Origin: Apostichopus japonicus
Taxonomy: Eukaryota > Echinodermata > Holothuroidea > Aspidochirotida > Stichopodidae
Length of the DNA stretch: 64,000 bases
Assembly (NCBI RefSeq): GCF_037975245.1
Contig: NC_092568.1
Coordinates: 11,865,501-11,929,500, forward strand
Direction: 5' to 3'
Below, piece by piece: positions 1 through 64,000 of this stretch. The position numbers and the translations under genes are program-made. The first letter of the stretch is position 1. Each line of letters starts with the position of its first letter. The notes under the pieces are model-generated. The model saw nothing but the letters and a program-made list of their open reading frames with translations. It ran no database searches and was not told the DNA's origin.

Positions 1-561
1 GAGACGATTTATTTAACCAATATTATACGTCCGACTTGAACATTTAAACCCATTTTAGTTTAAATATCATTATTGTAGATCAGACGGAAGGATTTGAGTC
101 GACAATTGAGACGAAAAGCTGAAATATTGGTATAAAGTCGAAATTTTTAAAAACAATAGTTGAAATATTAAAATAAAATTGATACAGTCAAAGTCGAAAT
201 GCTATTAAAATTGTAAGAAAAACAGTGAAGATGTGTGATGTCCCCTCTGAGCCACCGTAGTCTCCAAAGCTGAAATTCTTCTATGGAAAGACTGTCAACC
301 CCACTAGTTTTTCCTCAACCATCACTTATAATGAAGTACGTTAGTTTGATATAATATATTTAGTAATAACTTGCGTGTAAAAGCACCGTAATTATAAAGA
401 CATTATAATGCAGACACTTCAGTTTTCCAAAATACCGTGAAAGAGGTGTTTTGACGGTCTTTCGTTTTCTTTCAGAAATTCCGGTAATTCTATATAGGCT
501 ACATCTATTTATACTCATTGCCTGAAAGTGCTAAATATTTGTATTGTTATCAGTCCCTAAG

Positions 562-746
562 GTTGTTTGGTTGGGATTCTTTGTTTTTTTCTTTTTGAGT
601 AAACCAAGCATTCCGTTGCATTTAAAAACAAATCTTTTTGTATCACTGCAGTGGAATAACCGACGGAGACAAACATCACAGACTATTCAAAAAGGAAACT
701 TGTTTGGTTGGAATTTTTTTTTTCTCTCTCTTTGAGTTAACCAAGC
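562..746. repeat. Two direct copies of a ~48-bp T-rich motif with complementary ends
   Basis: Positions 562-610 and 699-746 carry two similar segments. Each opens with TGTTTGGTTG, runs through a T/CT tract, and closes with (T/A)AACCAAGCA, so the ends of each copy are also complementary. They are about 90 bp apart. This could be a small inverted-repeat element duplicated in tandem; its origin is unknown. Confidence 0.5.
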
Positions 747-3700
747 AAATTCAAGTTTTCACCAACTGATTAAGGCTGAACTTGCTTTGAAATGCCAGGG
801 GAGAATGAAGAATAATATAAAGGAGGGAGCTGCATTGGGGTCATTGAAACCGACTCATACGCAGGGAAATGGCGGTCTGGGGGTTTTCAACCGGAGAAAG
901 AAAGTGAGAAGTCACATGGTGCATTCTGATCAATATTTCTTCTCATACTGTTGATGACCAGCTGCAGATTACTGAGAAATCAGTTTGCCCACCAGCACCA
1001 TTTCACACATGCGAAGTTATTCACAAAGTATAATGGCACTTGTATATTTAGCATTCTAAAATACTTCTTGTACAGAAACATTAAGAAGAGTATGATTTTA
1101 AACTCCTAACCCATTCTCTTACGATGTCAATTGTTGAGTCAGCTGCAGAGCTGGGATGATGAAGCAAGGGGGATATTTTATCAATCCAAAACAACTATAC
1201 AGCAACCAGTGCAAATTAGTGATGATATGTTTTACTTTAAGTTATATATCTGCAGCTTCTGCATAAACTGACACCTACTCAGCCACAAACATTTGTTACT
1301 AGATAATATGAATAGTTAAACGAGTGAGATATTCCATTCATAAATGTACTTTCTCACCCTAGCTGTCTTTATTTCTCAACTGCACTACTTATAATTGATA
1401 TGTAACAATGTTTAATCCTTGATCATGTTGAAGGTTGACATCTTATTGTGCTTGCACGCCAGCTTTAAAGCAAGGTAATTTCTTAATGGAACATTCTGAC
1501 AGTTTCTGGTAATACCAATTATATCCTTGTGGGAATATATAATCATATACCAATATTGTTTCATCATATGCTCATATAGTTATGTAAAATTCAATATACC
1601 ATAGTCTAAGGATACATATGAAGGATACAGGAGTGCTTTAATCACCCCATGTTCTATTGTCTCAAATGCTTGACAAAGTTCAGTGGTGCCCCACCAATCT
1701 GTTTCTAAAAATGGGTTGGAACATGTGGGGATGAGGAAATTACAATATGGTTCATGTTGGATATGACACGACACTGACGTGTGTAGTGGTTTGGCGAGCT
1801 CCTTCTTGGTATCAGGGAAAAAGTCATACAAAGAATGGTGGGAGCACATTTGGCGTCATGGTGGGATGAAATGTTGCTTTTGATGGTAGAACATTACACT
1901 AAAATACGTAAAGCTAGACTGGTGGGTATCGGCAGAGTCTTGCAAACTTTATCGGGGCTTCAATCCCCAATATCTATAGCAAAGCCTGTATTGGACAGTG
2001 CAGTGATTGCAGTGCAGTCGGGATACACAATGACCAAAGTTTCATGCAATGTGAAAGATACTAAAATGATGATCAAATAAAACTAAACCTTCACCTGACC
2101 ATTTTTGTAGTTTGAGGGCCACGGCGTAGGCCCGCCCCAGGTAACCACACCCTCCGTCAACCCCAAAAACTGTACAAATTACCAGTAATCTGAATGCACA
2201 CCCTCAACTGCAACCTTTTAAGAGGGAGCTATTCTATCATGTTAAACACCAATATTAGTGTGTTTTGTGTTTCAGATATCACAAAAACTGTTTGAATACA
2301 CACCTCAATTACAGGACACCTAGATATCCCCCAATTAAACATTTTGACCCCCCTCCCTCTTCTAAGTGTGTTTTCAAACACAAGTCTCCTGATTGATGTG
2401 TCGGTTCAAGTACATGCACACAAATCATTTGTGTATAACGATTTTTTTTATTTTTTTATTTTTTACAGTTTGAAAGGGTACAGCTTTGTTAATATTACCG
2501 TCTCGTTTCAATCTGCCCGACGTTTCCCTGAGTGACGTCACGCATTATATTGTTATCAGATACCCACCCTATTTTCAGTAACCTTTCAATGTGTTTCTGT
2601 CTCGGTGTTTAGAATTCAACGCAAAAACTGCAGTTTTCACCTTACCCCGTGTGATTGAACAATCTGATATAAATTTTACCAGATTATTTCACTTTCTGTC
2701 AAGGCCGATATAACTGAAAATAAACAAAATTTTATTATCAGAAAATCAGTTTCCATATCTTGGTTTATAAATGACATAATTTCGTTATTTAACTAACCAG
2801 GCTGTACATTTCGAAGCGGTTATAGATAGATCATCTATAAAGGAGGTCGAATCATCTTCAAGTTATTTGCTAAAAAACATCTCAATAACATACTAAACGT
2901 TTTTGAATAACAGTTGGGAGGTGAGGTTGACAGACGTTGACAGACTTATATCTTCTCCCCCCCCCCCACCCCCATACACCCCCCATCACCCCTCCCGTCT
3001 CCTCTCTCTGTACAACTGTTCGTGTCTTAAATGTGAACTAACGGAAATATGGTTGTTGTTTGTTTCCTCTGAGATATAATGACAGCTTGTATCATTATGG
3101 CGCCTATTCAACCTCGAATACTTTTAAAGATATGACATAGATGCATTTGCAGTTATCATCATGCAAATATTGGGATGATCAACTGCATTGATTGCCTTCT
3201 TGTTGCAACCATGGAATGGTCAATTGTGTCAGCAGCCAGTGTCTTTATCGGCTGTTCTATATCTAACTGATTCGAAAATCATTTCTGCAGAGGTTTTCGA
3301 GATTTGCGGAATAGTGTCGGAGCCTCCACATTTCCTTTTTTGTACGAAGTACTCGTTTAATTTTTAATATAACCATGCTTTTCGGGATTTTGTTTAGGCA
3401 AACGTTGACAGCATTTACAACCTGATCTTTAATATGTAACTTCAGCTAGAATGTCTGTCCTACAGATACAATAGAAATTAGAACGACTTATAGCTTGGCG
3501 ATTTTTAATTATTTTTTTAATTAAGTTTATAGACATGAGGTGGGTGGTAACGTTACAGACAGACACTGCCTACGTGCTGTTTGCTCAATCGTCGGGGATA
3601 AAATGAATGGCATATCGTCGATGAGGCATGTGTGTGTAAAGTATATATAGACTCACTGACTCACAGACTCACTCATAGAAACACAGTCGTTGGAGGTCGA

Positions 3701-5016
3701 AACTAAAGGAGGAGAATGAACCAAAATGTGACGCAAGAATTATTCAGACAACCATAAGCGTGTGGATCGTTAACCACGAAGGTTCAACGTTACATGAAAA
3801 CATAAAGTCCATCACAAAAGCTCAAGCGTTCGAAGCATTTCCGTTTTAAAGGAATGACTTTGCAGCACACTTTTCTGCACCAGTTTGACCAATTCTATAT
3901 ATAGCCTACTATAATCACGGGGCCGGTTATTCACCTTCTCAGTACAGGACCAACGGAGAAGAGGGAGCTGAGGTGTGGATTTATCCGTCACTATTTGTTT
4001 TGCCATGTCTAAACATGTGTAATAATAACCCAGACTGCTGTAATCATTGAAAATTCGAGTCAACGTAACCAGTATGACTGCATAGCACATTGGTATACCG
4101 ACGTCAAAGCAATGCCCGGTTTCATTTCTACGAGGAAATTGACAGCTAGCTAACCGTCAATTTATCATTTTGTGTTTTGTCATAGGCCTACCAAAGTCCG
4201 TGGAAATTTTGGCATTTTCTTAAAACTTTCTATAAAAGGTCGAAAGTTTAAAGAAAACACCGAAATCATTCAACAGTTTCTTTAAACCTTTCGTTATACC
4301 CTCATACACTCTCCTACTTTATTGAATACCACCTAAGTATATATCATTATCCCGAGGTTTCAAGAAAGTTGATATTTTGAGATTAAAATAGTCTGTTGAA
4401 CTTTTAAAACGTTACTATTTCAAGGAATAAATCGAAATATTTTGGAGATATCAGCATTGAAATTTGTGTCATGAGTGTGTCATTTTGTCAGGTCATGATG
4501 ACAAAGTGTTGCCAGGATGTGCAAACATGGCTATTCCTTTAGCTATTCTTCTTCTTCTTTTTTTCTTTTCATTTTCCTTTTTTCCCTCCATTTTCAAGCT
4601 GAATTTACACACTTGACACTGAAAACATTGAAAGCATAACTTATTAGGTACATGCTCAGAAATTCAACATGTTCGATCCACCATTATTTTGGGAAGCCTA
4701 ACTTTATAACGGAAAATATGTACTGCAATAAATAATAAGTCTATAAAAGTTAATGCAAATGAGAATCGGTCTGTAATATTTTGATTTGTTCAAGCTATCA
4801 CCTTTGTCTATCAAAGAACTTTTAAGTTGCTATTTCCCTGCAGGTGGAATAAACTGTTCTTACCTTTTGGGGGTAAGTCGTTCATCTCTATCACATAGAC
4901 ACCTGCTAATGGTTGGGAGTGCTTTTGTTACCTTAACTTAGACTCTTCTAAGAAGGGTATGTACATATATTATTAGAGAATTATATTGTATACAAGCATT
5001 AACAGATGCATGTAGC

Positions 5017-5125
5017 AGTGGCGAATTAGGTATAGGAGGCTGAAATGTTATGGAAACAGCCAGATGTGAATGGAGGATCTTGTGAAGCAGGGGCATTCCC
5101 GCCCTCCCTCCTTGCGCACGCCATT
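5017..5125. mobile_element. hAT-like MITE fragment at the left edge of the array
   Basis: The segment begins CAGTGGCG and ends CGCCATTG, the same CAGTGGCG-type termini as the two better hAT-like elements in this window. No convincing 8-bp target duplication is visible, so this may be a decayed or truncated copy. It sits immediately before the point where homology to the tandem units begins (about 5130). Confidence 0.4.
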
Positions 5126-5742
5126 GTCTTTTAGTGCTGTTGCCAGATAATGGTACCGCTTGGAACCACATCGTGACCGGGTTTGCGTTACTTTACCAAA
5201 CAAACGTCATGCAAAAACATAACGTGGATCTATCCACTAACAAGTAACGAATTGTCAACGAATTTAATTTATAGTCTTCTATTTTTCTCATTTGGAACCC
5301 ATGAAAGGGGTTTCCTTATATAAGCGTCCCTGATCCTACCGAGGGGATACAATTACACGGTGCTCTTTCAGGGACCTTAAGTTTCCTCGAAGCGGTCGAG
5401 TTTGATTTCCCAGGTTACGAAAAAAATGCTAGCAAAGTTTATTTTACAGCAAATGATAATAATGGATGCAAATGAGCCTCTCATACGTACCTCAAGTAGG
5501 AGGATATTAATGTCCATGTGCTTAATGTCTTTTCGTCGTTATATAGTCATCAATTGAATGCTTGATACGTGTTACCGGAAGCAGGTTAAAACGCTAAACG
5601 TTCACTGTGAATTCTGGACTGCCCACATAGCGTAAACATCTTGTCTTCAGGTTTCAGTAATATGAAATAAAACTGCACCACTTGAATGGCATTGATCTCT
5701 CTGTATTGTTATAAACTTGTTTCGAATAAGGAACATGTGGTT

Positions 5743-6136
5743 CAGTGGCGGAGCGCCCATACAGTCAGGGGGCGGATGCCCCCCCCCCCCCCTGACGGAC
5801 TCAAATGGACTGCTGGCGCCCTTTTCAGCTTTTTACCACTTTTTACTTATTCGCGATTATTGACAATTTTACTGCGCTCTCATCTACCTATTGACATTTC
5901 TCACATTTTTTGGTGTAATTTTCTGACAAAATGCTCTAACGGCTATTTATTCTTCGTTTATCTGCAAATTAGCATGGCCCGGAAAGGGTCATTTCCGGCG
6001 ATCTAGGGAGTATCTTTACTCAAAAAAATTCTGTACGCTCCGCGCCAACCTGTGATGGCGCTCCGCTTAGATAGTCGAAAGCGCTACTACAGACCATTCT
6101 CGCCCCCTCTGACCAATACCCCTAGCTCCCCCACTG
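5743..6136. mobile_element. Non-autonomous hAT-family MITE with 8-bp target duplication
   Basis: The element has terminal inverted repeats CAGTGGCGGAGC and, read inward from the other end, CAGTGGGGGAGC (11 of 12 matching). It is flanked by the direct repeat ATGTGGTT (5735-5742 and 6137-6144). The same site in units 2 and 3 (near 21570 and 36855) is empty with a single ATGTGGTT, confirming insertion after duplication. An 8-bp duplication and CAGTG ends are hallmarks of the hAT superfamily. It is 394 bp with no transposase. An internal stretch (about 6028-6072) matches, inverted, part of the nested element near 40990-41040. Confidence 0.92.
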
Positions 6137-7384
6137 ATGTGGTTCGTCAATGAGTACTGATAAAGTCCATTAGTGTGTTACGTGTTGGACATAACGGGGA
6201 CTACTTGGTATTCCATTAATGGCAGTTTTCTTCATCTGTTCATTGTTCATCAGAATGTAGTCCATTGACTTTTAAAACAAATAGAAGAAAGAACAAGGAA
6301 TCGGGTAACATTCTTCCGAGATCAAACTAGTTTTATCCTGAGACGTGTACAACGAACAGATAGACCGAAGAGTTGAAGACATCCCGAAGATCATGTGTAG
6401 TATCTGTTCCCTTTCGAGAGGAATTTATATCCACACCTGACGATGATCACACAGTCACAGTCTCGATGCAAGGGGACTGGGGTTGAGAGCGGATCAGACG
6501 TTCGGTAGTTTGGTTTTCGTTAATCTTCATATAAGCAACAGAGCACCCTTGGATGGCATTCGACATCATTTGTTGTCCTTAACAAATTTGTAATAAATTA
6601 TAAACATGTTATTTGAGACCATATAATCTTAATTTCTCCCATTGAGTTTTGTAGTGCAACCGAGGAACTAGATGGGCTGTGTAATTAACTAATTGAATGG
6701 TCCAGTCACTTTAACTAGTGAACCTCAACTGTTTAAAGGGTCATTCAAAAGAACAAACAAAACAAAAAAGTAAATGTGCTATACAACCCTAGCTAGACCG
6801 AGAGCAGTGGCTTTTAACGTTCCACGACATATCAAAGTTAATTTTGTTGCTGAAGTTATCAAAACACAATACGGGGTATTTTTTGTGAATCTCAAACAAA
6901 GTTCTTAAGAATCACTCAGTTTCCGAAACTACCTACTATCCGGTATGAGAATTTGCTACAACACTGTTGCTTATAATGGGACCATATTGAAACTGGTATA
7001 CTTTGGTTTTCTTGCAAAAGTGATATAGATTGAATTCTATATATATTAAAATTTTATCTCATGGTCTTGCCGGCTTGTATGTCTCTTGTATTGCAACGAA
7101 TATAATGCTTGTTTTGGTGTAGGTTGTGTGAATCTTTACCAACACATTTATATCAAACAATGAGCCTAATTAAGTTCCTGCAAACCCTTGTGAACCGCAT
7201 CACTGTTTGAATGTGTTGCTTGGCCTACCACAAATAAACCATTACAATAAAATCCATTCCACCTTCCAAAAAAAAAACGGCTTTTAAGGAATTCGATGGC
7301 GCTAGTTTGAAACAGGATGCTTTTTCATATAAAATAATTATATGGCCTTTAAAGGCATCCGTAGATTTATATTTAGGAGAACAG

Positions 7385-7707
7385 CGCCTCATCGGGCCGC
7401 GTATTCAGTGGACGGTGGCTGCAAGCATGCCGGTCGCAGAGATGTCACCACCTCTGGCCAAAGGTAAGGATTCACGCACGCCACCTAGTACGCTTCTGGT
7501 CAATTTGACCGACCTTCTGCGCATCCTCCCGGGTTCTTTTGCGACAACAAGGGAGACATGGTACGGGATCCTAGGCCACAAAAAAGCACCATGCCACAGC
7601 CAGAGGTATTATCGCCAGAGGCCTGTCTTGAACCCTAGCCACGATTTACACGACCGACGAGGAATGAGTCTTTCGTCACCCTCTTAACAGTATCGGCCAC
7701 CACATCA
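7385..7707 (-). mobile_element. tRNA-derived SINE-like element, unit 1
   Basis: On the minus strand the head reads GTGGCCGATACTGTTAAGAG (complement of 7681-7700). This closely resembles the internal A-box region of class II (Ser/Leu) tRNAs. It is followed about 66 nt later by a B-box-like GGTTCAAGAC (complement of 7625-7634). A ~240-bp GC-richer body follows, unlike the AT-rich surroundings. This is the structure of a tRNA-derived SINE; I cannot fix its 3' end. The plus-strand frame through it (7307-7687) is incidental. It is present at the same place in all units, so it predates the array. Confidence 0.65.
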
Positions 7708-7792
7708 GCTAGTAAATTATATGATCGAATTAATATATCAAGACTTCAGCGTGGGCTGCTTAAAGAGAAAAAGAATTTTTAAACGTGTATAA

Positions 7793-7864
7793 TCGTTGAT
7801 GGAGTCGAACTCAGTTCATCAGATTACCAGTCCACTGCTCTACCCACTGAACCATTTGACGGGT
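7793..7864 (-). repeat. tRNA-like relic, unit 1
   Basis: On the minus strand there is a good A box (TGGTTCAGTGGGTAGAGC, complement of 7837-7854), a loop in which GGT would be the anticodon (Thr-like), and a good B box (GAGTTCGACTCC, complement of 7801-7812). The acceptor ends do not pair and the anticodon and T stems are poor, so this is a tRNA-derived relic or SINE head rather than a working tRNA gene. Confidence 0.6.
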
Positions 7865-10046
7865 TAAATTTCTTCGATCTCAAATTGGTATTGTTGGTTG
7901 GATACAATCTATTGGTAACAGTGAACGACACTGCCTTCAACGAAATCTCTATTCATCCTGTTTTACTCTCATTAGAACAACGGATCTGAATATCTTTATT
8001 TACAAGAAGCTCACGCTTGTCTTTGTTTACATTGCAGCAAATAGTAATTATAAGAATGTCGTTTCCTTCCAAGACCATGGAGCTATAAAAGACGTTAATG
8101 TACAATAGGCTTATTCCCCGATACTATCGATGACTTCGAAGCAAGCAGTAAAAGAAAAACGGATTACGTGAAATCTTCTTATTCACAAAATGTTGCTTAA
8201 GATAATGCTCGCGAGAGAGTTCTTGCTGTAAGTTGTGTCCTTTTACACTATATTCTAAGCTGACGATCATGAACTGGTGATGAGCTTAAAATTTTAACAA
8301 ACAATGCATATTCTTAATTAGGGATCTGAATGGCTGGAAATAGCACGGTTACTCGAAACCCGAAACAGGATTCATAGGGTTTGGAGTTTATGCAAGAAGA
8401 TTTGGGAAACACGGGGATCGGGAATTCGTCAAGTGACTAGATGTGTTTATTGATCAAATTTTGATCTATTATCAGCCAATGTTGTTTACAATTGTTGCAT
8501 TTTGAAAGACTGAATGGTTATGAGGAAGGGACGGTGACGAGAACGGGGTTTGGCTGTTTTTACAGCTTCTTATATGTACAATACAAGTCAACACTCTGAC
8601 ATGGTCGACTCTATCAGCAGCTTAAATCTCTATAAAGCATAAGTTATAGGAGGCAATAGCAACCCTTTCAGGTCGTAGCTACTCTACCCTCACCGCCGCC
8701 CCTCCTTCTCATTTCATTTGCCGATACGTTACTGAAGCATGAAAATTGTATCTCAGATCAGATCTCTATAACAAAGAAATAAACGAACGGAATGAAAATT
8801 AAGTTTCCTCCTCCTATCGATTTGAAAAGAGGTATTTGCGTCACCTTTCATAGAGTGTGGGCTTGGAATAATTGACGTCTTTCATCCAGAACTCTGTTTT
8901 ACTGTGTTTAACAAAAGATGTTGTATCATTGAAATAGGCGTAACATGACAAAAATCAGGTTTAAGCATGAAAGGTATAACCGTAACTAGGTATATTGGGT
9001 AACCTTATGTACGTAACCATGGTATCGTCTTGTATTAGGATCTGATATTGCCAATGAGTAACAAGCAAATGTGTCACGCTCAATTCATACGGTTTGAGGC
9101 AAATATATCTTATCATCAAAAACATGCAAAATTGGGTGGGACCATTATATTTAATTAGACTATGGGCCAACGGAGACCCCCTACCCCCCCCCCCCCCCTA
9201 ACTAACTTTAACTTCATCACCTGACCCAAATTTATTCATGCAAGAAAAATAATCTTGAAAAAAAAAGAACATCATGTAACAAAGTATTGTAAGTGTTGTA
9301 AGTGTCAAAAGGAAGTAAGAACCAATGAGAACATGTGAACTATAGACACATTCGTTGTATTCCGTTTCAAGTCATGTTGGAGGATTAGAGATTACGTTGA
9401 TCCCAAGAACTAACCGCCATGATATGGAAGGAAAGCTTAAAGAGAAAGCATTCTTATAAGAAATTCCCTCTGAAAAAATACACTTTATACAATCATAACA
9501 GAGCTATATGCTGCTATATCCTTTCTATGGATTTAAAACTAACGACATTAGACATTAGAAAAGGGAATGGTACAACCTTGGCACACCTGTTTTCAATCTT
9601 TCAATCACATGAACTGCGATTGGCAGAGGTCAGGCGAAGTTTCCCTCCTCACTATTAGGGGATTCTCCCTAGCAGGGATTCTCCCTGCTTGCCTGCTGGA
9701 TGTCCCTGCTCCCATTGTGCGTACGAGTGAAAGGATATAATTCTGTCTACAAGATTGATGAGTGCAAAATATTGTAAGGTCAAGTCAATTCTTTTCATGT
9801 TATTTACCATTGATTCAAATTTGCTTTCTTTTATGTTTGTTCCCATTTATTCGTGTTTTGTATACTCCCTTGTAGTGGAATGTAACAAATCAGTAGCATA
9901 TCAGTTGACACAGCTGAATTAAATCATGAGAACTGTAAGATATATGCTTTAAGTATAGTACACCCATATTGAGCCTGGGGAAAACACAAAAGATGTTGTG
10001 CCAGTGAAATAGGCGTGACATGACAAATATCAGGTTTAAGCGAAAA

Positions 10047-10152
10047 TTGGTATATGTCGATTTAAATCGGTATAGGTTAATTTAAGCTGCTGGAAACTGG
10101 TATAAGTCGAAGGAAATTGGTCTATGTCGATTTAAATCGGTATAAGTCGATT
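10047..10152. repeat. AT-rich palindromic tandem repeat, unit 1
   Basis: A degenerate ~20-bp motif centred on the palindrome CGATTTAAATCG joined by GGTATA(A/T)GT spacers, in a few copies. Unit 4 has a longer version; units 2 and 3 lack the region. Confidence 0.7.
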
Positions 10153-11038
10153 GCCCATGATTTGAGACTGATGGCCCGCCATACGAGTAACTGAATAATA
10201 ACGCTACGGAGTGACCACAATGACGTGTTCCTTATGTATAAACTACTATAAGCAATTTAGAGTAAACTGCAAGGTATCCTTTGTGAAGCTGGACTGGAAA
10301 GGTTATCATTTTTTTCAAATTAATCAAAATTATTAAATATGCATAAGTGAATTGTAAATGCTAACTGGACTCTAGAATTAATGGACGCGGAGAACGACAA
10401 TATTCTGTATATACCAGTCTGCACTTCGCTAGCGTAAACTTGTAATAGAAGTAATAACAGTAAGGCTGTGGCGCGAAATGTGATCTGTTTACTACCATTG
10501 CAATAGTTTACCTACGATTCTTAGGGAAGCCAATGCCAGCCCCCCCCCCCCCCCGCCGTTATTTCCTTATCCCTTGGTTAACGTGTAAATAAACAGAAAA
10601 GAACACATGCTTTCATGTGCGGTAATGAGCTGTGCTTCACTACGCCAAACGCACCTTTATTCTTTTGATTTCGTCTTTAATTTTTGATTGAATTTTGCCT
10701 ATAACACTTTGTTATGTTTATTTATTGTTATTATTTTTTATATGGAGCGGGGGGGGGGGGATCGGGCCACAAGGAGATAGGGGGGAGGTGTATGGGTAGA
10801 GACGTGCCCTGTAGTCACTATCTTCTTGGTAACGCAAAAATCCAGGAAAATCCCCAAAATTTCATTCACTTCGTGCGATGTCTAATATCAACATGAGATT
10901 GAAGTCACAGAACAGCTTGTGTGGTTCCTTTTTAAACTTGAACACAAAATAAAGTATAGTCATTAATGAATGTTATGAGAGAATGTTGTCGTATTCACAC
11001 AGGGAACATTTCTTGTGATTGTATATAGCCTATGTGTG

Positions 11039-11044
11039 TTTAAT
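11039..11044 (-). terminator. Candidate poly(A) signal of gene A
   Basis: On the minus strand this is ATTAAA, about 340 nt downstream of the proposed stop codon, and it is conserved at the same place in the other three units. A second candidate, two overlapping AATAAA motifs, lies further downstream at 10717-10726. I cannot tell which is used, if either. Confidence 0.3.
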
Positions 11045-11385
11045 ATGCCTAGATTCCACCCTTGTCATAAAACACACAACGTAATAGAAAGAAACGAAAA
11101 GAACGAGTTACGGATACAAACGATATATTTGACGATTACAACGAAACAAACACATCGCGAAACAAAGCATAGCTGAATATATCAATATGAGTGATAGGAA
11201 GTTGATGACGTCATTGTTACCAAGGTAACACATCCGGCCAGTGATCTGATGTAGTATGGATGGACACAGATCAAGCTTATTCGACATCCAATCAGTGGAT
11301 ATGAGACTTTATACCGTTACTCAACACCACACGACCCTTCACGTACCCGAGTCTCACCCCACCCCTACCCCAGGGGTAAAAGTCA

Positions 11386-14300
11386 TCAGCACTGCAGGTA
11401 AAGGTGACGATCATCTGTTATGAAATGAAGAAAAGAAGAATGACACCTCAACAAAAATTTGGCCGAAGAAGTTCGTGTAACTATACGATTACTTATAATT
11501 GTATGGAATGTAAAATGAAGAAGTATTTACAGTTAAGGTCCGCATTAGGGACTCGTCCCTCATAACAAAGCTGCCTTTGCAATTGACTGACGAAAAGTGA
11601 CGAAAGAAAAAAACGAAAAAAAAAAAAAAAAAAAAGGTTATCCACTAAAGAGCCTTTGTAAGAGAATGTGTAAAAGTAGGAGGGCCTGAGATTTCAATCC
11701 TAGCGAAAATTTACTAACATTGCACTATATATACATTTTCTATATAATGCACTCTTACATAAACCGCACAGTATTGTAAACGTGTGGCGTATTCCATTCA
11801 GTGATGAAATGTCTCTAAATTGATATTTACTCATTTTAATTATCTAATAATGTATATTGATGGTGGAAATTTGTATCATACCATTAGTGAACACGTCGTC
11901 TCCTTTCCCTGCTGGGTAGGTTTGTTTGATGAAGAAAAAACCGTCTGTTGGTAAATAAGAGGATCGTCAATATGAAAATGTAATCTCAGAAAGGTCAAAG
12001 GTCGATATGACTAGTTCGAATCTTTATACGTTGAAGAAACCTTGTTCTGTCGTTATTGCTTTATTTTACTATAAAATATTTTAAGGAAAATAGTATATAA
12101 CTCAGTTGCTTGCCAGGGAGGGGGTGGCCCCTTTCTCCATAGTCAGTGGGAGGGAGCCTCAGTAAGGAGATATTCGGTCGGAAAAGAATAACACCACTCC
12201 TCTGGGCCCACTGACATCCTGAGGTGTAGAACCAGGGAGTATGGGGTGAACAGGCCGCTTTTCAGACTCACTCAGAAATTATAAAGTATTTATTAGCACA
12301 AAACGGGAGTCGGCTTCAAAGACCACATGGCCACATCCTTCCTTTAAGAACCCTTGATCCCACCTTTTTGAAATCATGTGCACGTCTGCTGATGTAGCTC
12401 AAGACATAGCAATGGTAAACGTGTGTAAAATAATCCTATATGTTATGTCCAGTCATTGGTTAATCCTTTGTTACAGAATAACGTACTTATTTTAAATAGT
12501 TGCAATCTTTGAAATAAATATACAAACCTGATTGTCGTAGGTCTATCTCCTCAGCCTGGAATTCGTAACTTCCATCTGTAAAATAAATAAACAATTTGAT
12601 AATTATTGCAAAGGGAAATTTTAACCCCTAGTTGCGTCATTAATTTTCAATCAAACGGCGAAAATAAAGACGCATGCGTATACGTCTCATCGATGAATAG
12701 AAGAAAATACTTCCAAGTGTGATTGTATACAATGTTCATATAATTCTTATATCTCGATACTCGATATATAGTTCAATTGAGATGAGTAAATTATTACCAT
12801 TCGTAGTCGTTTCCGACACACTGTGACTGTAATAAGTATCATCTATAAACAAGAAAATACAAAATAAATTTATTTGTCTTCAATCGGCCTATGACGGAGA
12901 ACAAAGGAAACATGTGAGATATTTATACGATATTTAAATTGTCATGACTTGGCCTTTACAAAGGTGCTGCCTGCCCCTCCCCTAGAAAGTTATTGCCAAC
13001 CCCCTCCCCGGGAATATGCAATGAATGACTACAGGATTGCATTAAGAATGTTTTTTTTTCGCTTTTTAGATGAATCCTTTAACGGTAATAGAGATACAAA
13101 CTCTCACAGAAGAGTAACGTTAACGTATACATTTGCATTAATCGATTCATAATTACCTGTGCTGGTCGATTGGTTTGATGACGTCACTACAGTGGATGAA
13201 ACTCCATCTATATATAAGACAAGGATATGGTATTAGAAGGGCACTACTAAAAAGCAAATGAACAAAGCAACACCAACAACGTATAATATAGCCTACTGTG
13301 ATATCCCCTTGACCATGATGGGATATATATCGGTAAAAGCGCGAAGGTATCATAAATTTATTGATCTATATTTATAAAAATTGAGAGATTCACGATTCTC
13401 AGAGTAACATTATTTTTCGATATTAATCAAATTATGATACGAATATTTACTGTAATATATCACTAAATGACTGTAACAATATTATTTCTGATAAAAATCA
13501 CTCACCAGTTGAGATTCGCTGATCCTGATATACTGTAGTTGTGACGTCACCATCTGGAAGTACAAATGTTTAGAAGTATTGATTATATTTTGATACCTGC
13601 AAGCCTCGGGACACAATCTTTAATACAAAATGTTTGTTACTTCAAGTGGTCTACATTTTTTCATTTACCGTACTTGACACAGTAGGTACATTACAATATA
13701 AAATAATATAGAAACAAGAGTGTGAAAGGTTAAGTTGGTTTTCTTGACATTTACATTTTTACTTTATTACTTTCGTAAATATTAGTTTACACAAGATAGC
13801 TTAGAAATGAAGGTTAATGGTCTTTACTAAACCATACCTGATACAGTTTCCTCCGAGCCACTCTGAGTTTGACTCTGAAATGATGTCCCGTCTGATGATA
13901 CAATTTGTAAATCAAGTTAATTACAAAACTGCAACTTGTTAAAAAAAAAACTTTACTGTAATCCGGTTCATGTATTCTTATTTTTATCCTTTACATGGCA
14001 ACTGTTTGTAGCAGCTATTTAATTCCAAACTATGGTAATATAACAACATAAAGAACAGAGAAAGATCAAATAAGTTTAATAAACGCAGAGAAACTTGATT
14101 ATTTATCTTTTGAAGTCTTTTAACTTTATGAAGAGCAGATCGTGTTAGGTTAAGAATCATTTTACTCATATTTTATATAAATAAATCCAACTCACCACTA
14201 ATACTGGTCTGCAAACTGAATTGTTTGTTTATTGTTGTTTGCTTTCCAGCTAAAATAAGAAGGGAACAAAATAATAAATTTGTAAATTATACTGGGTGGG

Positions 14301-17300
14301 TGGCGCTCCATAAATTATAAAAGCCAACAATGATAAATTGACAATAGGAAGGTTATATAAGTATTCACGATATTATCAAAGGTATGGATTTCCTTCCATC
14401 GCTGTGCGATCGTATATCAATGCATGTATATCAATGACAGAGGTATATAGCTACTTACCTACTACAGTGTTATCAGTGATGTGGCTAAGCTCTTCCTTGC
14501 CAATCCCAAAAACTGTGAACGAGGAGAGTAATTTACAACAAATTATGGATTATTTAATAATTACAAATGTAACCGTATCGATATTATACTGAAGCATTGT
14601 GAGTTAAAACTTCCACGATTATGTTTTGTACAGTGATGAAGAGTAGGGTGAATGGACTGGTGGAAAGATGAGGAAATTTGATAAACACATTATTATGTTG
14701 ATGAGAAGCTAATTATGTCTTACGACTGTTTCAAATAATAACTAAATTAATAATTGGGTAAAATAATAAATTATAACAAAATAATGAACAGTAGGTTACT
14801 CACCAGAGTAATCACACTGTTGAATGTCCTGTGTATGGGTGATAGTTTGACCGTCTGTAAACAGAGAATATATTACGTCACATCATAATATGACAGAATA
14901 ATAGGCAATCAAAGGTATTATAAATCTATAAGAATACTTAATATATAAGATAAATTGTAATTTGATATTCATAATTCCTTATCATTATTATTTATTATTA
15001 TTATTAAATATTTGAAATTACAAACCTTCGGTTTGAGTTGTTATCTTATTCGCCTTCAGTTGGTATGAAGACACCCCATCTGTCAGAGAAAGGAAAGAGG
15101 AATCCATTAATATCGCTGAAACAATAAACTCACAGAAAAAGTCACAGTGTCGATGACGTTAAGGCTATATGTTTACTTGTTGTAAGTAGTCAAGGAGCCG
15201 TAATAGCTCTAAGAAGTAATCCTTCACACACCACTGTTTATCCCCTTCTATACCTCCAGATGATACAGTATATATTGAGCATAAGTTACGCCCACACCCC
15301 CACCCCACCCGCCAAATGAACATCCGAAGAGAAACACCTTGGCAATGACATGTGACACAATATAGCGACACTTACCAGTCCAATAGTACATGTATTTGGT
15401 GGCTGTCTTGGTACCGGTCGGATCTGAAAGAAATATGAAGAAGCATTTTGAAGTAATAATTTCAAAAGTACGTGTTAGAATTTAAAAGAAAAATCAATCA
15501 AAACCTCCTTGGTGTAAACAAACAATCTATTTTTCTCACCTGTTAGAGTTTCCTCGGTGTTTTGGATCTGATCAGGGCCTGCAAAGATTGTCAAATTATG
15601 TTATATTTGAAAACAGTCAAGAAGACTTTTATTACATAAATCTCAGATTTATTACCTTGAGTAGAAATTACAGAAAGAAATGAAAGATTAATATTTAATT
15701 TTTCATATCAATTGAGTTTTAACTTTTCTTGCGCACAATACGTAATTCATTTTCACTCAATACTCACCAGTTGAACTTTTGAAGGTATACTGGTAGTAAG
15801 TCAGGGTGTAACCTGAAAAGCACAAAATGTGACTTATCTCGTCAAAATGTTTTACCTACTGATAAATAGTTAATACGGGACTGCAGAGACTTCCACAGGT
15901 GACCCCCACCACCACACAGTCTTGAAAAAGAAGATACACCTAGATGCTTTAATATAATGTAACCATATATTATAGCCTACCGACTACAGTGAGTGTTACT
16001 TTACCTTCACATCTCGTTGTTGTGGTCTGTTGAGTGTGTTGGCCCTGAATATCTGCAGCGTGAATAAAATTTGGGAAGATTTTATGAAATAATCTTAAAC
16101 ATTTATGACATCGATAGTTTGTTTTCTTCCCTTAGCTTTCTCTTAGGTTTTACTTATTGGCGATGTACTGTGCACCAAGTTCCATATCGTTTATGGTATA
16201 AAAAGTCACGAAAATGATGAAGTAAGGAATGGAAACAAAATATATCTTACCAGACCAGGTAGAGGTAGTATCATCTTGTTGATGCATCTCGAAGGCAGCA
16301 GGGGTCGTGTACTGCTCGACTACAAAATAAAATATATAATCAAGTGATGGTCTGACGAAAATATTAAATTGTTAATGGATTTTTATTCCATATCTTTAGT
16401 ATACTAATCACAAAAGAATTTCACATGAAATTCAAACAGTCCAAATTATTTAAGTCTTTAGAGATATTTTAGTCTGTAGAGATATGTTAGTCTGAGAGAT
16501 AATACGGTGAATCGAGGCAATAACTCGACTCACGATGACTTGCCGATTTTATGATGGAATGACTCGTGATACAGATCTCGAATGTAAGTAACCATATTCA
16601 GAACACGAATGTAAGTAACCATATACAGAACACGAATGTAAGTAACCATATACAGAACACGAATGTAAGTAACCATATACAGAACACGAATGTAAGTAAC
16701 CATATTCAGAACACGAATGTAAGTAACCATATTCAGAACACGAATGTAAGTAACCATATACAGATCAGGAATGTAAGTAACCATATCAGATTGCGAGGTC
16801 TGCATTCTGATATTTTCTATTCGGCAGTGAAGTGATAGAAGGGGGAATGGGTGGATGTCATGAAGAGTGTAGCAAGAGTGGATGAGGTGAGAGGGGCGGT
16901 AACGAGAAGAGAGAGACTGTGAGTGTGTGTATGTGTGTTCTGATACTACAGGCATTCAGTAAAGATAACAACAATGAAACCTTTCTTTAAAAAAAAACTC
17001 ACCTCGAGGTAAATTAATGATCCCAAAGTAACCGCTTGGAATCAGTAACATTCTCTCAGGATCTAAAGGAAAGATTAAGTACAAATTATAAAGTATCGAA
17101 TGATAAAAAAACGGGTAGTATGCCCAAAAGTATTTAATGAGTTTTACGTACAATCTCGTTCGTCTTCAATATTTTGGGTATACTGTACTACGTATAAAGT
17201 TCAACTTACCGTTCTTGTGATCGAGAGGAACACGTGAAGGAAGGCCTTGAATGAGGCGTTCTGCTGCAGTAAAGAAAGAAAAGAACAAACTTATATAGCA

Positions 17301-19610
17301 ACAATTAACAACTATTTCAAACCGTCATCATAAAACCAGTTAAATGGTTTTGTGGTCATTTAATTAAAGTATATTGTACCCATATTTCTTTCAATACAAG
17401 AAGTCATAGTAACTCACCTTCAAATTTTGCCAGCATAAAATCAGGATAAAGTCTTAGCTGGTCTTGCATCGTAAGATTAAGATGGCCTGAATGGGAGTAA
17501 AATGCTAATTAACAACTTTATAGTTTAATGTAAAGTTTGAATTTAATTTGTATGTGATCTTGTTTTATGAATGGTCAGCGAACATATTTCTTTTATAAAT
17601 GAGACTCCTAACTATGTGCTTGAACGTGAAAATTAGTATTCATTATGTAAAGGAAGAGATGATTGCACTTACTGTTAAAAAGATCTTCACGCATGCGCAG
17701 GGTTTGCTCTAAAAAAAGAAGAGAGTTTCCATATATATGTGAAAGTGAAATCATCTGAGCATTAATGTTATTAAGTGACACACACACGCATACACACAAA
17801 AAAAGTAAAGCAAGCACAGAAGTTGTTAAAAACATTCATGGAAACTTAAAATTATTTATGAAGTTCTGAAGGACGATGCATGGTTCGGATGTTTGTAATT
17901 AGAGGGCGGTAGCAAAATTAACAGCCGTCGGTCATGGAATTGTATATGAATGCTAAGTTAATGTAAAGAGTACTGTAGAAACTAGAAAAATAAACTTGGA
18001 GAAATACCTGATGGAAAGCAAAGAAGCGAAGAAACATTTTCTTCGGTGACGGGAAATTCCCGATTGAAGGGTTTCCGTTTTAGATCTATGTAGATGAAAA
18101 CAGTGATAAGAACGATGTCTAAACTACATAGCTTCACTTAGAATCGGAATGCAAGACTATCACGTCACCATGTACATTGGAGGGGGTTGGGTGGGGGTGG
18201 AGGGGCATTATGAGAGTGTATGGTCGTCTCATCTTTACCTTACTCACCGTGGAAGGAAAAGCAAACCAGAGAATCATACCAGGAGAATGATTAACTATAT
18301 ACACATACCTCGATTCTGAAAGTTTTCCTCTCCTTACCCTGTAAGCTACCATAGGATCCCCCCTCCCCGCATCCGTCCCTTCCAATCCAAATTATTATTG
18401 AAGTCACTGGTCAATATATTATATGCTATTCCTCTATTTAATGGATCTATTAATAATCACGTGATATAAATACTCGCCCATAATTGGATGACGTAATTTG
18501 ACTTTGACCTACACCTTACCTTGAAACGGAGGACGGTACCCGTAACATCCTTCTGGGAGGATGTATTGAGCTGAGGATAAACGAAAATATATCTGACTAA
18601 CTATGAAGATGAATTCAGTTTCTTTTAATGACTTGCCTTATATTTTGGTTAGTATATGGAATCAGAAACATTGTATGCAGAGATCTGATATAAGTCTTGT
18701 TAGGCGTCACTATGGACGGGGTGTGTGCTGGGCTAGCTTTTTATAAGGGTTTTTATATTAAAATTTTTTTTTGACTGAGATCAGTAATTCATGTTACCAA
18801 GAAATATTGGACTCCTCAAGGGTAAGGAAGGGTCAGGGAGGGGTGGGGAGATGGAAAACTTTAAATGGAAGGGAGAGAGAAAGAGACCCAACCTACCTCC
18901 ACGTTGAATGAACTGAATATAGGGAACTTTTCCGAACGCTTTATAGAGCATTGAAAATGCAAATTATGATCGTTGAACAATTTCTCTCAGTTATCTGCCT
19001 TTCCAATATTGACAATCGATGTTACATTCACCTACTATAAAACACGTAGTTAATGAAATGCGTCACGCACAGTAACGGTGGCCTGGCCATCCAGGTCCCC
19101 ACAGCACCTCACCCTTACCCCACCCCCTACACACCGTACCAAATTATGTGTTGAGATTGGCCTATTAAGTGATGTCATGTTTTATCTTATTGGATTGTTT
19201 ATGAAGCAAACATAATATTTGACAATCCCGTTATATAGGTATACGCTTTATTCGGACTTACAGTTACCGTAAGAAAAAGGTAACAATAAAATCGTGCACA
19301 AACTTAATATTACTGGCGTATGGAATATCATGTAGGAATTATATACATGTAGGAATGATATTTAACTAGTGAGATGATGTCTAAATTGAACTAATTGTCC
19401 TATAAAGTTAGTATCATTTCGCAATACGAGAAATTCCAAATAACTCGAGGACATCATATAGCGTTCCACATAAAATGACGACTGAAAATGGAAAAATTAA
19501 CATATATTTGTTGGTCTTAACTTACCTCGACCATAGGCCAGGAATTTGGTGAACTTCCTAGCCATGTAAGAGGAAGCATAGTAGCTTGCCATTGAGAATG
19601 TAAAGAACAT
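11386..19610 (-). CDS. Gene A: micro-exon gene of unrecognised family, 23 exons, 410 codons
   Basis: Function unknown. Exons 5' to 3': 19526-19610, 18520-18570, 18008-18085, 17673-17708, 17418-17486, 17210-17263, 17003-17062, 16251-16319, 16005-16052, 15768-15812, 15540-15578, 15376-15423, 15026-15079, 14804-14854, 14459-14512, 14196-14249, 13838-13891, 13506-13553, 13157-13207, 12798-12842, 12528-12575, 11882-11944, 11386-11414. All introns are GT-AG and phase 1, and all internal exons are multiples of three. Joined, they give one frame of 410 residues ending at TGA. Exons 1-7 encode an aromatic/basic region (for example LPEGCYGYRPP, LQDQLRLYPD-type and LLIPSGYFGIINLPR motifs). Exons 8-22 encode 13-23 residue Thr/Ser/Gln/Asp/Tyr-rich cassettes. 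I see no clear signal peptide, membrane segment or known domain. The start is the ATG at 19608-19610 because an upstream in-frame extension is closed by a stop in gene B. Further tiny exons may have been missed. Confidence 0.85.
16571..16790. repeat. 27-bp minisatellite in intron 7 of gene A, 8 copies
   Basis: Eight copies of a 27-bp unit containing AATGTAAGTAACCATAT, differing by a few bases. Since 27 is a multiple of three and the unit has no stop in the relevant frames, both strands show open frames (16566-16835 plus, 16530-16955 minus). These lie inside an intron and are not genes. Confidence 0.92.
18897..18938 (-). CDS. Probable additional exon 2a of gene A
   Basis: A 42-nt segment with an AG acceptor (CTCTATAAAG) and a GTAGGT donor, phase 1 at both ends, encoding AFGKVPYIQFIQRG. 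It would fit between exons 1 and 2 without shifting frame and raise the product to 424 residues. It is identical in gene B and broken in gene C. Its polypyrimidine tract is weak, so it may be optional or cryptic. Confidence 0.55.
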
Positions 19611-19723
19611 CTTGAGAAATCGCACAATAGACTTATCTTCAACAAAGAGCAATTGCAATATAAACATTACATTACATATGTACCTTATAATGTTTATCAT
19701 CGTTGTCCATTTTTTTTACTGTG

Positions 19724-19731
19724 TGACGTCA
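19724..19731. promoter_or_regulatory. Proximal CRE palindrome upstream of gene A
   Basis: TGACGTCA, the full cAMP-response-element palindrome bound by CREB/ATF-type bZIP proteins, about 115 bp upstream of the start codon. It is conserved upstream of genes B and C. Confidence 0.55.
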
Positions 19732-19811
19732 CATGTACAGTAACGCTCGCGCAATGATCACTCAGTGCGTTTCAACAAGTTACGCTCCGAGATCTGTTGT
19801 GTCCTTCGAAA

Positions 19812-19822
19812 CATATATATAC
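19812..19822 (-). promoter_or_regulatory. TATA-like run upstream of gene A
   Basis: An alternating TA run lies between the two CRE palindromes, about 200 bp upstream of the start codon. Gene B has a similar run near 35108-35118; gene C does not. The transcription start is not known, so this is only a candidate core promoter. Confidence 0.35.
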
Positions 19823-19961
19823 TATACAGAGACCTGTTATAGCACATCGGTAACTGAACGCGCGCACGTACACGCGCAAGTTGTTCCCATCGCAGTGTTG
19901 GTACGGACGCACTGCAATAAATCATACAGTAAAAAAAACGTGTGTAGGCTCGTATGTGAAC

Positions 19962-19969
19962 TGACGTCA
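19962..19969. promoter_or_regulatory. Distal CRE palindrome upstream of gene A
   Basis: A second perfect TGACGTCA, 238 bp from the proximal one. Gene B has the same pair with similar spacing; in gene C the distal copy is altered. Confidence 0.5.
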
Positions 19970-20606
19970 CTGTGTATGGTATTGGAGTTAAGGATCTAGC
20001 GCATCTTTGACGCTATACCGTTGTAGGCTATGCAAAAGGCGACCTATACATGTCCTACGCTTTCGCAATGATCACGCAGTGTCCTTTGCGAGTTTCCATT
20101 TCACTATCTGTTCCCGGTTCAAAATTTACCACAGGAACCAGATTCTTTTGAGCTATTCAGAATTGCTGCTTTGTAGAGTTGTTGAGCGAAGTTTTCCGAA
20201 GATTCGAATATTTTACGAATTGAGAAACATATGTATGACACAGCCCTATGAGCATACATAGGCGGATAAAGGACGTGATGTGAGCCTAAAGAAGCCAACT
20301 TCCTAATAGAGGATACGGAGGACCCCCACTCACCCTCCCCTCCCCTTCCCCACTTTTCACTCCACTCTCCCCTATACCTCCCCTCAAAAAAAATATTCGA
20401 CGTGAAATGGTGCATTCTGAGGCATTTATTAATTAAGTCTATAATTAGTTTGGTCTTAGTTTATTTATTTTTCAAGCAGAAAACGATCAATAGGTATTTC
20501 TTGCACACAACTACCGATGATGACCTGGCATCGCAGAAATGATATTATTAAGGCCTAAGATGTATTATCTTAGATGGTAGAATTGTAATTAATTTCATAA
20601 TCTTAC

Positions 20607-20888
20607 CTCGTTGTACATATACCCATGTAGTATCAGTTCCTTCCGGAATAACAAAGCCACCATCATTCCACCCGACATCCTTGGGTGGATCATTACCCGG
20701 AAGAGATGTTTCACACAAATTTCAGGATTTTTCACAAGAAACCGCAACATTTTCCGGGTTTCCGTCGATCTGACCCGACGTAAACTCACATGGGAGTGCT
20801 AACCATTCCCCACCCATCCACCACAGGTTTGCCAGCCCAAAGTCAGGATAGAGTTTTAGCTGGTCTTGAAGCGTGAGATCAAGATAAA
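20607..20888 (-). pseudogene. Broken chimeric family exon upstream of gene A
   Basis: The minus strand starts with a sequence nearly identical to exon 5 of gene C (YLDLTLQDQLKLYPDFGLAN). It then runs without an intron into about 70 codons of unfamiliar sequence and ends at a good GTAAG donor. With an AG acceptor (CATACTTAG) before it, the block is 282 nt, phase 1 at both ends, like the real exons. One in-frame TGA lies about two thirds along. The part after it (VGWNDGGFVIPEGTDTTWV) loosely recalls exon 7. Most likely a gene remnant; a rarely used alternative exon is possible. Confidence 0.6.
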
Positions 20889-21956
20889 CTAAGTATGGAA
20901 AAAGAGAACTATATATGTTTTCTTGGTTTGTAACGAACGTAAAAAGTTTGGATATTCAGTACCCATCAAGATAGCATCTAATTAGGAACAGAGAAGGTAA
21001 TTAATCATATTATTGTTTACATTAAAGTTTGACTTATATAATATGTCATCTCTTTATTTATGTGCTGTTATTTAGTGCTGCTGCCAGATAATGGTACCGC
21101 TTGGAACCATATCGTGACCGAGCTTGCGTCACTTTACCAAACAAACGTCATACAAAAACATAACTGGATCTATCCACTAACAAGTAACGATTTGTCAACG
21201 GATTGAATATATAGTCTTCTATTTTTCTCATTTGGAACCCATAAAAGGGGTCTTCTAATATAATCGTATATATTTTACTACAAATAATAATGGATGCAAA
21301 TGCGCCTCACATGCGACTCACATACGTACCTCAAGTAGGAGGATATTAATGTCATGTCTTTTATGTCTTTTCGTCGTTATAGAGTAATTAATTGAATGCT
21401 AGAAACGTTTAACCGAAAGCTGGTTAAAACGCTAAACGCTCAATGTTAATTCTGGACTGCTCACATAGCGTAAACATCTTTTCGTACACATTTCAGTAAT
21501 ATGAAAGCAAACTGCACCACTCAAATGGCATTAATCTCTCTCTATTGTTATAAACTTGTTTTGAATAAGGAAGATGTGGTTCGTCAATTAGCATCGATAA
21601 AGTTCATTAGTGTGTTACGTGTTGGACATAACGGGGACTACTTGGTATTCCATTAATGGCAGTTTTCTTCATCTGTTCATTGTTCATCAGAATGTAATCC
21701 ATTGACTTGTAAAACAATTAGAATAATAAACAGGGAATCGGGTAACATTCTTCCGAGATCAAACTAGTTTTATCCTGAGACGTGTACAACGAACAGATAG
21801 ACCGAAGAGTTGAAGACATCCCCAAAGATCATGTGTAGTATATGTTCCCTTCCGAGGGGAATGGTTATACAAACCTGACGATGATCACACAGTCACAGTC
21901 TCGATGCAAGGGGACTGGGGTTGAGAGCAGATCAGACGTTCGGTAGTTTGGTTTTC

Positions 21957-22311
21957 TTGCCCAGGTTCTTTCCTGGGTGACTTTTCTTAAAAAAGCATCC
22001 CCGGTAATCAATCACGGGAGAATGATCGGCAACTACATTTTGTTGTAACTCGATAACTCACTTAAATAATTAAATAATAAATAAGGTAGAATTTGAGTCT
22101 TGATATGTTATAATACAAAGAAAACAGACAACTTTGAGTCCAATAATGTTTCTGTAGCTATTCCAGTATTTTTCAAGATATGTAACGTTAAATATACTTA
22201 ATTTCTTGAATATTCGTTTAGGCTAAATACTTGATGGTGACGTCGGCTCCTCACTACAGTTCTTATAGTTAATGTTAATCCGTTGTTTTTTAGGTCAACC
22301 AGAATATGTTC
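21957..22311. repeat. ~355-bp segment present in units 2-4, absent from unit 1
   Basis: The segment begins TTGCCCAGG, includes a CCCAGG/CCTGGG hairpin near its start, and ends at ATATGTTC. In unit 1 (near 6515) the flanks join directly. Matching copies are at 37240-37591 and 53228-53576. Only a TTC is shared at the ends, so I cannot say whether it was inserted in an ancestor of units 2-4 or deleted from unit 1. Confidence 0.7.
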
Positions 22312-23194
22312 GTTAAACTTCATATAAGCAACAGAGTACCCTTGGATGGCATTCGACATCATTTGTCCTTAACAAATTAGTAATACATTATAAACATGTC
22401 ATTTGAAACCATATCATCTTAATTTCTCCCATTGAGTTGTGTAGTGCAACCGACGGAGGAACTAGTCTGATGGGCTGTGTAATTAACTAATTAAATGGTC
22501 CAGTCACTTTAACTAGTGAAACTCAACTGTTTAAAGGGTCATTCAAAAGAACAAACAAAAAAATAAGTAAATGTGCTATACAACCCTAGCTAGACCGAGA
22601 GCAGTGGTTTTTAACGTTCCACGGCATATCAAAGTTAATTTTGTTGCTGAAGTTATCAAAACACAATACGGGGTATTTGTTTTGTGTGAATCTCAAACAA
22701 AGTTCTTAAGAATCACTCAGTTTCCGAAACTACCTACTATCCGGTATGAGAATTTGCTACAACACTGTTGCTTATAATGGGACCATATTGAAACTGGTAT
22801 ACTTTGGTTTTCTTACAAAAGTGATATAGATTGAATTCTATATATATTAAATATTTGGTCTCATGGCCTTGCCGGCTTGTATGTCTCTAGTATTGCAACG
22901 AATATAATGCTTGTTTTGGTGTAGGTTGTGTAAATCTTTACCAACACATTTATGTCAAACAATGAGTTTAATTAAGTTTCTGCAAACCCCTGTGAACCGC
23001 ATGACTGTTTGAATGTTTTGCTTGGCTTACCAAAAATAACCCATTACAATAAAATACATTCCACCTTCAAAGTGACAAGAAAAAAAAACGGCTTTAAGGA
23101 ATTCGATGGCGCTAGTTTGAAACAGGGTGTTTTTGAATATAAAATAATTATATGGCGCTTAAAGGCATCCGTAGATTCACTTTTAGGAGAATAG

Positions 23195-23517
23195 CGCCTC
23201 ATCGGGCCACGTATTCAGTGGACGGTGGCTGCAAGCATGCCGGTCGCAGAGATGTCACCACCTCTGGCCAAAGGCAAGGATTCACGCACGCCACCTAGTA
23301 CGCTTCTGGTCGATTTGACCGACCTTCTGCGCATCCTCCCGGGTTCTTTTGCGACAACAAGGGAGACATGGTACGGGATCCTAGGCCACCAAAAAGCACC
23401 ATGCCACAGCCTGAGGTATTATCGCCAGAGGCCTGTCTTGAACCCTAGCCACGATTTACACGACCGACGAGGAATGAGTCTTTCGTCACCCTCTTAACAG
23501 CATCGGCCACCACATCA
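23195..23517 (-). mobile_element. tRNA-derived SINE-like element, unit 2
   Basis: Orthologous copy of the element at 7385-7707, with the same A-box-like and B-box-like motifs on the minus strand and the same flanks. It differs by a few substitutions. Confidence 0.65.
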
Positions 23518-23613
23518 GCTAGTAATTTATATGCTTGAATTAATATATCAAGACTTCAGCGTCGACTACTGAAATAGAAAAAGAAATTTTTAACGTGTAT
23601 AACCAACCATCGA

Positions 23614-23680
23614 TGGAGCCGAACTCAGTTCATCAGGTTACCAGTCCACTGCTCTACCCACTGAACCATTTGACGAGTTA
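23614..23680 (-). repeat. tRNA-like relic, unit 2
   Basis: Orthologous to 7793-7864, with the A box and most of the B box intact (one change in the B box) and the acceptor arm unpaired. Confidence 0.58.
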
Positions 23681-26551
23681 ACTTTCAACGAGCTTAAATT
23701 GGTGTTGTTGGTTGGATACAATCTATTGGTAACAGTGAACGACACTGCCTTCAACGAAATCTCTATTCATCCTGTTTTTCTCTCATTAGAACAACGGATC
23801 TGAATATCTTTATTAACAAGAAGCTCACGCTCCAGTGTTCTTGTTTACATTGCAGCATGAATGTCGCTTCCTTTCAAGACTTAAATGTACAATAGGCTTA
23901 TGCCCGATATACCGATGACTTCGAAGCAAGCAGTAAAAGAAAAACGGATTCCGTGAAATCTTCTTATTCACAAAAGGTTGCTTAAGATTATGCTCGCAAG
24001 ATAGTTCTTGCTGTAAGTTGTCTCCCTTTACAACTATATTTTATGCAGACGATCATGAACTTGGATTAAGCCTGAAATTTCAACAAACAATACCTATTCA
24101 CATTTCAAGACCTTCTTGAATGAGGAAGGGACAATACTTATTAAGTCAAACACGTTAACTACATGTGACTAATCTTATTTAGGGATCTGAATGTCTGGAA
24201 ATAGCACAGTAATTTGAGTTTATGCAAGTAGATTTGGGAAACACGGGGATCGGGAATTTGTCAACTTACAAGACTTTGTTTAGTCCGCAAGTGACTAGAT
24301 GTGTTTATTAATCCTCTGAAACTGCGGTATTTGCGTGTATAGCACCCCCCCCCCCCGCCACATACGAAGTGTTTATTTAGTTTAATACAAAATATTAGAA
24401 CCATCTTTATAAATATCACATTTTGATCTATTATCAGCCAATGTTGTTTACAATTGTTGCATTTTGAAAGACTGAATGGTAATGAGGAAGGGACGGTGAC
24501 GAGGACGGGGTTTGGATGTTTTAATAGCTCTTATATGGGCAATACAAGTCAACACTCTGACATGGTCGACTCTATCAGCAGCTAAAATCTCTATAAAGCA
24601 TAAGTTATAGGAGGCAATAGCATCCCTTTCAAGGTGGTAGCTACTCACCCTTCACCGCCGCCCCTCCTTCTCATTTCATTTGCCGATACGTTATACTGAA
24701 GCATGAAAATTGTATCTAAGATCAGATCTCTATAACAAAGAAATAAACGAACGGAATGAAAATTAAGTTTCCTCCTCCTATTGTTTTGAAAAGAGGTATT
24801 TGCGTCACCTCTCATAGAGTGTGGGTTTGAAATAATTGACATCATTCATCCAGAACTCTGCTATAATTTATTATTTGTCTTTCATCCAGAACTCTGTTTT
24901 ACTGTGTTTAACAAAAGATGTTGTATCATTGAAAAAGGCGTAACATGACAAAAATCAGGTTTAAGCATGAAAGGTATAAACGTAGCTCCGTAAATTGGGT
25001 AACCTTATGTACGTAACCATAGTATCGTCTTGTATTAGGATCTGATATTGCCATTGAGTAACAAGCAAATGTGTCACGCTCACTTCATACGGTTTGAGGC
25101 AAATATATCTTATCATCAAAAACATGCAAAATTGGGTGGGACCATTATATTTAATTAGACTATGGGCCAACGGAGACCCCCTACCCCCCCCCTAACTAAC
25201 TTTAACTTCATCACCTGACCCAAATTTATTCATGCAACAAATTTAATCTTGAAAAAAAAGAACATCATGCTACAAAGTATTGTAAGTGTTGTAAGTGTCA
25301 AAAGGAAGTAAGAACCAATGAGAACATGTGAACTATAGAAACATTCTTTGTATTCCGTTTCAAGTCATGTTGGAGGATTAGAGATTGCGTTCATCCCAAG
25401 AACTAACCTCCATGAAATGGAAGGAAAGTTAAAAGGGAAAGCATTCTTATAAGAAATTCCCTCTGAAAAAATACACTTTATACAATTATAACAGAGCTAT
25501 ATGCTGCTATGTCCTTTTTATGGATTTATAACTAACGACATTAGACATTAGAAAAGGGAATGATACAACCTTGGCACACCTGTTTCAATCTTTCAATCAC
25601 ATGAACTACGATTGGCAGAGGTCAGGCGAAGTTTCCCTCCTAACTAGTAGGGGATTCTCCCTAGCAGGGTATTCTCCCTGCTTGCCTGCTTGCCTGCTGG
25701 ATGTCCCTGCTCCCATGTTGCGTATGAGTGAGAGGATATAATTCTGTCTACAAGATCGATGAGTGGCTATATGCACATGCTTTCATGTGCGGTAATGAGC
25801 TGTGCTTTACTATGCCAAACGCACTACCTTTGTTCTTTTGATTTCGTCTTTAATTTTTGATTGAATTTGCCTATAACACTTTGTTATATTTATTTATTGT
25901 TATTAAAAATTTTAGGTGGAGCGGGAGGAGGGATCGGGCCAGAAAGAGATGACGGAGGAGGTGTATGGGTAGAGACGTGCCCGTGGTATTCATCTACTGT
26001 TAACGCAAAGGTCCAGGGAAATACCCCAAATGTCATTCACTTCTTGCGATGAAAAATGACAATATGAAATTGAAGTAACAGAACAACTTGTGTGGTTCCT
26101 TTTTAAACTTGAACACAAAATAAAGTATAGTCATTAATGAATGTTATGGGAGAATGTTGTCGTATTCACACAGGGAAGATTACTTGTGATTGTATATGTA
26201 TGTGTTTAATATGCCTAGATTCCACCCTTATCACAAAACACACAACGTAATAGAAAGAAGCGAAAGGAACGAGTTACGGATACAAACGATATATTTGACG
26301 ATTACAACGAAACAAACACATCGAGAAACAAAGCATAGCTGAATATATCAATATGAGTGATAGGAAGCTGATGACGTCATGGTTACCAAGGTATCACATC
26401 CGGCCAGTGATCTGATGTAGTATGGATGGACACAGATCAAGCTTATTCGACATCCAATCAGTGTATATGAGACTTTATACCGTTACTCAACACCACCCGA
26501 CCCTTCACGTATCCGAGTCTCACCCCACCCCTACCCCGGGGGTAAATGTCA

Positions 26552-29500
26552 TCAGCACTGCAGGTAAAGGTGACGATCATCTGTTATGAAATGAAGAATA
26601 GAAGAATGACACCTCAAAAATAAATTGGGCCGAAGAAGTTCGTGTAACTATAAGGTCCATGAATAGTTCGGGTTATTAATTATACCAGTTTGGAAAGCTG
26701 CCTTTGCAATGAACGAAAAGTGACGACAGAAAAAAACTGTTAGTAAACTGCTTATCCACTAAAGAACCTGTGTAAGAAAATGTTTCAAAGTAAAAGGCCC
26801 CGACGTTTCGATCCTAGCGAAAATCCACTAACATTGCAGCGAGAAGTATACAGTTTATATACATGTTCTATAAAATGTAAACTTACGTATACCGCACAGT
26901 ATTGCAAACGTGTGATGTATTCTATTCAGTGATGAAATGTCTCTAAATTGATATTTACTCATTTTAATTATCTAATAATGTATATTGATAATGTAAATAT
27001 GTATCATACCATTAGTGAACACGTCGTCTCCTTTCCCTGCTGGGTAGGTTTGTTTGATGAAGAAAAAACCGTCTGTTGGTAAATAAGAGGATCGTCAATG
27101 TCAATCTTATAGTGGCTGTGAAAATGTAATCTCAGAAAGGTCAAAGGTCAATATGACTAGTTCAAATCATTATTCGTTTAAGAGAGATTGTTTCTGATGT
27201 TATTGGTAACATTACTACAAAATAGTTTATGGATAAAGAAAAAATATAAAATCAGAGGCTTTCCCGAGTGGGGGTGGCGCTTTTCTCTATAGTCAGTGGG
27301 AGGAAGAGAATAATACCACTCCTCTGGGTCCACTGACGTCCTGAGGTGTAGAACCAGGGTGTATGGGGTGAATGGGCCGCTTTTAAGACTCACTCAGAAA
27401 TTCAAAAGTATTTATAAGCCCAAAACTTGCGTTAGATCGAATTACAGACATAATTTCTAAATATACCCCAGAACGCATCATTTTTGATGTCTGCATATTT
27501 TATGCTTATTCGGGAGTCGGCTTCAAAGACCACAGGTGCCACACCCCTTCCGATAAGAACCCTTGATCCGCCTCTGTACATTCTACGGTCATGCCCCTAC
27601 GTAAATCTGGGCAAATTTAGCAATTAGCCCCCCCCCCCCAATCTTTTAAATCCTGTACATGTCTGCTGATGTAGCTCAAGAAATAGCCATGGCCAAACGT
27701 GTGTAAAATAATCCTATATGTTATGTCCAGTCATTGGTTAAACTTTGTTACAGAATAACGTACTTATACTTTAAATAAATGGAATCTTTTGAAGTAAATA
27801 TACAAACCTGATTGTCGTAGGTCTATCTCCTCAGCCTGGTATTCGTAACTTCCATCTGTAAAATGAATAAACAATTTGATAATTGTTGCAAAAGACAGAC
27901 TGTTACTCCGAGTTGCGCCATAAATATGAAATCAAACGGCGAAAATAAAGACGCATGCGTATACTTCTCATCGATAAATGTAAGAAAATGCTTCCAATTA
28001 TGTGTATACAATTTTCATATTATTCTTATATCTCGACGCTCGATAACATACTTCGTAGGGAATTTTAATATTTCGATCGAACGACTTAAGAAAATTCAAT
28101 CTTCGTAATGTGTCTGCCAATATTTGTTACAATTATTGTTTTGTGTAATATTGATAATATATTATGACAGGCTATACATGGAAGTCGTTTTGCTGATTCT
28201 TTTGTATTATGTGTTACGGTATTGTAAATAAATACAGTGGAAAAAAAAGGATACATGTGTCGCGCAATTGAAATGAGTAAATTATTACCATTCGTAGTAG
28301 TTTCCGACACACTGTGGCTGTAGTATGTATCATCTATGAAATAAGAAAAAACAAAATAAATTTATTTTGTCTTCAATCGGCCTATGATGGAGAACAAAGG
28401 AAACATCGTGAGATATATATATACGATATTTAAATTGTCAGGACTTGGCCTTTAGAGAGGTTCTGGCTGCCCCTCCCCTCGCTTTTTAGATGAATCCTTT
28501 AACGGCAATAGAGATACAAACTCTCATGTATACATTTGAATAATCGATTCATAATTACCTGTGCGGGTCGATTGACTTGATGACGTCACTACATTGGATG
28601 AAACTCCATCTATATATAAGACAAGGATATGGTATAAGAAGGGCACTACTAAAAAGCAAATGAACAAAGCAACACCAACAACGTATAATATAGCCTACTG
28701 TGATATCCTCTTGACCATGATGGGATATATATCGGTACAAGTGAGAAGGTATCATAAATTTATTGATCTTTATTTATAAATATTGAGAAATTCACGATCC
28801 TCAGAGTAACATCATTTTTCGATATTAATTAATTATGATACGAATATTTACTGTAATATATCACTAAATGACTGAATCAATATTATTTCTGATTAAAATC
28901 ACTCACCAGTTGAGATTCGCTGATCCTGATATACTGTAGTTGTGACGTCATCATCTAGAAGTAAATACAAAGGTTTAGAAGTAATGATTATATTTTGATA
29001 CCTGCAAGCCTCGGGACACAATCTTTAATACAAAAGGTTTGTTACTTCAAGTGGTCTACATTTTTTCATTTACCGTACTTTATACAGTAGGTACATGACA
29101 ATATAAAATAATATAGAAACAAGAGTGTGAAGGTTAAATTGGTTTTCTTGACATTTACATTTTTACTTTACTTTCGTAAATATTAGTTTACACAAGATAG
29201 CTTAGACATGAAGGTTAATGGTCTTTACTAAACTATACCTGATACAGTTTCCTCCGAGCCACTCTGAGTTTGACTCTGACATGATGTCCCGTCTGAGGAT
29301 ACAATATGTAAATCAAGTTAATTAAAAAACTGCAACTTGTTAAAAAAAACTTTACTGTCATCCGGTTCATGTGTTCTTATTTTTATCCTTTACATGACAA
29401 CTGTTTGTAGCAGCAATTTAATTCCAAACTATGGTAATATAACAACATAAAGAACAAAGAAAGATCAAATAAGTTTAATAAACGAGTTTCGCAGAGAAAC

Positions 29501-32500
29501 TTGATTATTTATCTTTTGAAGTCTTTTAACTTTATGAAGAGCAGATCGCGTTATGTTAAGATTAATTTCATTCATATTTTATATAAATAAATCCAACTCA
29601 CCACTAACACTGGTCTGCAAACTGAATTGTTTGTTTGTTGTTGTTTGCTTTCCAGCTAAAATAAGAAGGGAACAAAATAATAAATTTGTAAATTATACTG
29701 GGTGGGTGGCGTTCCATAAACTATAACAGCCAACAATGATGAATTGACAAGAGGAGGGTTATATAAGTATTCACGACATCATCAAAGGTATGGATTTTTT
29801 CTATCGCTGTGCGACCGTGTATCAATGCACGTATATCAATGACAGAGGTATATAGCTACTAACCTACTACAGTGTTATCAGTGATGTGGCTAAGCTCTTC
29901 CTTGCCAATCCCAAAAACTGTGAACGAGGAGAGTAATTTACAACAAATTATGGATTATTTAATAATTACAAATGTAACCGTATCGATTTAATACTGAAGC
30001 AGTGTGCGTTACAACTTCCACGATTATGTTTTGTACAGTGATGAAGAGTAGGGTGGGTGGACTGGTTGAAAGATGAGGAAATTTGCTAAACACATTATTA
30101 AGTTGATGAGAAGCTAATTATGTCTTATGATGGTTTCAAATGATAAATAAATTAATAATTGGGTAAAAAAAATAATGGACAGTAGGTTACTCACCAGAGT
30201 AATCACACTGTTGAATGTCCTGTGTGTGGGTGATAGTTTGTCCGTCTGTAAACAGAGAATATATTACGTCACATCATAATATGACAGACTAATAGGCCAT
30301 CAAAGGTATTATAAATCTATAAGATAAATTGTAATTTGATATTCATGATTCCTTATCATTATTATTATTAAATATTTGAAATTACAAACCTTCGGATTGA
30401 GTTGTTATCTTATTCGCCTTCAGTTGGTATGAAGACACCCCATCTGTCAGAGAAAGGAAAGAGGAATCCATTAATATCGCTGAAACAATAAACTCACAGA
30501 AAAAGTCACAGTGTCGATGACGTTAAGGATATATGCTTACTTCTTGTAAGTCAATAATGAGCCGTAATAGCTCCAATAAGTAATCCTTCCCACACCACTG
30601 TTTATCCCCTTCTATACCTCCAGATGATACCGTATATATTGAGCGTAAGTTACGCCCACACCCCCCCCCCACCCCACCCGCCAAATGAACATCCGAAGAG
30701 AAACACCTTGGCAACGACATGTGACACAATATAGCGACACTTACCACTCCAATAGTACATGTATTTGGTGGCTGTCTTGGTACCGGTCGGATCTGAAAGA
30801 ATTATGAAAAAGCATTTTGAAGTAATAATTTCAAAAGTACGTGTTAGAATTTAAAATAAAAATCAATCAAAACTATCTATTTTTCTCACCTGTTAGAGTT
30901 TCCTCGGTGTTTTGGATCTGATCAGGGCCTGCAAAGATTGTCAAATTATATTATATTAGAAAACAGTCAAGAAGACTTTTATTACATAAATCTCAGATTT
31001 ATTACCTTGAGTTGAAATTATAGAAAGAAATGAAAGATTAATATTCAATTTTTCACATCAATTTAGTTTTAACTTTTCTTGCGCACAAAGCGTAATTCAT
31101 TTTCACTCAATACTCACCAGTTGAACTTTTGAAGGTATACTGGTAGTAAGTCAGGGTGTAACCTGAAAAAGGAAAATGTGACTTTTCTCGTCAAAATGTT
31201 TTACTTACTAATAACTTTTTAATACGGGACTGCAGAGACTTCCCCTGGTGACCCCCCATACAAAGAAGATACCCCTAAATGCTTTAATATAATGTAACCA
31301 TATATTATAGCCTACCGACTACAGTGAGTGTTACTTTACCTTCACATCTCGTTGTTGTGGTCTGTTGAGTGTGTTGGCCCTGAATATCTGCAGCGTGAAT
31401 AAAATTGACTAAACTTTTAAAAATACAGTTAAAGAACACTTGTTTGACAACTATAGTTTGTTTTCTTCCCTTTCTCTTAGGTTTTACTTATTGGCGATCT
31501 ACTGTGCACCAAGTTACATATCGTTTATGGTATTAAAAAGTCACGAAAATGATGAAATACTGAATGGAAACAAAATATATCTTACCAGACCAGGTAGAGG
31601 TAGTATCATCTTGTTGATGCATCTCGAAGGCAGCAGGGGTCTTGTACTGCTCGACTACAATATAAAATATATAATCAATTTATGGTCTGACGAAAAATAT
31701 TGAATTGTAAATGGATTTTTATTCCATATCTTTAGTATACTAATCACAAAAGAATTTCACATGAAATTCAAACAGTCCAAATTATTTAAGTCTGTAGAGA
31801 TATTTTAGTCTGTAGAGATATATTAGTCTGAGAGATCATACAGTGAATCGAGGCAATAACTCGACTCACGATGACTTGCCGATTTTATGATGGAATGACT
31901 CGTGATACAGATCTCGAATGTAAGTAACCATATACAGATCACGAATGTAAGTAACCATATTCAGATCACGAATGTAAGTAACCACATACAGATCACGAAT
32001 GTAAGTAACCATATACAGATCACGAATGTAAGTAACCATATACAGATCACGAATGTAAGTAACCATATACAGATCACGAATGTAAGTAACCATATTCAGA
32101 TCACGAATGTAAGTAACCATATACAGATCACGAATGTAAGTAACCATACACATATCACGAATGTAAGTAACCATATCAGATTGCGAGGTCTGCATTCTGA
32201 TATTTTCTATTCGGCAGTGAAGTGAATAAAAGGGGGAATGGGTGGATGTCATGAAGGGTGGATGATGTGAGAGGGACGGTAACGAGAAGAGAGAGACTGT
32301 GAGTGTGTGTTTGTGTGTTCTGATACTACAGGCATTCAGTAAAGATAACAACAAGGAAACCAAAAAAACTCACCTCGAGGTAAATTAATGATCCCAAAGT
32401 AACCGCTTGGAATCAGTAACATTCTCTCAGGATCTAAAGGAAAGATTAAGTACAAAATATAAAATATCGAATGATAAAATGTATGCTCAATATTGTTTAA

Positions 32501-34907
32501 TGAGTTTTACGTACAATCTCGTTTGTTTTCAATATTTTGGGTATACTGTACTACGTATAAAGTTCAACTTACCGTTCTTGTGATCGAGAGGAACACATGA
32601 AGGAAGGCCTTGAATGAGGCGTTCTGCTGCAGTAAAGAAAGAAAAGAACAAACTGATATAAGCAACAATTAACAACTATTTCAAACCGTCATGATAAAAC
32701 CAATTAAATGGTTTTGTGTTCATTTAAATAAAGTATATTGTTCGCATGTTTCTTTCAATACAAGAAGTCATAGTAACTCACCTTCAAGTTTTGCCAGCAT
32801 AAAATCTGGATAAAGTCTTAGCTGGTCTTGCATCGTAAGATCAAGATAGCCTGAATGGGAGTAAAATGCTAATTAACAACATTATAGTTTAATGTAAAGC
32901 TTGAATTTAATATGTATGTAATCTTGTTTTATGGATGGTCAGCAAACATTTTTTTTCATAAATGAGATACTTAACTATGTGCTTTAACGTGAAAATTAGT
33001 ATTCATTACGTAAAGGAAGAGATGATAACGCTTACTGTTAAAAAGATCTTCACGCATGCGCAGGGTTTGCTCTAAAAAAAGAAGAGAGTTTCCATATATA
33101 TGTGAAAGTGAAATCATCTGAGCATTAATGTTATTAAGTGACACACACACGCATACACACAATAAAGAAAGCAAGCACAGACGAAATTAAAAACATCCAT
33201 GGACACTTAAAATTATTAATGAAGTTCTTGCCCGATCAACCGTGAAAGGACGATGAATGGTTCGGATCTTTGTAATTAGAGAGCGGTAGCAAAATTAACA
33301 GCCGTCGGTCATGGAACTGTATCTGAATGTTAAGTTATTGTAAAGTACTGTGGAAACTAGAAAAATAAACTAGAAGAAATACCTGATGGAAAGCAAAGAA
33401 GCGAAGAAACATTTTCTTCGGTGACGGGAAATTCCCGAGTGAAGGGTTTCCGTTTTAGATCTATGTAGATGAAAACAGTAATAAGAACGATGTTTAAACT
33501 ACATAGCTTCACTTAGAATCGGAATGCAAGACTATCACGTCGCCATGTACCTTGGAGGGGTGGGGTGGAGTGGAGGGGCATTATGAGAGTGACATGGTCG
33601 TCTCATCGTTACCTTACTCACCGTGGAAGGAAAAGCAAACCACAGAATCATACCAGGAGAATGATTAACTATATACACATACCTCGATTCTGAAAGTTTT
33701 CCTCTCCTTACCCTGTAAGCTACCATAGGATCCCCCCTCCCCCCATCCGTCCCTTCCAATCCAAATTATTATTGAAGTCACTGGTCAATATATTATATGC
33801 TATTCCTCTATTTAATGGATCTATTAATAATCACGTGATATAAATGCTCGCCCATAATTGGATGACGTAATTTGACTTTGACCTACACCTTACCTTGAAA
33901 CCGAGGACGGTACCCGTAACATCCTTCTGGGAGGATGTATTGAGCTGAGGATAAACGAAAATATATCTGACTAACTAAGAAGATGAATTCAGTTTCTTTT
34001 AATGACTTGCCTTATATTGTGGTTAGTATATGGAATCAGAAACATTGTATGCAGAGATCTGATATAAGTCTTGTTAGGCGTCACTATGGACGGGTGTGTG
34101 CTGGACTAGCTTTTTATAAGGGTTTTTATATTAAAATTTTTTTTTGACTGAGATCAGTAATTCATGTTTAAATGGAAGGGAGAGAGAAAGAGACCCAACC
34201 TACCTCCACGTTGAATGAACTGAATATAGGGAACTTTTCCGAACGCTTTATAGAGCATTGAAAATGCAAATTATGATCGTTGAACAATTTCTCTCAGTTA
34301 TCTGCCTTCCCAATATTGACAATCGATGTTACATTCACCTACTATAAAACACGTAGTTAATGAAATGCCTCACGCACAGTAACGGTGGCCTGGCCATCCA
34401 GGTCCCCACAGCACCTCACCCTTACCCCACCCCCTACACACCGTACCAAATTATGTGTTGAGATTGGCCTATTAAGTGATGTCATGTTTTATCTTATTGG
34501 ATTGTTTATGAATCAAACATAATATTTGACAATCCCGTTATATAGGTATACGCTTTATTCGGACTTACAGTTACCGGTAACAATAAAATCGTGCACAAAC
34601 TTAATATTACTGGCGTATGGAATATCATGTAGGAATTATATACATGTAGGAATGATATTTAACTAGTGAGATGATGTCTAAATTGAACTAATTGTCCTAT
34701 AAAGTTAGTATCATTTCGCAATACGAGAAATTCCAAATAACTCGAGGACATCATATAGCGTTCCACATAAAATGACGACTGAAAATGGAAAAATTAACAT
34801 ATATTTGTAGGTCTTAACTTACCTCGACCATAGGCCAGGAATTTGGTGAACTTCCTAGCCATGTAAGAGGAAGCATAGTAGCTTGCCAGTGAGAATGTAA
34901 AGAACAT
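26552..34907 (-). CDS. Gene B: micro-exon paralogue, 23 exons, 410 codons
   Basis: Exons 5' to 3': 34823-34907, 33894-33944, 33383-33460, 33036-33071, 32782-32850, 32573-32626, 32374-32433, 31586-31654, 31340-31387, 31118-31162, 30890-30928, 30745-30792, 30390-30443, 30195-30245, 29864-29917, 29602-29655, 29239-29292, 28907-28954, 28559-28609, 28289-28333, 27808-27855, 27010-27072, 26552-26580. Exon lengths and phases equal those of gene A and the whole frame is open. It differs from A by scattered replacements, among them Arg to Cys in exon 6, Phe to Cys in exon 17, Thr to Lys in exon 8, Asn to Thr in exon 3 and Gly to Asp in exon 18. The exon 15 donor is GTTAGT rather than GTAAG. An upstream in-frame TGA shows that translation starts at the ATG at 34905-34907. 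Function unknown. Confidence 0.85.
31907..32180. repeat. 27-bp minisatellite in intron 7 of gene B, 10 copies
   Basis: Ten copies of the unit found at 16571-16790, with CAGATCACG where most gene A units have CAGAACACG. The open frames on both strands (31902-32225 plus, 31866-32363 minus) are produced by the repeat and lie in an intron. Confidence 0.92.
34204..34245 (-). CDS. Probable additional exon 2a of gene B
   Basis: Same 42-nt, phase 1-1 segment as at 18897-18938, with the same acceptor and donor, encoding the same 14 residues. Confidence 0.52.
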
Positions 34908-35019
34908 CTTGAGAAATCACACAATAGACTTATCTTCAACAAAGAGCAATTGCAATATAAACATTACATTACATATGTACCTTATAATGTTTATCGTCGT
35001 TGTCCATGTCATTTCTGTG

Positions 35020-35027
35020 TGACGTCA
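35020..35027. promoter_or_regulatory. Proximal CRE palindrome upstream of gene B
   Basis: A perfect TGACGTCA about 115 bp upstream of the start codon, matching gene A. Confidence 0.55.
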
Positions 35028-35254
35028 CATGTACAGTAACGCTCGCGCAATGATCACTCAGTGCGTTTCAACAAGTTACGCTCCGAGATCTGTTGTGTCC
35101 TTCGAAACATATATACTATACAGAGACCTGTTATAGCACATCGGTAACTGAATGCGCGCACGTACACGCGCAAGTTGTTCCCATCGCAGTGTTGGTACGG
35201 ACGCACTGCAATAAATCATACAGTAAAAAAACGTGTGTAGGCTCGTATGTGTAC

Positions 35255-35262
35255 TGACGTCA
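35255..35262. promoter_or_regulatory. Distal CRE palindrome upstream of gene B
   Basis: A perfect TGACGTCA, 235 bp from the proximal copy, as in gene A. Confidence 0.5.
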
Positions 35263-35901
35263 CTGTGTATGGTATTGGAGTTAAGGATCTAGCGTATCTT
35301 TGACACTATACCGTTGTAGGCTATGCAAAAGGCGACCTATACATGTCCTACGCTTTCGCAATGATCACGCAGTGTCCTTTGCGAGTTTCCATTTCACTAT
35401 CTGTTCCCGGTTCAAAATTTACAACAGGAACCAAATTCTTTTGAGCTATTCAGAATTGCTGCTTTGTAGAGTTGTTGAGCGAAGTTTTCCGAAGATTCGA
35501 ATATTTTACGAATTGAGAAACATATGTATGACACAGCACTATGAGCATACATAGGCGGATAAAGGACGTGATGTGGGCCTAAAGAAGCCAACTTCCTAAT
35601 AGAGGATACGAAGGACCCCCACTCACCCTCCCCTCCCCTCCCCCACTTTTCACTCCACTCTCCCCTATACCTCCCCTCAAAAAAATATTCGACGTGAAAT
35701 GGTGCATTCTGAGGCATTTATTAATTAAGTCTATAATTAGTTTGGTCTTAGTTTATTTATTTTTCAAGCAGAAAACGATCAATAGGTAAATTTCTTGCAC
35801 ACCAACTACCGATGATGACCTGGCATCGCAGAAATGATATTATTAAGGCCTAAGATGTATTATCTTAGATGGTAGAATTGTAATTAATTTCATAATCTTA
35901 C

Positions 35902-36186
35902 CTCATTGTACATATACCCATGCAGTATCAGTTCCTTCCGGAATAACCGAGCCACCATCATTCCACCCGACATCCTTGGGTGGATCATTACCCGGAAGAG
36001 ATGTTTCACACAAATTTCAGGATTTTTCACAAGAAACCGCAACATTTTCCAGGTTTCCTTCGATCTGACCCGACGTAAACTCATATATGGGGAGTGCTAA
36101 CCACTCCCCACCCATCCACCATAGGTTTGCCAGCCCAAAGTCAGGATAGAGTTTTAGCTGGTCTTGAAGCGTGAGATCAAGATAAA
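35902..36186 (-). pseudogene. Broken chimeric family exon upstream of gene B
   Basis: Copy of the block at 20607-20888 with an in-frame 3-nt insertion. It shares the same internal TGA and has a second TGA just before the donor, where the unit 1 copy has CGA. The two stops favour a pseudogene. The block is deleted at the unit 3/4 junction. Confidence 0.62.
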
Positions 36187-38476
36187 CTAAGTATGGGGAA
36201 AGAGAACTATATATGTTTTCTTGGTTTGTAACGAACGTAAAAAGTTTGGATATTCAGTATCCACCAAGATAGCATCTAATTAGGACAGTGAAGGTAATTA
36301 ATAATATTATTGTTTACATTAAAGTTTGACTTATATAATATGTCATCTCTTTATTTATGTGCTGTTATTTAATGCTGCTGCCAGATAATAGTACCGCTTG
36401 GAACCACATCGTGACCGGGTTTGCGTTACTTTACCAAACAAACGTCATACACAAACATAACTGGATCTATCCACTAACAAGTAACGATTTGTCAACGGAT
36501 TGAATATATAGTTTTCTATTTTTCTCATTTAGAACCCATAAAAGGGGTCTTCTAATATAATCGTATATATTTTACTGCAAATAATAATGGATGCAAATGC
36601 GCCTCACATGCGCCTCACATACGTACCTCAAGTAGGAGGATATTAATGTCTTTTCGTCGTTATATAGTCATTAATTGAATGCTAGAAACGTGTAACCGAA
36701 AGCTGGTTAAAACGCTAAACGCTCAATGTTAATTATAGACTGCTCACATAGCGTAAACATCTTGTCGTACAGGTTACAGTAATATGAAAGCAAACTGCAC
36801 CACTTGAATGGCATTAATCTCTCTCTATTGTTATAAACTTGTTTCGAATAAGGAAGATGTGGTTCGTCAATGAGCATCGATAAAGTTCATTAGTGTGTTA
36901 CGTGTTGGACATAACGGGGACTACTTGGTATTCCATTAATGGCAGTTTTCTTCATCTGTTCATTGTTCATCAGAATGTAGTCCATTGACTTGTAAAACAA
37001 TTAGAATAATGAACAGGGAATCGGGTAACATTCTTCCGAGATCAAACTAGTTTTATCCTGAGACGTGTACAACGAACAGATAGACCGAAGAGTTGAAGAC
37101 ATCCCCGAAGATCATGTGTAGTATATGTTCCCTTCCGAGGGGAATGGTTATACAAACCTGACGATGATCACACAGTCACAGTCTCGATGCAAGGGGACTG
37201 GGGTTGAGAGCAGATCAGACGTTCGGTAGTTTGGTTTTCTTGCCCAGGTTCTTTCCTGGGTGACTTTTCTTAAAAAGGCATCCCCGGTAATCAATCACGG
37301 GAGAATGATCGGCAACTACATTTTGTTGTAACTCGATAACTCACTTAAATAATTAAATAATAAATAAGGTAGAATTTTAGTCTTGATATGTTATAATACA
37401 AAGAAAACAGACAACTTTGAGTCCAATAATGTTTCTGTAGCTATTCCATTATTTTTCAAGATATGTATCGTTAAATATACTTAATTTCTTGAATATTCGT
37501 TTAGGCTAACTTGATGGTGACGTCGGCTCCTCACTGCAGTTCTTATAGTTAATGTTAATCCGTTGTTTTTTAGGTCAACCAGAATATGTTCGTTAAACTT
37601 CATATAAGCAACAGAGTACCCTTGGATGGCATTCGACATCATTTTTCCTTAACAAATTAGTAATACATTATAAACATGTCATTTGAAACCATATCATCTT
37701 AATTTCTCCCATTGAGTTGTGTAGTGCAACGACGGAGGAACTAGTCTGATGGGCTGTGTAATTAACTAATTAAATGGTCCAGTCACTTTAACTAAACTCA
37801 ACTGTTTAAAGTGTCATTCAAAAGAACAAACAAAAAAATAAGTAAATGTGCTGTACAACCCTAGCTAGACCGAGAGCATTGGTTTTTAACGTTCTACGGC
37901 ATATCAAAGTTAATTTTGTTGCTGAAGTTATCAAAACACAATACGGGGTACCGTATTTGTTTTGTGTGAATCTCAAACAAAGTTCTTAAGAATCACTCAG
38001 TTTCCGAAACTACCTACTATCCGGTATGAGAATTTGCTACAACACTGTTGCTTATAATGGGACCATATTGAAACTGGTATACTTTGATTTTCTTGCAAAA
38101 GTGATATAGATTGAATTCTATATGTATTAAATATTTGGTCTCATAGCCTTGCCGGGCTTGTATGTCTCTAGTATTGCAACGAATATAATGCTTGTTTTGG
38201 TGTAGGTTGTGTAAATCTTTACCAACACATTTTTGTCAAACAATGAGTTTAATTAAGTTTCTGCAAACCCCTGTGAACCGCATGACTGTTTGAATGTTTT
38301 GCTTGGCTTACCAAAAATAACCCATTGCAATAAAATACATTCCACCTTCAGAGTGACAAGAAAAAAAAACGGCTTTTACGGAATTCGATGGCGCTAGTTT
38401 GAAACAGGGTGTTTTTGAATATAAAATAATTATATGGCGCTTAAAGGCATCCGTAGATTCACTTTTAGGAGAATAG

Positions 38477-38799
38477 CGCCTCATCGGGCCACGTATTCAG
38501 TGGACGGTGGCTGCAAGCATGCCGGTCGCAGAGATGTCACCACCTCTGGCCAAAGGCAAGGATTCACGCACGCCACCTAGTACGCTTCTGGTCGATTTGA
38601 CCGACCTTCTGCGCATCCTCCCGGGTTCTTTTGCGACAACAAGGGAGACATGGTACGGGATCCTAGGCCACAAAAAAGCACCATGCCACAGCCTGAGGTA
38701 TTATCGCCAGAGGCCTGTCTTGAACCCTAGCCACGATTTACACGACCGACGAGGAATGAGTCTTTCGTCACCCTCTTAACAGCATCGGCCACCACATCA
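38477..38799 (-). mobile_element. tRNA-derived SINE-like element, unit 3
   Basis: Same locus and structure as in units 1 and 2 and nearly identical to the unit 2 copy. Confidence 0.65.
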
Positions 38800-38894
38800 G
38801 CTAGTAATTTATATGCTTGAATTAATATATCAAGACTTCAGCGTCGACTACTGAAATAGAAAAAGAAATTTTTAACGTGTATAACCAACCATCG

Positions 38895-38961
38895 ATGGAG
38901 CCGAACTCAGTTGATCAGGTTACCAGTCCACTGCTCTACCCACTGAACCATTTGACGAGTT
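38895..38961 (-). repeat. tRNA-like relic, unit 3
   Basis: Orthologous to the copies in units 1 and 2, with the same A box, anticodon-loop region and B-box change as unit 2. Confidence 0.58.
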
Positions 38962-40784
38962 AACTTTCAACGAGCTTAAATTGGTGTTGTTGGTTGGATA
39001 CAATCTATTGGTAACAGTGAACGACACTGCCTTCAACGAAATCTCTATTCATCCTGTTTTACTCTCATTAGAACAACGGATCTGAATATCTTTATTAACA
39101 AGAAGCTCACGCTCCAGTGTTTTTGTTTACATTGCAGCATGAATGTCGCTTCCTTTCAAGACTTAAATGTACAATAGGCTTATGCCCGATATACCGATGA
39201 CTTCGAAGCAAGCAGTAAAAGAAAAACGGATTCCGTGAAATCTTCTTATTCACAAAAGGTTGCTTAAGATTATGCTCGCAAGATAGTTCTTGCTGTAAGT
39301 TGTCTCCCCTTTACAACTATATTTTATGCAGACGATCATGAACTTGGATTAAGCCTGAAATTTCAACAAACAAAACCTATTCACATTTCAAGACCTTCTT
39401 GAATGAGGAAGGGACAATACTTATTAAGTCAAACACGTTAACTACATGTGACTAATCTTATTTAGGGATCTGAATGTCTGGAAATAGCACAGTAATTCGA
39501 GTTTATGCAAGTAGATTTGGGAAACACGGGGATCGGGAATTCGTCAACTTACAAGACTTTGTTTAGTCCGCAAGTGACTAGATGTGTTTATTAATCCTCT
39601 GAAACTGCGGTATTTGCGTGTATAGCACCCCCCCCCCCACCACATACGAAGTGTTTATTTAGTTTAATACAAAATGTTAGAACCATCTTTATAAATATCA
39701 CATTTTGATCTATTATCAGCCAATGTTGTTTACAATTGTTGCATTTTGAAAGACTGAATGGTAATGAGGAAGGGACGGTGGCGAGGACGGGGTTTGGATG
39801 TTTTAATAGCTCTTATATGTGCAATACAAGTCAACACCCTGACATGGTCGACTCTATCAGCAGCTAAAATCTCTATAAAGCATAAGTTATAGGAGGCAAT
39901 AGCATCCCTTTCAAGGTCGTAGCTACTCACCCTTCACCGCCGCCCCTCCTTCTCATTTCATTTGCCGATACGTTATACTGAAGCATGAAAATTGTATCTA
40001 AGATCAGATGTCTATAACAAAGAAATAAACGAACGGAATGAAAATTAAGTTTCCTCCTCCTATTGTTTTGAAAAGAGGTATTTGCGTCACCTCTCATAGA
40101 GTGTGGGTTTGAAATAATTGACATCATTCATCCAGAACTCTGCTATAATTTATTATTTGTCTTTCATCCAGAACTCTGTTTTACTGTGTTTAACAAAAGA
40201 TGTTGTATCATTGAAAAAGGCGTAACATGACAAAAATCAGGTATAAGCATGAAAGGTATAGACGTAGCTCCGTAAATTGGATAACCTTATGTACGTAACC
40301 ATGGTATCGTCTTGTATTAGGATCTGATATCTCTGATATTGCCATTGAGTAACAAGCAAATGTGTCACGCTCAATTCATACGGTTTGAGGCAAATATATC
40401 TTATCATCAAAAACATGCAAAATTGGGTGGGACCATTATATTTAATTAGACTATGGGCCAACGGAGACCCCCTACCTAACTTTAACTTCATCACCTGACC
40501 CAAATTTATTCATGCAACAAATTTAATCTTGAAAAAAAAGAACATCATGCTACAAAGTATTGTAAGTGTTGTTAAGTGTCAAAAGGAAGTAAGAACCAAT
40601 GAGAACATGTGAACTATAGAAACATTCTTTGTATTCCGTTTCAAGTCATGTTGGAGGATTAGAGATTACGTTCATCCTCAGAACTAACCGCCAATGGAAG
40701 GAAAGCTAAAAGGGAAAGCATTCTTATAAGAAATTCCCTCTGAAAAAATACACTTTATACAATTATAACAGAGCTATATGCTGC

Positions 40785-42541
40785 CAGTGGCGTCACCAGA
40801 CTTTTCAGTCTGGGGGGCACAGGGGGGGCACCAGCATTTGATGGGGGGCACTTAGGTGGATACGGATCGCCGTCCTGAGGGAGGGGTCTAAGGGAAGGGG
40901 GTGCTCCCTCCAGGCGCGGCGGAACGGGAAAATTATTGGGGGGGCTAATGTGTAGAGACTATCAGAGCCTAATATATAAGGCTCTGGAGACTATCTAAGC
41001 GGAGCGCCACCATCAGTTGGCGCGGAGCGTACAAGAAAATTTTGGGTTTTTCAAACCCCCAGATGGCCGGAAAACGGCACTTCCCGAGTGTTTTATGCTG
41101 CGAATACCTAGCCCTAAAATATGGGTCTCAAGCCTGAAATTTCTCAGATTGCACGTAAAAGTCTGTAAAAACATTGTAATTTGTATATTCGATGGTGTTT
41201 TAAGAGAGTAGCTATTACTCGTAGTGTACTCGCAAAGACGTTTTTGAGTGTAGTAAGGGGATGTTGGAGAACTGGCTGAAATGAAGCAAGTCATTGGCCT
41301 AAGACGAAGTTGTGTTGCGCTTACCGGTACTCACACTCACTGCTTCCACTTTTCACGGGGCGTGAAGACGCGGTTGGGGTGACAATGTGGTCTATAGCCA
41401 GGGGACGGGCCGAGGGTCCCCCCCAGCATTTACTAAAATTATTACACCTATATAGTATACGTGTGCATCGGACAGATCGACAAGTATGCATTGAAAAATG
41501 GGCAGATGCACGTTTCGGAGCCTTGGTAAATATTGGGGGGGGCTTATCATGCATTTGCCCCCTCAAATTTTTCATTGAGGGGGTGAGCCCCAAAGCCCCC
41601 CCCCCCCGGTTCCGCCGCCACTGCCCCCTCCCCTTTGGAAAATTTTCGCATACGGAGGATGGGCTAGATGCAAAATGCTGCCACATTTGATGCTAAATTC
41701 GATCTGAAGATATCTCCAGAAATTGCTATTTTTGAGGTAATGATTTTAACAAGGCCCAGAATTTTGCAGAGGATATGAACTACATGCTGTCGATATTATG
41801 TCTAACCCTATATCAATAAAACCTACATTTGTTGAATTAATGTGTGCATGACCCCCGACTCCTTTCTTGTCCTTCTCGTTTTCGCCCATTATCTATTAAG
41901 ATGTAACAGGTTCCAGCATCGTTATTGGCTCCTATCAGGGATCTCACCATGCAATCCAAAGTTTGATCACACATCGAGTATGGCTCAGTATGCAGGTGTG
42001 AACATTCGCCATTTGTTCCTACAAGCATCTGACCTCAAATGACCTCTGCACCCCCTACACAACAGGGTTAATATTTTGGTCCACAAATATAGGCAAGTAT
42101 GGTGCCTGCGGACCCTCACATTCTCACATTTCGTCAGCTCCTAACCTGTCAACCTCAGACCAAGGCAACATATTGCAGTACCCTCCCTTCTCACAGTCAT
42201 GTAGCTCGCGAAGCGAACGTGTATATCTGCTGGTATGGCGTGAGCACTGACACATTCAATGTAAATATCGACACCTGTTGTGATGGCGCGGGTTAAGACT
42301 TCGATACCCGACGTTCAAGGATAAACTTGTTAATTTTTTCGCAGCTCATTTGAAGAAAATACGAATTACTGTGCTTCTTTGTCCTTATGAAAAACCAACT
42401 CAGATGATGGGAGTTGAATATAACAAAATATATATATATTTTTTTACCAACCCAAATCTCAGATGGGGGGCACTCGGGGGGCACTAGGTTTTCCAGGGGG
42501 GCACGTGCCCCCCCCTGCCCCCCCCCTTGGAGACGCCACTG
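40785..42541. mobile_element. 1757-bp non-autonomous hAT element with 8-bp target duplication
   Basis: The ends are CAGTGGCGTCACCAGAC and, read inward from the right, CAGTGGCGTCTCCA. It is flanked by the direct repeat TATGCTGC (40777-40784 and 42542-42549). The equivalent site in units 1, 2 and 4 (near 9508, 25502 and 56719) is uninterrupted, so the insertion is specific to unit 3 and young. G- and C-rich runs (GGGGGGCAC-type) lie just inside both ends. No transposase is visible. A second element appears nested at 40911-41623. Confidence 0.92.
40911..41623. mobile_element. Nested hAT-like element inside the unit 3 insertion
   Basis: The left end CAGGCGCGGCGGAACGGG and the right end, read inward, CAGTGGCGGCGGAACCGG form imperfect inverted repeats. 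The flanks GCTCCCTC and GCCCCCTC differ at one of eight positions. The inner sequence near 40990-41040 matches, inverted, the MITE at 5743-6136, so the two belong to one family. Short open frames inside are not transposase-like. Confidence 0.6.
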
Positions 42542-43587
42542 TATGCTGCTATGTCCTTTCTATGGATTTAAAACTAACGACATTAGACATTAGAAAAGGG
42601 AATGATACAACCTTGGCACACATGTTTTCAATCTTTCAATCACATGAACTACGATTGGCAGAGGTCAGGCGAAGTTTCCCTCCTAACTAGTAGGGGATTC
42701 TCCCTAGCAGGGTATTCTCCCTGCTTGCCTGCTGGATGTCCCTGCTCCCATTTTGCGTATGAGTGAGAGGATATAATTCTGTCTACAAGATCGATGAGTG
42801 GCTATATGCACATGCTTTCATGTGCGGTAATGAGCTGTGCTTTACTATGCCAAACTCACTACCTTTGTTCTTTTGATTTCGTCTTTAATTTTTGATTGAA
42901 TTTGCCTATAACACTTTGTTATATTTATTTATTGTTATTAAAAATTTTAGATGGAGCGGGAGGAGGGATCGGGCCAGAAAGAGATGACGGAGGAGGTGTA
43001 TGGGTAGAGACGTGTCCCGTGGTATTCATCTACTGTTCACGCAAAGGTCCAGGGAAATACCCCAAATGTCATTCACTTCTTGCGATGAAAAATGACAATA
43101 TGAAATTGAAGTAACAGAACAACTTGTGTGGTTCCTTTTTAAACTTGAACACAAAATAAAGTTTAGTCATTAATGAATGTTATGGGAGAATGTTGTCGTA
43201 TTCACACAGGGAAGATTACTTGTGATTATATATGTATGTGTTTAATATGCCTAGATTCCACCCTTATCACAAAACACACAACGTAATAGAAAGAAGCGAA
43301 AGGAACGAGTTACGGATACAAACGATATATTTGACGATTACAACGAAACAAACACATCGCGAAACAAAGCATAGCTGAATATATCAATATGAGTGATAGG
43401 AAGCTGATGACGTCATGGTTACCAAGGTATCACATCCGGCCAGTGATCTGATGTAGTATGGACGGACACAGATCAAGCTTATTCGGCATCCAATCAGTGT
43501 ATATGAGACTTTATACCGTTACTCAACACCACCCGACCCTTCACGTATCCGAGTCTCACCCCACCCCTACCCCGGGGGTAAATGTCA

Positions 43588-46500
43588 TCAGCACTGCAGG
43601 TAAAGGTGACGATCATCTGTTATTAAATGAAGAAAAGAAGAATGACACCTCAAAAATAAATTGGGCAGAAGAAGTTCGTGTAACTATAAGGTCCATGAAT
43701 AGTTCGGGTTATTAATTATACTAGTTTGGAAAGCTGTCTTTGCAAATGACGAAAAGTAACGAAAAAAACCAAACTGTTAGGAAACTGCTTAAACACTAAA
43801 GAACATGTGTAAGAAAATGTGGCAAAGTAAAAGGCCCCGACGTTTCGATCCTAGCGAAAATCCACTAACATTGCAGCGAGAGGTATACAGTTTATATACA
43901 TGTTCTATAAAATGCACTCTTACGTATACCGCACAGTATTGTGAACGTGTGATGTATTCCATTCAGTGATGAAATGTCACTTTATTGATATTTACTAATT
44001 TTAATTATCTAATAATGTATATTGATAATGTAAACATGTATCATACCATTAGTGAACACGTCGTCTCCTTTCCCTGCCGGGTAGGTTTGTTTGATGAAGA
44101 AAAAACCGTCTGTTGGTAAATAAGAGGATCGTCAATGTCAATATTAAAGTGGCTGTGAAAACGTAATCTCAGAAAAGTCAAAGGTCAATATGACTAGTTA
44201 AAATCTTTATTCGTTTAAGAGACATTGTTTCTGATGTTATTGGTAACTTTACTACAAAATATTTTATGGATAAAGAAAACAATTTAAAATCAGAGGCTTT
44301 CCCGAGTGGGGGTGGCGCTTTTCTCTATAGTCAGTGGGAGAGGAAGAGAAAACTACCACTCCTCTGGGCTCACTGACGTCCTGAGGCGTAGAACCAGGGG
44401 TATGGGGTGAATGGGCCGTTTTTCAGACTCACTCAGAAATTCAAAAGTATTTATAAGCCCAAAACTTGCGTTAGATCGAATTATAGACATAATTTCTAGT
44501 CTAAATATACCCCAGAATACATCATTTATTTTGATGTCTGCACATTTTATGCTTATTCGTGAGTCGGCTTAAAAGACCACAGTGCCACACCCCTTCCTAT
44601 ATAAGAACCCTTGATCCGCCTCTGTACATTCTACGGTCATGCCCCTACGTAAATCAGTCTGGGCAAATTTAGCAATTAATTCCCCCCCCCCCCCCCACAT
44701 CTTTAAAATCCTGTGCACGTCTGCTGATGTAGCTCAAGAAATAGCCATGGTAAACGTGTGTAAAATAATGCTATATGTTAAGTCCAGTCATTGGTGAAAC
44801 CGTTGTTACAGCATAACGTACTTATTTTAAATAAATGGAATCTTTTGAAGTAAATATACAAACCTGATTGTCGTAGGTCTATCTCCTCAGCCTGGTATTC
44901 GTAACTTCCATCTGTAAAATAAATACACAATTTGATAATTATTGCAAAGGACAGGCTGTTACCCCGAGTTGCGCCATACATATGAAATCAAAAGGCGAAA
45001 TTAAAGGCGCATGGGTATACTTCTCATAGATAAATGTAAGAAAATACTTCCAAGTATGATTGTATATAATTTTCTTATATACTCATATCTCGACGCTCGA
45101 TAACATATACTTCGTAGGGAATTTTAATATTTCGATCGAACGACTTAAGAAATCCAATTTTCGTGGATGTGTCTGTCAATATTTGTTACATTCATTTTTG
45201 TGTGTAATATTGATAAAAATGTTATGAATGTCTATACTATACATATCGCTCAATTGAGATGAGTAAATTATTACCATTCGTAGTCGTCTCCAACAAACTG
45301 TGGCTGTAGTAAGTATCATCTATGAACAAGAAAATACAAAATAAATTTATTTGTCTTCAATCGGCCTATTACGAAGAACAAAGGAAACATGTGAGATATT
45401 TATACAATATTTAAATTGTCAGGACTTGGCATTTAGAAAGTTTCTGCCTGCCCCTCCCCTAGAAAGGCATTGCCCCCCTCGAAACTATACAATGAATGAC
45501 TATAGGCTTGCATTAGAATTTTTTCTCGCTTTTTAGATGAATCTTTTAATGGTAATAGAGATACAAACTCCTACAGAATAGTACCGTTGACGTACATTTG
45601 CATAATCGATTCATAATTACCTGTGCGGGTCGATTGGTTTGATGACGTCACGACACTGGATGAAACTCCATCTATATATAAGACAAGGATATGGTATTAG
45701 AAGGGCACTTCTAAAAGCAAATGACCAAAGCAACACCAACAACGTATAATATAGCCTACTGTGATATCCCCTTGACCATGATGGGATATATATATATTTA
45801 TGAATATTTAGAGATTCACGATCCTCGGAGTAACAGCATTTTTCGATCTTTATTAATTATGATATGAATATTTACTGTAATATATCACTCAATGACTGAA
45901 TCAATATTAGTTCTGATAAAAATCACTCACCAGTTGAGATTCGCTGATCTTGATATTCTGTAGTTGTGACGTCATCATCTGGAAGTAAATACAAAAAGGT
46001 TTAGAAGTAATTATAATATTTTGATACCTAAAGCCTCGGGACACAATCTTTAATACAAAATGTTTGTTACATCAAGTAATTTACATTTTTTTCATTTACT
46101 GTACTTGATACAGTAGTTACATAACAATATAAAATAATAGAAACAAGAGTGTGAAAGGTTAATTGTTTTTCTTGACATTTGAAGCAAAATAAGACTATAT
46201 TTTCGTCAATATTAGTTTACATAAAGATAGCTTAGACATTAAGGTTTACGGTTTTTACTAAACCATACCTGATACAGTTTCCTCCGAGCCACTCTGAGTT
46301 TGAGTCTGACATGATGCCCCGTCTGAGGGTAAAAAGATTTAAATCAAGTTCACTACAAAACTGCAATTTGTAAAACCTCTTTATTGTCATCCGGTTCATG
46401 TGTTCGTATATTTACTCTTTACAGGAAAACTGTTTATAGTACATATAGTGCATATATTTTCGGTCAGTGTAGCAAATTTAGTCCCAAACTATGGTAATAT

Positions 46501-49500
46501 AACAACATAAAGAACAAAGAAAGATGAAATAAGTTCAATATACGAGTTTCGAAGTCAAACTCGATTATTTATCTTTTGAAGTATTTTAAGAAGAGCAGAT
46601 CGCGTTATGTTAAAATTCATTTCATTCATATTTTATATAAATAAATCCAACTCACCACTAACACTGGTCTGCAAACTGAATTGTTTGTTTGTTGTTGTTT
46701 TCTTTCCAGCTAAAAAAAAAGAAGGGAAACAAATTATAATTTTGTAAATTATACTGTGTGGCGTTCCATAAACAATAACAGCTAACAATGATAAATTGAC
46801 AAGAGGAAGGTTATATATGTATTCACGACATTATCAAAGGTATGGATTTCTTTCTATCGCTGTTCGATCGTATAACAATGCATGTATATCAATGACAGAG
46901 GTATATAGCTACTTACCTACTACAGTGTTATCAGTTATGTGGCTTAGCTCTTCCTTGCCAATCCCAAAAACTGTGAACGAGGAGAGTAATTTACTACAAA
47001 TTATGGATTACTTAATAATTACAAATGTAACTGTATCGATATTATACTAAAGCAGTGTGCGTTAAAACTTCCACGATTATGTTTTGAACAGTTAATGAAG
47101 AGTAGGGTTGGTGGACTGGTGGAAAGATGATCATTATTATGTTGATGAGAAGCTAATTATGTCTTATGAATGTTTCAAATAATAAACTAATTAGTTATTG
47201 GGTAAAATAATAAATGATATTAAAATAATGGACAAAATGTTCCTCACCAGAGTAATCACACTGTTGAATGTCCTGTGTATGGGTGATAGTTTGTCCGTCT
47301 GTAAACACAGAATATAATGTAACATCATAATGTGACAGACTAAGGCAAAACAAAGGTATTATAAATTAATACTTAATATATAAGATAATTTGTCATCTTA
47401 TATTCATAGTTCCTTATCATTTATTATTATTATATATTTGAAATTACAAACCTTCGGTTTGAGTTGTTATCTTATTCGCCTTCAGTTGGTATGAAGACAC
47501 CCCATCTGTCAGAGAAAGGAAAGAGGAATCCATTAATATCGCTGAAACAATATACTTACAGTGTTGATGACTTTAAGGCTATATGTCTACTTGTTGTAAT
47601 TAGTCAAGGAGTCGTAATAGCTCCATGAATTAATCCTTCTCACATCAAAGTTTATCCCTTCTATACCTCCAGATGTTACAGTATATATTGAGCATAAGGT
47701 AGCCCCCCCCCCCCCTCCTCCCCAAATGGATCTCCAAAGAGATGGAAACACCTTTACAAGGACATGTGACACAATATGACGGTACTTACCAGTCCAATAG
47801 TACATGTATTTGGTAGCTGTCTTGGTACCGGTTGGATCTGAAAGAAATATGAAGAAGCAGTTTGAAGTAAGAATTTAAAATTATTGGTTAGAATTTAAAA
47901 CAAAAATCAATCAAAACTCCTTGATGTAAACAAACAATCTATTTTTCTCACCTGTTAGAGTTTCCTCGGTGTTTTGGATCTGATCAGGGCCTACAAAGAG
48001 TGACAAATTATGTTATATTTGAAAGACTTTTATTACATAAATCTACGGTTTATTACCTTGAGTAAAAATTATAGAAAGAAATGAAAGATTACTATTTCAA
48101 TTTTTCAAATCAATTGAGTATTAACTTTTCTTGCGCACACTTTTTACAATTTCACTCAATACTCACCAGTTGAACTTTTGAAAGTATACTGGTAGAAAGT
48201 CAGGGTGTAACCTGAAAAGCGAAAAAATATGACTTTTCTCGTCAAAATATGATAATTACAAGTAACTATTTGGCACGGGACTGCAGAGACTTCCCCAAGT
48301 GACCGACCCCCACCCCCTCCCATGTGTTGAAAAAGAAGATATACCTAAATGCTTTAATATAATGTAACCGTATATTATAGCCTACCGACTACAGTGAGTG
48401 TTACTTTACCTTCACATCTCGTTGTTGTGGTCTGTTGAGTGTGTTGGCCCTGAATATCTGCAGCGTGAATAAAACTGGCTAAAGTTTTTATAAACTTAAA
48501 AAACATTTGTTTTGACAATGATAGTTTGTATTTCTTCCCTTTTTTCTTAGGTTTTTCTCAGTGGTGATGTACTGTGAACAAAGAAGTTTCTCTCACAAGT
48601 TCGGATGCAATGCAGTACTGACTAAAAGCTTACCGTTTATAATATACAAAAGTCACGAAAATTATGAAATACTGAGTGGAAATAAAATGTATCTTACCAG
48701 ACCAGGTAGAGGTAGTATCATCTTGTTGATGCACCTCGAAGGCAGTAGGGGTCTTGTACTGCTCGACTACAAAAAATTCAAACATTCAAGAAAATATTTT
48801 TAGGCTTAGTTTAGGGCTTAATCAGATAAGAAAGTGCCGCTAATAATATGTAAGGGGATAAAGGATTGGGGGGGGGGGCGGATAATGTCGCTACTCCTTC
48901 TTATATCAGAGAAACTTTTTTTTCGATATGTTACTAAATAAGACTCGTTTTTTAGTGTCATATTTGTAATTTCATTAAATGGAAGTATATGTGATATGAA
49001 CAGTTGGGACACTTGAAGACCAAGAAATTTTAGTCACAGTGAAAGTGCTTCAACATTCAGTCGGAAGGGAAGTGTAGAGGGGAAAGGGAGTGACTGAAAG
49101 AGAAGAAGAGCATGTCAGTGAAATGTGTGGAGAGGAGGTAAGGAAAGGTAAGAAAGAGCGTTGGATGAGGGGCTTGGGGTATAGAGAAGGTCTGCATCTA
49201 ATACAAAGACCCAGTAGTTAATTAGAATTCTATCAAATTTAGTAAAAAAAATAACACATTCAATGAGATCTTGCTTTAAAACAATCAAACTCACTTCGAG
49301 GTAAAGAAATGATCCCAAAGTCACAGGAATTTGGAATAAAATAGATTCTCGCAGGATCTGAAAGTATAAAGATTAAAATCAGTTTAACTGGTCGAACACG
49401 GTTAGCATGTTTAATGAATAGTCTGATCTGTCTTACATGCGATAATACTGATATATGTAAGCTTAACTTACCGTTCTTGTGATCGAGAGGAATACTTGAA

Positions 49501-52054
49501 GAAAGTCTGTGAAGGAGACACTCTGTGGACCAAGAAATAATAATAACTAAACTTAAGATAAATGAAAAGAAAACTAAATCTATCATACCGTCTTTGAAAT
49601 AGTCTAACCACCTGTTCGTGTTCTAATAGTTAAATAATAATTATATGTGTATTTATTTCAATATAAGATCTCAAGTTCATAACTCACCTTCAAGGTTTGC
49701 CAGCCCAAAGTCAGGGTAGAGTTTTAGCTGGTCTTGAAGCGTGAGATCAAGATAGCCTTAGTATAGGAAAGGAGAATGTTAATTATAACATAGTTTATAC
49801 TAAAGTTTGACTTAAATAAGTTTACATGTTTTATGGTTTTTAACGAACGTATAAAGTTTGGATATTCAGTATCCGTCAAGATAGCCTCGAATTTGGAACA
49901 TAGAAGGTAATTAATAATAGTATTGTTTACATTAAAGTTTGACTTAAATAAGTTTGTCATCTCTCTACTTAAATGAACGTATATAATATGAATATTCATG
50001 AAGAGGTGATAAGCTTACTGTTGAGAAGATCTTCACGGATGCGTAGGGTTTGCTCTATAACAAAACAGAGAATGTATGATAGAGTCACATTAGAAGTAAT
50101 GTAATTATTCATTTTGATGATTCAAGAAACGAATACACACACACTCATACAAGAGAGGAAGTAAGGGAAGCGTTAAGAAAACAACCAACCGGAAAATTAT
50201 GAAGAGAAACGAGACACTGAATGGACGACGAAGAGTTTATAAATGACTATGGTCCGTGTCTTGTAAAATAGAGGGCAGTAGCAATTTACAGCCAATGGTC
50301 ACAGAAATTTATTGCGAAGTGTCATTATACAATTCAATTCAGAAGGTATGAATTGTTGCCAAATTGCAGACTGAACTTATACCTGATGGAAAGCAAAGGA
50401 GCGAAGAAATATTTTCTTCGGTGACGGGAAATTCCCGATTGAAGGGTTTCCGTTGTAGATCTATATAGAAACAATAAAAAATATTACAATTACAAAAAGT
50501 TTGTTACTAAAAGTATGTCTGTAAAAAAAGTATGTAAATAAATCATAAAGTATGTAAATCTTTGCTTGGAGACAGGAATAAAGATCTTTTATCAATAATT
50601 TCAATATATTACGTGGTGGGGAGGGGGAGGGTGGAGAGGTTGGTAGTGCTATGTGAGTGGACGGTCGTCCTATCATTTCCTTAATTACCCACCGGGGAAG
50701 GAAAAATTATAAAAGGAATCACACCGGGAGAATGCTTAACTATATAACCCGATTTTCAAAGCTCAGTTCCTCTCCTTACCCTCCAAGTCTTGACCTAGTT
50801 AAGTACGCTCTTACCACTTCTGCCCACATCTCATTTCCCCTTCCAGTAAAACACCATTTACTTAATGCACTTGCCAATGTATTATTCCTCTGCTTGGATA
50901 TATTATTCATGAGATATAAATGCTCAACCAAAATTGGATGACGTAATTTTGTTTGACCGACACCTTACCTTGAAACGGTGGACAATACCCATAACATCCT
51001 TCTGGGAGGATGTATTGAGCTGAGGATAAAGGAAAATATATCTGACTAACTATGAAGATGAATTCAGTTTCTTGTAATGACTTGCCTTATATTTTGGTTA
51101 ATATATGAAATCAGAAACATTGTATGCAGAGATCTGATATAAGTCTTGTTAGGCGTCACTATGGACGGGGTGTGTGCTGAGCTAGCTTTTTATTTTGGTT
51201 GGCATGTAAAGAAGAAACACTGTTGACTGAGATCAGCAAGTCATTTTCAATGACATATTGGACTCCTCAAGTGTAAGGATAGCGTGGGGTGGGAGATGGA
51301 CAACTTGAATTGAAAGGGACGAACTGAATATAGGGAACTGTTAGGAACGCTTTATAAAGCATTAAAATACAAATTATGATCGCTGGACAATCTTCTCTCA
51401 GTAATCGGCCTTCCTAATATTGACAATCGATGTTACATTCACCTACTATAAAACACGTAGTTAATGAAATACGTCACGTACAGAGTAACGATGGCCTGGC
51501 CATCCAGACCCCAACAGCACCTCACCCTTACTCCACCCTACACACCGTACCAATTGTATGTTGATATTGACCTATTAAGTGATGTCATGTTTTATCTGAT
51601 TGGATTGTTTATGAAGCAAACATAATATCTAAAAATCCCGTTATATAGGTATTACGCTTTATTCGGACTATACAGTTACCGTATAAAACACGGTAACAAT
51701 AAAATCGTACACAAAGTTAATGTTATTGGCGTACGTAATATCTTGTAGGAATTGTACACACAATAGGGTTCATCAAATCAAACAAACTTAAACTGATATT
51801 TAACATGTGAGATGATGTCTATATTGAACTAATTGTCCTATAAAGTTAGTATCATATCTTAATACGAGAAATTCCAAATAACTCGAGGACATCCCTTTGT
51901 ATAGCGTTCCACATAAAATGACGACTCAAAATGCAACAAATAAACATATATTTATTGGTCATAACTTACATCGCCCATAGGCCAGGAATTTGGTGAACTT
52001 CCTAGCCATGTAAGAGGAAGCATAGTAGCTTGCCAGTGAAAATGTAAAGAACAT
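43588..52054 (-). CDS. Gene C: micro-exon paralogue, 23 exons, 410 codons
   Basis: Exons 5' to 3': 51970-52054, 50969-51019, 50383-50460, 50019-50054, 49688-49756, 49472-49522, 49295-49357, 48698-48766, 48410-48457, 48167-48211, 47952-47990, 47790-47837, 47452-47505, 47248-47298, 46917-46970, 46656-46709, 46269-46322, 45931-45978, 45621-45671, 45275-45319, 44864-44911, 44047-44109, 43588-43616. The frame is fully open and phase 1 throughout. Exons 6 and 7 differ strongly from A and B (ECLLHRLSSSIPLDHKN against AERLIQGLPSRVPLDHKN; exon 7 reads DPARIYFIPNSCDFG at its start) and carry a one-codon loss and a one-codon gain that cancel. Exon 1 ends CGAT before GTAAGT, so the junction residue becomes Ser. 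The intron-7 minisatellite is absent. Exon 2a is damaged. Function unknown. Confidence 0.85.
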
Positions 52055-52166
52055 CTTGAAAAATCGCACAATAGACTTATCTTCAACGAAGAGCAATTGC
52101 AATATAAACATTACATTACATATATAGCTTATAATGTTTATTGTCGTTGTCCATGTCATTTCTGTG

Positions 52167-52174
52167 TGACGTCA
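52167..52174. promoter_or_regulatory. Proximal CRE palindrome upstream of gene C
   Basis: A perfect TGACGTCA about 115 bp upstream of the start codon. The distal partner at 52442-52449 reads TGACTTCA and has lost the palindrome. Confidence 0.55.
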
Positions 52175-52219
52175 CATGTACAGTAACGCTCGCGCAATGA
52201 TCACTCAGTGCGTTTCAAC

Positions 52220-52247
52220 CACTGATCTACACTAATGTAGATCAGGG
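52220..52247. mobile_element. 28-bp hairpin insertion with 8-bp duplication in the gene C promoter
   Basis: Genes A and B have a single GTTTCAAC here. Gene C has GTTTCAAC at 52212-52219 and again at 52248-52255, with 28 bp between them. The insert contains a perfect 10-bp inverted repeat (CTGATCTACA and TGTAGATCAG) around a 4-nt loop. An 8-bp duplication fits the hAT-type insertions elsewhere in the window; the insert may be a very short MITE or what remains after internal deletion. Confidence 0.75.
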
Positions 52248-54460
52248 GTTTCAACGAGTTACGCTCCAAGATATGTTGTTGCGCTTCGGCCCATAAAAAT
52301 ACAACTTACAGAGAACTGTTATAGCGCATCGGTAAGCGAATGCGCGCACGTGTACGCGTAAGTTGGCTCCATCGCTAAGTGTGCATGGACGCACTGCAAG
52401 AAATCATACAGTAACAAACGTATGTATCCTCGTGCGTGTACTGACTTCACTGTTTGTGAAAGGTATGAGAGTAATGGATCTAGCGCATCTTTGACACTAT
52501 ACCGTTGTAGGCTACGCTGAAGGCGACCTATATGTCCTACGCTTTCGCAATGATCATGCAGTGTCCTTCGCGAGTTTTCCATATCCACTATCTGTTCCCG
52601 GTTCAAATTCACCACAGGAACCAGATTCTTTTGACCTATTCAGAATTGCTTTGTAGAGTTGTTGAGCGGAGTCTTCCGTGGAATTGAATATTTGCGAGTT
52701 GTGAAATATATGCATGACACAGCACTGAGCTAACAGAGGCGGATAAAGGACGTGATGGGGGCCTTGAGAAGCCAACTTCCTGAAAGAGGATACGGGGGAC
52801 CCCGCTCACCCTCCCCTCTCCTCCCCTCCCCTACCCTCCACTTCCTCTCTCCCTCTACCTCCCCTAAACAAATATTCGACGTGAAATGATGCATTCTGAG
52901 GCATTACTCAAGTCTATAATTAGTTTGGTCTTAGTTTATTTTTTTTTCAAGCAGAAAACGATCAATAGGTAAATTTATTGCACACCAACTACACTATTGA
53001 CTTGTAAAACAATTATAATAAAGAACAGGGAATCGGGTAACATTATTCCGAGATAAAACTAGTTTTATCCAGAGACGTGTACAACGAACAGATAGACCGA
53101 AGAGTTGAAGACATCCCCGAAGATCATGTGTAGTATCTGTTCCCTTACGAGGGGAATGGTTATACACAGTCTCGATGCAAGGGGACTGGGGTTGAGGGCA
53201 GATCAGACGTTCGGTATTTTGGTTTTCTTGCCCAGGTTCTTTCCTGGGTGACTTTTCTTAAAAGTATCCCAGGTAATCAATCACGGGAGAATGATCGGCA
53301 ACTACATTTTGCTGTAACTCGATAACTCACTTAAATAATTAAATAATAAATAAGGCAGAATTTGAGTCTTGATACGTATAATACAAAGAAAACAGACAAC
53401 TTTGAGTCCAATAATGTTTCTGTAGCTATTCCATTATTTTTCAAGATATGTATCGTTAAATATACTTAATTTATGGAATATTCGTTTAGGCTAACTTGAT
53501 GGTGACGTCGGCTCCTCACTGCAGTTCTTATAGTTAATGTTAATCCGTTTTTTTTTAGGTCAACCAGAATATGTTCGTTAAACTTCATATACGCAACAGA
53601 GCACCCTTGGATGGCATTCGACATCATTTGTCCTTAACAAATTTGTAATAAATTATGAACATGTCATTTGAGACCATATCATCTTAATTTCTCCCATTGA
53701 GTTGTGTAGTGCAACCGACAGAGGAACTAGTCTGATTGGCTGTGTAATTAACTAATTAAATGGTCCAGTCACTTTAATTAGTGAACCTCAACTGTTTAAA
53801 GGGTCATTCAAAAGAACAAACAAAAAAATAAGTAAATGTGCTATACAACCCTAGCTAGACCGAGAGCAGTGGTTTTTAACGGTCCACGGCATATCAAACT
53901 TAATTTTGTTGCTGAAGTTATCAAAACACAATACGGGGTATTTTTTTTTGTGAATCTCAAACAAAGTTCTTAAGAATCACTCAGTTTCCGAAACTACCTA
54001 CTATCCGGTATGATAATTTGTTACATTAACACTGTTGCTTATAATGGGACCATATTGAAACTAGTATACTTTGGTTTTCTTGCAAAAGTGATACAGATTG
54101 ACTTCTATATATCATAAAATTCTATCTCATGGTCTTGTCGGCTTGTATGTCTCTTGTATTGCAACGAATATAATGCTTGTTTTGGTGTAGGTTGTGTATA
54201 TCTTTACCAACAAATTTATATTAAACAATGAGCCTAATTAAGTTCCTGCAAACCCCTGTGAACCGCATGACTGTTTGAATGTGTTGCTTGGCCTACCACA
54301 AATAACCTATTACAATAAAATCCATTCCACCTTCAGAGTGACAAGAAAAAAATACGGCTTTCAAGGAATTCGATGGCGCTAGTTTGAAACAGGGTGTTTT
54401 TTAATTTAAAATAACTATATGGCTCTTAAAGGCATCCGTAGACTCTCTTTTAGGAGAATA

Positions 54461-54745
54461 GTGCCTCATCAGGCCACATATTCAGTGGTCGGTGGCTGCA
54501 AGCATGCCGGTCGCAGAGATGTCACCACCTCTGGCCAAAGGCAAGGATTCACGCACGCCACCTCCCGGGTTCTTTTGCGACAACAAGGGAGACATGGTAC
54601 GGGATCCTAGGCCACAAAAAAGCATAATGCCACAGCCTGAGGTATTATCGCCAGAGGCCTGTCTTGAACCCTAGCCACGATTTACACGACCGACGAGGAA
54701 TGAGTCTTTCGTCACCCTCTTAACAGCATCGGCCACCACATCAGC
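54461..54745 (-). mobile_element. tRNA-derived SINE-like element, unit 4 (internal deletion)
   Basis: Same locus as the other three copies but missing about 40 bp of the body. The lost piece is bounded by a short CCT-type microhomology, and the open frame seen in the other copies is disrupted, as expected for non-coding sequence. Confidence 0.62.
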
Positions 54746-54837
54746 TAGTAATTTATATGGTTGAATTAATATATCAAGACTTCAGCGTCGACTACTGAAA
54801 TAGAAAAAGAAATTTTAAACGTGTATAATCAACCATC

Positions 54838-54905
54838 GATGGAGTCGAACTCAGTTGATCAGGTTACCAGTCAACTGCGCTACCCACTGAATCATTTGAT
54901 GAGTT
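54838..54905 (-). repeat. tRNA-like relic, unit 4
   Basis: Orthologous copy. The A-box region reads GGGTAGCGC and the B box GAGTTCGACTCC is intact. Stems remain poorly paired, so this is not a functional tRNA. Confidence 0.58.
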
Positions 54906-57576
54906 AACTTTCTACGAGCTTAAATTGATATTGTTGGTTGGATACAATCTATTGGTAACAGTGAACGACACTGCATTCAACGAAATCTCTATTCATCCTG
55001 TTTTACTGTCATTAGAACAACGGATCTGAAAATCTTTTTTAACAAGAAACTCACGCTCCAATGTTTTTGTTTACATTGCAAGCAGCAAGAATGTCGCTTC
55101 CTTTCAAGACTTAAATGTACAATAGGCTTATGCCCGATATATCGATGACTTCGAAGCAAGCAGTAAAAGAAAAACGGATTCCGTGAAATCTTCTTATTCA
55201 CAAAAGGTTTCTTAAGATTATGCTCGCAAGAGAGTTCTTGCTGTAAGTTGTCTCCCTTTACAACTATATTTTATGCAGACGACATGAACTGGGATTAAGC
55301 CTGAAATTTCAACAAACAAAACCTATTCACATTTCAAGACCTTTTTGAATGAGGAATGGACAATACTTATTAAGTCAAACACGTTAACTACATGTGACTA
55401 ATCTTATTTAGGTATCTGAATGGCTGGAAATAGCACAGTAATTCGAAACCTGAGACAGAATTCATAGGGTTTTGAGTTTATGCAAGTAGATTTGGGAAAT
55501 ACGGGGATCGGGAATTCGTCAAGTATACAAGTCTTTGTTTAGTCCGCAAGTGACTAGATGTGTTTATTGATCCTCTGAAACTGCGGTAGTTGCGTGTATA
55601 GCCCACCACCCCCCACCGAGTGTGTATTTATAGTTTAATACAAAATGTTAGAATCATCTTTATAAATATCAAATTTTGATCTATTATCAGCCAACGTTGT
55701 TTACAATTGTTGCATTTTGAAAGACTGAATGGTAATGAGGAAGGGACGGTGACGAGCACGGGGTTTGGATGTTTTTATGGCTTTTATATGTGCAATTCAA
55801 GTCAACACTCTGACATGCGGTCGACTCTATCAGCAGCTAAAATCTCTATAAAGCATAAGTTATAGGAGGCATTAGAAACCTTTTGAAGGTCGTAGCTACT
55901 CTCCCCTCACCGCCGCCTCTCCTTCTCAATTCATTTGCCGATAAGTTACGGAACCTTGAAAAATTGTATCTCAGATCAGATCTCTATAACAAAGAAATAA
56001 ACGAGCGGAATAAAATTAAGTTTCCTCCTTCTATTGATTTGAAAAGAGGTATTTGCGTCACCTCTTATAGAGTGTTGGTTTGAAATAATTGACATAATTC
56101 ATCCAGAACTCTGTTAATAAGAATTTATTATTTAATAAGAATTAAATAAGAAATTAATAAGAATTTATTATTTGTCTTTCATCCAGAACTCTGTTTAACA
56201 AAATATGTTGTATCATTGAAATAGGCGTGACATGACAAAAATCAGGTTAAGCATGAAAGGTATAAACGAAGCTAGTTAAATTGGGTAACCTTAGTACGTA
56301 ACCATGGTATCGCCTTGCATTAGGATCTGATATCGCCATTGGGTAACAAGCAGTTTTGTCACGCTCAATTCATACGGTTTGAGGCAAATATATCTTATCA
56401 TCAAAAACATGCAACATTGGGTGGGACCATCATATTTAATTAGACTATGGGCCAACGAAGACCCCCCCCCTAACTAACTTTAAATTCATCGCCTGACCCA
56501 AATTTATTCATGCAACAAATTTTTTTTTTTTTAAATGAGAACATGTGAACTATAGAAACATTCTATGTATTCCGTTTCAAGTCATGGAGGATTAGAGATT
56601 ACGTTGATCCCAAGAACTAACCGCCATGAAATGGAAGGAAAGCTAAAAGGGAAAGCATTCTTATAAGAAATTCCCTCTGAAAAAAACCCACTTATATACA
56701 ATCATAACAGAGCTATATGCTGCTATATCCTTTATTATGGATTTAAAACTAACGACATTAGACATTAGAAAAGGGAATGATACAACCTTGGCACACCTGT
56801 TTTCAATCTTTCAATCACATGAACTACGATTGGCAGAGGTCAGGCGAAGTTTCCCTCCTCACTAGTAGGGGATTCTCCCTAGCAGGGCATTCTCCCTGCT
56901 AGCCTGCTGGATGTCCTTGCTCCCATTTTGCGTATGAGTGAGATGATATAATTCTGTCTACAAGATCGATGAGTGGCTATATGCGAAATTGTAAAGTCAA
57001 GTCAAATCTTTTCATGTTATTTAGCATTGATTCAAATTTACTTTCTTATATGTTTGTTCCCATTTATTTGTGTTTTGTATATTCTCTTGTAGTGGAATGT
57101 AGCAAATCAGTAGCTTATCAGCTGACACAGCTGAATTAAATCATGAGAACTGTAATACATATGCTATAAGTATAGTACCCATATTGAGGGGATAAAACAA
57201 AAGATGTTGTGTCTTTGAAAAAGGCGTGACATGACAAATATCAGGTTTAAGCATGAAAGGTATAAACGTAGCTAGGTAAACTGGGTAACCTTATGTACGC
57301 AACCATGGTATCGTCTTGTATTAGGATCTGATATTGCCATTGAGTAACAAGCAAATGTGTCACGCTCACTTCATACAGTTTGGCGCAAATATATCTTATC
57401 ATCAAGAAAATAACGTGAGAACAAGAGAGTAATAAAAGACGGTAGCAAAGCGAGGACTGATGCAGAAGCACGAAATAGGGCAACGCAGCGAAAGCCCCCC
57501 CCCCACCCCAAAGGAAAAAAAGCGAATCCCTTGGGATTTCACCTTACCATGTTTTTCGGTTAGCTAGGATGAGCTA

Positions 57577-57888
57577 AATCGATGATATGTCGATTTAAAT
57601 ACGTATATGTCCCTTTGAGTTGCTAGAAACTGGTGTAAGTCCAAGGAAATTGACTTCTACCGATTTAATTCGACATATCATCGATTTAAACTGGTAGATG
57701 TCGATTTAAATCGGTATATATCGATTTAAAATTACATATACCGATTTCATTTGACATATCATCGATATAAACTGGTAAATGTCGATTTAAATTGGTATAT
57801 GTCGATTTAAATTGATATATGTCGATTTAAATCGATGATATGTCGAAGGAAATTGGTATATGTCGATTTAAATCGGTATAAGTCGATT
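57577..57888. repeat. AT-rich palindromic tandem repeat, unit 4 (expanded)
   Basis: About 310 bp built from variants of a ~20-bp motif with TCGATTTAAATCG cores and TATATGTCGA spacers, including copies in inverted orientation. It is the same locus as 10047-10152, expanded about threefold. Confidence 0.75.
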
Positions 57889-59114
57889 CCCCATGATTTG
57901 AGACTGATGGCCCGCCATACGAGTATCTGAATGATAACGCTATACGGAGTGACCACAATGACGTGTTTCTTATGTATAAACTACTACTAATTTAGATTTA
58001 CAAACTGCAAGGTATCCTTTGTGAAACTGGAGTGGAAAGGTTATCAGCTCTTTATTAATAATAATCAAAATTATTAAATAAGCATAAGTGAATTGTCAAT
58101 GCTAATTGGGCTCTCGAATTAATGGACACGGAGAACGACAATATACTGTATACACCAGTCTGCACTTCGCTATAGCGTAAACTTGTAATAGTAGTAACAG
58201 TAGTAGGGCTGTGACCCGAAATGTGATATGTTTATTATCCATTGCAATAGTTTACCTACGAGTCTAAAGAAACCACTGCTCCCTCCCCCGCTTCGTTATT
58301 TCCTTATCCCTTGGTAATATAACGTGTAAATAAACAGAAGCGAACATATGCTTTCATGTGCGGTAATGAGCTGTGCTTTACTCTGCCAAACGCACTACCT
58401 TTGTTCTTTTGATTTCGTCTTTAATGTTTGATTGAATTTGCCTATAACACTTTGTTATATTTATTTATTGTTATTATTTTTTTTAGATGGAGCGGGGAGG
58501 AGGGATCGGGCCAGAAAGAGATGACGGAGGAGGTGTATGGGTAGAGACGTGCCCCGTGGTATTCATCTACTGTTAACGCAAAGGTCCAGGGAAATACCCC
58601 AAATGGCATTCACTTCTTGCGATGAAAAATGACAATATGAAATTGAAGTAACATAACAACTTGTGTGGTTCCTTTTTAAACTTGAACACAAAATAAAGTA
58701 TAGTCATTAATGAATGTTATGGGAGAATGTTGTCGTATTCACACAGGGAAGATTACTTGTGATTGTATATATGTGTGTTTAATATGTCTAGATTCCACCC
58801 TTGTCATAAAACACACAACGTAATAGAAAGAAGCGAAAAGAACGATTTACGGATACAAACGATATATTTGACGATTACAACGAAACAAACACGTCACGAA
58901 ACAAAGCATAGCTGAATATATCAATATGAGAGATAGGAAGTTGATGACGTCATGGTTACCAAGGTATCACATCCGGCCAGTGATCTGATGTAGTATGGAT
59001 GGACACATATCAAGCTTATTCGACATTCAATCAGTGGGTATGAGACTTTATACCGTTACCCGACCCTTCACGTACCCGAGTCTCACCCCACCCCTACCCC
59101 GGGGGTAAAAGTCA

Positions 59115-62100
59115 TCAGCACTGTAGGTAAAGGTGACGATCATCTGTTTTGAAATGGAAAAAAAAAAGAAGAATGACACCTCAAAAATAAATTGTGCAGA
59201 AGAAGTTCGTGTAACTATACGGTCCATGAATAGTTCGGGTTATTAATTATACTAGTTTGGAAAGCTGTCTTTGCAAATGACGAAAAGTAACGAAAAAAAC
59301 CAAACTGTTAGGAAACTGCTTAAACACTAAAGAACATGTGTAAGAAAATGTGTCAAAGTAAAAGGCCCCGACGTTTCGATCCTAGCGAAAATTTACTAAC
59401 ATCGCAGCGAGAAGTATACAGTTTATATACATGTTCTATAAAATGCACTCTTACGTATACCGCACAGTATTGTGAACGTGTGATGTATTCCATTCAGTGA
59501 TGAAATGTCACTTTATTGATATTAACTAATTTTAATTATCTAATAATGTATATTGATAATGTAAACATGTATCATACCATTAGTGAACACGTCGTCTCCT
59601 TTCCCTGCCGGGTAGGTTTGTTTGATGAAGAAAAAACCGTCTGTTGGTAAATAAGAGGATCGTGAATGTCAATATTAAAGTGGCTGTGAAAACGTAATCT
59701 CAGAAAGGTCAAAGGTCAATATGACTAGTTAAAATCTTTATTCGTTTAAGAGACATTGTTTCTGATGTTATTGGTAACTTTACTACAAAATATTTTATGG
59801 ATAAAGAAAACAATTTAAAATCAGAGGCTTTCCCGAGTGGGGGGTGGCGCTTTTCTCTATAGTCAGTGGGAGGAAGAGAAAAATACCACTCCTCTGGGCT
59901 CACTGACGTCCTGAGGCGTAGAACCAGGGGTATGGGGTGAATGGGCCGTTTTTCAGACTCACTCAGAAATTCAAAAGTATTTATAAGCCCAAAACTTGCG
60001 TTAGATCGAATTATAGACATAATTTCTAGTCTAAATATACCCCAGAATACATCATTTATTTTGATGTCTGCACATTTTATGCTTATTCGTGAGTCGGCTT
60101 AAAAGACCACAGTGCCACACCCCTTCCTATATAAGAACCCTTGATCCGCCTCTGTACATTCTACGGTCATGCCCCTACGTAAATCAGTCTGGGCAAATTT
60201 AGCAATTAATCCCCCCCCCCCCCACATCTTTAAAATCCTGTGCACGTCTGCTGATGTAGCTCAAGAAATAGCCATGGTAAACGTGTGTAAAATAATGCTA
60301 TACGTTAAGTCCAGTCATTGGTGAAACCGTTGTTACAGCATAACGTACTTATTTTAAATAAATGGAATCTTTTGAAGTAAATATACAAACCTGATTGTCG
60401 TAGGTCTATCTCCTCAGCCTGGTATTCGTAACTTCCATCTGTAAGGAAAATAAACAATTTGATAATTATTGCAAAGGACAGGCTGTTACCCCGAGTTGCG
60501 CCATACATATGAAATCAAAAGGCGAAAATAAAGACGCATGGGTATACTTCTCATAGATAAATGTAAGAAAATACTTCCAAGTATGATTGTATATAATTTT
60601 CTTATATACTCATATCTCGACGCTCGATAACATACTTCGTAGGGAATTTTAATATTTCGATCGAACGACTTAAGAAATCCAATTTTCGTGGATGTGTCTG
60701 TCAATATTTGTTACAATCATTGTTTTGTGTAATATTGATAAAATTGTTATGAATGGCTATACTATACATATCGCTCAATTGAGATGAGTAAATTATTACC
60801 ATTCGTAGTCGTCTCCAACAAACTGTGGCTGTAGTAAGTATCATCTATGAACAAGAAAATACAAAATAATTTTAATTGTCTTCAATCGGACTATTACGGA
60901 GAACAAAGGAAACATGTGAGATATTTATACAATATTTAAATTGTCAGGACTTGGCATTTAGAAAGTTTCTGCCTGCCCCTCCCCTAGAAAGGCATTGCCC
61001 CCCTCGAAACTATACAATGAATGACTACAGGATTGCATTAGCATTTTTTTCTCGCTTTATAGATGAATCCTTTAAATGGTAATAGAGATACAAACTCCTA
61101 CAGAATAGTACCGTTGACGTACATTTGCATAATCGATTCATAATTACCTGTGCGGGTCGATTGGTTTGATGACGTCACGACACTGGATGAAACTCCATCT
61201 ATATATAAGACAAGGATATGGTATTAGAAGGGCACTTCTAAAAGCAAATGACCAAAGCAACACCAACAACGTATAATATAGCCTACTGTGATATCCCCTT
61301 GACCATGATGGGATATATATATATTTATGAATATTTAGAGATTCACGATCCTCGGAGTAACAGCATTTTTCGATCTTTATTAATTATGATATGAATATTT
61401 ACTGTAATATATCACTCAATGACTGAATCAATATTAGTTCTGATAAAAATCACTCACCAGTTGAGATTCGCTGATCTTGATATTCTGTAGTTGTGACGTC
61501 ATCATCTGGAAGTAAATACAAAAAGGTTTAGAAGTAATTATTATATTTTGATACCTGCAAGCCTCGGGACACAATCTTTAATACAAAATGTTTGTTACTT
61601 CAAGTGATTTACATTTTTTTCATTGACTGTACTTGATACAGTAGTTACATAACAATATAAAATCATATAGAAACAAGAGTGTGAAAGGTTAATTGTTTTT
61701 CTTGACATTTGAAGCAAAATAAGACTATATTTTCGTCAATATTAGTTAACATAAAGATAGCTTAGACATTAAGGTTTACGGTCTTTACTAAACCATACCT
61801 GATACAGTTTCCTCCGAGCCACTCTGAGTTTGAGTCTGACATGATGTCCCGTCTGAGGGTAAAAAGATTTAAATCTAGTTCACTACAAAACTGCAATTTG
61901 TAAAACCTCTTTATTGTCATCCGGTTCATGTGTTCGTATATTTACCCTTTACAGGAAAACTGTTTATAGTATATATAGTGCATATATTTTCGGTCAGTGT
62001 AGCAAATTTAGTCCCAAACTATGGTAATATAACAACATAAAGAACAAAGAAAGATCAAATAAGTTCAATATACGAGTTTCGAAGTCAAACTCGATTATTT

Positions 62101-63477
62101 ATCTTTTGAAGTATTTTAAGAAGAGCAGATCGCGTTATGTTAAAATTCATTTCATTCATATTTTAAATAAATAAATCCAACTCACCACTAATACTGGTCT
62201 GCAAACTGAATTGTTTGTTTGTTGTTGTTTGCTTTCCAGCTAAAACAAGAAACCTTCGGTTTGAGTTGTTATCTTATTCGCCTTCAGTTGGTATGAAGAC
62301 ACTCCATCTGTCAGAGAAAGGAAAGAAGAATCCATTAATATCGCTGAAACAATATACTTACAGTGTTGATGACTTTAAGGCTATATGTCTACTTGTTGTA
62401 ATTAGTCAAGGAGTCGTAATAGCTCCATGAATTAATCCTTCTCACATCACTGTTTATCCCTTCTATACCTCCAGATGTTACAGTATATATTGAGCATAAG
62501 GTAGCCCCCCCCCCCCTCCTCCCCAAATGGATCTCCAAAGAGATGGAAACACCTTTACAAGGACATGTGACACAATATGACGGTACTTACCAGTCCAATA
62601 GTACATGTATTTGGTAGCTGTCTTGGTACCGGTTGGATCTGAAAGAAATATGAAGAAGCAGTTTGAAGTAAGAATTTAAAATTATTGGTTAGAATTTAAC
62701 ACAAAAATCAATCAAAACTCCTTGATGTAAACAAACAATCTATTTTTCTCACCTGTTAGAGTTTCCTCGGTGATTTGGATCTGATCAGGGCCTACAAAGA
62801 GTGACAAATTATGTTATATTTGAAAGACTTTTATTACATAAATCTACGGTTTATTACCTTGAGTAAAAATTATAGAAAGAAATGAAAGATTACTATTTAA
62901 ATTTTTCAAATCAATTGAGTATTAACTTTTCTTGCGCACACTTTTTACAATTTCACTCAATACTCACCAGTTGAGCTTTTGAAGGTATACTGGTAAAAAG
63001 CCACGGTGTGACCTGAAAAGCGAAAAAAATATGACCTTTCTCGTCAAAATGTGATAATTACAAGTAACTATTTGACACGGGACTGCAGAGACTTCCCCAA
63101 GTGACCGACCCCCACGGCCCACCCCCTCCCATGTGTTGAAAAGGAAGATATACCTAAATGCTATAATATAATGTAACTATATATTATAGCCTACCGACTA
63201 CAGTGAGTGTTACTTTACCTTCACATCTCGTTGTTGTGGTCTGTTGAGTGTGTTGGCCCTGAATATCTGCAGCGTGAATAAAATTGGCTAAAGTTTTTAT
63301 AAACTTAAAAAAAACATTTGTTTTGACAATGATAGTTTGTATTTCTTCCCTTTTTCAAAAGTCACGAAAATTATGAAATACTGAGTGGAAATAAAATATG
63401 TATCTTACCAGACCAGGTAGAGGTAGTATCATCTTGTTTATGCACCTCGAAGCCAGCAGAGGTCTTGTACTGCTCGA
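59115..63477 (-). CDS. Gene D: micro-exon paralogue, 5' end outside window, internal deletion
   Basis: Exons present, numbered as in gene A, from exon 8 onward: 63409-63477, 63219-63266, 62968-63012, 62753-62791, 62591-62638, 62254-62307 (exon 13), 62186-62239 (exon 16), 61799-61852, 61458-61505, 61148-61198, 60800-60844, 60391-60438, 59578-59640, 59115-59143. Exons 14 and 15 are deleted, leaving exons 13 and 16 separated by only 14 nt (GTTTCTTGTTTTAG), far too short for an ordinary intron. If those 14 nt are retained the frame ends at a TAG made by their last bases. If the compound 122-nt block is skipped as one exon the frame continues. All other cassettes are open and phase 1 and resemble gene C most. 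Exons 1-7 would lie beyond the window. Confidence 0.78.
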
Positions 63478-64000
63478 CTACAAAAAAAACACATTCAAGA
63501 ACATGTTTTGAGGCTTATTTTAGAGCTTAATCAGATAATAAAGTGTCGCTAATAATCTGTAAGGGGTAAGGGATGGGGGGGGGGGGGGTAACGTCGCTAC
63601 TCCTCTTATATCAGAAGGAACTTTTTTCCTCGATATGTCACTAAATAAGACTCGTTTTTGAGGGTCATAGGTTTAATTCTATTAAATGAAAGTATATGTG
63701 AAATCACATTAAGAGTTTAGTTGTTGCACCTACTAAGACCACTTCACTCTTAATACATGCAAGTAATTTTAGTCACTGTGAAAGTGCTTCAACATTCAGT
63801 CGGAAGGGAAGTGGAGAGGGGAAAGGGAGTGATGGAAAGAGAAGAAGAGCATGTCAGTAAAATGAGTGGAGAGCAGGTAAGGTAGGGTAAGAAAGGGCGT
63901 TGGATGAGGGGGTTGGGGTATAGAGAAGGTCTGCATCTAATACAAAGACCCAGTAGTTAATTAGAATTCTATCAAATTTAGTAAAAACAATACCACATTC
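63478..64000. other. Part of intron 7 of gene D
   Basis: Homologous to intron 7 of gene C (about 48767-49255), with a G-run near 63575 and purine-rich sequence around 63790-63920. It has no minisatellite. Exon 7 is expected just past the window end. Confidence 0.7.

What the first reader, a model, noticed from the sequence alone, without database searches (positions are those of the whole stretch)
11386..64000. Tandem family of at least four micro-exon genes of unrecognised function
Four paralogues lie head to tail on the minus strand in 15-16.6 kb units. Each consists of 23 tiny exons (29-85 nt) spread over about 8.4 kb, so coding sequence is only about 15 percent of the gene span. Exon positions, lengths and phases agree between copies. 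No single frame in the window reveals this gene: it appears only when exons are read between splice sites. I recognise no family. The layout recalls micro-exon genes described in schistosomes, but sequence similarity to them is not claimed.
Basis: partly seen in the sequence, partly recalled or inferred. Interest (0 to 1): 0.93.

Follow-up and report, generated by a model that had tools for sequence, protein, structure and literature searches.

The report
Sea cucumber strand-per-exon gene array
A sea cucumber carries a long array of near-identical genes, each cut into 23 tiny exons, and in the predicted protein each of thirteen neighbouring exons holds one strand of a large protein sheet; what the protein does is not known.

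Summary
The window lies in the sea cucumber Apostichopus japonicus. The same 23-exon model of a copy outside the window gives a RefSeq "uncharacterized protein" letter for letter (410 of 410). Corrections: copy 4 lost exons 14-15 and starts beyond the window; spacing is 15.2-17.0 kb. The array is larger: at least 20 first exons at 11.63-12.33 Mb, in two opposite blocks. All 12 copies read are open. Exons 8-23, where present, show no indels against copy 1; the introns beside them show 58-97 per copy. dN/dS is 0.24-0.37 in exons 8-23 and 0.58-0.80 in exons 3-7. Two old N-terminal types carry exchanged C-terminal halves. AlphaFold, at moderate confidence, makes residues 158-362 an up-and-down beta sheet with exactly one strand in each of exons 8-20. 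No Pfam family and no significant fold match was found. Function is inferred: most likely a self-assembling polar beta-sheet structural, adhesive or protective protein (0.4). A published classifier calls the layout "bicycle-like", but an echinoderm family is outside that lineage.

The parts
11386..19610 (-). Gene copy 1 (type I N-terminus), 23 exons, 410 codons, ATG at 19610, TGA ends 11386
   Evidence: exons 19526-19610, 18520-18570, 18008-18085, 17673-17708, 17418-17486, 17210-17263, 17003-17062, 16251-16319, 16005-16052, 15768-15812, 15540-15578, 15376-15423, 15026-15079, 14804-14854, 14459-14512, 14196-14249, 13838-13891, 13506-13553, 13157-13207, 12798-12842, 12528-12575, 11882-11944, 11386-11414
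26552..34907 (-). Gene copy 2 (type I), 23 exons, open
   Evidence: first exon 34823-34907, last exon 26552-26580; span 8356, coding 1233
43588..52054 (-). Gene copy 3 (type II N-terminus), 23 exons, open; exon 7 is 63 nt
   Evidence: first exon 51970-52054, last exon 43588-43616; span 8467, coding 1236
59115..64000 (-). Gene copy 4 (type II), exons 8-13 and 16-23 in the window; exons 1-7 lie beyond position 64000
   Evidence: (window joined to L029): exon 8 63409-63477, last exon 59115-59143; exons 14 and 15 absent
62186..62307 (-). Deletion scar in copy 4: exon 13 (62254-62307) and exon 16 (62186-62239) separated by 14 nt; exons 14-15 and most of the introns around them lost
17003..18085 (-). 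Exons 3-7 of copy 1: fast, two-type N-terminal cassette (residues 46-144)
   Evidence: dN/dS 0.58-0.80 by contrast; genomic exon 3-7 block splits types I and II by 0.47 substitutions per site
11386..16319 (-). Exons 8-23 of copy 1: beta-meander module (residues 145-410); exons 8-20 each hold one predicted strand
19611..19660 (-). 50-nt block directly upstream of the ATG of copy 1, 48 of 50 identical to the diverged 7.33-Mb copy (core promoter or 5' UTR, inferred)
34908..34957 (-). Same 50-nt block, copy 2 (47 of 50 identical to the 7.33-Mb copy)
52055..52104 (-). Same 50-nt block, copy 3 (48 of 50)
19724..19731 (-). TGACGTCA palindrome (CRE-type site, name recalled) 121 nt upstream of the ATG of copy 1
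   Evidence: present 113-124 nt upstream in 12 of 13 copies aligned (absent in copy 4)
35020..35027 (-). Same TGACGTCA site, copy 2 (120 nt upstream)
52167..52174 (-). Same TGACGTCA site, copy 3 (120 nt upstream)

Best explanation
Shown: a large tandem family of protein-coding genes in Apostichopus japonicus, 23 small exons in 11 of the 12 array copies read and 21 in the other, with all junctions in phase 1, so every internal exon can be added or lost without a frame shift. Inferred from structure prediction: the last 266 residues form an up-and-down beta sheet in which each micro-exon codes for one strand and the splice junctions fall in the turns; the donor-side G of the exon plus the next two bases make Asp, Gly, Ala or Val at the junctions of this half. 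Inferred from evolution: the C-terminal half is kept alike between copies by recombination and purifying selection, while the N-terminal cassette (exons 3-7) is old, two-typed and fast. Proposed function, least certain: a polar beta-sheet protein made in quantity (many copies, one shared conserved upstream block) that self-assembles edge to edge into a structural, adhesive or protective material, the N-terminal part giving specificity or targeting.
For: Gene models and selection. RefSeq protein identical to the 23-exon model of copy C8:11817367, 410 of 410. Two AlphaFold runs (whole protein; domain alone, 135 of 266 residues at pLDDT 70-90) give 13 strands at the same places; exons 8-20 hold one strand each (13 of 13), 2 of 12 junctions touch a strand end and none lies inside one, null mean 9.3-9.4, P about 0.005; with circular shifts 3 of 205 do as well (2 of 13 junctions). 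Strand residues 53% T/S/Q/N and 26% hydrophobic; C-terminal half acidic (38 D+E, 14 K+R) and 18.8% Thr. Mosaic trees. Copy 4 lost exactly two exons; RefSeq P0003 equals the 7.33-Mb gene with exon 4 skipped in frame. 50-nt block upstream of the ATG 47-49 of 50 identical to the 7.33-Mb copy in five array copies tested; intron windows reach at most 35 of 50. A precedent in the class: Holothuria leucospilota adhesive proteins without orthologues, almost wholly beta-sheet (PMC12472103, passages).
Against: AlphaFold confidence is moderate (mean pLDDT 45.7 and 63.6, pTM 0.35 and 0.50) from only three sequences, all of one species; the five models of the domain run spread from 63.6 to 35.7. No hydrophobic signal or membrane stretch (best 19-residue hydropathy 0.67), which speaks against secretion by the usual route. 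Composition puts the C-terminal half on the disordered side of a charge-hydropathy line, and no strand-like hydrophobic alternation exceeds shuffles (z -0.5). The exon peptides show no sequence repeat beyond the D/G start (mean z 0.01 over 105 pairs). Turn residues at junctions partly follow from the splice-donor G. The fast rate of exons 3-7 is not firm within type I alone. No expression data were seen.
Confidence: 0.4

Rival explanations
1. Immune or recognition family: the array makes many slightly different defence proteins; the fast N-terminal cassette binds variable targets and the beta-sheet half is a constant scaffold, kept alike by gene conversion.
For: Two deeply split N-terminal types; dN/dS 0.58-0.80 in exons 3-7 against 0.24-0.37 in exons 8-23; mosaic tandem array as in the sea urchin SpTransformer genes (PMC8634487, passages).
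Against: The ratio is not shown to exceed 1 (type I against II 0.82, 95% range 0.48-1.55; within type I 0.78, 0.27-3.83), so relaxed constraint explains it too; no immune domain and no leader-like hydrophobic stretch.
Confidence: 0.27
2. Membrane beta-barrel or pore-former: the strand-per-exon sheet closes into a barrel.
Against: No Foldseek match at E<=0.001 among 651 at E<=10, best E 0.023, query TM-scores at most 0.37 in the 50 rows shown; strands have no consistent hydrophobic face. Any up-and-down sheet would match these.
Confidence: 0.08
3. Mostly disordered low-complexity T/S/Q-rich protein; the predicted sheet is an artefact of a shallow alignment, and the small symmetric exons serve splice variation, as proposed for schistosome micro-exon genes.
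For: Charge-hydropathy and no alternation signal; low pTM; an exon skipped in a RefSeq model.
Against: No indels in exons 8-23 in 11 of 11 comparisons and dN/dS 0.24-0.37, stricter than I would expect of a disordered linker (recalled expectation); both predictions give the same strands, and junctions avoid them.
Confidence: 0.2

Closest known systems
Schistosome micro-exon genes (MEGs)
   Same: Many small symmetric exons that can be skipped in frame; proteins without known domains
   Different: Only 2 of 23 exons are 36 nt or less against about 80% of the coding region in 6-36 bp exons (PMC5825161, passage); no signal-peptide-like stretch found; beta-sheet module predicted
Aphid bicycle genes
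   Same: Many small internal exons, almost all starting at codon position 2; the published structure-only classifier gives 0.846-0.883 for 13 of 13 models, two of them 21-exon models (cut-off 0.72, coefficients from PMC9168663, section 17)
   Different: Echinoderm, not hemipteran; CYC motifs were not searched for; resemblance of gene layout, most likely convergent
Cuvierian organ outer-layer proteins (COOLPs) of Holothuria leucospilota
   Same: Sea cucumber orphan proteins, no domains, predicted to be almost all beta-sheet (PMC12472103, passages)
   Different: COOLPs are mostly long tandem repeats and come from the Cuvierian organ; here exon peptides do not repeat in sequence, and A. japonicus lacks Cuvierian tubules (recalled). 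Sequences not compared
SpTransformer (Sp185/333) genes of sea urchins
   Same: Echinoderm clustered family with mosaic members
   Different: SpTransformer genes have two exons and a leader (PMC8634487, passages); here 21-23 exons and no evident leader
PSP94-like tandem genes of A. japonicus
   Same: Species-specific tandem family in the same animal (PMC5638244, passages)
   Different: Described there as 11 copies with highly conserved cysteines; copy 1 here has 5 cysteines in 410 residues

Membership tests
Schistosome MEG | Short symmetric exons (6-36 bp) make up about 80% of the coding region | tested here: not met
   2 of 23 exons are 36 nt or less; definition from PMC5825161 passage
Schistosome MEG | Internal exons symmetric (multiples of three, same phase) | tested here: met
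   21 of 21 internal exons start at codon position 2 in each of the 11 array copies with 23 exons, 19 of 19 in the two 21-exon models
Schistosome MEG | Signal peptide, secreted | tested here: inconclusive
   Hydropathy only: best 19-residue mean 0.67; no signal-peptide predictor available
Aphid bicycle genes | Structure-only classifier above 0.72 | tested here: met
   0.846-0.883 in 13 of 13 models, reading 'phase 2' as codon position 2, as the paper states; under the other reading the score is about zero
Aphid bicycle genes | Belongs to the aphid, phylloxeran and scale-insect lineage in which homologues were found | tested here: not met
   Window genes match Apostichopus japonicus proteins; echinoderm
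Aphid bicycle genes | CYC motif repeats and N-terminal signal sequence | not tested
   No profile of the motif and no signal-peptide predictor was run
COOLP | Almost exclusively beta-sheet | tested here: inconclusive
   Met by prediction for residues 158-362 only, at moderate confidence
COOLP | Mostly long tandem sequence repeats | tested here: not met
   Mean pairwise z 0.01 among exon peptides 8-22 of copy 1, 105 pairs
COOLP | Expressed in the Cuvierian organ outer layer | not testable with these tools
   No expression data
SpTransformer | Two exons, exon 2 of mosaic elements | tested here: not met
   21-23 exons
GH11 xylanase | Member of the family by sequence | tested here: not met
   Profile match to PDB GH11 chains only at E 0.011 (domain bias 6.7 bits); no GH11 family listed in the Pfam scan of P0001-P0003 at E<=10
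Porin / outer-membrane barrel | Same fold | tested here: inconclusive

The most novel reading that the evidence does not exclude
The exon is the building unit of a beta sheet: each phase-1 micro-exon codes for one strand plus turn, so skipping or deleting exons trims the sheet strand by strand without breaking the frame (copy 4 lost exactly two strands, which keeps the up-down order). The array would then be a genomic kit for making sheet-forming proteins of tunable length, with interchangeable N-terminal heads.
Probability: 0.3. Interest if true: 0.8.

Novelty: new variant of a known kind. Interest (0 to 1): 0.58.

Why it matters
If exons really map one to one onto strands, this is an unusually clean case for the old question whether exons match units of protein structure, with many natural copies, lost exons and a skipped exon to test it on. 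It also gives an echinoderm counterpart to the micro-exon architectures known from flukes and aphids, showing that the layout arises in a free-living animal and that a structure-only gene classifier can flag an unrelated family. In the search made here the sequences carry only "uncharacterized" or "hypothetical" names.

Tried and rejected
An extra 42-nt exon between exons 1 and 2 (18897-18938) that keeps the frame was in my first model. Rejected because RefSeq omits it, it scored below threshold in 4 of 12 array copies, and its donor is not GT in the two type II copies where it was found.

Reading the conserved 5' block as coding: an in-frame upstream ATG is there in most copies, but by eye 4 of 13 aligned copies carry an in-frame TGA between it and the ATG used, and RefSeq P0001 starts downstream. 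Kept as promoter or 5' UTR.

GH11 xylanase relation: weak PDB match, no Pfam match. Viral origin: 93 stretches in viral contigs matched a pattern, none encoding a relative. PHROGs: only phrog_27400 at E 0.11 for P0003. VIA-align lists hold generic up-and-down sheets; absence of a family there was not used.

Lineage restriction: the profile search found only four A. japonicus proteins among 4773 candidates at E<=10, but a control with a peroxiredoxin-like stretch of P0004 also found only itself, so that search cannot show absence from other species and I make no such claim.

Print: no paper held both 'Apostichopus japonicus' and 'micro-exon'. In one search (at least 3 of 5 terms, 392 papers) the 8 listed had no micro-exon term. 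Searches listed nothing that I recognised as this family, going by titles and abstract starts of the rows shown. PMC5638244, PMC13228809, PMC5825161, PMC8634487 and PMC12472103 were seen as passages; PMC9168663 as passages and sections 6 and 17; the others in listings only.

The whole-genome copy count with exon 1 did not complete, so counts rest. The viral-library fold search did not complete.
Full report
What the window is. The window is C8:11865501-11929500 of a 671.6-Mb, 35-contig genome. The protein search places it in the sea cucumber Apostichopus japonicus: four proteins at E<=1 among 2146 candidates, all labelled A. japonicus, three of them 395-410 aa and uncharacterized. The same 23-exon model, carried to the copy at C8:11817367, is identical to P0001 over 410 of 410 residues. 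No window copy was itself identical to a returned protein; P0001 and P0002 stand for clusters of 2 and 4 members.

The observation. I read copy 1 from raw sequence and chained its exons by splice sites and frame. Exons were then carried to the other copies. Copies 1-3 have 23 exons over 8225, 8356 and 8467 bp with 1233, 1233 and 1236 coding bases, about 15%. Copy 4 (59115-66731) has 21 exons; exons 14 and 15 are gone and a 14-nt stub lies between exons 13 and 16. If the stub were kept the frame would shift, so splicing presumably joins exon 12 to 16 or exon 13 to 17; that is inference, and my open reading of copy 4 simply joined exon 13 to exon 16. Its exons 1-7 lie outside the window. Last-exon spacing is 15166, 17036 and 15527 bp.

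It is coding. Of 12 array copies read in full (8 in L009-L028, 4 in the window plus L029), 12 are open. Of 524 splice sites 520 are GT/AG; the four exceptions are the exon-6 acceptor, where an AG three bases on keeps the frame. Against copy 1, exons 8-23 where present have no indel in 11 of 11 array copies while the introns compared beside them have 58-97; exons 1-7 have none in 8 and one (a 3-nt difference in exon 7) in 3. Exon identity in the C-terminal part is 95.1-97.8%, intron identity there 88.6-92.8%. Variable columns at codon positions 1, 2 and 3 number 58, 50 and 89. pN/pS among type I copies is 0.40 in frame, 1.19 and 1.05 out of frame. All 22 junctions of copy 1 are phase 1.

How big the family is. 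A 1.1-kb query found 58 matching stretches, several per copy, and a protein query found exon 1 at 12 minus-strand and 7 plus-strand places between 11.63 and 12.33 Mb of C8; one search adds the first exon of window copy 4, so at least 20. The two strands form two blocks facing opposite ways. Outliers lie at 7.33 Mb (open over the 21 exons recovered; the fetched stretch ends before the rest; RefSeq P0003 agrees over 367 of 367 residues compared once exon 4 is left out and the exon-6 acceptor moved by one codon), at 7.09 Mb (12 of 24 query exons found, with frame shifts) and on C14 (fragments, 7 of 24). I read 12 of the at least 20 array copies in full; the plus-strand block was seen only through two partial loci (L002, L005).

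Mosaic evolution. Copies fall into type I (9 of 12) and type II (3 of 12: window copies 3 and 4 and C8:11635687). The genomic stretch from exon 3 to exon 7 splits the types by 0.47 substitutions per site with support 1.000, yet over exons 16-23 the type II copy C8:11635687 pairs with type I window copy 2, branch lengths 0.008 and 0.012, support 1.000. So C-terminal halves are exchanged between genes. Between types, exons 3-7 have dS 0.19 and dN 0.15 (ratio 0.80); exons 8-23 have dS 0.078 and dN 0.029 (0.36). Over all five contrasts the ratios are 0.58-0.80 and 0.24-0.37. Codon bootstrap of pN/pS between types: 0.82 (0.48-1.55) against 0.38 (0.24-0.59), reversed in 35 of 2000 draws; against the 7.33-Mb gene 0.63 against 0.31, reversed in 13 of 2000; within type I it is reversed in 159 of 2000, so that contrast alone is not firm.

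Upstream block. The 50 bases before the ATG are 47-49 of 50 identical between five array copies tested and the 7.33-Mb copy; intron windows of the same pairs average 22-23 of 50 and never exceed 35 (584-695 windows per pair). The intron windows were globally aligned and count gaps as differences, which lowers them; leaving gaps out, copy 1 and the 7.33-Mb gene are 75-77% identical in introns. Even coding windows rarely match the block (0-5 of 224 per pair). A TGACGTCA palindrome lies 113-124 bases upstream in 12 of 13 copies. A GATA-type AGATAAG lies inside the block (motif names recalled).

Structure. The whole-protein prediction has mean pLDDT 45.7; residues 1-156 are below 50, residues 158-362 form 13 strands. 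The domain alone gives mean pLDDT 63.6, pTM 0.50, 135 of 266 residues at 70-90, and 13 strands at the same places. Exons 8-20 hold exactly one strand each; of 12 junctions between them 2 touch a strand end and none lies inside a strand, against 9.3-9.4 expected when exon lengths are permuted and shifted (P 0.0048-0.0057 for the count, 0.0071-0.0083 for the inner count). An earlier test by circular shift was weaker: 3 of 205 shifts did as well, the unshifted one included. Exons 21-23 are in a low-confidence stretch and are not counted. Part of this match is built in: the last exon base is G in 21 of 22 exons, so nearly all junction codons are Asp, Gly, Ala, Val or Glu, and Asp-Gly favours turns. 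Foldseek found no PDB match at E<=0.001; VIA-align lists porins, TonB-dependent barrels and the apoB belt, which I read as the generic up-and-down sheet. Strands are 53% T/S/Q/N and only 26% hydrophobic, with no steady hydrophobic face, so a membrane barrel is unlikely.

How it probably works. Shown: open, selected genes; symmetric exons; mosaic array; shared conserved upstream block. Inferred: one exon, one strand; tolerance of exon loss; coordinated, probably strong expression. Guess: a self-assembling polar sheet used as structural, adhesive or protective material, with the N-terminal head giving specificity. The immune-recognition reading is the main rival. The lack of a signal-like stretch is a real weakness of both secreted readings.

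Comparison. The published bicycle-gene classifier, applied with its printed coefficients, scores 0.846-0.883 for 13 of 13 models, two of them 21-exon models (coefficients; phase wording). Since this is an echinoderm family, I take that as a false positive caused by a shared layout. Schistosome MEGs share exon symmetry but not exon size. Adhesive COOLPs of another sea cucumber are the closest in kind of protein, not shown to be homologous.

Noticed in passing
window 20828-20885 and 36126-36183 (minus strand): A copy of exon 5 (about 84% identical over its matched 58 nt) lies about 1.3 kb upstream of exon 1 in copies 1 and 2; one search shows such a copy at 7 places in the two stretches that hold the 12 copies read. 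Perhaps the rest of an older duplication.
   Followed up: partly
window 16569-16790 and 31905-32181: A 27-bp tandem repeat (8.3 and 10.3 units) sits in intron 7 of copies 1 and 2 and lies in the two longest ORFs of the window (141 and 165 aa), which overlap introns; Pfam gives one match below cut-off (DUF6405, E 0.0021).
   Followed up: yes
window 19724-19731, 35020-35027, 52167-52174: TGACGTCA palindromes at a near-fixed distance upstream of the ATG, and a second one 348-362 nt upstream in 8 of 9 type I copies.
   Followed up: partly
C8:11668027 (locus L013): This copy shows exons 1-3 of the 24-exon query twice in a row, a partial tandem duplication of the gene start.
   Followed up: no
window 17210-17263 and the same exon in other copies: Exon 6 acceptor: 8 of 9 type I copies have a tandem CAGCAG, while one type I copy, the 3 type II copies and the 7.33-Mb gene have only the downstream AG, which changes the protein by one residue.
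   Followed up: partly
P0004: An A. japonicus protein record (hypothetical protein BSL78_28099) joins the first exons of a family member to an AhpC/TSA-type redox domain, most likely a fused gene prediction.
   Followed up: partly
window 57647-57888: A tandem repeat with nested periods of 20, 41, 61 and 81 bp between copies 3 and 4.
   Followed up: no
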